Assembly (NCBI GenBank): GCA_935421135.1
Contig: OW285195.1
Location: forward strand, 15,824,158 to 15,888,157
Reading direction: 5' to 3'
Length of the DNA stretch: 64,000 nt
Source: Bugulina stolonifera
Taxonomy: Eukaryota; Bryozoa; Gymnolaemata; Cheilostomatida; Bugulidae
Shown here piece after piece: positions 1 to 64,000 of the stretch (position 1 is the first letter of the stretch; each line of letters begins with the position of its first letter). Made by a program: the position numbers and the translations under genes. A model generated the notes under the pieces. It saw only the letters and a list, made by a program, of their open reading frames with translations, did no database searches and was not told where the DNA came from.

Positions 1-1655
1 GCTTGATTGCTAGTATATATAAGACACGCAGTGTATAAGATAATAATGAATGCATGAATGAGTATGGATACGATAATGTCATGCATGGATAATAATGTCA
101 GCTATGATAATGTAAGTACGATAGGAGTACAGTTCGTGTCCAGGCAGGCTGTTTCATCACAAGTGGAAGTAAATGAGGTGGGTACATATTTACTGCAAAG
201 CCGATCACGGTCTGAAGGTGGGTACGCTCAGTAAGTCTGCGTGTACCCTCACTTCTAGCACTGACAGTTTACAGTAATGAAATTTAAATTTAATCTTTAC
301 TGATTGTATAAATTCTATCTAGATCAGCATTTTTTGTTTATCCTAAGCCCCAAGGACTGTAATGTATACTATCATACTCGTATCTTGTCTCTTTTCCATC
401 TTGACCTTTTAACTTGGCAACCATCAACACAGGCTTTACTTTAAACATTCTCTTTTATTCGTCCATGCTCCCATTATTATTAACAATACCACATGTGCAT
501 ACATGAATAGTACTTCTAATAATGATATTCCTAGTCATACTATTTCATTGAATGGTACCAGCAATAAAGAGAAACTGAGAGGTGAAATGTTAAAGTTAAA
601 ATACACATGACATTTGGATACAACAAGTAATGCAGACCCAAGCAGAAAAGGCATCCAAACATCCATCAGCAATCAAATTCGTAGACTAGACAGGCCTTGA
701 TAAACAACCTTAGTGAGAATGACGGAGCAAATTTGAGGAAATAAATCCACTTCAATTCATTGATTGAGAAAAGTTTCATCATGATGATGATCATCGTGGA
801 TCGTGGTTATGGCTTATTAAGCTAATACCTGAAGTAGGAAGGACGAAACCAAGTTGAAACTATTTAATTGCTGGAGAAGTTAAGATTTGCAAATATACAG
901 GCCTTCTCATCAAGCCAGTTAGCAATGCAAAAGATTGTGCAGAGTTGAGTGGAAACACCTACCTTTCAGTTACCTACTTCACTAGAAACGATACTGATTG
1001 GGTTTCCCCAGAAATGATGTCAAGATGTAGCTGCGTAAAAAGGCTATCATGACAAGAAATATGTGACTATAACTATTAATATATTTCTATGAACACGAAA
1101 AAGATTATATTTTAATAAGAGTTGCACTAGGTCCCAAAACAAATTTGTAATAGTAGTATTAATAAAAAGCTCATTTATTTGAGAGATTACTCAAGGGAGT
1201 GACAACTTCGATATAGCTACGTTGTATTTGAAAAGAGAGAACATAACTCCTTCCAAAAACAGCATCGTTTGTTTTATCCATACTAAACACAACACATATT
1301 ATTTTGAAGTACCAGTGGTTCACAATGAAAGCAATCAATGTAAATTTTTAGTACGTAGTAATATATAGATCAGTGCTCTGAATTAAATTGTTTTTCCACT
1401 CAGCGATAGTTGTATTTAGTTTGTTTTTTACACAGTGTCCTAGGTTATCTTGGTTGGCACTAGTCATGTATACATTCACAACATTACTTGCGTATATATT
1501 TATGCTGTTTAGTTCATTAAACTAGCAGTAGAACAATATAGGGATAAAATATTATTTTAATTAATATCTCTTTGTACAAAACAATCAAAACATAGTATTG
1601 CAAAACCTGGAAGGAGTATAAGCAAGAACAAAAATTCACTATCAAAGTTTTTTTT
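1..1655. other. No recognisable gene
   Basis: AT-rich DNA without a convincing open frame or known element on either strand. Its right part is the 3' flank of the minus-strand MRPL47 gene, whose stop codon lies at 1656-1658. An ATTAAA-like hexamer on the minus strand near 1557-1562 could serve as its polyadenylation signal, but this is weak. Confidence 0.5.
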
Positions 1656-4021
1656 CTAGTAAATGCCTTCTTTTTCATTCTCTTCCTTGATAAGCTGCTC
1701 TACGTCAGGGTTGGGGTCGAGACCAACCATCTTATTTCTACAATAATCTCTTAGGAACTCTGGGTCTTCTTCCAAGTGAGGATATTTCTCAATAAGCTTT
1801 TTATATAAAACTGACGCTTTAATTTGTTTGACAAAATTTCGTTTTCTTTCTTTTTCGTTCCACATAAGTTTATACTGGCGCGTCCAATCACCGAGATTGT
1901 CATATTTCTTTCTGTAATAAATAAATTAGATAGCAAAGTTATAAACAGTATAATACATGTAATTATCTATACTTACAATTGTAAATATCATTGTATAAAC
2001 AGTACACATGTAGTTATCTATACTTACAACTGTAAATATCACTGTATAAACAGTATACATGTAGTTATCTATACTTACAATTGTAAATATCACTGTATAA
2101 ACAGTATACATGTAGTTATCTATACTTACAATTGTAAATATCACTGTATAAACAGTATACATGTAGTTATCTATACTTACAATTGTAAATATCACTGCAT
2201 CTTTCAAGTTGGATATACAGTGTAGAAGGTAATGGTAATATCTATTAGAGACAACTAGTTGGCTTAATAGAGTATCAACTGAATGCGTTAGTTTTATCAT
2301 AACACTGAAACCATGTACATTACATCATACCATGTTGTCTTATGCAGCGCTACATTGTACAGTAGTGCTGGCTGATTTTGATTCGGCATCTTTTGCTGTA
2401 TTTCCAAAAAAACAGAATGATGCCAAAGTTGTCTGCTACTGCTCGGTTTCCCCACCTTTGGTAAAAGAACCGCATCAAATCGCTAATGCTCAATTTTGGG
2501 AGTTGTCACCCTCTACTTTCAACTAAGATGGCGGTCAATTTTATTTTTTAAATTGTTACTATTTAACACTAATATTTATAATACATACATGTAGGCCTTA
2601 GTCCAAGTACGAAAAACTGAGTAAAACTACAACATATCCCCCACTGGGTGACAAAAATGGTTGCAGCAGTCTGAATGGCAAGGATGATATCAAAGTATAA
2701 AGAATGAAAGAGGCACAATATGCATGAAAGTGTATGCGACACCAGCCACCGGAAATGGGCATGCTACGGAATGGAGACAACTCAAATATAAAAACTAAAT
2801 TGAATCGACCCGCCGCATTCGGTTTACATTTTGAAATTTCATGGATTTTTGACCCGAGAGAAAATGAAAACTGAATGATACCGAAACACTGGGCCTCACT
2901 ACTGTACAGTATGGAACCATGTATTTTATATCATAGTGTGATATACATGTATTCTATATCATAGTATGATATACATGTATTTTATATCATAGTGTGATAT
3001 ACATGTATTCTATATCATAGTGTGATATACATGTATTCTATATCATAGTGTGATATACATGTATTCTATATCATAGTGTGATATACATGTAGTACACATA
3101 CAGAAATTCCTCATTATGCTCCTTTGGTACAATATGTTCTTCTTCAAGCCTTCTGATTGGACGATCTAGTTCGTCTATGTCGTCAATCCACCTAGGATGT
3201 GGAGGCTCCCCTGTCTCCAATAGAGAGAGGGCAGCATTTCTCTGGTCCACAACGTCCCTTAGGTTATCCATGCTCACCTCTACCTACATGTAAGTACAGT
3301 GAGTACCGTAAGTACTGTAAGTACATGTAAGTACAGCAAGCAAGTAAGTACAGCAAGCAAGTAAGATAGTAAGTACATGTAAGTACAGCAAGCAAGTAAG
3401 TACAGTAAGTAAGATAGTAAGTAGGTAAGTAGGAAAGTAAAGGCACATAGGGGCCTAACAGTTTGGTTGTTGTACTCAAACTAGTACATAAAGTACATGT
3501 ATACGTATGTGTATATACAGCACATGTAGGTTACTACTAATAGCTTTACCTTTTCCAGCCGTTCAGGGGAGGGAAACTCTACATACAGCCTGTCATACTC
3601 CGCCTTCATAGTAAGTAGAAGATTCATCTCTTTAAGCAGTACATACCTGGTAGATAGTAAGTTAAAGGTACATGCCAGGTAGATAGTAAGTTAAAGGTAC
3701 ATACCTGGTAGATGGTAAGTTAAAGGTACATACCAAGTAGAGAGTAAGTTAAAGGGATATACCTGGTAGATAGTAAGTTAAAGGTACATACCAGGTAGAT
3801 AGTAAGTTAAAGGTATATACCAGTTCCATAACTGGTAGACAGATGTACATATCACTAAACTTGTGTAAACGTACCAGAGTTTATGAAGATCCTCATTACT
3901 ACGAGTCCTCAGCTCTGCCTTAGTCCACTGTCTCCCAACACTAATTGTAAAAAGTTCCCAATTCTCTTCATCATCAAAGAATTCATTCAAGCCGCATCTT
4001 TGGGATGTTGTGTGGATTTGT
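1656..4021 (-). CDS. MRPL47: Mitochondrial large-subunit ribosomal protein uL29m (MRPL47), first exon missing
   Basis: Mitochondrial ribosomal protein L47, the uL29 homologue, which binds near the nascent-chain exit of the mitoribosome large subunit. Four exons chain in phase on the minus strand: 4021-3875, 3646-3550, 3283-3102 and 1911-1656 (stop TAG at 1658-1656), giving about 227 codons. Seen: IHTTSQRCGLNEFFDD, where IHTT resembles the end of a mitochondrial presequence; then SNEDLHKLWYVLLKEMN, the family hallmark spanning the exon 2/3 junction; FPSPERLEK; and a basic C-terminal helix with NEKERKRN and KYPHLEEDP. The family is about 250 residues, so only a short first exon is missing; it should lie in 4022-5700 but I could not identify it. 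Introns are filled with short tandem repeats, and the exon 3 acceptor lies inside one array. The identification is strong; exact ends of internal exons rest on consensus and phase. Confidence 0.88.
1940..2215. repeat. Minisatellite, ~51-bp unit, about 5 copies
   Basis: Near-identical units containing CTGTATAAACAGTATACATG and TAGTTATCTATACTTACAAT. It lies in the last MRPL47 intron, about 30 bp upstream (in transcript sense) of the exon 5 acceptor at 1912. Confidence 0.9.
2930..3092. repeat. Minisatellite, ~28-bp unit, about 6 copies
   Basis: Units alternate ATATCATAGTGTGATATACA and TGTATTCT. The array abuts the MRPL47 exon 4 donor at 3101-3096 (GTATGT on the minus strand), so it begins directly at the 5' splice site. 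Confidence 0.88.
3284..3440. repeat. Low-complexity GTAAGTAC-rich array beside the MRPL47 exon 4 acceptor
   Basis: Irregular copies of AAGTACAGCAAGCAAGT and GTAAGTACATGTAAGTAC run directly up to the acceptor at 3284 of the minus-strand exon. Confidence 0.8.
3640..3836. repeat. Minisatellite, 29-bp unit, overlapping the MRPL47 exon 3 acceptor
   Basis: About 6.5 units of 29 bp. On the minus strand each unit reads CTATCTACCAGGTATGTAC or a variant of it. The exon-proximal unit supplies the real acceptor: exon 3 begins at 3646 after TACCAG. About half of the other units keep the AG; the rest read ACCTGG. Confidence 0.88.
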
Positions 4022-5758
4022 CTGCAGTCAGAAGGACAACAGCCTACTTGTTACTAACTATTGTAGTAGATGCATAGTGCATACATCACAGCCTAAACAT
4101 TGCTACTGGTGCATCTATACTTTTACTATACAAGTAGATCTAAATAGACCAATCATGTTGCTCATTTGTGACTCATCAGTCAATGAAAACGTTTACTTGC
4201 TCCTTATGTTATCAATTTTACTTTTAAATTTACAGTAAAACAATGAAAGGTTTTATGCTTTGTTCTGGCCTCTATTTCTCATAGACACAATTTATAAATC
4301 TAAATCAAATAATTCAGAATATTTGTGTCTTTAGGCACTTCAATCACAAGGCATGATGCAACATAAAATTTTGGGGGAATTTACATCAGGAATGGGGCCT
4401 TAAAATCTTCATTTCCACAAATATTTAAATTAGACCAATCTAGAGAGGGTACCAATCGGAAAGAAACAGCTTGAGCAGGTCCACACAAATGGTCTCCATG
4501 TGGTCTAAGATGCGTGTTAGCTTCAGCGTTGGATTAAAATGGTTAATATTGTAGTGGCCAGACATTAGCAATAGACATAGTCATCTCGTGCCACACTACT
4601 ACTAACACTACAGTAACTTAAATTGTCACATTCTACCTGTAACTATCGTGTATAATCTAATGATTGCATTATTTATATACTCAATACTTGTACTGTACCT
4701 TATCCATTGTAACCTGTAATTTACTATGTATAACTGCCCTTTTATACTTATGTAATGGAGACCAAGTTCTCAGATTTGGTTACAATTAATTTTGCATATG
4801 ATTCATATCATATCATATTCTTTTTGTAAAAGGCCGACCCTAGTTGGGGGTTTGGGGTGAGTTAGTAACTATCACATCACTGACTATGAGCTATGCAACT
4901 ATCAAACCCGTTAGTTATGAAATGACTTCATTTCATTCAGGATAAATAACATAAACGTGACACACGATTCAATACATCTTCTTAAACTTACAACTGTCTC
5001 TTCACTTTAGAAAGAGTGATGGGACGAAGCAATCCAACTCTAGAAACGGTGGAAAATGGTTTGAAAACATGGGATATGTTATGACGGAGGAAAAGCAACA
5101 GTTTATTGCTTTTCGACAACATGGTGATTACTATATGACAAGCTTGACAAAAAAATCTGGTGTTAGGAACTGTTTTAAACTTTTGAATACATGGGTCTCT
5201 ACTTAACAGTCGCTTGGTGGAAGGATAGGGGTAGTAGCTCTATGGAGATAACAAAGTTACCAAAAACTTTGGTTAAAACTCGTTGACAAGATCCCCGTGC
5301 CTTTCTTTTTTACCTTTTTTAGTATTTATGTCTAGCCTTGGGCCTATAGGTTATTGACCCCGTATAGATCGTTAACTGCATGTAAATAATGCCTTTTTGT
5401 CCTTCGGCAGCCATTCAGAGAAAAAATCTCGGTCTTCGTTCTAACTCACGTGTACTATCACTGTGTATATTTAATTTTCAGAAATTAAACTTTACAATAA
5501 TATATTATTGCACATTGTGATATCACCAGGTTTATTAATATATGTATAGCATTGTGCTACCACTTGTCGAGCCACTACACTTATGAGTCATTTTATAACT
5601 TTTGTGCAATAGTGAAATAGTACAAACCGGCAGGGTTGAAGGACGCAGTGAAAAGGGATTTGGAAGATTCAGACTCAGACTGGACAGGACTGGCTAGGCT
5701 CGGAGTAGATGTTTATTTTGTATTCATATTGACTGGTATAGCTCAATAATTCCAGAAA
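4022..5758. other. Intergenic; probable location of MRPL47 exon 1
   Basis: No confident exon was found. The first coding exon and promoter of MRPL47 (minus strand) should lie here, back to back with the plus-strand gene at 5759, so the stretch probably holds a divergent promoter. This is inferred from gene order only. Confidence 0.35.
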
Positions 5759-6100
5759 ATGGCAAAGCCTAAAGTCGCAAAAGGCAAAATAACTAAGAAG
5801 TTGAAAAAAGTTAGCAAAGATGTTACTACATCGGAGAGTTTAGTAACCGTTACAAATAAATCTCATCAGGATGAGCATCTGACAGGCATTGAATTGACTG
5901 AAGGTCAAGTTTCGAAAGCTAATCCTCATCATGATAATGCTGCTGTTAGTCCAGATCTCACTAACGATAAGCTGGCTCAACCCAAGAATGGCAAAGGAAT
6001 TTTAAAACAGAAAGGCATCAAGACCTCGGCCAGCACACATAAAGTCAAAGATAATAACCATGAAACAGAAGAGGTTAAAACAAATGTTCGTATCGAATAA
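5759..6100 (+). CDS. Small lysine-rich protein of unknown function
   Basis: A 113-residue single-exon frame starting MAKPKVAKGKITKKLKK and ending TNVRIE. The first 20 residues are strongly basic; the rest is hydrophilic and probably disordered, with no signal peptide or membrane segment. KGILKQKG near residues 78-85 resembles the GILK/SILK short motif by which some regulators dock on protein phosphatase 1, but one such motif is weak evidence. Coding status is supported by an AATAAA hexamer 6 bp after the stop (6106-6111) and by bases before the ATG (TTCCAGAAA) that could be the end of a 5'-UTR intron. I do not recognise a family. It could be a lineage-specific gene or a chance frame. Confidence 0.45.
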   Translation: MAKPKVAKGKITKKLKKVSKDVTTSESLVTVTNKSHQDEHLTGIELTEGQVSKANPHHDNAAVSPDLTNDKLAQPKNGKGILKQKGIKTSASTHKVKDNNHETEEVKTNVRIE

Positions 6101-6105
6101 TCAGT

Positions 6106-6111
6106 AATAAA
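6106..6111 (+). terminator. Polyadenylation signal AATAAA
   Basis: Canonical hexamer immediately after the stop codon of the lysine-rich frame at 5759-6100. The spacing is short but compatible with cleavage shortly downstream. Confidence 0.4.
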
Positions 6112-9100
6112 GTTAATTGCATTGATGTAGTTAGGCCCATTACTTTAACTTAGACTAAGGCTTGCATCAAATGACTCATGTCTATGTCTATTCCATTGCA
6201 TGTATTGTTTAATAGCTTTAAACCTATAACTAGAGTTGTAGCATGTAGTACAGAAGCAACCTCCCTTTTTATAAAGATTTCTAGCAATTGAGGTGGGGCC
6301 AAGTATTTTTTGCATGAAACTCTTAATTATACATAAATATTTTGATATGCAAATTTCTACACCTCTCATCGTGCCAGTATAGTTGTTGTGGTCAATTGAT
6401 TTATCGTGCAAGTAAAAATAACAAACATTTGTCAGATCGCCATTGATAAGCCGGAAAAGATTGCTTTAGTGTTAGTGCTCATGCGTAACGGCAAACACTG
6501 TCCAATTAGAAGTGGTTATGCCTGCTGATTTCTATAGTAACCACAATAACAACAGCTGCACATGGCCAAATAGCAGTTACTAGTATTACTAGACATAGCT
6601 AGTAATATAACACTAGATACATGCAGTTATAATATTGTTGTTTAGGATTGCTACTGCTATAATGCCCTAATGGCTATATGAACTGCGTTGTGGGAGGTTT
6701 ATAATATGTTAGACTGAGGTAATTCAACAGCTACAACAATAGATAGCTGTTTGTTTTACTGCTGTGAAAATATCAAAGACACACCAGTAATGTTATTCTC
6801 TTCACCATATTAACCCCCAAAAGTGGGGAATAGGTGTGAATGTGTTCTGATGTGCTGCATATAGAAAATTGGTCATTCACTCAAGGAGAACTTGTGTCAC
6901 TTTTCCTAACTAGTAATTCTTCAAAATTGATGAACAAACCGGCTCTAGCAACTAAAAGTCATCGATACTTCATTACTCTAGGTATTTTGGTATATGTAAT
7001 ACACCTATATCTATATACAGTACAGTAGATAATATACCCATACATGCATACATACATACATACATACATACATACTATATAACATAGGCTACTTGCAGTA
7101 TTAGAGAGCAACATTCAATAAATCATGCTACATGCAATGTCAACGGGGAAGTAGACCAAAAAGTAGTTGGTTCTCAAATTGGCCATGTATGTTCATAAGT
7201 AGTGTAATTTATTTATTTCCTGCTTTTAGTACTGAACATAACTAATAGTGGTAGGTGAAATAAACTACATAATAATGTCACATTTTGATGTTAAATTGCA
7301 AACTATTGATGAATTATATATTCATGCTACACAAGTTTAATATGTGGCTATTGCTCTATATTTAAAGTGTGATCAAATTGTCAATAGATTTGATAAACCG
7401 AAAGAAATCATAAAATCACCAAGTCCACCAGAAAGTGTGCATGCTGAAAGTCCTGTGTCACCATAGACAAGCATTATTTACTAATTTATATAAAAAGATC
7501 AGACAAAACCATAACCATGCCCACTTAGGAAGTTCCTTACAAACACTAGCAGTTAAAACAAGTAATCTCTGTACACTGGGCTGTTACTACATGGTAGGGG
7601 GCCTACTTACAATATGTAGTTGTATCTAGGAAACGTAGATGGGGTATTAGATAAAATTCATGGGGACCAAGAAGAGAAAAATGCCAAAGGGGAGCCTCAG
7701 AGTCAGCATGGTAAACCATGATGATGCCAGATATTAGGAACAGGCAAGGTGTTTTTTGATTGAATAACTTACAAAGCATTTTACATAAAAACACATTTGT
7801 GTGACAGCCTTTAGCTTTCCACATAATTGAAACCAAAATTATAGTAACACTAAGTAACATAAAAAACTGTAAAGGGTAATAATTGGGCATAACAACACAC
7901 CAACTGCTTGTATAACATTCACATGAACAAGCCAACTAAACCCAGTCTTCAGGCTACTAACATCCTTGGGTCCCAACTACAGTGCCTATATTATGCATAT
8001 TCTGTACTATTAATAGGGACATGTATTATAGGCCTATAATTTCAAAAAATTATGATTTAATACTTCTTAACCTCCTAGTAGATATACACGTAGGCCCTCA
8101 TACAGTGTATATATGCATCTCGGCTTACATCTATGTATCTTAAGTATGCAGATGAATGCTTATGACTGATTTAACAGCAAATAATACTCCCCTATGGCAA
8201 TTGTAAGCGTTCACTGGTCACTACAAGAAATATAAACTCATGAAATTGCAAGCTAGGAGTTAATACATGTACATGTACATTATCAATTGATATACCAATC
8301 AGTTTCTCAGAGGTGGAGGTGCGGTTCTAAGGTGAACTATCACATTGCCGACTAATCCAAGCAGCATCGAATTCCTAGGCTACATCCTCAGATCCTTGAT
8401 GCAACATGTTCTGTACCTGCATGCATATCTAGTAATGCAACCAGCAGTAATGCATTTCTACCAAGTTTTGAAAGCAACTCTGATGGCAGTATTTGAGTGT
8501 TTTTATCAACTTCTAAAAGGCCTCTTAGTCTCCGAGGTCACTTGAATTTGTATAATATTTTCATTAACTGGATTATTATTATTGCTGCTCACAACTCTTC
8601 ATGTCTAGCCTATTGGTGTGGGTTGTAAACAAGTAGGAAATGTAGATAGAGAGGTGTAGAAATCTATGACTTGTAGGTTCTTGTAGGAATCTCATGAGTT
8701 CAGTAGCGGAAATTAACAGATATTTTTCAAACTATTCCTAGCTTTATGCTATTTTAAAATGTGTTCCTTTGTTGAATGTTACATTATGTAATGTAAACAG
8801 AGTTTCTCAAACACATTAGAAGTGTGTGATAGTGGTGTCCTAGTTATACATAACAATTTTCGAAATCGGTAAAATCTGTACAATTGTACTAAAACTTGCC
8901 ATTATGCCTAGAACTGGCACCTTAGGAGGTGTAGAAATGTCATATTTGAAATCAGCACAAAATTCTGATCTAGATACATGTTTTTTTATGTGGCCCCACT
9001 TCGATTGCTAGAACGGCTATTTTTTTTCAAGATATCCAGAGGTTGCTTCTGTACTAATGTATTTTGGTGTTGGTATTATGTATTGTTCTTGATTGTACTT

Positions 9101-9145
9101 GTCTTTCATTAGTACTAGATGAACTGTGATCTTCTTAATTTGTAG
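6112..9145. other. Intergenic; UTP14 first exon not located
   Basis: Several short frames exist but none has family support. The UTP14 N-terminus (usually a short acidic leader) must lie upstream of the exon at 9146, with a donor in phase 0. A (CATA)n run lies at about 7035-7075. Nothing else was recognised. Confidence 0.4.
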
Positions 9146-12100
9146 GATTCTAAACATGCATCTTTATTAAAAGCTATACAAAGTTTGGATGGCAAGAAAG
9201 CTCCTATCACCCAAAGAAATGAGGCAGCTCTCAGGACATCAGAGTTCCATAACAGAGGTAGGCTGTTGTTGTTTAAACCTGTAAACTTACATGTATATCG
9301 CAGTGTTATCTGCAGCAGTGCGTCTTAATAGTTTAGTCAGATTTCAAGACAGGCATAGATCTCCAAGGTTGTGATTCGCAACCTTGTGATTGTGATTTGT
9401 GATTGATTCCAAACTCAGAATCCTTGATTCAAAGAGCGCTGGTGACCTTATAGTCGGTCAGCCGATTAGTTATTAAATACAGATAGTGTGAGTAGGCCTA
9501 CTAGTAACTATCACTTCTATGTAAAATTGGTCTAACTACAGACACTAAGAAAGTACACTTTGGTCAGCTACTGCAGTCGTTGGGCACATCCACCAGCCAG
9601 GATGTAAAGAAATACATTAAACAACAAGATGGATCTCGTAAACTTCCAGAACCTCTAGAGAGAATTCACGTCACCAAGGTACAATAATAATATACTGATA
9701 CTCATCTCATAATATTATAATTCACTGAATATGGTATGTCAGAGTGATGCTTGTATATTATACTGTACCAGGGAGATCTAGTAAGATATCTAGATTCTCC
9801 ATCTTCACCATTCTGGTAGCCTACTTCTATACAAGACTTCATGTATACTAATACCACGCTACTGTGTGTGGTTGCATTTCTTAGGCAGAGAGGTCAGTGC
9901 AGTACAAAGAGACTGCTGCAGAGGTTGAGAAATGGCAAACAATTGTAGAAGATAACAGGGTTGTACCTCAGTTGCAGTTTCCATTGGAGAGATCAAAGAT
10001 ATCTGTACCAACAGCGTAAGCATCTCTGATGTCTATAACTTCATCTACATTATATACTTACAAGAACAAGATAACAAACGTCTGTGTGTGGAATATGGCA
10101 GTGTAATTGCCTGAGTTTTGAAAATATTTTTAGGAAAAGAGAGGCTGAGTCACACCAGCCCCGCACTGCCATGGAATTGGAGATACAGGCTCTACTCAAA
10201 GGACCAGGTTTTGTAGCTGAACAGGCAGAGCAAGCAGCCAAACCAGTGCTGACCAAAGCAGAACAGCAAGCAATGAAGTGAGTGCATGAAATTCGTAGCA
10301 AGTAGCCCATGTGATCTATACAATATCTGTATGGTGTATTATTTTGTAATGTGCATGAGAACTATCTATTCTATTTTACCCTCTCAAGTCACATGACCTC
10401 ATTTCCTGTCTGTTGTTAGAGCAATGGATGTAGAAACAGCAAAGGAAGAGCTGGCGTTGAGGCGTAAGCACAGGAGGATGGTAGCAGACGTAGCCTCTAA
10501 AAATAGACGACAAGGGAAGATAAAAAGTCGGAGGTATAATTACTTCGCTGTTCTGTTTCTATATGAGCTGTTATAATATACTTACTGTGCCGTCTGTGCC
10601 GTTATGTCATACTTTGGTAGACAGTTCTGCCGTATGCCAAATGGTTATAATTTTATAATAATGTATTTTCATCTCTGATAAATATACCGTGTTTCCATGT
10701 GTGGATGTTTAGCTATCATAAATACCTCTGGTAAATATACCGTCTTTCCATGTGTGGATGTTTAGCTATCATAGACACCTGAAGATTGAGAGGAAAAAGA
10801 AAGCATTCAAAGCTCTAGAGAAACTGAGAGCCGACGACCCAGAGCTGTGGAAAGAGAAAGCAGAAGAGATTGAGAGAGCAAGAGTTGAGGTACGACTGTG
10901 CTTATAGGAAGTAGTTATACTCGTACTTACATCTACATGACTGTGCTTATAGGAAATAGTTATACTTACATCTACATGACTGTGCTGTTTACAGGAAAGA
11001 GCTACGCTTAGACACAAGGGTAAAAGTAAATTTGCAAAGTTGGCGAAGAGGTACGGAAAGTTTAATGAGAAGATTAAAGACTCTTTGGATGAGATGAGGG
11101 CCAAGGTATGTACTAAGTATTATATAATACATTACATAGGTCACCCACTAAGTATTACGTAATATATAGGTCACAGGTAGATATTACATACATATATATA
11201 GGTCACAGGTAGATATTAACATACATATATATATAGGTCACAGGTAGATATTACATACATATATATAGGTCACAGGTAGATATTCATACATATATATAGG
11301 TCACAGGTAGAAATTACATACATATATATAGGTCACAGGTAGATATTCATACATATATATAGGTCACAGGTAAATATTACATACATATATATAGGTCACA
11401 GGTAGATATTACATACATATATATAGGTCACAGGTAGATATTACATACATATATGTAGGTCACAGGTAAATATTACATACATATGTATAGGTCACAGGTA
11501 AATATTACATACATATATATAGGTCACGGGTAGATATTACATACACATATATGTTACAGGGAGTAGAACTGATGACTAAGCAAGCAGAGGAAGACTCGGA
11601 GAGTGAGAGTGAAGGAGAGATGAGGGAAGATGTGAACATGGAGGAGGATGAGAGTGACGACAGTGGAGAGGAGACAACTTCTTGTTTGTCTGTTTCTGCC
11701 AGTAATCCATGGTTGAGTGGCAGTAAGTATGCTGATAGTTGTAGCAGTAGTAGCGGTGGGGGTGGCAGTAGTAGTTAGTACATGCAGTAACCACATGTAC
11801 ATGTATGTTGACGCTGATATGGAGTACCATGTCATGTCCTGAAAACTCTGTATATCGATAGCCTGGGTTCCTAAGTACACTTTGCTCTATGTAGAATTAT
11901 CAAAGGAAGCTCCACCCCAGCCTCTACTCAACACGCAGGCATTTGATGAAGCGTCAAGTGAGGATGAGAATCCTGTTGAAGAAGTGACTGACGCCCCCAC
12001 CTCTGGTGGTAGTCATACACTAGTTACTCAGGCTACTACCGGTCATGTAACACGTATACCAACAGCTGACAGTAGTAGCAGTAAAGAAAGGAAGACAGTA

Positions 12101-14480
12101 AGAGCGAAGAACTCCAAGCCTCCAGTGTCCAAGGAATTGAGTAGCAAGAGAGATAAATCCCAAACCATGAGTGTTGATACAGATGTGGATACAGAACAGA
12201 GCAGAGCTGAGGCTATAGCGGCAGCTCAAGAATTAGAGGATGACGCAGGTAACCCATGCACATACTAATGATTACCTACGCACAGTAGTTAGTATACAGT
12301 GTTTATATAATATAATGTATAGCATCAGCAGGTCTAACTCCAGTCCATGCAGTCAGTTCGCCTGAGAGTTCCGTCATGTGATTCAACACATTTCAGTCAC
12401 TAAATAAATCTACTGTATATCAGGTACTCTATAACACTCGTGACGCTGCGTCTATTGTGGTGTCCGGTTATTGCAGATGAATTAATGGATGGGGTGTCAA
12501 CGAATCGTATCAAGTCACGGGCAGACGTGGATAGATTTGATGACCAGTTCCATAGCATGTCCACTGAACAACAGCCAGCCAATCAGCAGACAGACGATGA
12601 GTCTAGTGATGAGGAGGAAGTGGTAGCAAGTAGGAGGCAGAATATAGACCCAAATAAGGTGGGTAGTGTAGACATGTTGTGCATGTACTCGAGGGTGACG
12701 CATTGATATATTAGTAGAGCTGTTAGTCACCGAGGCTAGTCACACTCCCCATCACTGTAAGCGGTAGACTGTGCTCTATAAGTTTGTTTTTCTCTACCAG
12801 GTTATCTCTATACCCAGCACTGACCTCTCAGGACAAGTGAAACCTTCCGCTGACGACTCGGAGGAAGAGGATGATGAACACAGACTAAACATAGCGGAGG
12901 CCTTCGCTGATGATGATGTTGTAGAGGAGTTCTCTGCCAAACGTAAACGTTAGTAGATTTGTATGTCTGGTATCTCAGTCTATATACTGCCATGCTTATT
13001 GTTATCAAATTATTTGAATATAATTTGCTTACAACATGTACTTTAATATTATACACTGTATAGTACTTACTTACTTACTAGTACTTAGTTACTAGTACTT
13101 ACTATTACTCACTTACTTAATTACTTACTAACTTACAGGTAAATTTGAGGAAGAGAATGAAGCTGCTGATGCTGCAGCTGCTCTCAGTGTTCTCCCCGGG
13201 TGGGGCAGTTGGGGAGGTGCTGGTATAGTTGAGGCTGGCAAGAAACCTCGGAAGAAGTTGAAGTGAGTACTGTGTGTGTTTACAGCTTGTGCTTGTAGGT
13301 TGCTTTGGCTCCCCCCATAGCAGTTGATAAATCTAGAGTTGTAGTCAGTTAAGCTAACAAAAATGGATAAAGTACTTGTTAGATTGTGAAGACATCATTG
13401 CTGTGTTGTAGTCGATATGAGAAAGAGAAGCGTAGAGCTGAAGAGCTCAAGAAGGCAGCAGCACAAAAAGAGAGGGAAGCTAAACAATCGAAGTATCCCA
13501 AGGGAGTTATTGTTAATGAGAAGGCTATCAAGAGTCAGCCAATAGCCAAGTATCAGGTAAAGGCTGTTAGCCCTTGGACCTAGATTTCTATAGTTGTTCA
13601 GTGTGGGGAGTGCATAGAGGAGACCTCTAACTCACTGGTATATTTATAGTCCGTGTAACTGTATATAATGTCATGTGTCTCACTACTTCACAATTCACTT
13701 GGTATAATTTATTTAGGTTGACCCACAGAAACTAGGCTATAAGTCCTCTGCATTTACGGCTATGATGTCACACCCCATCGGTAAAGACTTTGTACCCACA
13801 TTGGCACACAACGAGCTATGTAAACCTCGAGTCGTGACTGCTGTGGGTACAATTATAAACCCCATGGCTAAAGATATGGTAAGTTATCCTTTCTAGTAGT
13901 ACAAACATCTTATGCCATTTTATCTTCAAGTTACACTGTAGTTGCGTCTATAATGTGTAGCCATATTGTCTGAAGAGTAAATAGAAAATTATCTGAATAA
14001 TAATATAAATTACAAATTATACTATCAAATACATGTATGGATATATGAATATTGTTGTAAAATTAAAATTTAATGTTTTAAAATCCATTTTTGGTGAATT
14101 GTGCTCAAAACACGGTATATTAATACAGGTAGAACTTGGTTTTAACTTCAAAATATTTACTTTACTTGCGCTGTTCCTCTGTAGGAATACCAAATATGGT
14201 AATTACAATATGCCTGTAAATAGCGTAGACTTTGCATTGGTATATTATTGTTTTAAATGACTTATATCCTCCTTAGAGCTAGTTTCTTGCTGGACAAGAT
14301 GATCATTTCTTGTGTAGACTGAGTTCTAGGCTATGATTACAGGTTAAAGAGGGGAAGAAACAGACGTTCCCGAAGAACACTTGGAAAACTAGTGATAAAA
14401 TTGCTCGACAGTACGAGTTACCATCTAAACCTGATTTTAAAAAGAAGAAAATGGCTAGACTATCAAATCAGCCAAGGTGA
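9146..14480 (+). CDS. UTP14: UTP14, U3 snoRNP / small-subunit processome protein (5' end missing)
   Basis: UTP14 is a nucleolar component of the small-subunit processome, needed for 18S rRNA maturation; in yeast it activates the helicase Dhr1. Fifteen exons chain in phase: 9146-9257, 9542-9678, 9885-10015, 10134-10277, 10420-10533, 10766-10889, 10995-11105, 11560-11722, 11895-12248, 12477-12658, 12801-12942, 13139-13262, 13412-13556, 13717-13878, 14343-14480 (stop TGA), about 760 residues. Seen in order: LLKAIQSLDGKK near the start; QLQFPLER; PRTAMELEIQALLKG; a long basic helix (KIKSRRYHRHLKIERKKK, crossing an exon junction); an acidic, serine-rich middle; IAEAFADDDVVEEF; the family hallmark LPGWGSWGGAG; VIVNEKAIK; and a C-terminus with TIINPMAKDM. 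The family is about 770-900 residues, so only a short N-terminal exon is missing. Exon 11 has two usable donors 6 nt apart. Nuclear location is expected from the family and the basic runs. Confidence 0.92.
10682..10790. repeat. 53-bp tandem duplication copying the UTP14 exon 6 acceptor
   Basis: Both copies contain TGTGTGGATGTTTAGCTATC at a 53-bp offset. The downstream AG (10764-10765) is the real acceptor. The upstream AG (10711-10712) would read S-Y-H-K-Y-L-W and then stop. Confidence 0.9.
10890..10994. repeat. Tandem duplication before the UTP14 exon 7 acceptor
   Basis: GACTGTGCTTATAGGAA occurs twice and is followed by the real acceptor context GACTGTGCTGTTTACAGGAA. The upstream copies therefore resemble the junction itself. 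Confidence 0.82.
11115..11555. repeat. Minisatellite, ~32-bp unit, about 13 copies, in UTP14 intron 7
   Basis: Units read ATATATAGGTCACAGGTAGA plus about 12 bp. Each resembles the real exon 8 acceptor at 11559 (ATATATGTTACAGGGAGTAG), so the array appears to grow from that junction. Confidence 0.9.
13062..13138. repeat. (ACTT)n-like tract preceding the UTP14 exon 12 acceptor
   Basis: Imperfect TTACTTACTAGTACTTA repeats form the pyrimidine-rich stretch running into the acceptor at 13138. Confidence 0.75.
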
Positions 14481-15713
14481 AGTGACTGTTTATGCTGGTA
14501 GTTGGTGTGAATAGGTCTAATTATTTATACATTTGATGTAAGATAGTTGAATAGTTATATTTTACTATCATCTATGGTAATTGTACTGATTTTTATGATC
14601 TTAAAATATTATGTAACAGCAAAGGGTAAAGTTTGTTTACTTCTTCTTTAAATATCATGATGACTTTGTAATATTCATATTCTTGTTAACAAGACTTAAA
14701 CTGAAGTTTAATGATTTTATTACAACAATAAATTACACAGTAAACAAAATAGATGCATACAAGTACATGTACAAGTATATAGAAATCACATTCATATAAG
14801 CACACATTTCAAGCATTCAAAAACAAGATTCAGATGAAAAATATAAGTAATGGCTTCTTGTGAGTACTCGGGTACCCAGGGCTCTGCTCAGTTGTGCTGT
14901 TATTGGCTACCATAATATTATATACACAGTTCAATAAACGAAATACGACATAAATACAAACAATATAAGAGTATGGTGGCCTTGCCAGCTTATAATACAG
15001 ACTGAGCTGATTTGGAAAGGAGCAAATTGGTTTCTACCATTCATATGCCCATACTTTACTAAGTTACACAAAGGCATTGGTCTGCAAACTGGAATATGGC
15101 TGTCACTAAACAGTTGGGCTGCCCTAGTTGTCAAAGTACTGAGCTAGAGTAGGGAAATATTCAAAAATTGGGGTTAGATATGATCTTAGGTTCGATGTGC
15201 TGATGTAACGTATATATATAGTGAGTAGTGCAGGTTGACTAGGGTAAACCTGTGGAAACGTTACAACATAATTGTACAAGATAACTTTATATGTTACATA
15301 TAATCATGTATAATTAGAGCTACTTATATACATTGAGATTAGTAGTTTCAGGTAGAATATTCATTGTAACAGGCCCACAGCGTTTCTACATTTAATGTAA
15401 TAGTGAAGTTTATAGAGTTACCTCTGAAATATAAATACTCTTTGACCTTTGGAAAAGGTCACCTGTCAAGGACTGTCATAAAATACTAGAATGCTATGAA
15501 AGTCAACGTTCCATTTAACATTATAACCACTTGCCAAAGTAAGTCAGACCATTCGTAACCCCGAAATGCTTTCACAAACTATGCTGAAAATTGTTGTAAT
15601 AAATAACATTATATAGTATGAGATCCTTGAGTTAGAGATGCGATGTTGATGTTAGTACTAAGGGTATGTATACTTTACAGAATAATACTATGTTAACAGG
15701 ATTTATCCTCTCT
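14481..15713. other. Intergenic between convergent UTP14 and ODF3 genes
   Basis: Holds the two 3' UTRs facing each other. An AATAAA at 14727-14732 probably ends UTP14 transcripts. No other feature was recognised. Confidence 0.5.
14727..14732 (+). terminator. Polyadenylation signal AATAAA for UTP14
   Basis: Canonical hexamer 247 bp after the UTP14 stop codon, in AT-rich DNA. Confidence 0.5.
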
Positions 15714-18700
15714 CTATTCTTGTACGTCTATAATAAGCGGAGCCTCGTATTGAGTATGTCGGATACCAAAGCTGTAAGCAGGTGCTGACTTCCTTGACAC
15801 GATAACCTGCAGATAAACCAAACATGCAGGTAAGGAGGATACCATTGTGCACTATATTGAATTACTAACTATTTTATTATTACCTCTCTAATTCTTGCTT
15901 GTGACATGTAGAATAGTTATTTCTAACAATAATGGCCAAAATATAAACTCCATTGATAAGAAAGACTGAAGATGCCTGCGCATTGATCTTGTGTTGGCAG
16001 ATGACACAGAGTAATGACATCACGATAGGGCGGAGAAGAACAGCTGCCACTCACAGTTGTTAGTGACTTACCCTCTCAGGAGAGTGGGCTCCAGGTCCAG
16101 GTTTTTGTGTGTTATCACCAGGCATACCATTCCTACTTGTCATACTGTACTCAGGTCTCTTCTCTTTGAAAGTACTCGGGTGTGTTGTGTTATAAGCTCC
16201 TGGCCCTGGAGTCTTCCTCAAGTCCTCGTGGAATCCTCCGATCTTACTTCTACCGGTTAGAGAGTAACACGGAGCTTGTTTCTTACCACTCTGTTTAGTC
16301 TGCCCAGTCATTCCTGCAACAATAACACATACCTATACCTACTACTGTGGCCATGTAATACTACACTACATACCTACTACTGTGACTATGTAGTACTACA
16401 TACAATATACCTACTACTGTGGCTATGTAATACTACACTACAATATACCTACCACTGTGACCATGTAATACTACACTACAATATACCTACTACTGTGGCC
16501 ATGCGATATCACACTAAACGCCTTGAGTCATTAGTAACAGCGGTTGTACTTCTACAATCGAATGCTTAGGATGACCATACCAGTTCTGCAGCAGTAGTAG
16601 ACCTGAACTAATGGTACATTTGTTTATGACCAGCAAAGACTGTCAGTATCCAAGTATGATTAGTCAGTAACACCAGCGTCGTTCGATAATAGAACAAACA
16701 TGAGTAACCAGTCAACGTATTAGTATTACGGTTTAGACTGTATTTACCAGGAAGTGTGTAACCATTTGGTGCCGGAGTGTTGTCCGATCTCCTGTGTCTA
16801 TGTCTGCTACCGAAACTATAAGCTGGATGTCTGAAGTACCCCATCTGACCAGTAGCTTCGGGTTTGTATGCCCCAGCACCAGGTACGTTGAATCTACAAC
16901 CAGTTAAACAGAATGCAGTGATGAAGCACAAGTATATCTGCATTCACTGCCTATACGACATCAAGTAAGCCGATTATACTTTCTTTCTCTGCAAGAGGAG
17001 GTTACAAAACAGTCAGGTTTTTTCTCCCATTTGATTCCGCAATGTGAGTAGAGGTTCACTGGCAGATTTATCGGCTACAGGTAAAAATCTTGCATCTGAA
17101 GAAATCCTGTTTCACTAAAACTTTTCTACGCTAATATCCTCAGGTAGAGGTCAGTGTATCATCAATCTCAACCCTATATGAGTCGCATATTGAGTGATCT
17201 GCCATAGCTATAAGAAGAAAGGTTTGCACCTTGATGAGGTGGTATTACTGCCGTAGCTCCACTATATAACATCATGACGATGAGCTCTGTGTACTAGTAG
17301 GCTACATGTACATAGCGTATGTAGGTGAGTGAGTGGTAGGGGTACGTGCTACTCATGTTATCACTTACGCTGAGAGGTCGGCATTCCGTGAGTAGAGAGA
17401 GTAGTGAGGTGTTCCATCAGTACCATCTCTGAAGATCTTTGGGTTGGGGAGGTAAGCTGGTCCAGGACTACAGTCGTCTACATACTTACCATGGTGTATA
17501 CCTACATATTATATAACAGTATATAGGTCATACTTACCATGGTGTACACCTATGTATATAACAGTATATAGGTTATACTTACCATGGTGTACACCTACGT
17601 ATATAACAGTATTTATATAGGTCATAGGCCTACTCATACTTACCATACTTATTACTTGTACTTATACATACATGTACAACAGTATGTAGGGTGGTTAAGT
17701 ACTTATACATACATATACAACAGTATATAGGGTGGTTAGGTACTTATACATACATGTACAACAGTATGTAGGGTGGTTAAGTACTTATACATACATGTAC
17801 AACAGTATATAGGGTGGTTAAGTACTTATACATACATGTACAACAGTATATAGGGTGGTTAAGTACTTATACATACATGTACAACAGTATATAGGGTGGT
17901 TAAGTACTTATACATACATATACAACAGTATATAGGGTGGTTAAGTACTTATACATACATATACAACAGTATATAGGGTGGTTAAGTACTTATACATACA
18001 TATACAACAGTATATAGGGTGGTTAAGTACTTATACATACATATACAACAGTATGTAGGGTGGTTAAGTACTTATACATACATATACAACAGTATATAGG
18101 GTGGTTAAGTACTTATACATACATGTACAACAGTATATAGGGTGGTTAAGTACTTATACATACATATACAACAGTATATAGGGTGGTTAAGTACTTATAC
18201 ATACATATACAACAGTATATAGGGTGGTTAAGTACTTATACATACATATACAACAGTATATAGGGTGGTTAAGTACTTATACATACATATACAACAGTAT
18301 ATAGGGTGGTTAAGTACTTATACATACATGTACAACAGTATATAGGGTGGTTAAGTACTTATACATACATATACAACAGTATATAGGGTGGTTAAGTACT
18401 TATACATACATGTACAACAGTATATAGGGTGGTTAAGTACTTATACATACATGTACAACAGTATATAGGGTGGTTAGGTACTTATACATACATGTACAAC
18501 AGTATATAGGGTGGTTAGGTACTTATACATACATGTACAACAGTATATAGGGTGGTTAAGTACTTATACATACATATACAACAGTATATAGGGTGGTTAA
18601 GTACTTATACATACATGTACAACAGTATATAGGGTGGTTAAGTACTTATACATACATGTACAACAGTATATAGGGTGGTTAAGTACTTATACATACATGT

Positions 18701-19080
18701 ACAACAGTATATAGGGTGGTTAAGTACTTATACATACATGTACAACAGTATATAGGGTGGTTAAGTACTTATACATACATATACAACAGTATGTAGGTTG
18801 GTTAGGTACTTATACATACAATTGTATATAGTGTATGCAGAGGACGGGTGTAGTTAGAATTATTAGTTTAATTACAGCATATATTTTACAGTATAATTAT
18901 GCACATGGTGCATCTGGGGTATTGTCTCCACTAACTGAATGGGAAGGCTGGTCTCCTCTCATGTACAGATCTAGGGTCGTGGTTCGGCTGCCCCACTAGT
19001 CCAGGTAGTTTGTATGCAGGCCCTGGGCTACTGTACATGGCCGCCACTGGTCCTCTCGGTTTTGTATATTCGTACACCAT
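15714..19080 (-). CDS. ODF3: Outer dense fiber protein 3-like (CIMAP/ODF3 family) PG-rich repeat protein
   Basis: A sperm-tail PG-rich repeat (STPGR) protein. ODF3/CIMAP1 proteins decorate sperm flagellar structures and axonemal microtubules. Five exons are complete and in phase on the minus strand: 19080-18936, 17501-17369, 16893-16748, 16313-16072 and 15806-15714, giving 252 residues against about 254 in vertebrate ODF3. Seen: N-terminal MVYEYTKPRGPVAAMYSSPG; then repeated PGP-A-Y blocks (SPGPAYKLPG, CSPGPAYLPN, VPGAGAYKP, TPGPGAYN, KPGPGAHSPERV); the pattern GRSKIGGFHEDLRKTPGPG; and the C-terminal signature SFGIRHTQYEAPLIIDVQE. It is convergent with UTP14. Presence of a flagellar protein fits an animal with motile sperm or flagellated cells. 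ODF3 and ODF3L paralogues cannot be separated by eye, so the symbol is family level. Confidence 0.92.
16322..16510. repeat. Minisatellite, ~40-bp unit, 4-5 copies, in ODF3 intron 3
   Basis: Units contain CCTACTACTGTGGCCATGTA and ATACTACACTACA. The array begins a few bases upstream (minus sense) of the exon 4 acceptor at 16314. Confidence 0.85.
17485..17645. repeat. Three tandem copies spanning the ODF3 exon 2 acceptor
   Basis: The forward string CTTACCATGGTGTA(T/C)ACCTA occurs three times. On the minus strand it is acceptor TAG plus the first 17 nt of exon 2 (GTATACACCATGGTAAG). The exon-proximal copy is the one used (acceptor at 17502). Confidence 0.9.
17680..18825. repeat. Large minisatellite, 41-bp unit, about 28 copies
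   Basis: Units contain TTAAGTACTTATACATACAT, TACAACAG and TATATAGGGTGG, highly homogeneous with a few A/G variants. The array fills most of ODF3 intron 1. Confidence 0.95.
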
Positions 19081-19709
19081 ATTGACTGTATTCTCCTAGT
19101 AAAAGCTTCTGTAAAGGTTATTAGATAGTTGAACAAGGGAGAGGGAACCTAATAGCAATAGCAATACACAATGTCAGGTATTTTCTAGCTGCAGTTCACC
19201 ATACTACTTGACTGTAGACCTGCAGGTACAATAAAAGCATTTAGACTAAATTCTCATACCTGCTATTATACTTTCCCTTTGAATATATTATATATTACTA
19301 TCATACAATATAATATAATTGTACATAATAGTCATCATCTAATGTTTCTACATACAGAATCAATAAGTCAATACTGTATATAACAACCCACATTAGACAA
19401 AATGTTATTATACTTGAAGGTTTGGACTATAAACAATGCTGAATGGATCAAAGTGATTTGGTGGTTGTTTTGTTGTTATTACAGTTGGAAGCAATGTTTA
19501 TATTCTATCATTAGTGTATTTTATAAAACATGACTTAACCGCCTCTTTTGCTTTGAAAATGGATACACAATAATATAATTGTACATGAACATGTTAATTA
19601 GTCTTATAGTTATTATGTAACAGTATTTGAAGATATGAATACGGGAAGACAACTTCAACTCTACATTCTTGCTCTTTTTAACTACCAAGTACCAACCTAT
19701 AATTGCCTA

Positions 19710-20249
19710 TCAATTACAGCAGGCCTTGTTTGTCTCCTTTTGTGAAGGGTGGGAATTCTGTTAAACCTCCCCAATGCAGGTATAAGACAACAAACTTGGA
19801 GCCAGTGCTAGTATTATACTAGTATAATCCAACCTTATAACAATATATATAACTACTGTCACTAGTACACTAGTATATAATGCCCTCTACCCAAGAGTGA
19901 AGTTATGTACATGTACATTACACTAAACAGTTTATGAAACCAAAAGGCTACCTCTACATCTACAGCTGTGGTGTTGAATGTGAGGAACTGAAATAAATAA
20001 TATTCTGTAGTAATGTAGTTACTGAGTATACGATAGCAACTACAGTAGGTTATATCTACTCACCTTCAATCTACCAGTGGAGTTTGTGAAGTCAGAGCAG
20101 AGGCAGCAGCGAATACAGTGCTGTGAGTCCAAGAGCACATTGAATTTAGAGCACTTGCCAACCACCTGGTTGCTATGCACTATAACCTGCTCTACGTTGG
20201 TCATGTGATCACTTATAGCACCCAATGTGTATGCAAATAATAGACACAA
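19710..20249 (-). CDS. Possible small cysteine-rich protein, unassigned
   Basis: A tentative three-exon model on the minus strand: an open exon ending at 20064 (donor GTGAGT; in-frame ATGs at 20249 and 20204), 19987-19952 (acceptor CAG, donor GTAGCC) and 19757-19710 (stop TGA), which chain in phase to 74-89 residues. The first exon reads VVGKCSKFNVLLDSQHCIRC and ends STGRLK; the second reads FLTFNTTAVDVE. Support is limited to good splice consensus at the first junction, phase continuity and protein-like composition. I do not recognise a family. It could also be a fragment of a larger gene whose other exons I cannot see. Confidence 0.3.
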
Positions 20250-21150
20250 GTCAGATACAATAGTAAATAGAATGTATGTTTACATTTCACAAGTCATATT
20301 GTCTGCTGCCATAATACTCTAGCCAATAGAATCAATGAAACTTTTATTTCTTACATAGCAACACGATCTGATTGGCCAATTAGAACCTTGGTAATAAGTC
20401 AAGTATAAAATAGAGTTACCTACGTAACTGATACTACATAATAATATATAGTATCATTACAAGAAATCATGTTATTATTTGTCCTAAAATGAACATAATT
20501 AAAGCTAATAATATATGCCCACTATGACAACTATATGTAATGCCAGTGTACATTTAGCTCATATGCATTGTAAATACTGTGTGCTAGATACACAACAACA
20601 TGTATATTACATATAAAGGGTTGGGACTTGCTAGAGATACATGTGGATAACGCTATTCTCTATTCACCAAAAAGAATAGAGATTCTACTCATATCAGGCT
20701 TTCCAAGTTCGACTGATGAAAATCAGGGAGATTCAGCATTTGGGTGGGGGTGTCCATTTTGGGTGGGGTGGGGTACCAAAATTTGAGTTGAAAATCAGGG
20801 AGTCTCCTGCGGAATCTGGGAGACTTGGTCAGCCTGACTCATATGCTAGTAAAATCTAAATATAGGGAATAGCATTTGTACCAGCCCTGCATATATGTAC
20901 ATGTACATAGTACATGCATATGCTGTCGATGCCTGGTACTAACACTAACATTGAAATGTTAACTTTAGTTGGTGTGTGAGAATTTAGTTGAAAATAATGA
21001 ACAATGAATGCCTATAGCCAAAGCCCAACCAAACATGTTTAAATTTAGAGATATTATGAAGAAACAAGGCTATGCAGAACAGTTCAGTAGATTTATCTCC
21101 ACTTATATGTGTAATGAGGCAGAATATAGTTAATCGATACCTAAAGAATA
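20250..21150. other. Intergenic, with a possible dispersed repeat at about 20690-20830
   Basis: No gene was recognised. GAAAATCAGGGAG occurs twice (near 20718 and 20790) around G-rich TGGGTGGGGTGGGGTACC. This looks like a degraded interspersed repeat of unknown class. Confidence 0.3.
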
Positions 21151-21153
21151 TAA

Positions 21154-21425
21154 TAGGTGTCTTCGCGACCTAAGCTTCAGACCCAGGCCGATTTACGAAA
21201 ATATTTTCCGGCACACATCTGTCACAGGGTCGCGAACACACCGGCCTGGGCCAAAAGCAAAATCCTCGTTTTTGCGCGAAGAAATCAGGCGTGCCGATGA
21301 GCTAGGGATGGTTTCGTCCGGCCAAGCAAAATCCCAGGCCAATAGCCCTTCTGGCCTTGGTCGGACAGCCATCTTGTGATTTTTATTTGCGACCCGGGTC
21401 CGTCCAAGAGGTCGCGAAGACCCTA
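21154..21425. mobile_element. MITE copy 1, 272 bp, TIR GTCTTCGCGACCT
   Basis: Bounded by inverted TAGGTGTCTTCGCGACCT (left) and AGGTCGCGAAGACCCTA (right). It is followed inside by subterminal GACCCAGG and GACCCGGG blocks, is far more GC-rich than its surroundings, and has no transposase frame. A second copy in opposite orientation lies at 39796-40077. Terminal TA bases are compatible with a TA target-site duplication (Tc1/mariner-like), but the superfamily is not settled. Confidence 0.85.
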
Positions 21426-21517
21426 GTTATACACCTATTGCACACACCTGTTAGTTGACAGTTTGTATAACCCAGATATTGACATTATTGATAAGCAAAT
21501 ACCTGGGTAGCTACTAC

Positions 21518-21549
<32 letters not shown>

Positions 21550-21599
21550 TAAAATGAAACTATCAGTAGTTACATAACCTTGTGACTATCAGGTAGCAT

Positions 21600-21955
21600 A
21601 TGCACAGGTGAGTATAGATAACAAAAGGTAGATGTAGCGTAGGTACAGGTGTATGTAGAAAACAGGTATGTGTAGTGTAGGTACAGGTAGATTATCTGGG
21701 TAACAACAGGTAGGTGTAGTGTAGGTACAGGTATATGTAGGTAACAGGTAAGTGTAGTGTAGGTACAGGTACGTAAATGTAGGTAACAGGTAGGTGTAGC
21801 GTAGGTACAGGTATATGTAGGTGACAGGTATGTGTAGAAGTGTACCTAGATACAGGTATACTATGTAGGTAACAGGTACTGTTGTGTAGGTACAGATATA
21901 ATATATGTAGGTAACAGGTATGTGTAGTGCAGGTACAGTACATGTAAGTAAGTAC
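21600..21955. repeat. Minisatellite, ~38-bp unit, about 9 copies
   Basis: Units contain GGTGTAGTGTAGGTACAGGT and ATATGTAGGTAACAGGTA. The equivalent array in the second duplication unit (25905-26135) has fewer copies. Confidence 0.9.
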
Positions 21956-22589
21956 AGGTCTCAACCATCTATGTCAGGGGACAGAGAGAATTGTCATTAT
22001 AACAGATCAAAAGTCAACCAATTTTAGTTTTTACACTATCAAATCATTATTCATACTACAATGTAGCATATTATGTACAAACTCAAACAATATGAATGTA
22101 CAGAAACATATTGACCATGGAGGTAGTACCTAAAACCTAGGTAGGGAGAGCATTGTTAGTGCAATGAACTGATTAGGCTATTCCCTCCCCATCTGGTGAT
22201 GCATATATTTAGTAACTAGAGCTACGCAGTCTGGTTGTCTAGTAACCAGCAATGCTCAGTGACTGTGAACTGATTGTTATTGAGATGGTCAGTTATAACA
22301 AGGGGAGATAATAAATAGATATGAACGATGATAAAGCAAAAAATGCAACTAGTCCATAATTGAACTTAGAATAAACTAAAGGTATTCATTGGCAGATTGC
22401 CAATGTATTATATCATCATGTACTGGCAAAGATCCAGATTCTTTTGTAAGTTCTTGGTAATTGCAGGGATAGAAAGCTAGTATAAGATTCGTTTGAACTA
22501 ATCATGATCATTGTTTAGTTACGAAGGCATAGTTACGAAGGCTTAGTTACAAAGGGAGACGCAGCTGTTTCTGTATCTTACAGGATAGA

Positions 22590-24260
22590 ATGGGTTTCAT
22601 AAGAGAAGTCAGTCTGCTGCTAGTCCTACTGCTTGCTGCAGACGTGTCATGTGACAGGAAGTATCAGCCAATCATAGGGGTGCTTCTACAACATATCGGT
22701 GTCCCCATATGTCACAGTAAGCACAGTTTAATCTCAAACTACTTTGGGTGTCTCCGTGACCTCTTGGAATGAGCTGACCTGACCGAAAAATGGCATTTTG
22801 AATTAGACGTGATTTAAAAGCTTGCAACTTCAGTGTAAGGAATGATTTGGGAAATTCCTGGCCATATAGCATCAAAAGAAGCAAATTGTCTTGTGAGAAA
22901 ATGAGACGCAGTTGTGTGTATTTTGTATTGAGTTCATACGATTGAAGACAGCAGTTGATAGGCAAGCATGTCAGTTGTTGAGTTCAGATAATGAAGCTGA
23001 AATACAGAGTATGTGTATAAGAATCTTTTTTGTTTTAGAGCAATACGCAATGAGCAGATACGATTTGTTCATTAAACAGGGTGGTGCCAGTAGCGTCCCC
23101 ATATTTGTTGATCAACCAGACAGCTACTATGAACATCTGATACCCAGGCTAAACGGCGTCCTATTACCAGGTGGAGGCATTGAAAACATCGTAACCTCAC
23201 CTTTTGCCAATGTCAGCAAAAAGATATTTGAGTAAGTTAAGAGTTGTCTTCTCTACCAACCTATTCATGGTTGTATTGTACATGTATATCTATGTACATG
23301 ACAACATTTATGATGTCAATAGAGAAGCTCTGAAAGTCCAATACGGTTACAACTCACGGCATGCGGAAGTGAGCTGACCATTTGAGAGTTGTCCTTAACT
23401 GAGCAATCAAGAAATACAACTTCATATAAAAAGTACAGTCACACTCCCATATTACCTTATATAGAATTGATTTACTGTAACATCTAACAGGTCTGACTAT
23501 GAAACGATGTGCTAACTAACAAAATAGTGTTTGAATGATTGTAATAATACCCAACACTTTCAAGAAAGGAATAGTCTGAAGAAAATCTCTGTATATTTAT
23601 TGTAGCCTTGCGATGAAGATGAACGACGCAGGCCACCATTTTCCTGTGTGGGGAACATGTCAGGGACTCGAAGAAATGACTACTCTCCCTCTGCAGCCGC
23701 AGAGAGATGTGCTCACCAACTGTACCGGTACAGAAGGCGTCTTGCTTCCTCTCAACTATACGTCTGCTGCCAGAGACAGCAAGTTGCTGAAGGGATTGCC
23801 AGCACAGCTAAGAGAGGCGTTGGGCAAGGAGAAGGTTACTCCCAACTACCACAGTCTCTGCCTGTCGATGGACACCTATAGAAAGACTAAACAACTGAAT
23901 GAGTTTTACACAGTCCTCTCAACCAATAGGGACAGCAGAGGTTTAGAGTTTGTCTCGACTATGGAGGCCAAGGAATACCCTTTCTATGCACTCCAGTGGC
24001 ACCCAGAGAAGATCAACTTCCACTTTGTGACATCACTAAACAATGACCCAAGTCTGAATAGCATCTTGATTGCCCAGTACTTCGGCAACTTTTTAGTGCA
24101 GGAGGCAAATAAGAACAGCAATAGTTTCAAATCGGAAGCAGAAGCCAATAGGTTCCTGTTCGCTAACTACCAGACGAAGTTTGATATGCTGTTCGGTTCA
24201 TCTCATGACATTTACTGTTTGGACAGCTCCCAAGTTCCCAAGTTTGACAGCAATTATTGA
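22590..24260 (+). CDS. GGH: Gamma-glutamyl hydrolase, copy 1
   Basis: Gamma-glutamyl hydrolase (folylpolyglutamate hydrolase, peptidase C26) removes glutamates from folylpolyglutamates in lysosomes or after secretion. Three exons in phase: 22590-22716, 23039-23231 and 23606-24260, giving 324 residues against about 318 in human. Seen: signal peptide MGFIREVSLLLVLLL.AADVSC; first strand PIIGVLLQ; PGG in VLLPGGGIENI; catalytic cysteine in FPVWGTCQGLEE; EFVSTMEAKEYP; catalytic histidine in ALQWHPEKINF; and a C-terminal ANRFLFANY block. The glutamine-amidotransferase-like Cys and His are both present, so it should be active. Bases before the ATG (CTTACAGGATAGA) look like an acceptor, suggesting a 5'-UTR intron. 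It forms a tandem pair with the copy at 26305. Confidence 0.95.
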
Positions 24261-24390
24261 ATATTACGGGAGAGAGAAGATAATTTTCCCTATTATAACA
24301 CCAAGTAATCATTACACACTAGTCAAATGGCTTTACAATTATATTAACATTTAGGCAATGTTATTTATAATTACAAATTACAATGAGTGA

Positions 24391-24396
24391 AATAAA
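24391..24396 (+). terminator. Polyadenylation signal AATAAA for GGH copy 1
   Basis: Canonical hexamer 131 bp after the stop codon. Confidence 0.5.
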
Positions 24397-25837
24397 CTTG
24401 GTTAGCAGCTCTGTTACTCCCATACGTCCCCAGAAGAATCTATAGATATGATAAACTCGCACCAATAAACAAAATTCAAATGATCAAAATACATTGATAA
24501 GATTCATTACATAATAAATATTTTTATTAGATGAACCACACAAATATAATTTGTCTTAGTATTACAGCATCACAGTGACTCGGCTTTAAATTTCTCATCT
24601 AAAATCAAAATATAGTAATCAGATAGTTTTAGTTATTTACCCTAGGGTCTAGACACAGAATTACTATAAATGTAGATCAATTAAAACGAACTACATACAA
24701 TATAATTATGTAAGCGACTCAATGACAAAGTACACGCATAACAGGCTGTTATCACTAATTTGATAGATCATTAAACAGTAACAATTTTATCACTAGCCAT
24801 CCTGTTAGTGGCGCAGATCCAAGTTACTGGATAAACATGACTTGCAGTAAGGTAGGTTACAGAACAGTCACTTGCCTCTATTAATACAACCCTGATAATT
24901 CCCAGCATCCCTCCTCTTTATCACAAAACAAATCAATGGGTAGATAAATGACTTAAGAAGGACGATAATTTGTCAGCAAACCTCACTTGTTTTTTTTAGG
25001 AATATTTCCACTATTAGTTAAAAAATAGAAATAAAATTAAGAGGTGCAACATCTCCTGCAAGGATTTGCACTGGTGCTATTACAATATCTTTCAACAGAC
25101 ACTATTGGTATATATTATTATATACTATTTAGTTTTAGTTGTTACCAAGCACATTTCTATATGCCCACAGTTATTAGAATAGTATCTGGTATATCATGGA
25201 TGTTGAAATGCAACGAGTGCAGCAGAAGTTAATTCTAGCACCCAATCAGATTCTGTATATAAACTAATGAAATGTAAAACTAAATGTAAAACTAATGTAA
25301 AACTAATGCATGGTAGAGATTTAATTTTGTAGCATGAAGTTGCCCTCCCTTTGTCATAACAAAGAGTAGAGGAGACAACTACTAGCACTCATCTATACAT
25401 AAAATAGTATATTTTATGAGTCCCTATAATAGTCTTTCTACTAACACATAACTACATTATCGTTAACTACTCTTCCAATCTATCGGTCAAGAATAATGTT
25501 TCCTCGATAAACTAATGAACACGCAGTCCCCCAATATGGTGGTGTGCCACCAGCTACCAGAATGACTGTAATTTCAAATAATGTATCTATAACCAAGATT
25601 GGGAGGGGAATCCTCCCCTTTCCCCTCTGTAAAAAAAGCTTTACTAATCACTGACAAAAACCTTGGCTTAGTAATAAATATCTTAAGTTGTATCAGGACT
25701 AAACATAAAGCATATAGTATGACTGCAAGTTTCATGGTGACACTACGTCACCAGGAATGCAATGAAATAAATAAATAACACAGTGTGTCCTATCCTATCT
25801 ATGGTAACTACTTTAAACTATTGTGTGATACATCCTT
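24397..25837. other. Duplicated 3' flank between the two GGH genes
   Basis: No gene was seen. Most of it aligns with the flank of GGH copy 2 (28140-29170) through shared runs such as AGTGGCGCAGATCCAAGTTA and GGACGATAATTTGTCAGCAA. Confidence 0.6.
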
Positions 25838-25904
25838 ATGAAACTATCAGTAGTTCCTCGACCTCGTGACTAGCAGGTAGCATGTACGCACAGTTGACTC
25901 TTGG

Positions 25905-26135
25905 TAACAAAAGGTAAGTGTCGTATTGGTAACAGGTATGTGTAGTGTAGGTAAAGGTGTGTGTAGGTAACAGACAGGTGTAGTGTAGGTACAGGTGTAT
26001 GTAGGTAACAGGTAGGTGTAGTGTAGGTATAGGTATATGTAGGTAACAGGTAGGTGTAGTGTAGATACAGGTATATGTAGGTAACAGGTAGGTGTTGTGT
26101 AGGTATGTAGGTAGCAGGTAGGTGTTGTGTTTTCA
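25905..26135. repeat. Minisatellite, ~38-bp unit, about 6 copies
   Basis: Same family as 21600-21955 (GGTGTAGTGTAGGTA with TATGTAGGTAACAGGTAG). Its position in the duplication unit is conserved, but the copy number differs. Confidence 0.88.
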
Positions 26136-26304
26136 TTGGTAGATCGTCAACATGTTATAGCATCTTGAACTGGCAAAGGTTCAGATTGTTTGTCAGTGTT
26201 GTTGGCAATTGCCGAGACAGAAAACTAATAATCCTTGTCTAGTTTGGTTACGAAGGCTTGGTTATGAAAGGAGACGCAGCTGTTTCTGTATCTTACAGGA
26301 TAGA

Positions 26305-28068
26305 ATGGGTTTCATAAGAGAGGTCAGTCTCCTGTTGGTCCTACTGCTTGCTACAGACGTGTCATGCGACAGGAAGTATCAGCCAATCATAGGAGTGCTC
26401 CTACAGTATGTAGACATCCCCATATGTCAGAGTAAGTACAGTCTAATAATAACAACGTATAATCTTGAACCAGTGATGACCTCTTGTAATGAATTGACCC
26501 CACTGAAGTAGACTGGTTCGTTTGTAACTTCTATGTAAGAAATGATTGGGTAAATTCTTTTCCATACAGTATATAGAACGGGGCAAACACGGCCTTGTAA
26601 AAAAATGAGAAGCAATGTGTGTATAGAGTTCATACAAGCGAAGACAGCCAATTACTACATACTACATTTTATAGTAGTATATTGTACAAGTCATAGGCAG
26701 ACATGTAATGCTATATATAGCATACATGTCTGCAGCTATATACTCTACTGGATATTGAGTTCAAGTGATGAAACTGAAATACAGAGTATGTGTAGAAGAA
26801 TCTTCTTTGTTGTAGAGCAATATGCGTCGAGCACATACAACTTGTTCATTGAACAGGGTGGTGCCGGTACCGTCCCCATATTTGTTGATCAACCAGACAG
26901 CTACTATGAACAACTGATACCCAGGCTAAACGGGGTCTTATTACCAGGGGGATTCCTTGAAAACTTCGTAACGTCACCTTTTGCCAATGTCAGCAAAAAG
27001 ATATTTGAGTAAGTTGAGAGTTGTCTTCTCTATCAACTCTGCCTGACAACAGACGTTACAACGGTAATAGTTGTTGTATTTTAAATATATACAGTTAAAC
27101 ACTCGACGATACTTAAGATAATCAATAGACAGTCTCATGTGGTCCGATACGGTCACGACATGCAGGTGTGAACTGACCATTTAAAAGTTGTCCAATTGAG
27201 AATTTTGAGCAATCAAGAATTTTAATTAATACAAAAAGTGCAGTCACACCTCCATATTACCTTATATGGAATTCATTTATTCTGATATGGCACAGCTCTT
27301 ACTACGAAATGATGCGCTAAGCTAGAAGAAGACGTTTGGATAACTAGTAATAATACCCAACAATAGAAAGGAATAATTTGAGCAAGATTTTAGTATCTGC
27401 GTATTTATTGTAGCCTTGCGATGAAGATGAACGACGCAGGCCATCATTTCCCTGTGTGGGGAACATGCCAGGGGCTCGAAGAAATGACTACTCTCCCCCT
27501 GCACCCCCAGAAAGACGTGCTCACAAACTGTACCGGTACAGAAGGTGTCTTGCTTCCTCTCAACTATACGTCTGCTGCCAGAGACAGCAAGTTGCTGAAA
27601 AGATTGCCAGCACAGCTAAGACAGGTGTTGGGCAAGGAGAAGGTTACTCCCAACTACCACAGACTCTGCCTGTCGATGGACACCTATAGAAAGACTAAAC
27701 AACTGAATGAGTTTTACACAGTCCTCTCAACCAATAGGGACAGCAGAGGTTTAGAGTTCGTCTCGACTATGGAGGCCAAGGAATACCCTTTCTATGCACT
27801 CCAGTGGCACCCAGAGAAGATCAACTTCCACTTTGTGACATCGCTAAACAATGACCCAAATGTGAATAGCATCTTGATTGCCCAGTACTTCGGCAACTTC
27901 TTAGTGCAGGAGGCAAAAAAGAACAGCAACAGTTTCAGGTCGGAAGGTGAAGCCAATAGGTTCCTGTTCGCTAACTACCAGATGAAGTTTGATAAGCTGT
28001 TCGGTTCATCTCAGGACATTTACTGTTTGGACAGCTCCCAAGTTCCCAAGTTTGACGGTAACCATTGA
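26305..28068 (+). CDS. GGH: Gamma-glutamyl hydrolase, copy 2
   Basis: Tandem paralogue of the gene at 22590, with the same three-exon structure and exon lengths (26305-26431, 26816-27008, 27414-28068; 127, 193 and 655 nt), encoding 324 residues. The signal peptide MGFIREVSLLLVLLL is retained, as are the catalytic cysteine in VWGTCQGLEE and histidine in LQWHPEK. In the last exon I count about 16 substitutions over 215 residues against copy 1, many in surface-type positions (Q/H, R/K, G/R, S/R near the middle; K/R, T/M, M/K near the end). No frame breaks occur, so both copies look functional. The same putative 5'-UTR acceptor (CTTACAGGATAGA) precedes the ATG. It is convergent with the SLC22A18-like gene. 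Confidence 0.95.
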
Positions 28069-29230
28069 ACAAGAGAACAAGAGAGAGAAGATAATTCTCC
28101 CTATAGAAACGTATAATTACTTTAAAAACTAAATAAACATCTGATAAATAAACAAAATTCAAAATAATGAAGAAAATATTTAAAAGATTTATTACATATT
28201 ACTTAGATGACTCACACAGATATAGTTTGTCTCAGTATTACAGTATCACAGTGACTCGACTCTGACTGCCTCAGTATTACAGTATCACAGTGACTGACTC
28301 TGACTGTCTCATTCATAATCAAACAGCAATCAGTTGGTTTTAGTCATTTAGCCTAAACATAGAATTACTATAAATATAAATAAATTAAGATGAACTACAT
28401 AAATATGTAAATAACTTAACGACAAAGTACAGGCATAACAGGCCGTAGCCTTAAATTATCCCTAATTTGATCGATCAATAAAGAGTCATACTTTTGTCAC
28501 CTGCAAGCCTATCAGTGGCGCAGATCCAAGTTACTTGCAGTAAAGTAGGTTACAGAGCAAAGTCACTTGCCACTATTAATAAATAACAATCTACTCTGAT
28601 AACCCCCACAAACCCCTCCCTCCTCTTTATCACAAAACAAATCAAAGGGTAGATAAATGACTTAAGAAGGACGATAATTTGTCAGCAAACCTCACTTGTT
28701 CTTTTTAGGAACACTTCCACTATTAGTTAAAAATAGAAAGAAAACTAAGAGGTGTAACATTCCCGTAGATAGACCTGCATACATGTAGGTGCTATTGCAC
28801 TGCTAACAGACAATATTGGTTTACAGGTTTAGTTGTTACCAAGTACACTTCTATAAACATGCCACAGTTATTAGAGCAATATCTAGTATATCATGGATGT
28901 TGGAATGCATAGACTATAGAGTTACCTTCTCCTGATATGCAGCAGAAGACAATTAGATCAGCCAATCAAATTCTGTATAAACTGATGCATGGCTGGTTAC
29001 AACAAATTAAATACCTAAAATTACAGAGATTTAATTTTGTAGTATGAAGTTGCCCTCCCTTTGCCACAATAAAAGGTAGAGTAGACAACTACTGGTGCGC
29101 AGGTTAGATGCATACATAATAGTCTTTTTAATAATATATATAAAAATATTGTTGTTAACTACTTTACACCAAATATAACATAAAACTATTATACTAGTAA
29201 TATAATTTACCTACTTGTAGTCTGAATTTA
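28069..29230. other. Intergenic between convergent GGH copy 2 and the SLC22A18-like gene
   Basis: Contains the GGH copy 2 3' UTR, with AATAAA at 28132-28137, and the remainder of the segmental duplication to about 29170. GTATCACAGTGACT is locally duplicated at about 28230-28300. No gene was seen. Confidence 0.5.
28132..28137 (+). terminator. Polyadenylation signal AATAAA for GGH copy 2
   Basis: Canonical hexamer about 64 bp after the stop codon. Confidence 0.5.
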
Positions 29231-32200
29231 CTAATATACAAATAGTAGTCCACAGACAACACCACATACAAGAACACCGGTGTACCCAATTGAAGGATAG
29301 CCCCACATCTCCAGCATATAGGCTCCCATGGTGGGACTGACTGCTCTTATCATAGAGTTGGTAGCCATACTCAGTCCTATCATTGTACCTGAAAAGCAGA
29401 AGAACTAAGGCTAAAATTTGTTAAAAGAAAAACTAGCTGATGTCATGTCATAAACATGGATGGTTCAGATAGAATCACATAATAGACTGGTTATTTAATT
29501 TATACATTTATAATCATTCTACACAACAGCACCAAGGTGTGAGTTTTAGTACTTAGTCTAATCTTTATGTGAGTAATAGAAATAGCCTCAGGATCTCACC
29601 AGTATCCCTAGAGGAGACAGTCTTAGTAAGGGCGGCACCAGTCACCACTTGGACTGTAGTCATACCAACTATGAGAGGAAGTATGGCTACACAGAACTGA
29701 GTTATATCTGTTACCTGCGACTGCAAACAAATATATAAGATTTAGTGTATGGCGTGCACTTTCTCAGACTATGAGACTAGTAATTTATTACAGCAGGGTA
29801 AAAAAGTCAGGGAGTAGAATGATCAGCCATCACAATAGCTGTGACAGAATGAATTGGTAACAGTTAATGATTGGTATGCTGTATATTGTATGTGACGAGC
29901 TGACTCACTAACCTACTAGTATTAGTAGATGGAAGTCACAGTGTGGTGAATACATAACCTACCTTACTGTTACCTACTACATATACATAACCTACCTTAC
30001 TGTTACCTACTACATATACATAACCTACCTTACTGTTACCTACTACATATACATAACCTACCTTACTGTTACCCACTACATATACATAACCTACCTTACT
30101 GTTACCCACTACATATACATAACCTACCTTACTGTTACCCACTACATATACATAACCTACCTTACTGTTACCCACTACATATACATAACCTACCTTACTG
30201 TTACCCACTACATATACATAACCTACCTTACTGTTACCCACTACATATACATAACCTACCTTACTGTTACCCACTACATATACATAACCTACCTTACTGT
30301 TACCTACTACATATACATAACCTACCCTACTGTTACCCACTACATATACATAACCTACCTTACTGTTACCCACTACATATACATAACCTACCTTACTGTT
30401 ACCCACTACATATACATAACCTACCTTACTGTTACCTACTACATATACATAACCTACCTTACTGTTACCCACTACATATACATAACCTACCTTACTGTTA
30501 CCCACTACATATACATAACCTACCTTACTGTTACCCACTACATATACATAACCTACCTTACTGTTACCTACTACATATACATAACCTACCTTACTGTTAC
30601 CTACTACATATACATAACCTACCTTACTGTTACCCACTACATATACATAACCTACCTTACTGTTACCTACTACATATACATAACCTACCTTACTGTTACC
30701 TACTACATATACATAACCTACCTTACTGTTACCTACTACATATACATAACCTACCTTACTGTTACCCACTACATATACATAACCTACCTTACTGTTACCT
30801 ACTACATATACATAACCTACCTTACTGTTACCCACTACATATACATAACCTACCTTACTGTTACCTACTACATATACATAACCTACCTTACTGTTACCCA
30901 CTACATATACATAACCTACCTTACTGTTACCCACTACATATACATAACCTACCTTACTGTTACCCACTACATATACATAACCTACCTTACTGTTACCTAC
31001 TACATATACATAACCTACCTTACTGTTACCCACTACATATACATAACCTACCTTACTGTTACCTACTACATATACATAACCTACCTTACTGTTACCCACT
31101 ACATATACATAACCTACCTTACTGTTACCCACTACATATACATAACCTACCTTACTGTTACCCACTACATATACATAACCTACCTTACTGTTACCTACTA
31201 CATATACATAACCTACCTTACTGTTACCCACTACATATACATAACCTACCTTACTGTTACCCACTACATATACATAACCTACCTTGCTGTTACCTACTAC
31301 ATATACATAACCTACCTTACTGTTACCTACTACATATACATAACCTACCTTACTGTTACCTACTACATATACATAACCTACCTTACTGTTACCTACTACA
31401 TATACATAACCTACCTTACTGTTACCTACTACATATACATAACCTACCTTACTGTTGCCCACTACATATACATAACCTACCTTACTGTTACCTACTACAT
31501 ATACATAACCTACCTTACTGTTACCTACTACATATACATAACCTACCTTACTGTTACCCACTACATATACATAACCTACCTTACTGTTACCCACTACATA
31601 TACATAACCTACCTTACTGTTACCCACTACATATACATAACCTACCTTACTGTTACCTACTACATATACATAACCTACCTTACTGTTACCCACTACATAT
31701 ACATAACCTACCTTACTGTTACCCACTACATATACATAACCTACCTTACTGTTACCTACTACATATACATAACCTACCTTACTGTTACCTACTACATATA
31801 TATAACCTACCTTACTGTTACCTACTACATACACATAACCTACCTTACTGTTACCCACTACATATACATAACCTACCTTACTGTTACCTACTACATATAC
31901 ATAACCTACCTTACTGTTACCTACTACATATACATAACCTACCTTACTGTTACCCACTACATATACATAACCTACCTTACTGTTATCTACTACATACACA
32001 TAACCTACCTTACTGTTACCCACTACATATACATAACCTACCTTACTGTTACCCACTACATATACATAACCTACCTTACTGTTACCCACTACATATACAT
32101 AACCTACCTTACTGTTACCTACTACATATACATAACCTACCTTACTGTTACCTACTACATATGTATAACCTACCTTACTGTTACCTACTACATACACATA

Positions 32201-35200
32201 ACCTACCTTACTGTTACCCACTACATATACATAACCTACCTTACTGTTACCTACTACATATACATAACCTACCTTACTGTTACCTACTACATATACATAA
32301 CCTACCTTACTGTTACCCACTACATATACATAACCTACCTTACTGTTACCTACTACATACACATAACCTACCTTACTGTTACCCACTACATATACATAAC
32401 CTACCTTACTGTTACCCACTACATATACATAACCTACCTTACTGTTACCTACTACATATACATACCCTACCTTACTGTTACCTACTACATATACATAACC
32501 TACCTTACTGTTACCTACTACATATACATAACCTACCTTACTGTTACCTACTACATATACATAACCTACCTTACTGTTACCTACTACATATACATAACCT
32601 ACCTTACTGTTACCTACTACATATACATAACCTACCTTACTGTTACCCACTACATATACATAACCTACCTTACTGTTACCCACTACATATACATGTATAC
32701 ACACATAGAAACTTACTACAAGTATATAGGCGACAGTGGCTATTACTGTACCAAACCTCATCAGAGCCATGTCCGAGTATTTCTTAGTAAGTATACCGAC
32801 TCCAACACCTTGTACTAACTAAAACAACATACATATTATATACATATAAATACACACAATCTAACGGTAGACCTACATGTACTTACTACAAATTTGGGCA
32901 ATTATAGGTCAAGAAAACATTGCTCAAAGTCCCCAATTAACGTAAAATAACTGCGATGAAGATAGGTCAAGCACCAGTCTTAGAGTTTTAAGAGCAACCT
33001 AGTTTGGTCCACAGAGAGTAGAATATACTTGATATTTATAATAAATCGTGCCATTTTGTAGACAATATGATTATTGTTTGAGCAAACAACTAGAATGAGT
33101 CTGTAGCCAATCATAATGCTGAAATGTTACTTACAACCTTCACACAAATACATACAAATAAATGCATTTTTTCAATCTAAGCTTTGAATATTGAATTAAG
33201 GTTGCTGGGCTGGTGTATTGGTAATGCTAGACGATTAGATGCCGTAAAGGTCCCGGGTTCATATCCCAGTCAGGGTTGGGTGATTTTGTGGACGTGGAAT
33301 TGAGTTGCTGAATGATTTATAGATCATCAAACAAAAAAATATTTGGAGAAAGTCAATTAATTACAAGAAATAAATGACTCACCATTGAAATAATGCCTAT
33401 GTATGACATGACTCACCATTGAAATGATGCCTATGTATGACATGACTCACCATTGAAATGATGTCTATGTATGACATGACTCACCATTGAAATGATGTCT
33501 ATGTATGACATGACTCACCATTGAAATGATGCCTATGTATGACATGACTCACCATTGAGATGATGCCTATGTATGACATGATGAAACCGTTGTAATTGGC
33601 TGGCAATGAGAATTGATCAATAGCCACTCGAGAGAATACACTTTGTAACACACCAATCGGTATTCCTGTAACAGAGGTCAGAGCTTATAATGAAATAGAG
33701 GTCAGTGCTAATAATGAAATAGAGGTCAGTGCTAATAATGAAATAGAGGTCAGTGCTAATAATGAAATAGAGGTCAGTGCTAATAATGAAATAGAGAGAG
33801 AGCTGCACAGCATTGAATAGAAGCGGCAAGTTGAGATATGATTGAATATCATATGATACAATATAAGATTATACATCACTAGCTAATTCCAAATGAGATG
33901 CGACAAAAAGAACAGAGTTATCCTCTCTATATCTATCTAACAATGTACATTGTGAAATTGAAATAGAGGGTGCATAACAAACTAGCCATACACAACCAAA
34001 GAAACACCTTACAAACATGGTGTGTGTGTAGATAGTATAGGTATATACTTTCTAGGTATAAATAAATTAATATGTTGTCAAATAAGTTTAAGTCTATTCG
34101 ATACTGCTTGTTATTACATAATATATACGTATAGATACTACTATCGCATGTTATTACATAATATATACGTATAGATACTACTACCGCATGTTAATACATA
34201 ATATATACGTATAGATACTACTACTGCTTGTTATTACATAATATATACGTATAGATACTACTATCGCATGTTATTACATAATATATACGTATAGACACTA
34301 CTACAGCATGTTAATACATAATATATACGTATAGATATGAATCCTGCCAGTATAGTGTATAAATAGAGTTTATAGAGGATGAGTATGTAATACCTTCATG
34401 CAATATCAGAGAATAAACCCCTATCAATACATGAACAAAGGTACTATATACCAAATGTGTTCATTGAGATGATGTGATATGAGAGATGACACGACACCTT
34501 AGGCTGCCACTGAGAGTTCCAATATGGCAGCTCTAACTGCTAACTGAGTGACCGTGTTCAAATCTCACCATACCACAAGATCGCTTCTGATTTATACTAA
34601 TACTATACGTATATTATATTTTATATATACACGTGTACAATGTATTTACACATACAGTACTTACTATATAATATACATGTATACTGACTGAATACTCACC
34701 TACTACTATCTTAACTGCCATGAGGAAGGCTGCCCCTTTATTACTGAATAGTTTTGTTATCTCTTTTACACTGAACACATTGGCTACCTTCTGATCTGTA
34801 GAGATCAATAGAATACAATGTTATTTACAATGAGATCATATCTTTAGAGATCATGAGAGCAGGTACAAAGACTCAATACTAAAAAGTCAGGATTCTATAC
34901 CCAGTAGGGAAACTAGTAGGACTGTGATATTCTGATCCATAGCATTGTGGGAACAGTTGATCAGCTGTTAACTTATTATACCAATATATAACGACTATCA
35001 AAATACATGCATTACAATTAACAACATCCATCCACTATACATTCTTGTATTGCAGAATATCTATCAAGCATGTTACTGCGATTACTTTACTGAAATATGA
35101 ATATGGGTAGCCATGAACTCAGACCAGAGAGCTCCGTGAGAAGAATGGTGATAGATGACCTACCTTCGACCTTGACATGCTTAACATGTTTAGGTACAAA

Positions 35201-38039
35201 GTAGAGAGTTATCAGAATGCTAATTAGAGATCCGGCTGCTGCTGTCAGAGCCGCTGCTTCCTCCCTACAAACAGCAGTAGTTACATGTAGGTAACTGTAG
35301 TAACAACAGTGGTAGCAGCAGTAGGTACATGTAGGTACGTGTAGGTATGTAGGTACATGTAGGTATGTAGTAGTCAGGTAACTGTTGTTTGATTTGACGA
35401 ATAATCGTGGAATAGATTGAAAATACATCTTGATAATTTCAGCAGGCAAATCCAGACCGGCGAATGTAACATTTTCAAAATGCAATATTATCATAGACCT
35501 CTGATACTGCTGGTCATATACATATGATATATATAATAGTATTATACATAGTAATAGAGTTACCCAAATGTTTTGGTAATCTGCCCTCCCAGGGCAGGTC
35601 CTATCACCATTCCAATACCATAAAATAGTCCTAGTTTACCAAGTGCATCAGCCCTCCTCTCCTGGGCTACCAAATCTGTTATAACCATCTGACTACCTAC
35701 GTATTATATAACATACTATGTAGGCACAACATATATGCTGATAGTACCTGTGTGTATATAACATACTATGTAGGCACAACATATATGCTGATAGTACCTG
35801 TGTGTATATAACATACTATGTAGACACAACATATATGCTGATAGTACCTGTGTGTATATAACATACTATGTATACTATGCACATTGTATATGCTTTATGC
35901 AGACTAGCCTGTCTATAGAGATCTACAAGACTAACAGTGTATATCTTGTATGACAGCCAAATGTTGAATAAGAAGCTCCACATGTGTCAAAAACTAAAAT
36001 CAATCATTTAAGGTTCAACCACTGACCACTGACCTTGCATACAGGCGAGGAAGATGGATAGGAACCTGGACAGGAAGAGCATTGGTATGTTTGCCGCTAG
36101 ACCTAACGTAGTATATGTGAGAACTCCGCTACCGAATGCTATACTCAGAGCTGCCCTCGCACCAAACAAGTCTCCAAATCTACAGCATGAATCATAGGAC
36201 TAGGATATTGATGGTAAGTAGCCACTCTACAGTATGTATGTCACCTAGAAACAGTTTGATAACTAACAAGTACTACTAGTAATTATTATAATTACTAGTA
36301 GTAGTACTACACTAAACATTTTATATACACTTGTACACTCTTACTATTAGAGAAAGTTCCCACCTGCCAAACACTGGTCCACCTGCAAGCTGTGCCACAG
36401 CGAAGGCCGTCTGAAGGTAACCATATGTAATAGTGTCCACTCCCAGCTTCTTACTCATGTACTGAAATATTACAGACAGGGATTTACTGAATCACTGAGT
36501 GTATATATTACGCTGTATAATGTGTACCAGATATTCGACATTCAGTTCTCATGCAGCATGACTAGTCGATGTATCATAAGTCTCTGTAGAACGTTTACTG
36601 AAAGAGTGGATTGGGAAAAGATCTGATACTCCTCACCAACGGTCTAGTGGTGGGTATATCTGTGAGCCGGCTAGGTGATTATCTGCCGTCAAGTCTTGTT
36701 TTGAAAGTCCTGCTAGAGATGGACTAATTCAACATTGGCACTTACAGCTTGCCATATATAGTATAGCCTATATACTTACAGCTTGCCATATATAGTATAG
36801 CCTATATACTTACAGCTTGCCATATATAGTATAGCCTATATACTTACAGCTTGCCATATATAGTATAGCCTATATACTTACAGCTTGCCATATATAGTAT
36901 AACCTATATACTTACAGCTTGCCATATATAGTATAGCCTATATACTTACAGGAAAGCAGGATTGCTGAATCCAGAAACAAGCTGCATATAGAATTACATT
37001 GAGCTGAACTATTCTCATCACAAAGTCAGGGTTGAAACCTTTGATAGTCTTCCGCTCCCCTTCATCAGCTGCACTTCCACCTAAATCAGTGACTAGACTT
37101 TGCAGTATGATAGTGATGTGAAGTTCGATCATAGTGTGAAGGATATTATAGCAAATTAAATCAACAGTCAGTGTACACTAAAAGGTGAGATTCCATAGTA
37201 TGTGACTAGGTCTACAGAAGTACAAAGATCCACGCAACACCCAGGTGCAAACAGAGTGTCTATGGGGGAGATCAGGTTATCGAAGGTGGAATCAGTAAAG
37301 AATGTCTACCCCAAACCTTCATGTCCAACCCAACATTTCATGTCAATCAATTTAACAAATCAGAGACAAAGCCTACACTACAAAATCTCGGTACGGAGAT
37401 TCAATTCTACAACTAGTGCTGAGGCATAGTCATGTCAGAGGTTCACAATTGTACTGATTGTTACGGATTGAACAAAATCATATTAGGTTTGAGCGATATG
37501 TGAGACTCGGTATGTAGTTCAACGAGAGCATTACTTTTATCTGAATCCATTTCCCTCTGTGTTTCGCTGATGACAGAATTCACTGACGACTTTGGCTGTG
37601 AAGTTGTACGTACCCTAGCAGTGCTATCTACTCAAATATAACCAATATATCATGCGAATCAAGACAAGAATATTCAAATATGTTTTTGTAAGAATAAGGG
37701 ATTCCATCTAATCTGATAGTGAGATCAGCAAAAAGTAAAAAACAGGAAAAACTTTGATTATTAACAATTGTTAAGTACATACAATGTATAAATAATTACA
37801 AGGGCATGCATGCTGCAACATAAACATTACTAGCAGCAAGTAATATGATGCATTTTTCTTGAAATTTCAACATAAAGACAATAGCCTACTTGATAACATG
37901 GAGAGATGGAAGTAATAAAAACACCCAAGTGTCTCCCACATGCAAGTATCTCCAACATAGTCACATTGTATGAAGCCAATTAGTCATAGGCACAATTAGA
38001 ATTTAAAAAAGCCAAACTAAACTTACCATTATCATTCAT
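29231..38039 (-). CDS. SLC22A18: SLC22A18-like major facilitator superfamily transporter
   Basis: A 12-TM MFS carrier resembling SLC22A18 (ORCTL2/TSSC5), a polyspecific transporter whose substrates are poorly defined. Eleven exons are complete and in phase on the minus strand: 38039-38027 (only 13 coding nt, MNDN), 37080-36950, 36461-36364, 36179-36034, 35696-35564, 35264-35164, 34795-34700, 33665-33553, 32818-32717, 29720-29600, 29388-29231 (stop TAG). Total 403 residues against about 424 in human. Seen: YMSKKLGVDTITYGYLQTAF and GGPVFGRFGDLFGARAAL (TM2-TM3 MFS loop); GSQMVITDLVAQERRADALG and LGLFYGIGMVIGPALGG, the closest family match; a central loop KHVKHVKVEDQKVANVFSV; and TVSSRDTGTMIGLSMATNS near the C-terminus. 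The gene is divergent from ACAT1. Its introns hold at least seven tandem arrays, several on splice junctions. Family assignment is firm; orthology is likely, not proven. Confidence 0.9.
29945..32690. repeat. Very large minisatellite, 33-bp unit, about 83 copies
   Basis: Units combine TAACCTACCTTACTGTTACC and (C/T)ACTACATATACA. It fills the intron between transporter exons 9 and 10. Because 33 is a multiple of 3 and the minus-strand frame has no stop, the array is translatable as an 11-residue repeat (YVYVVGNSKVG) in continuation with exon 9, an open frame of 944 codons (32770-29936). The array starts about 30 bp after the exon 9 donor. Confidence 0.97.
33201..33280 (+). mobile_element. tRNA-like sequence, possible SINE head or tRNA pseudogene
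   Basis: Contains an A-box-like TGGTGTATTGG (33211-33221) and a B-box-like GGTTCATATCC (33256-33266), spaced as in RNA polymerase III promoters of tRNA genes. A T-arm with one mismatch can be drawn (CCGGG/CCCAG). The acceptor stem does not pair, so a working tRNA is unlikely. It lies in the intron between transporter exons 8 and 9. Confidence 0.4.
33376..33580. repeat. 34-bp array of exon end plus donor (transporter exon 8)
   Basis: GACTCACCATTGA starts at 33376, 33410, 33444, 33478, 33512 and 33546. On the minus strand each unit is the last 27 nt of exon 8 followed by donor GTGAGTC. The copy at 33546-33552 is the functional donor; five extra copies follow in the intron. Confidence 0.93.
33666..33800. 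repeat. Minisatellite, 24-bp unit, about 5 copies, at the acceptor of transporter exon 8
   Basis: Units read AGGTCAGTGCTAATAATGAA plus ATAG. On the minus strand the array's pyrimidine run TGACCTCTATTTCATTATTAG resembles the real acceptor TGACCTCTGTTACAG at 33666, which forms the last, diverged unit. Confidence 0.88.
34100..34340. repeat. Minisatellite, 40-bp unit, about 6 copies
   Basis: Units contain TTATTACATAATATATACGT and ATAGATACTACTA(T/C)CGCATG. It lies in the middle of the intron between transporter exons 7 and 8, not at a junction. Confidence 0.92.
35697..35885. repeat. Minisatellite, ~54-bp unit, 3-4 copies, at the acceptor of transporter exon 5
   Basis: Units contain ACATACTATGTAGGCACAAC and ATATATGCTGATAGTACCTG. 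On the minus strand each unit has TATATACACACAGGTACTATC, resembling the real junction TATAATACGTAG|GTAGTCAG. Confidence 0.85.
36741..36950. repeat. 34-bp array carrying the donor of transporter exon 2
   Basis: CTTACAGCTTGCCATATATA recurs every 34 bp (36741, 36775, and so on). On the minus strand each unit starts CTGTAAGTATATAGGC. The exon-proximal unit (36945-36950) is the functional donor CCT|GTAAGT; six further copies lie in the intron. Confidence 0.92.
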
Positions 38040-38783
38040 TCTAATATGTTTGTGTAGTCGTAAAAGCAATCTAAAATCAATAAATAAATTGTGTAATTAA
38101 ACAAATGTATATAATCATTAATTTAAATGCAATACATTTATTTCGTATTATTTTAAATTATATATCGGTAGCATTAAATTTAAAATTATAAATGTTGATT
38201 GATCGTTTAACATTAATATTAGCTATTTTATATTACTCTTTCATAATTATAACACAAATCACATACAATGTATTTTCATTAATTACCCGCTATTAGTTTG
38301 ATAATTATAAATATTATAATATATAATCATCATGTATTATAAATGTAAATGAAACAAACTTTAGTTTTAAACTAAACTTGCACTTAATTTAGTTATTGCA
38401 AAAGTTAAAATCAAACTGTAAAGATTTGCAAAAGCACAAATATTAATTTTTCTGCAGAGAAGAGTTCAAAATTTATGAAAATAATAGCATCTACTCACCT
38501 CAGTGATGCAGTCTTCAATACTTTTCACGACAAAAAAAATCTTCTCAATCCTACCAAGGACTTTATGCAAGACTAGTGCCAACTAGAAATGGGAAACCCC
38601 ATAGCGTGAATATCTTGCCTACTATTATGCAGATTATATATAAATGCATGGTGAAATTATCTTGAGAGATCAATGGAAATATATTCGTTCGAATCGCCGT
38701 CAGATACGTTAGTTGCTTCTATCCAATGAAATCACCTTTTGTAAGAACCCAGGTTATACATATGTAGGTAACATAGGCTAAAG
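38040..38783. promoter_or_regulatory. Putative divergent promoter between SLC22A18-like and ACAT1
   Basis: 744 bp separate two start codons pointing away from each other (38039 on minus, 38784 on plus). The transporter half (38040-38460) is extremely AT-rich with many ATTTA/TTAAAT runs. No TATA box or initiator stands out. The promoter function follows only from gene arrangement. Confidence 0.5.
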
Positions 38784-43762
<4,979 letters not shown>

Positions 43763-45000
43763 TACTTCTACACGGTACACAGGAAGGAATACACATAGAC
43801 AGGGGAGTGTCACACACTACTTACTATAATGTAGATTATATATACATGTATATATTATATACAGATTCAGTATGGACTGTGGTTTTAAGTGCTAGCCTAA
43901 GGACTGAGTATGACATCTACAGTGTGCATAATACATTAGTGATCTCTACTTCGATGTAAGCTTGCTCTATCTGTCCTTGCTAAATGTGGTAGAAGTAAAT
44001 TGAATGGTTGGTGGGCTGTATTTGTAGGCCATATATTATCTATTATATCAATTTGGTGTGCCAAATTATATACAGTAATCTCTCAAACTGTGCGCTAAAT
44101 ATTATAATATATAATGATTTTTATCGTGTGAAGTATTTTATTGTTGGGACCTGTCTCAGTTGGTATATCCACCTTTTTAATCCAAACTGCCACGCAACCA
44201 ATAGATTAGATTTCTACGGGAATTCCTGGTTTTAGCTGCATAATGATGAACAAGACACCCACAAGAATACAAAGCGTACTGTGTAGTACTCGTATACTGT
44301 GTACTGTGTGGTGTACTGTGTACTGTAGTGTGTAGTATACTGTGTAGTATACTATGTAGTATACTCTATACCATACTGTGTAGTATACTGTGTAGTGTAG
44401 TGTACTGTGTAGTGTACTGTGTAGTATAGTGTGTAGTATACTGTGTAGTATACTATGTAGTATAGTGTGTAGTGTATAGAGTACTGTACTGTGTGGTGTA
44501 CTGTGTAGTGTACTGTGTAGTATAGTGTGTAGTGTACTGTGTACTATAATGCTATGTAGTATACTATGTAGTGTACTGTGTAGCGTACTCTGTAGTACCG
44601 TTGTTCAGCAACTAAGGAGATTTCACATTGATTTTGATCTCAAAAACTTTTTAGTATTGTATCCAGATTTTGACAAAATAATCAAGTCTTGGTCTTTAGA
44701 AACCATGGAAGGTGTTCTGATAAATAGAGAGTATTTTATGGATTGGACTAGTCAGATACTTGGCAGGTCTGGTGTACGTTATTGAATTATTTGGCATGTA
44801 TGAGGTTGTACTTGCACTAATGACAGCTCTTCTAGCCTGACTTTCGGTCTTCTCAAGTATCTGGATTATAGAGTAAGCCCTTACTCTATGGCCTATAAAA
44901 TTCATATATCAACGGCTACTCAATACTACTAAGAAAGTAGAATCGTCTATATCTGGAGGTTGAGGTAAGAGCAAACAACTTACAACACAGGAGAAGACAA
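43763..45000. other. Intergenic with TAGTATACTGTG low-complexity tract
   Basis: From 44280 to 44600 the DNA is an irregular array of GTGTAGTATACTGTGTAGTG-type repeats. A 60-codon open stretch continues to 44785 but has no family support. No gene was assigned. Confidence 0.5.
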
Positions 45001-45002
45001 CT

Positions 45003-45230
45003 GGAAACTTTATTAAAATTAGACACAGAGATGGTGCAAAATCCATGAACTTCAAGTTAAAATATGGTCCAAGATCTTGAGATTTTAAGAGAACAAAACA
45101 AGGAAAATAAATGGCACTGTATTTGATTTATTATAAGAGTAATCTGTAGGGGGTCTTTCAGTCTGAGGGTCCCCTAAAATTTATGGTGGGGGTCGCAGTC
45201 CCCACCACCCCCCAACTTTGACTACTGTGT
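45003..45230 (+). repeat. ~225-bp direct repeat, copy A
   Basis: Shares GAAATGGTGCAAAATCCAAG-type, TTAAAATATGGTCCAAGAT and AATAAATGGCACTG blocks with 45463-45712. It ends in a C-rich segment that can fold back (GTGGGGGTCGCAGTCCCCAC). Confidence 0.8.
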
Positions 45231-45462
45231 AACCTTCTTACTCCTTGGTGTAACTTACTGTATAATGAAAATGAACCTATATTCTGACCCACATAAAGGT
45301 GTTGACTAAAACCAGGCCAAGTTTAGTTGTTCACATTGTCAATACTCTGAGTAGAAGCAGTGGTCAAAGTCTAAGAAAAGAGGTGGGGGGTCTCTAGGGT
45401 AGCGAACCGTCCAAATGGCGGGATGGGTTTGGGAGGGGCGCCTGAGCGCCCTCCCAGAAATC

Positions 45463-45712
45463 GGAAAATTTATCAAAATTAGACACCGAAATGGTGCAAA
45501 ATCCAAGAACTTCAGGTTAAAATATGGTCCAAGATTTAAGATTTCAAGAGAATACTTCGTTGCTATAAAAGAAGGAAAATAAATGGCACTGCATTTAACT
45601 TATTATAATAGCAATCTGTAGGGGGTCTATCAGTCTGAGGGACCCCTTGAAATTTATGGTGGGGGGACTCCGTCCCCCCACGACCCCCCCCAACTTTGAC
45701 CACTGAGTAGAA
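45463..45712 (+). repeat. ~225-bp direct repeat, copy B
   Basis: Second, diverged copy of the element at 45003, same orientation, ending GTGGGGGGACTCCGTCCCCC. About 230 bp of G/C-rich unrelated DNA separate them. It is probably an interspersed repeat family rather than a gene. Confidence 0.8.
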
Positions 45713-46257
45713 GAGTAAATAGTCAACCAGAAATGTTTATTACTAAGTATACTTATCAGAGCCATAAATGTCTAAAGGTGAATGACCTGAGGCTCATTGG
45801 AGAAATGAGTTGGAATTGAGGCTATTATAGCATGCCTGGTTATAATGTGATCATGTAATTTAGTATTAGCGGTTTGACAACTGTCCTTAGATCAGTTGGT
45901 TAGATTGATCAATAACCAGTGAAACTGAATTATGGGACAGTTATAGAGATCTGACTAGTTACTACACGGGATTGTTGACTGTACTACTACGTGTATACTA
46001 CTAGTAATTATTCACTGCATTGTATACACTGTGTATGTAAATGTATGCATAGCATTATCAGATGTACAGTAGCTGATAAAGACTGCATGTTATTACTACT
46101 AAGGCACTACTTGGTGTTATAGTGTAGTGTGTATCTGCTAGTACATTTCCTACTAGTGTACAAGTGCAGTAGGGGCAGCTAGTAATTGCAGTTCTTGTTC
46201 AACCAGACTGCCACACTAACGCGTAGGGAGTAGATGTAGTAGCCTACAGTGCTGTAG

Positions 46258-46738
46258 AGGACAATTGGTGGACGGACAGTAGATGAGAATAGTGGACAGC
46301 AGAGGACAGATAGTGGACAGCAGAGGATAGATAGTGGACAGCAGAGGACAGATAGTGGACAGCAGAGGACAGATAGTGGACAGCAGAGGAGGGTAGTGGA
46401 CAGCAGAGGAGGGTAGTGGACAGCAGAGGACAGATAGTGGACAGCAGAGGACAGATAGTGGACAGCAGAGGACGGATAGTGGACAGCAGAGGAGGGATAG
46501 TGGACAGCAGAGGAGGGTAGTGGACAGCAGAGGACAGATAGTGGACAGCAGAGAACAGATAGTGGACAGCAGAGGACGGATAGTGGACAGCAGAGGACGG
46601 ATAGTGGACAGCAGAGGAGGGTAGTGGACAGCAGAGGAGGGATAGTGGACAGCAGAGGACAGATAGTGGACAGCAGAGGACAGATAGTGGATAGCAGAGG
46701 AGGGTAGTGGACAGCAGAGGAGGGTAGTGGACAGAGGA
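46258..46738. repeat. Minisatellite, 20-21-bp unit, about 23 copies
   Basis: Units are GTGGACAGCAGAGGACAGAT or GTGGACAGCAGAGGAGGGTA. Strongly purine-rich on the plus strand. Intergenic between ACAT1 and the sulfotransferase. Confidence 0.95.
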
Positions 46739-47150
46739 CATTATTGAGAGTGGAATAGAGAGTAGAGGGAACATCTCAGAGGTAAGCCACAGCTACATAT
46801 TGTAATGTTATGAATTATATATTATATTAATATAATCATAATTGTAATAATTTACAATTTGGTAGGCCTATAAAATGTCCCACTAATTTATTTTGTGAAT
46901 TGATGTGCATGCACCAACATCCAGTAGTACAAGAGGCTGACCTCCTGTTCTGGAGAGTCATTCAACTCAGTTCACAGCTTACTCTACGTGACATAGTATA
47001 GTGTCAGTCTACTTTTCACTTCCTTACTAAGGAAATTGTCTATGACGCGAAAGTAACTTGATGCTAAGCATAACACATTATAAGATGAATATCATGTACT
47101 ATGCATATAATATAATTATATTTATACTGGAAATTCACAGGCTTATACGC

Positions 47151-47330
47151 GGCTGCCAAACTGGCGACTGCCGAACTGGCGACTGCCGAACTGGCGACTG
47201 CCGAACTGGCGACTGCCGAACTGGCCACTGCCGAACTGGCCACTGCCGAACTGGCGACTGCCGAACTGGCGACTGCCGAACTGGCCACTGCCGAACTGGC
47301 GACTGCCGAACTGGTCACTGCCGAACTGTA
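47151..47330. repeat. Minisatellite, 15-bp unit, about 12 copies
   Basis: CTGGCGACTGCCGAA repeated, with GCC/GTC variants. It is GC-rich in an AT-rich setting and open in several frames because the unit is a multiple of three. Confidence 0.95.
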
Positions 47331-47354
47331 GTACATTATTACATTTCATGTTGG

Positions 47355-47510
47355 CAACAGTCAATACTATGGGATAGTTGGAGTATGCATGCATGTAGTA
47401 CTTGTACTGTAAATACTATGGAATAGTTAGAGTATGCATGCTTGTAGTACTTGTACAGTCAATACTATGGAATAGTTGGAGTATGCATGCGTGTAGTAGG
47501 CCTACTTGTA
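47355..47510. repeat. Three tandem copies of a ~55-bp unit
   Basis: Each copy contains AATACTATGGAATAGTTGGA and GTATGCATGC. It lies directly downstream of the 15-bp array. Confidence 0.88.
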
Positions 47511-48121
47511 CTGTAAATTTTATGAATTTGCATTAGAAACAGTTAGAAACAGGACGTTCTGAAAACATTTGAACCCCAAACCCCATCCGGTAATACAAGT
47601 GTCCACCATGGTCTCTCACTCCTTTATACATTCGTAAATCATAACACATGCTGCCTTTACACACAGTTGGCAGGTTTGCACACACTTGGCTGGTCTGTAA
47701 GTGTGCCTTTCTAGAGTTGTCTACTCTACTCCTCTGTTATGTAACAAGTGATAGAGTATTATATAAACCTGTGTACATACTGTAAGCTGTAATAACTGAA
47801 CTAGTGAACCTGATGATAGCTTAAGCTAAGACTATACAATACCATATAATTATCATAATAGAGTACACAGTTATGTAGTGAATACAGTTACATAACAGAA
47901 CCATGAATTACATGACTCCATCTTTCAACTAAAGGGAATAATACAATGGGTAATGACAGAAAGGACCAACTGTGTACATTGTTGGACTGACTGGTATCAC
48001 ATAAGGTCACACCTACATGTAGCTTGCTCATTTAGTTTTAGAATGAGCTGCAGACAGTGCAGACACCAGAAGTCTCCCAAGACTGAGAGTATTGAATTGA
48101 ATAGCCTCAGATCTACGTAAC

Positions 48122-51100
48122 ATGCCCATGGAGAAACCACGAGACAAACAGGAATCACTAAATGGGAAAAAGAAATACTACATCTGCTTAGTCATCTTCT
48201 GCAGCCTGCTTATCATTCACTTTCTGCTCTTTGGAGATGGAGGCAAGAAGTCCAGATTTAGTTTACCCCAAAGTTTCCAGAGGGATAACAGCACAAGACA
48301 ACTCCAACCTACACCCGTGGTCCATGTATACGCGGATAGTAACGTGACACAACGTCTCAGGAAGAGAGCTGAATATATACGCCATACTTGTCCATCGTTG
48401 ACCTCTCGTATAAGTAAGGTGAGTCTATCACTAGCCTCAGGACAACTATCTTAGTGTCTTAGAATATGTCTATTGAAGGTAAGCAGGCTATGAAATGGTT
48501 GAAGATTGTAGTCTAGTGTATGCTAGACAGCATACGCTGGACTACATTTTATATACTCATGTAGTCTAGTGTATGCTAGACAGCATACGCTGGACTACAT
48601 TTTATATACTAATGTAGTCTAGTGTATGCTAGACAGCATACACTGGACTACATTTTATATACTCATGTAGTCTAGTGTATGCTAGACAGCATACACTGGA
48701 CTACATTTTATATACTCATGTAGTCTAGTGTATGCTAGACAGCATACACTGGACTACATTTTATATACTCATGAGGTACGCTGTTTGTGGGAAGAGTCGG
48801 AGGTACACTGTTTGTGGGAAGAGTCGGAAGTACAGGAAGTACAAGCCTCACATCCCCCCAATATCTGTTTTATTAGTATGATAGAAAATATGCGTCTTCT
48901 CAATGAGGTATACAGGTAAAAGAGGCAAGATAAATCTTATATCAAACTTGGATAGTCAGGGGTTTTTCTAGTGCAATACAAAGCCTACCTGCCTGGAGCC
49001 CCGGCACTTTTATGTTTGATAGAGGAGATCTATGTCAACTTGGATTGGCCCTATTTTCTATTAGTTGCTGCTAGTACTACATACTGGTATGCGCATTTAA
49101 TTTGGATTTGCCCTCTCTTGTAGGATGAACAATTGATGTTGAATAACCATTTATATCAGACACACTATGTGAAGCAGCAAAGAGTGATAGTAGATCATAA
49201 ACTAAAGTTGGCTGTCTGTATACAGGCTAAAGGTTGGTCATAGCTTTATACCTATAGGCTATAAACGTATAATATACATAGACCTACATGGGGTGCTACA
49301 ATATCATATATACCAGGTTAGATTGTGGCTGTATAGGAATACAGGAAGGAAGAAAGTTCTACAGGATTGTTTATATCACACAACACTGGCATACATGTAC
49401 TGTAAGAGTGTAGACAAAGTTAGGGCGGGAATTGTCTGCTGTTGGATATGGAATTCTAGTGAACAAATCGTCCAATGTAAGCCTATAGAACCTCATTATA
49501 GAACGAAACGGCTTAGATCAGCATGTTGGTCTTCTCTTGTAGTACTAAAGGAAATGTTGGTATGCTTAGCCTGGGTACCAAGCACTCTAAAAGCTTGAAA
49601 CATAGGCTATAATATTATCTTGCTAACTGAGTATTGCTAGTTTATTATAGATGTGGAATTGTTACTACAGAGTCCATGCTCTTGTATATTATATAATGTA
49701 ATCATGTAGAACATTTTACCATCATGTACTATTGCTAACTGGAGATTCTGAACAGTACACATTACAGTATACATCTGCACTAGTAACTAACAGTACTGTA
49801 CTACTAAACTTGTGCCCCACCAGGTGGCAGTAGTTTCTGGAAGAATCTATTCCTGCATAGAGTGGCATCAGCTGACAAATCTATCCAGTTTGACTCAAGT
49901 CGTACCAACACAACCAGTCTGGGGTTCGTCTCTGTAGCTCAGTTCCAAACCAAGGTGAGTAGTAATAGCCTGGGTTCTAAGTACCTCTAGTGACAAGTAG
50001 TAATAGCCTAGGTTCTAACTACCTCTAGTGACAAGTAGTAATAGTCTGGGTTCTAACTACCTCTAGTGACAAGTAGTAATAGCCTAGGTTCTAAGTACCT
50101 CTAGTGACAAGTAGTATTAGTCTGGGTTCTAACTACCTCTAGTGACTAGCCCCCCCCCCCCATCCAAAGGTCAGTTATGGTGAACTCATGGTTATACTAG
50201 TGATTGTTGACTAAGTTTAGTCTCTATTCAAGTGATACAGTCAATCACCAACACCAGTTACAGTAAAGGATGGAATTTACTTTATACATGTGCATATGAT
50301 TATATAAATATAGAGGTGCTGATAATATACCAGATTAATCAAATCAGTTACAATACATACTGGTCTAGATAAAGGTCTGATAATAGATTATTTGGGTAGT
50401 GTTTCACTTATACAGGCCTTCCACCCAGCTGACTATGTCATGTAGTGTAGTATTACTACGTACATTAGTAGACACTACTGTAGTTATCTTCTCTTGATTT
50501 CATGATGTGGAGAAGATAACTGCTGTCAATATATTGTTATTTACATAGTTGTTAACCTTCTCGCTGTATAATCATAACATCATGTAGGTGGTAGGTGGTA
50601 GGACCAGCCATCAAACACACTCTACATTGTTTAACTAGATGTGGTGAAAGCACTCTGTTGTGAGAGGCCATACTGAAACAACTACGTAGTTTGAGAGTAA
50701 AACAGGTCTAAGAACTTGAACAGATGGGAATTGAAAACTTTATCAGATGCACACTATATTATTTAAGTTGATGTTTATCACCATTTTAAAAACTTTGATT
50801 TTAGGCTGAATTTTCATAAGCTAGCGTATAATTTAATTACATGTAATATATACAATTGTATTGTTAGCATTTTCTGTCTTATCCCATGACACTGTAGATT
50901 GGATCTTATAGTCTCTTTACTTTTTACAAAGGTATCTGAGCTGACAGACAGAAAGTATGTGATGTTTACATTTGGGAGGAATCCTTGGAATCGTTTGGTT
51001 AGTTTATACAGACAGAAGATAGAGGGGAGAACTCCCAATGACTCGTCTTATAAGTATGTGAGGGCTGCTTGTATTGGGTGAGTCATCTTGAATATATATA

Positions 51101-52488
51101 GAGTATGTCTGTAGTTATGTAGTTGACAAGTGGCAAATAGGATACTTCATCTGCTTACTATCAGAGAAATGAAAAGACAATAGGACTAACAAATATATCG
51201 GTGAACATGTTGTGCTGGGATACTCTGCGTCGTGTTCCGTCATATGTATTATGATAGGAAACCCTGTGACACGTTCCAACAGATGCTAGAGTGTGCTCTC
51301 TATACATCTATACATGCATATATTGTGATAGGAAACCCTGTGACACATTCCAACAGGTGCTAGAGTGTATTCTATATACATCTATATATTGTGATAGGAA
51401 ACCCTGTGACACGTTCCAACAGGTGCTAGAGTGTGTTCTATATGCATCTATATATTGTGATAGGAAACCCTGTGACACGTTCCAACAGGTGCTAGAGTGT
51501 GTTCTATATGCATCTATATATTGTGATAGGAAACCCTGTGACACGTTCCAACAGGTGCTAGAGTGTGTTCTATATACATGGAAGAGAGGACTACCAGACA
51601 GACATTGGGAACCTCTCACTACACGCTGTGATATCTGTACCATTCCGTATCACTACTTTGGTAAGTACCACCACTACTGTATGTTACTTGTACAATTCAT
51701 AGTACAGTACGTTACTTGTACAATGTATAGTACAGTACTATACATTGTACAATGTATAGTACAGTACTATACATTGTACAATGTATAGTACTGTACGTTA
51801 CTTGTACAATGTATAGTACAGTACTATACATTGTACAATGTATAGTACAGTACTATACATTGTACAATGTATAGTATTGTACTATACATTGTACAATGTA
51901 TAGCACAGTACTATACATTGTACAATGTATAATACATTTTAATATATACATAGTCTGACATGGTGAAATTAGCTTTTATAACATTTTTTCAAACAGATCA
52001 GTTCAGATGATTGGCTAGTAGGCTAGTAGAACATGATCAGTTAAGGCAGAATCTGACCAAATTTACAATTTGAAAAAAATATTATTACTTCAACGTGTAC
52101 TTTTAGTTGAAATCTGCATGTTTTACTCCTACTAATACTAACGTTATTGATAACTTACTGCTTATACAATGTATCTTATATTATTATATCAATGACTATT
52201 TTAAAGGAATAGCGTAGCTTATTTTATATCGATGACTATTTTAAAGGGAGAGTGGAACTTATGAACGAGGAGATAACTGAGATATTTAGACAATCTGGAG
52301 TCAAAGGAAACATAACCTCATTTCTACATTCAGTGAGAGAGCAAGCTATACGGGAGGTAGAGGTGAAGTCCACACATGTAGATTATAGAGACTATTATAG
52401 AAACATTCCACAGTCTATAATTGATGACTTGAGTGTCATGTATAGACTAGATATTCAACTACTGGGGTACCCAGACCTCCCTCTGTGA
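48122..52488 (+). CDS. Carbohydrate sulfotransferase, HNK-1ST/CHST8-14 family
   Basis: Golgi type II membrane sulfotransferase (Sulfotransfer_2 family: HNK-1ST, CHST8/9, CHST11-14), which transfers sulfate from PAPS to glycan chains. Six exons in phase: 48122-48418, 49124-49232, 49824-49954, 50932-51077, 51530-51660, 52247-52488 (stop TGA), 351 residues. Seen: short basic cytoplasmic tail, then one TM segment (YYICLVIFCSLLIIHFLLF, about residues 20-38); 5'-PSB-type loop AKGGSSFWKNLFLHR; 3'-PB motif FGRNPWNRLVSLYRQK; DRHWEPLTTRCDICTIPYHY; and C-terminal YYRNIPQSIIDDLSVMYRLD with IQLLGYPDLPL, the family's closing signature. The PAPS-binding serine and arginine are present. I cannot say which glycan it sulfates. 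Exon 5 has four upstream partial copies including its acceptor; three are in frame. Exon 6 has one duplicated acceptor. Confidence 0.9.
48505..48775. repeat. Minisatellite of hairpin-forming ~59-bp units, 5 copies
   Basis: Each unit contains GTAGTCTAGTGTATGC, then TAGACA, then GCATACGCTGGACTAC, an almost perfect inverted repeat, followed by ATTTTATATACTCAT. It lies in sulfotransferase intron 1. Confidence 0.93.
49955..50150. repeat. Minisatellite, 38-bp unit, 5 copies, starting at the sulfotransferase exon 3 donor
   Basis: Units read AGTAGTAATAGCCTGGGTTC followed by TAAGTACCTCTAGTGACA. The first unit starts inside the donor (AAG|GTGAGTAGTAATAG); later units read ACAAGTAGTAATAG. Confidence 0.9.
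51258..51529 (+). repeat. Four upstream partial copies of sulfotransferase exon 5 with acceptors
   Basis: GATAGGAAACCCTGTGACAC occurs with exon-type starts at 51258, 51332, 51398, 51464 and 51530. Spacings are 74, 66, 66 and 66 bp. Units at 51332-51529 keep the reading frame of exon 5 open; each encodes 22 residues, including KPCDTFQQVLEC, then LYASIY-type sequence. Confidence 0.94.
51700..51935. repeat. Palindromic array of GTACAATGTATAGTACAGTA units
   Basis: About 29-bp units in which TACATTGTACAATGTA is a perfect palindrome and TAGTACAGTACTA is nearly so. It lies in the last sulfotransferase intron and is predicted to form hairpins or cruciforms. Confidence 0.9.
52186..52262. repeat. 40-bp tandem duplication of the sulfotransferase exon 6 acceptor
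   Basis: TGACTATTTTAAAGG occurs twice, 40 bp apart. The first copy continues AATAGCGTAGCTTAT, the second GAGAGTGGAACTTAT (exon 6). The second AG (52245-52246) is the functional acceptor. Confidence 0.85.
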
Positions 52489-53820
52489 TTCAAGAAAATC
52501 CCATATTTCAAAAGCTGCAGATAACTTGAAAGCTCTTGGGACTAAATGTATGTATGCCCATTGCTCACCCCAGTGATGAGGAAAGGTATGATAGTATTAC
52601 TTAGTACTATGACAGTGTAGGCCTATAACCAGATGAGCAGACAATCAGTACACATCACAAACTCTCCTTCCACTGTCTAAATGTATATACAGCAAGAGGT
52701 GACTGAAAGTCATTAATTTGTATAAGATGATATTCTATTACATGGTTTCTACTGAACTTACAATATACTGTACATAACACTCTGTACATAACATTATTTT
52801 GGCCAACAATTAGGGTAATTACTATTATCATTTACACAATTCATATTTCATGTCATTCTGTTATTGTCTAGCTAGTAAGACTATCATATGCATGATTCTG
52901 ATGATAATACTGTAACACATGCAAGATTAGACAATCTCAATGTATGTGCTATAACACAAATAGATACTGTACTGTACATGTAACTACATTATATTGTAGT
53001 GTTTACTGAACAACTAAACTCCACTAATGGTGCACTATTACTGTACACATGTATACATGTACACAGGTACACATGTACACATGTACACATGTATACCTAG
53101 AAATACATGAATTGTAGTTCATTCATTGTTATTATAATGTCTTGTCTCAAAATACACATACTATAGTTAGCAATTAATCCTCTCTTCACATTATTATACT
53201 GTACAATATGCTAACAATTCGTACACTATTCATCTTGTTTTATTTGTGCTCTCTTGTAACAGACACATGAAATGTACCAGCACTGTATGATATATTTTGA
53301 TGCAGTTACCAGGTACAGTGTATACTGGAATATGACCAGTTGGGAGACCACGTGGATGGAGCACACTAGTTTGTAGACAGACAGCTTGTTGTAGCAGAGA
53401 AAAACACCACCTCGTAATAAAAATTATGTTGTGCATCTTGTGCTGTTTATTTACTACTAAGTTCAATATATTATATAAAGAATACGAGTAAATATAAAAG
53501 TTATAAAAACTAGGCTGATATGTATAAAAGATCAACAGTTTGCTATTATAGAACATGTCATGAGAAAATCAGTAGAAAATAAAATTTACATATTTTGGTT
53601 CAACCCTGAGCAAATGTTAAATGTAGAATGTAGTTGTCAGACAAGCCTACAGTACACCATGTAATACTGATAACAGATTACAATTGTGGTAACAAATAGT
53701 ACTATTTACTGTAAACATGCCACAAGTTAGTAATACTGCTATCAAAATATAATGGAACATAAAATATAAAATGCATTTAAAATAATATAGAGCAGGGTGC
53801 GTGTTAGGTTTTAGGGGCAT
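52489..53820. other. Intergenic between convergent sulfotransferase and unassigned gene
   Basis: No gene was seen. A short TACACATGTACACATG tract lies at 53040-53095. Confidence 0.5.
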
Positions 53821-56800
53821 TCACTCACTTGGTTGAACTGGCTGGACATTGCCTATGGTGGCATTATAGTCAGACTCTTCCTGTTCCTCTGAACCTCGGG
53901 GTTCATTCCCATAGCGGGTGGTAGACTCGCAGGTAGACTGAATTAAAGATGGTTCTAGTTGACCTGCTAGATATCGTAACTGTTTGCTGAGGTATGCAAT
54001 CTCACTAGTCTTCTCTCTAACCTTCTCTGCTTTCTCCTCATATGAGAGATGACTGTTTACTGTAAGATATGCAAATATTGTCATGATAAACCTATCGGTA
54101 TACTTGTTATCTCTCACATCTATACAGAACAACTGACACACATAGACATAAATAAAATCAGTTCTAAGCTCACCATAAGAATCACATAGATCATCAGCCA
54201 GCTGTGCCAATGTGTCACCAGTTTCAGCTATCTTCCTTTTGCTCAGCTTTTCAGTTTCTCTTCTGGTGTTTTTGTAAGTACTTACATCTAAATGTCAGAA
54301 CGAACCAAACAAATTTACATGCAGGTGCAGTACATGTACACATGATGTAAATGAACACAATCATGTACATGTAGATATGCTTGGTAAATCACATTATTTT
54401 ATCATGTGACCAGGAGCCAGGAGTAACCTTATGTCAAAGAGCTTACCATCCATGACTAACAAAATGTATACTTTGTGTTTATTGGTCTAAACTTCATCAC
54501 TATTTTGCACTGCACAGATACACAGTGTACATCATACAGGGCAGGGGTAATTATCCTGGAGACAATCAAGTTTGGGATTTCAAGAGTTGTCTGTTTCCAA
54601 GTTATGCAGCATATTATTATGTACAATGTAGGCCTACATGTTGAACAGCTGGAATGTTATATGATGAGTTGAGGGAGTATGTTACATACAGTAATAATAT
54701 GTTTCTATGTATACCATGTATAAGGGTATACTATTTCCTACTTACCCACTTCAGCATCATCTATTTCCTTTTCAAGATAAGCCATACGCAGTTTAGTATC
54801 ATCTTCATCCTTTAGCATACGAACGATGAGATAGTCCAACTCAGTCGCAGTAGGGCTAGCGGATGGACAGGCCTTATCTATAACACATAGTGTACATAAA
54901 CAATGTCAGACGGTATATTTTCTGTGTCCCATAGCTACTTGTAGATGCATATTATTGTTTATAATATTATGCTGTGTATAATTTCCACAGTTTTGTGCAA
55001 AATCCAATATTTACACGAATAAAACTTAATTTTAATTTAATTATATGTTTTTTCAATGAAATACTAAGCAATTCAATTCACCAGATCTTAAACATAAGGG
55101 ATAGACGCCTACATGTAGTTCCAAACATCCCACACTGATATCACTACATACTATGAGCCAATATAGAATACACCATACCAGTTAGTACGTTAGATTTAGC
55201 CCTCTCTATTAGACTGGCAGTCCTCGATTCCGATGGAGGTCCATAACGGATGTCTTCTGTCCCTGAAATAAACCAGCACCACATCATGGTCAAACTGTTT
55301 TAGTGGCATCAACATAATACATGTATTAGTGCAATTGTAATGTTTAGTGCAAAAATGGAGGACAGTCGTACAGCGATTATTTTATCAAAGCGGAGATGCA
55401 TAATAAATACATATTACATAACTATATTTGAACTTTACTTGTAGCAGGCCTTGAGGGGATCAACTCTTCGAGAGAGAGATCCTCAGCTGAAACTTGTGTT
55501 GAGGAATCCACCTGTTGCAATATGCTCAATGTTGGCACTGGCCCTGCAGTCCTCACTAAATCATAACATTTGCGAATGGTAAAATAAAATAAACAACAAT
55601 TTTAGGTAAACCTAAAAGGTGTTAATATGTTAAGCCTGCTTCACATATATCTTGCACGAACATGTTCACAGACGTACGAAGTACAGCGCATTGTTGCGAT
55701 TGATGTGAATCAAAGAAAATAGCTGTGGCAGTTTCGATCGGTCCTAGTCGGGGAACTGCGCAAGACAAGTGTCCTGGACCACGCCCGAACATCAACAAAC
55801 CTGTGATTCATGTGAATGGACGTACCGTACATCGGCGACAAAATTTTTCTTTTTCTCAACGTCAAGCCCATTCCTCAGTGAATTCTAACAAACAGGAATT
55901 GAAGGAACATCCAATACTAAGTCATGCGCAGTGACCGTTTCCTGCACAGAGATTCATGTGAACGCTCCAAGTTGCACGATACGTGAGAGCACAACTCTTG
56001 TGCGACTACGCATGAGTTGCAAAGAAATGCATATGAAGCAGGCTTTATGTACCTTTGCTTAGGCAAAGTTGTAGCTTGAACAATCGCTAGAGAAGACACT
56101 CATCATAAATCTTGAAGAGTGTTGAAGTTGAAGAGGAAAAGCATGATCATGAAAGCAAGTATCAAAGCCCAAGAGCTAAAATTTTCTATACACACACTTA
56201 GGTGTTTCCATAATACTCCAACCAAAACTCTAATGATCAACAGAATCTTTGTTATTTCTTACTGAGTACCCATAAAAAAGATTGTTTAATTTTAAAAAGT
56301 TGTAGACTGTATTTGTGTATCACGGTTCTGTGAACCATGCATAGCAAAATAATAAAATACATCTACAAGTCTAAAATGATTACAGCAAAACCTACAGCTA
56401 TTCCAATCAAACGTGCATACCTTCAACTTCCTGTTCTGGAGTCATATGGCCACGCCCAATTTCGTCCACATCATAATCATATATCTCTGTAAGAGTAGTG
56501 AGCATCAATTCACAACTTTATACTTGCATATGCTGTTTTACTAGAACATCAAGAAGTTAGATAAATCCAATGTTGGATCCAGTTTAACAGATGACGGCTT
56601 ACCAGCTGGATATTCCATTTCAGACATTTCAGTATTAAGAGTTATACTTAAGTCTTCTGTTAGAGAGGGCAGTACCGAGTCAGCAGCGTTAGTACCTGTA
56701 CATAGAGTATACAGTTATCTCTTTGTGAAACATTCTAAAACATCATTTATAACCCACAAAAAAGGAGAGCTTTGCTCTGTACCCTAATGCTATAGTTTCA

Positions 56801-59389
56801 CAAGGGTTACTGGGTATCCACCGGGTCCCCCACTGTGAATAAGTTACTAGTTACCTAGTAACTTTGCCCAAATGGTCAATCTGAGTATCCAGCTAGTACA
56901 GCATTACTCTGGCAAGAGCAAGAGTAAGAATAAATGCATTGTAAAGCATCCAGGATATTGCAAAGCATACAAGAGAAAACTAATAAAATCACCCTTATTT
57001 ATATGATTCAGCCCTGTTGAAACGGACCAATAGCTTCCAGTTACATTACTGAAGCCAATGAGATCAAGTACAGCAATGCCCAAAGAAGCTGTCAGATATA
57101 ACATAAGTATAAAAAGGGGCTTTTAATGACAGTCAAGTAAAATATACATAAAACACATACTGTAGGATTGCAACTACTGAGAAAAGGCTACTGCTACATC
57201 TACAGATTATACAAGAGGAGATATGAGCACCTGATTCATATTTTGCTACGAGTGCCTTCACCAGTCTGCCAACCATCATCTCTGCACCATCTTCTTCCCC
57301 TTCACCTTTCATAACATGCATGAGGAGAATTGGCAGGAATAACTTGATAGCAATCTCTATTCTGAATGTATTCCATGAAATAGTCCAGTCAATTGTAGTG
57401 ATGAGTTAAAGTGCTAAGGTGCCAACCAAATATATGTAGTAGGGCTAATGATCAGAGAGCTACTAATGGGGGGGGGGGGGGGATGAGCAAAGCTTGATTG
57501 CATTGGAAACATTGAAGGATAGGAAAGCAATCACAAAATGTGACAGTTTATGGGACTGCATCATCGGCTGCCATAATAGAGAAATTATTTTTTGAGCAGA
57601 ACAAATATTGTCCAAGGCTAAGACAGCGTATCCAGTTGCTCACTTTCCCAAATTTTACCAGCTGCTCATAAATCGAGAGAACCTGGTTTTAAACAAGTGT
57701 TAGAAAATGTCATGAAACAATCCTTCAGCAAATCACTGTACTCCAAACCATGATATGAGGATGATAATATTCACTTCACAATGTAGATACTGCCCATGTA
57801 GACACTACATTGCACATGCAAGCATTCATGTTGACTTACATACCTCGGTAGAAAGGATGATATAATCCTGAGGCATCATCCTGGATATTAATACCCAGAT
57901 CAATGAGCCTTTCTGTCAAGATCTCTGGTGATATTACCGGTTGGCTAGAAGCCTCTGGTTTTCCTCTTAGTGAAATGGTCATGTTTACGCTGATTGGCTC
58001 AACAGATTCGACATTCTCTTCATAGAGTGTAAGCAGTTGATCCAAATTGAACCAAGGGGTGATGGAGACATGCTTGAGAATTTCCTGAAGAAATATCTGT
58101 ATTGCCTCTAGATCTTCCTCATCTACATTAATTCCATCACACATCTGGATATTCACAAAATTTTCAGTGAATTCTTCATTGAAATAGATTTGGCGTAGCT
58201 GCTCTATCTTTTCTCCTTTAAGAAAAGCCGATATCAGTTTCCAACGTTGCTCTATACTGGATATGTTGAGAATGCATTCAACACATCGCCTGATCCAATC
58301 TGTCACAAGCAAATCAATATCTTCAAGATAGTCTACTGTTAGCTGTGGTAAGATCTGCTGGTCAAAGATCAGCTGCAATTCTCTGACACAAGCGCCAACC
58401 GGCCCTGTCCAATGTGAAAGCTGGTTTTCTGTAAGAGGCTAAAATGAAATGCAGTGTAAGAGAGTGCATCCTACGGTTTTGAGAAGTTCTATTGCCAGTC
58501 TCTATCCCATTGAGCATTGAATAGATTTTTTAGTTTTTACAAGTGACTAATTTATGGTACAGTACATTATAATCTGCTCTGTTGATACGGGAAAGTAACC
58601 GCTTTGCTGAAATAATACTAAACTAGAACACCAGCTGCTAAACTACAGAGAACAGCCATGAGACTTGTGTCATATATAAGTAAGAAGTGCAGTCTATGTT
58701 CAGTTATCAATTTGTATAGTTTACATGAGCGAATGGTCATGGAGAACAAAACATTTGGCTTAGTAGCCGGTACTCACCACACCCTCTAAGGTGTTGAATA
58801 TCAAGTCTCGAATTTCTGTAGAGATTACTCTGGACCTCGAATGACTTCTGAACACCCTTATCAGAGCTTCATGGAAATTGGTTAAGTTAACTAACGGTGG
58901 AGATGGGAGCTAAACCAATAGAATAAAATACTACCAACATTAATCATCATGATTTGGCTCACACAGTCTAAGTATTCCCAGTTGATTTGAGAACCGTAAG
59001 GTCTGTGTAATCTAGCTCATATCTGATGACCAATATACTGATCACTGCATCCTTTAAAATTACGATAATGGCAGTTTCACATGACAGTTTACATCAGAGC
59101 TTACCTGGTCAGGATGTGTTTCAAAATATATAACGTGAGGGTTAACTTCATTGCCTCCGCTAACCTGTCGGCAGATAAAACATTGGGTACTCATGAGGAT
59201 CTGCATTACTACGTGATTTATGGATACTACTATTGATAATATAGTTTGATACCAGAAATATCAGAACCAGGTATCAAGCACTGAACATTCAATATTCTAA
59301 TAGAGACATCATCATTAGTGTATATTACCTGGATCATTGGTTTGTCAGCCATACTGATGATTCTTTCATATATCAGGCTTTTCAATGAT
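53821..59389 (-). CDS. Unassigned 12-exon gene, ~606 residues, C-terminal coiled coil
   Basis: Twelve exons chain in phase on the minus strand: 59389-59329, 59164-59105, 58909-58778, 58438-57844, 57356-57231, 56695-56603, 56486-56421, 55555-55439, 55262-55179, 54877-54746, 54287-54174 and 54059-53821 (stop TGA). The first exon has in-frame MADKPMIQ, a possible start; an upstream exon is also possible. Residues ~1-300 are mixed helical (for example DYLEDIDLLVTDWIRRCVEC, FLKGEKIEQLRQIYF, IKLFLPILLMHVMKGEG); ~300-430 are acidic, Ser/Thr/Pro-rich and probably disordered (EIYDYDVDEIGRGHM); the rest is charged coiled-coil-like (LRMAYLEKEIDDAEV, NTRRETEKLSKRKIAE, YEEKAEKVREKTSEIAYL). There is no signal peptide or clear membrane span. 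The consistent phases over 12 exons make this a real gene. I recognise no family. Cytoskeletal or ciliary scaffold is possible but unsupported. Confidence 0.78.
55630..56047. mobile_element. MITE-like element with TIR TTAAGCCTGCTTCACATAT
   Basis: The left end TTAAGCCTGCTTCACATAT is matched in inverse at the right end (ATATGAAGCAGGCTTTA), 418 bp overall, with many CACATGAAT/ATTCATGTGA inverted pieces inside and higher GC than the flanks. It lies in an intron of the unassigned gene. A short open frame inside (55725-55934) is not transposase-like. Confidence 0.7.
57468..57482 (+). repeat. Homopolymer G run
   Basis: About 14 consecutive G within an intron of the unassigned gene. A comparable C run occurs at 50151-50161. 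These lengths are error-prone in assemblies. Confidence 0.8.
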
Positions 59390-60805
59390 CTGAAATGAAG
59401 AGATAGTTTATCAAATAGTCATGTGATTAGAGCACATGCATTTCACCTCATGTGCTATACTAGCCTGTTATAAGTGCCACTGTTTTGTCAGTTTGAAAAA
59501 AGTGGCCTGGCTGATTGGAAATAGGTGATGTGAAATATATTCATGCCATAATAGCCAGCTCATAATAGCCAGCACAAACTGATAAAGGTTGGAAATTGGC
59601 TTAAACCTACATTGTACAAACTTACTCTACTTTACATCAAAACGATTCGCAGAAATTTAGAGTTTACTATCCCATTCTTGATTCTAACCTCGAGCTTTTA
59701 TATTTCTTATTTATTTTATAAATATGGATTATATGGATTATCTATAACAATTCTGTTATTTCTGTTGTTCAGTTTCTTTGCCATATTATATGCAACTCAG
59801 TAGGCAGCTTGGCATGATGTGAAATTTGGGGAATGTGGCCCTAATTACATGAAATTTTGAATTAGTTGTCTTTCCACGAATTTTTTAATCAGACGGACAA
59901 CTTAAATGTATAAGAATGCCATCGGTCAATAGTAGACAGAATGAGCAAATGGTTTCTATGTAGCCAAAGATGTATGTTAGCTTCACTAACTGGTCGAAAA
60001 TATTGAGGATTAGGGTTTATATTAGATTCCGTGTCGCTTGTGAGGGTAGCATGAAAACACAGACTATTCAGTGAATTGTTAACATGCTAATTCAACAGCT
60101 ACTATCTAACATATAATCTGCAAGTTGGGAGTTGTGATTCAATGCCTTGGAACTTAATTTGTTAACCCTTTCTTCCAAAATATATGAACATGTACCACTT
60201 GAACCAACAGAATACAGAAACAGAATACCAGTTACCCAAAAAGACAAGCAAAAGAAAAGAAATATCCTTGCCCAGCACTAGTTCCCAGTTGATGACGGAA
60301 GTGGAATGATGTTTTAATGAATCTTAGAAAATTGGAAGCACTATCTGTCGACTTAGCTACTGCAACATTATTTGATAATTTGTATTTGGGCCGTAAATTC
60401 AGCTACATGAGTAGCACATGTCAGTTTCAAAACTAGAATTAATCATATCACCCAACAGTTGATGAAATAATCTCCAAGATTTAATCTCTGCAATTTTGTG
60501 GTCAAGCTACAAAATCTCCTGAGAGCTGTGGAGATTATTAGCTGAAGATTTATATATACTATGTACCTTTACCACAAATTTCCAGATAATTAATCTTGAA
60601 GATTTTGTTTAGATGGATATTTTGTTGAGAAGATTAGTCTCCACGATAAATCTCCAAACCAGGAGATAACCTCCCAATGTAAATGCAGCTTGAAATGTTG
60701 AAATTATTGAGTGTTCAGAGATAGTGTGATATGGTGGTGGTGTGGCTCCTTGGTTAAGTACAATATCTTCGCATTAAGTTTTGTTGAAAGGCATTTTGTT
60801 CTCCG
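59390..60805. other. Intergenic / LINE 5' flank
   Basis: No assigned gene. A 63-codon very hydrophobic frame at 59612-59803 in AT-rich DNA is probably fortuitous. The 5' break of the LINE lies somewhere between about 60700 and 60850. Confidence 0.4.
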
Positions 60806-62893
60806 TTGACCAGCCCACAAGTCAATCTTCTTCTGGAAGCTAGCCTTATCAGCTCTGCCTCCTATTTTTGCATAAATGCATCATTACATGAACGCATGAA
60901 AAGGCTATCAATACATGAACGCATGGAAAAGCTAGATCAATCGATCATAGACATTGTAAACAAACATGCACCAGAGAAAACTATTAGAGTACGCGGAAAG
61001 AAAAATCCATGGCTTACCCAACATTTACTACGACTCATTACACTCAAAAACAAATACTATAGACAAATTTATAAAGCTACGAAAGCACCTACTGAAAATC
61101 AAATACAACACTTCAACAAATTCAGAAATCACGTTACTAATCAAATACGTGCGGCTAAGAAGAACTACATCAGCAATTCCCTCTCAAAGGGCGGGAAAAG
61201 TTTCTATTCTTGCCTAAAAAACATGACGAAAAAAAGAGGTCACACATCTATTGACCAACTGCAACACAACAATATTTTGCATACCACAGAAAATGACATA
61301 GCAAATGCACTAAATGATTATTTCACTAATGTTGCTGGAAAATCCACTTTTGATCTTTCAAAACACAATAGCCGACAAACAACATCTGAATTCCAATCGT
61401 TTTCTTTTAATCAGACCACATGTGAGTCAGTTACCAGCCTAATCAAGACACTCAACTCAGATAAACGAGGTGGACTAAGTAGAATGCCAGCCATGATTTA
61501 CAAAATAATTGTAGACCTTATAGCACTCCCTCTGACTATTATCATTAATGAATGCTATTTAAAATCAATATTCCCAGATTGTCTTAAAGCAGCTCTTGTG
61601 ACACCAATTCATAAAAAGGGCAATAAATCTGACCCATCAAACTATAGACCCATCTCTTCGTTACCCATATTATCAAAAGTATTTGAATTAGACATGAAAA
61701 ACCAAATGATGACATTTATAGAAAAACACAATATACTCTCTGAGCGGCAGTTTGGCTTTAGAAAAAATCACTCAACTGAACAATTACTTCTATCTGTACT
61801 TCAAAACTGGAAAGTAGAACTTGACAAACCTAACCCCTGTTATATTGGTGCGCTATCTCTTGACATTCGTAAAGCATTTGATACAGTTAATCATGATTTA
61901 TTACTACACATCCTAAGCAACAACCAATTCTCTCGCACAACCATAGCTCTACTTAGGTCATATCTTAAACATCGATACCAAATAATGAAAGTAGGAGAAT
62001 CCCGATCAACGTCCTTACCTATAACATGTGGAGTACCACAGGGCTCCATTTTAGGGCCTATTCTGTTCAATCTAGCAATTAATGATATACTGCTAACATT
62101 TAAAAATTCTTACGCATATGCAGACGACACCTTATTATTCTGCAAAGGACATAATATTCCTCAAATCCTAGCCAACTCTGAACTCTTACTAAAAGAGGCA
62201 TCAAACTGGTATAAAAACCATCTACTACAGCTCAACATCACTAAAACACAGTTCTGCATTTTCTCCAATAGAAATGTTAAAGAATTTTACCACATACGCT
62301 ATCAAAACATCAACATCGAGTCCCGGCACTCTATAAATGTACTAGGTGCCACCCTTGACACAGACCTCAATTTCCACACTCACGCTACTGAAATATCAAC
62401 TAAAGCCAATAAGATCATTTATCTAATATCAAAACTTAAAAAATATATGAACGTTGAAGAGTCACTAAAGACCTATAAAACATTAGTCCGTCCCATATTG
62501 GAATATTGCTCAGCAATTTATTTAGAAACTACTCAAAAAACAACAGATTTAATAGAGAGAGTACAAAATAAAGCCATTAGAATAATAATATCTGCACCCA
62601 AAAAATTTTCTATAACAAATGGCCGGTCACTTTTAAACCTACCAACACTCTATAGTCGAAGACTTTTTCTTTTTCACAAATTCACACATAAAAAATTATC
62701 AAAAAACAAAGCCTCAAAGCACATCTTGCATATTGTACAAAAATCTAACAGACATCAGCGCTCTTTACGTAGCAACTGCCTCATAATTAAACCTTCATAC
62801 AGAACCAATTATGGCAAATCAACCCTATTAAACCTTCTACATAAATTTACATTAAATAATCTTCCTTCTAAAAGTCTTTTATCCTTTACATGA
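60806..62893 (+). mobile_element. Non-LTR retrotransposon (LINE) reverse transcriptase, 5'-truncated
   Basis: A single open frame of up to 695 codons encodes a non-LTR reverse transcriptase of the Jockey/CR1 type; the enzyme copies its RNA at nicked target DNA. RT blocks in order: ALVTPIHKKGNKSDPSNYRP; ISSLPILSKVFE; FGFRKNHSTEQLLL; ALSLDIRKAFDTVNHDLLL (first catalytic Asp); GVPQGSILGPILFNLAIND; YAYADDTLLF (catalytic YADD); LLQLNITKTQFCIF; and NVLGATLDTDLNFH. A C-terminal segment with VRPILEYCSAIYLETTQK follows. Only the pre-RT linker precedes the RT (KNPWLTQHLLRLITLKNKYY); the ORF1 and apurinic endonuclease domains are absent, so this copy is 5'-truncated. The intact RT frame implies recent insertion. 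The 3' UTR probably runs to about 63620, ending in an AATAAATGTAAATGAAT-like tail. Confidence 0.9.
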
Positions 62894-63625
62894 ATTAATA
62901 AATATACAATCACTTAAATCCAGTTTTGGGCATTATGTCCCCTAGACCCTATTTAATAAATATCTTTCTGGATCCTATGCTGAAGTCTTTTCCTATCTTT
63001 CTCATTGACGTAGTGTGCAATCTCTTTATTCTTTCTTTCCGGTCACCCTTTCAGCTCTCAATATTTCTACGCTGACACATATCTCTAATCTACTGCCACT
63101 ATGTACATATTGTTGATAATTACTATATGCTTATTATAATATTGGCTCTGATCAGTAACAAATATGCTGATCCCTGATTTTTTTTTTTTTTTTTTGTATC
63201 ACTATATATGTATGTGTATATATTACCTTTTTGCATTAATATAGCACCCATCTCGCTATTCTGCCCTTTTCTTTCTCCTATTATTGTATACACATTTGGT
63301 CATTATACATGTACACTAATGTAGCACCAATCCTGTCTCTCCTTTTTACCTAAACACCTATAATCTGCTATCACTTGTACATATTTTGAATACTTGTTAT
63401 CTATCTGTTATTAAATCACATTATACTATATTATTGGCTCTTGTCATAAGCAATGATATTTGCCTCCTTTTTTTGTTTTTTTTGTTCTCTTTGTTTATTT
63501 ATTTATTCTCTCCTATGAGTTGTATATAATACATATATATTTTTTTGTGGTCAACAAGTTACCTTTAACAAAATAATGTTATCTGTAAACTTTTAGAAAA
63601 CCCAATAAATGTAAATGAATTAGGG
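62894..63625 (+). mobile_element. Probable LINE 3' UTR
   Basis: Pyrimidine-rich, non-coding DNA after the RT stop, with a T17 run at about 63180 and a repeated TATTACTATATG/TATTATTGGCTCTG-type motif (near 63130 and 63425). It ends in CAATAAATGTAAATGAAT, similar to short A-rich tails of CR1/Jockey elements. Confidence 0.5.
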
Positions 63626-63627
63626 CA

Positions 63628-63960
63628 GGTCATTTAGGGCTACATAGAGCAGAAACAAGGTAGGTTCGAGTACTGATCCATGCGGCACTTCTGAGGTTAC
63701 AAGCAAAATGCCCGACTCCGCGCCTATCACAGCAACCTTTTGAAATCTGTCAGAAAAGAAATCCTGAATCCAATTGGTAACGTAGGGTCAACATTTTTGA
63801 TTTGTCGCATTTTGTTTATCAGCAATTTATGAGGCGCTTTGACAAACGTTCTAACACTCCATTCTAACACTGAGAGTCTATCACTACCATGTGAACAGCA
63901 GCAGATTGTTCGGCAGCATTGCAAGTTCATGACATGTAGCAGACGGTAAAGGGACATTTC
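63628..63960 (-). pseudogene. Decayed LINE reverse-transcriptase fragment, opposite strand
   Basis: The minus strand encodes, across a frameshift, VKAPHKLLINKMRQIKNVD, then WIQDFFSDRFQKVAV and GAESGILLVTSEVPHGSVLE followed by PTLFLLY and NDLP. These match the RT blocks usually written KAFDKVPHKLL and GVPQGSVLGP, with catalytic-region motifs degraded (PHGS for PQGS). It belongs to a different LINE lineage from the copy at 60806. Confidence 0.75.
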
Positions 63961-64000
63961 GAAAAAGACAGTTTGAAACAGGACGCTTCACAGCCGGACA

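Follow-up and report, generated by a model that had tools for sequence, protein, structure and literature searches.

The founding paper on the mirages of amphioxus reportedly appeared in Nucleic Acids Research in 2002. Mirages are minisatellite-like tandem repeats that lie across exon-intron boundaries (PMC3087553, PMC3902484), and the two papers give unit lengths of 10-72 bp for Adh3 and of about 150-160 bp for the globin genes (PMC3087553), describe a further case in PGBD5, and also cite troponin C (PMC3902484). The repeats are unstable in length, with somatic instability at Adh3, RT-PCR suggests regular splicing, and an intron-gain model has also been put forward (PMC3087553). A related idea, attributed to Rogers and illustrated by a potato RdRp case, is the gain of an intron by tandem duplication of an AGGT-containing sequence (PMC4974935, PMC3087553).

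Tandem repeats of a similar appearance are found in the cheilostome bryozoan Bugulina stolonifera (assembly tzBugStol2.1; PMC10213821). The stretch of DNA analyzed here, referred to as the window, comprises 64,000 nucleotides of chromosome 9 (C9; positions 15824158-15888157), some 0.5 Mb short of the chromosome end, in a genome of 235 Mb assembled into 27 contigs. Arrays found by TRF with a period of 15 or more cover 15.7% of the window, versus 5.1% in 200 kb sampled from chromosome 1 (C1). Among the matches listed, the best relative of one of the proteins encoded in the window, the SLC22A18-like protein, is from the bryozoan Watersipora subatra, with 69% identity.

Judged on their defining features at the level of DNA, the Bugulina arrays belong to the same kind as the amphioxus mirages. 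In both, the units hold the exon-intron boundary together with exon sequence (in Bugulina at 7 of 11 sites in the window and in 16 of 61 intronic arrays), the unit lengths fall within about 10-160 bp, 5' and 3' boundaries are both hit, and several unrelated genes are affected. The AG/GT signals are likewise kept in many units, 13 of 19 spanning arrays in Bugulina having an equal or better copy of the site. The initial annotation of the window had found no described system to compare with these arrays, a view that the published descriptions of the mirages correct (PMC3087553, PMC3902484). The Bugulina arrays differ in belonging to the phylum Bryozoa and in that their frequency is tested here against placement in introns. 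In amphioxus, the arrays have been reported to be unstable in length and in somatic cells and to leave the mRNA undisturbed; the Bugulina arrays are described here from the DNA of one haplotype. They share with AGGT-based intron gain the tandem duplication that copies a proto-splice site, but no new intron is seen in Bugulina: the introns that bear arrays are of ordinary length once the arrays are subtracted, which favours their being old.

No earlier work on bryozoan minisatellites or junction arrays is found among the matches listed, and the bryozoan genome paper PMC13326412 uses none of the words tandem repeat, minisatellite, satellite and intron, neither of which proves absence. What is new here is the phylum, the density of the arrays, and the test against chance.

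Junction-copying arrays in the window

The initial annotation placed minisatellites on splice junctions of MRPL47, ODF3, UTP14, an SLC22A18-like gene, ACAT1 and a sulfotransferase gene, and TRF finds arrays at these places in all six. Their tandem units copy the splice junction and up to 50 nt of the exon. The 11 sites are as follows (window coordinates).

3639..3823, minus strand: MRPL47 acceptor array with a 29-nt unit; exon edge at 3646, unit with 8 nt of exon
10673..10780, plus strand: UTP14 acceptor (Pfam Utp14), single tandem duplication of 53 nt; exon starts at 10766, 15 nt of exon
11162..11552, plus strand: UTP14 acceptor array with a 32-nt unit; ends 7 nt before the exon start at 11560, weak, 2 nt in common
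17481..17612, minus strand: acceptor array with a 45-nt unit in the ODF3-like SHIPPO-repeat gene (Pfam SHIPPO-rpt); exon edge at 17501
33374..33581, minus strand: SLC22A18-like donor array with a 34-nt unit; exon edge at 33553, 29 nt of exon
33673..33796, minus strand: SLC22A18-like acceptor-side array with a 24-nt unit; exon edge at 33665, intronic part only, 0 nt of exon
35705..35872, minus strand: SLC22A18-like acceptor-side array with a 50-nt unit; exon edge at 35696, degenerate site match, 0 nt of exon
36740..36951, minus strand: SLC22A18-like donor array with a 34-nt unit; exon edge at 36950, 2 nt of exon
40223..40650, plus strand: ACAT1 acceptor array with a 34-nt unit; exon starts at 40636, 15 nt of exon (VYIGN)
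51243..51579, plus strand: sulfotransferase acceptor array (Pfam Sulfotransfer_2) with a 66/132-nt unit; exon starts at 51530, 50 nt of exon
52179..52262, plus strand: next sulfotransferase acceptor, single duplication of 40 nt; exon starts at 52247

The length of shared exon was taken as the ungapped match between the junction and its counterpart located one period further into the intron. Copied exon of at least 8 nt is present at 7 of the 11 sites, at two of these only when small indels are allowed. At the ODF3 junction 17501, the TRF array, which permits indels, extends 21 nt into the exon across a small indel, with an ungapped match of 0 nt, and at the sulfotransferase junction 52247 it contains small changes and extends into the exon by 16 nt, with an ungapped match of 1 nt. 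The 2-nt exon matches at 36950 and 11560 do not exceed chance for the exon side, while the intron side at 36950 matches at 19 of 20 positions.

The description of the units as containing the site together with 2-50 nt of exon holds for the seven sites and, at 2 nt, for 36950 and 11560, but not for 33665 and 35696. Among the cases that had been called clear, 3646, 17501, 40636, 51530 and 33553 stand; 36950 shares only 2 nt of exon. The sites listed as weaker (11559, 33666 and 35697) have 2 nt of exon, no exon part and a degenerate match, respectively, and the single duplications noted at 10765 and 52246 have 15 nt of shared exon at the former and an array reaching 16 nt into the exon at the latter.

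Some of the arrays form ladders of potential splice sites. In the array at 33553, five donors score equal to the presumed functional donor, and the ACAT1 array contains 10 register copies of the acceptor, all scoring slightly under the exon-proximal one. For the sulfotransferase, no relative was found in the PDB.

Confirmation of the junctions

Exon edges were called with a two-strand exon-intron HMM gene finder, trained on the window together with its C9 flanks and on the C1 sample, and blind to the claimed sites. Array masking was relaxed once full masking had shifted the edges of ODF3 and ACAT1; with full masking, the ACAT1 edge, which is confirmed by homology, is misplaced, and the ODF3 edge is also moved. 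The gene finder called 17501 and 33553 exactly, and 10766, 11560, 33665, 51530 and 52247 to within 1 nt of the positions first proposed. A retrained version called 40636 but lost 33553. The junctions 3646, 36950 and 35696 were never called, and these three are backed by homologous proteins.

Homologous proteins confirm 5 of the 11 window junctions, namely those of ACAT1 and MRPL47 and three of the SLC22A18-like gene. In ACAT1, the sequence QEVYIGN across the junction aligns without a gap to human KEAYMGN. In MRPL47, HKLWYVLLKE is read across 3646, where WYVLLKE is ungapped against human MRPL47, and the same stretch occurs in the relative P0121. An alignment of the SLC22A18-like protein with four homologues shows no gap across 36950 (FP followed by YM), 35696 (MQ followed by GSQMV) or 33553. 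Counting all sequences studied, eight array-bearing junctions have support from homologous proteins, and six junctions where at least 8 nt of exon are copied fall in protein stretches that align ungapped at the junction.

The exon piece contained in the units of ACAT1, MRPL47 and the SLC22A18-like gene encodes residues that are conserved in other animals. The exon is therefore likely to be the source and the array unit the copy, suggesting that copying in these three genes probably went from the exon into the array.

Arrays on junctions outside the window

The arrays had been regarded as a feature of many genes of one region, which proves too narrow, as the C1 sample has junction arrays too. 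Here, the genes with an array-spanned junction are GPAT-like (55253), ACE-like (78547; Pfam Peptidase_M2) and NOC3L-like (177731), the last junction being backed by an ungapped alignment to human NOC3L. In the C9 flanks, arrays span donors of an LRR gene, a DUF4139/DUF4140 gene, a C1GALT1-like gene and an SLC6 transporter gene (95370). The DUF4139/DUF4140 gene has three array-spanned donors, and one of its arrays, 3.6 kb long, holds the donor in 101 register copies, 18 of which are equal or better. At the C1GALT1-like junction (81713), the protein alignment is ungapped, the nearest irregularity being a gap of one residue 7 residues upstream. Two of the 16 spanning cases lie in doubtful gene models, 73240 being in a short model and 131554 in a gag-like element. 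The unit size ranges from 15 to 66 nt (one unit is also given by TRF as 132), and donors and acceptors are both affected.

Frequency of spanning arrays compared with chance

The frequency of junction overlap was assessed in a 124-kb C9 stretch (the window and its flanks) and in the 200-kb C1 sample, using 247 introns whose flanking exons both score 2 or more and 61 intronic arrays with a period of 15 or more and a TRF score of 80 or more. In the C9 stretch, 12 of 206 junctions (5.8%) lie within arrays, versus 30.3% of intronic positions, and in the C1 sample 3 of 288 (1.0%), versus 4.5%. Junctions are thus not enriched in arrays over random intronic positions, the check that the initial annotation had itself named, and its suggestion that arrays start from junctions, taken as a strong junction-specific process, fails this check about five-fold.

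The comparison by position is dominated by long arrays, and a test counting one event per array was therefore added. Each array was placed at random on the array-free intron, with an overhang into the exon of up to one period, which is the range where a duplication still leaves one intact junction. Arrays reaching 5 nt or more into an exon number 16 of 61, against 14.8 expected (P=0.41), with 12 against 11.3 in the C9 stretch and 4 against 3.6 in the C1 sample. The number of junction overlaps is about that of random placement with tolerance, in line with the other half of the earlier suggestion, namely that arrays are tolerated at junctions. The count is 11 of 56 against 12.7 expected without array masking (six arrays being dropped), 14 of 59 against 14.0 without the two doubtful models, and 16 of 61 against 15.0 when the introns of MRPL47 and the SLC22A18-like gene are also set by homology. 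An earlier null, which kept the other arrays in the intron, gave fewer spanning arrays than expected under full masking, with 2 of 29 against 6.0 for the window plus 20 kb and, for C1, 3 of 20 against 3.6, but this is the masking that misplaces the ACAT1 edge. The null based on array-free length gives the same main result.

With the full-period overhang, the ratio of observed to expected is 0.7-1.1 over 12 settings (masking "none" and "inner" only). A stricter overhang of half a period or 20 nt results in a 1.25- to 2.0-fold excess of spanning arrays over 24 settings with the same two kinds of masking. The placement null carries an assumption on how much overhang is harmless, and there may be a bias of as much as about two-fold.

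Array edges near junctions

An array edge lies within 50 nt of a junction, spanning arrays included, in 44 of the 61 arrays, against 33.6 expected (P=0.0003; 34 against 24.8 in C9 and 10 against 8.8 in C1). The excess is also seen for edges at -4 to +30 nt, of which there are 22 against 12.7 expected (P=0.002), and 25 against 13.0 with homology-set introns. By stretch, these edges number 16 against 9.3 in C9 (P=0.01) and 6 against 3.4 in C1 (P=0.08), the latter becoming 6 against 2.7 without masking (P=0.03). Over 36 settings, the near-edge excess is 1.4-2.4 fold, with P values from below 0.001 to 0.06.

Surplus copies were deleted in silico in two ways, after which 21 and 20 of 22 near junctions were called identically, as were 23 of 23 far junctions, and 14 of 16 spanning junctions in at least one of the two ways. 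The near junctions being called alike, an attraction of the gene finder to arrays is not the cause of the excess. The near-edge excess is at odds with pure tolerance and may reflect a weak junction bias.

As a group, the near arrays are not visibly decayed copies of their junctions, the resemblance to the own junction being 7.23 compared with 6.73 for permuted junctions (P=0.09, array bases excluded). At the 5% level, 1 of 22 near arrays and 1 of 23 far arrays resemble their own junction (array bases excluded). The one clear case of such a copy is an array of the NOC3L-like gene (C1 sample, 178062-178273), which stops 30 nt inside the intron and has a unit that holds a copy of the junction.

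Tolerated minisatellites as the probable explanation

The arrays are probably ordinary minisatellites of a compact genome, with overlap of a junction being tolerated as long as the exon-proximal junction stays intact. Short tandem duplications would arise in many places, and those in exons would mostly be purged; positions inside arrays make up 0.9% of exon in C9 and 0.08% in C1, versus 30.3% and 4.5% of intron. A duplication that covers a junction would keep a complete exon-proximal junction on an intact exon and add intronic sequence only, so that it could leave the mRNA as it was and behave as any intronic duplication does. Slippage or unequal exchange may then expand the duplication, giving a ladder of splice-site copies. 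That the exon-proximal copy is used in splicing, that the mRNA is normal, and that expansion took this route is what we infer from the anatomy of the arrays.

The array-bearing introns have, after subtraction of the arrays, a median length of 257 nt in C9 (n=37) and 313 nt in C1 (n=13), and the array-free introns have medians of 272 nt and 327 nt, respectively. Their ordinary length without arrays makes the arrays look like additions to ordinary introns and not like makers of new ones.

In the set of 19 arrays composed of the 16 spanning arrays and the window sites 3646, 33553 and 36950, 13 contain a copy of the site that is equal to or better than the presumed functional one. ACAT1 is among six spanning arrays without any equal-scoring copy in the array. 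With equal-scoring copies in 13 of 19, site strength alone does not explain the choice of splice site, and the harmlessness for splicing is assumed rather than obvious. Loss of wrongly spliced mRNA and exon definition are general ideas that are candidates for how the site is chosen. As for the near-edge excess, deletions close to exons may be eliminated more frequently, which would let arrays persist longer there.

Alternative explanations

Arrays might be started preferentially at junctions by a process acting on splice-site DNA, for example, slippage or recombination at AG/GT words or transcription-time damage tied to splicing. We consider such seeding unlikely. The excess of edges at -4 to +30 nt points towards it, with either intron set, and so does the NOC3L-like array that carries a junction copy from within the intron. 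The word AGGT, furthermore, is skewed in the units of spanning and near arrays, with 22 sense and 7 antisense occurrences, compared with 3 and 5 in far units. However, the strand tests are mixed, with GTAAG at 7 sense and 8 antisense and CAGG at 11 and 11 in all 61 arrays, and P=0.37 for the donor score and P=0.02 for the acceptor score over the 61, the spanning arrays among which hold the junction by definition. Seeding is also difficult to reconcile with junctions lying in arrays less often than random intronic positions do, with spanning arrays not being in excess under full-period tolerance, and with the near arrays not resembling their own junctions. A milder form, in which a weak but genuine junction bias acts on the birth or survival of minisatellites and a large share of the intronic minisatellites copy or hug the adjoining junction, appears to us rather doubtful.

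The ladders could also be functional, their copies being kept to buffer splicing, to regulate alternative sites, or for recursive removal of the intron by an AG/GT ratchet. The equal or better copies in 13 of 19 arrays are what such a role would draw on, and CAGGT, which can be read as an acceptor plus a donor, occurs 10 times in sense and 2 times in antisense orientation in the 61 units. The spanning arrays are not in excess, though, and the amphioxus mirages are reported not to interfere with regular splicing (PMC3087553), making a functional role quite improbable. Still less probable is an artefact, either of misassembled repeats or of a gene finder that pulls exon edges towards the edges of arrays. 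Errors are generally common in tandem arrays, the results vary somewhat with array masking, and two of the spanning cases are in the doubtful models. On the other hand, the assembly was made from 52-fold HiFi reads (PMC10213821), the calls are stable after in silico deletion of copies, and homologous proteins back the eight array-bearing junctions.

Implications

Arrays like the lancelet mirages thus occur in a bryozoan, where they make up about a quarter of the sampled intronic minisatellites, a proportion that looks like the neutral expectation. On the preferred reading of tolerated minisatellites, the junction-copying arrays are a likely by-product of the turnover of intronic minisatellites and not a special system. 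If a weak junction bias were true, the ladders of equal strength, some of which are readable as AG/GT ratchets, would be a natural test of how the spliceosome chooses among identical sites. Introns in which a single donor recurs in up to about a hundred register copies offer natural experiments, and HiFi and RNA-seq data of this species are public.

The first of the features below is an array that spans a donor of a gene with DUF4139/DUF4140 domains. This donor is present in 101 register copies (in-array copies at the matching unit position), 18 of which score equal to or better than the presumed functional site.

Left flank, between about 10.5 and 6.9 kb outside the window: 3.6-kb array, 30-nt unit, spanning the donor
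Window 21615-21959: AGGTATATGTAGTGTAGGTAC-type array, ahead of the gene copy at 22590-24257
Window 25910-26130: AGGTATATGTAGTGTAGGTAC-type array, ahead of the gene copy at 26305-28065
Window 60788-62893: open reading frame that matches the reverse-transcriptase family RVT_1 of Pfam, apparently a LINE-like element

The two gene copies, which resemble gamma-glutamyl hydrolases, lie in tandem, and the arrays ahead of both are related, so the duplication may have carried the array along with the gene.

A separate search yielded 46 scored U2 snRNA matches from 14646 first-look candidates, with 41 located in a single tandem cluster on chromosome C10 (G000:C10:2299887-2450441) at a spacing of about 2.4 kb.

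Tandem repeats cover 19.7% of the stretch near the C9 end (G000:C9:15804158-15928157), whereas the chromosome C1 sample (G000:C1:5000001-5200000) shows 5.6%, the higher cover possibly being a chromosome-end effect.
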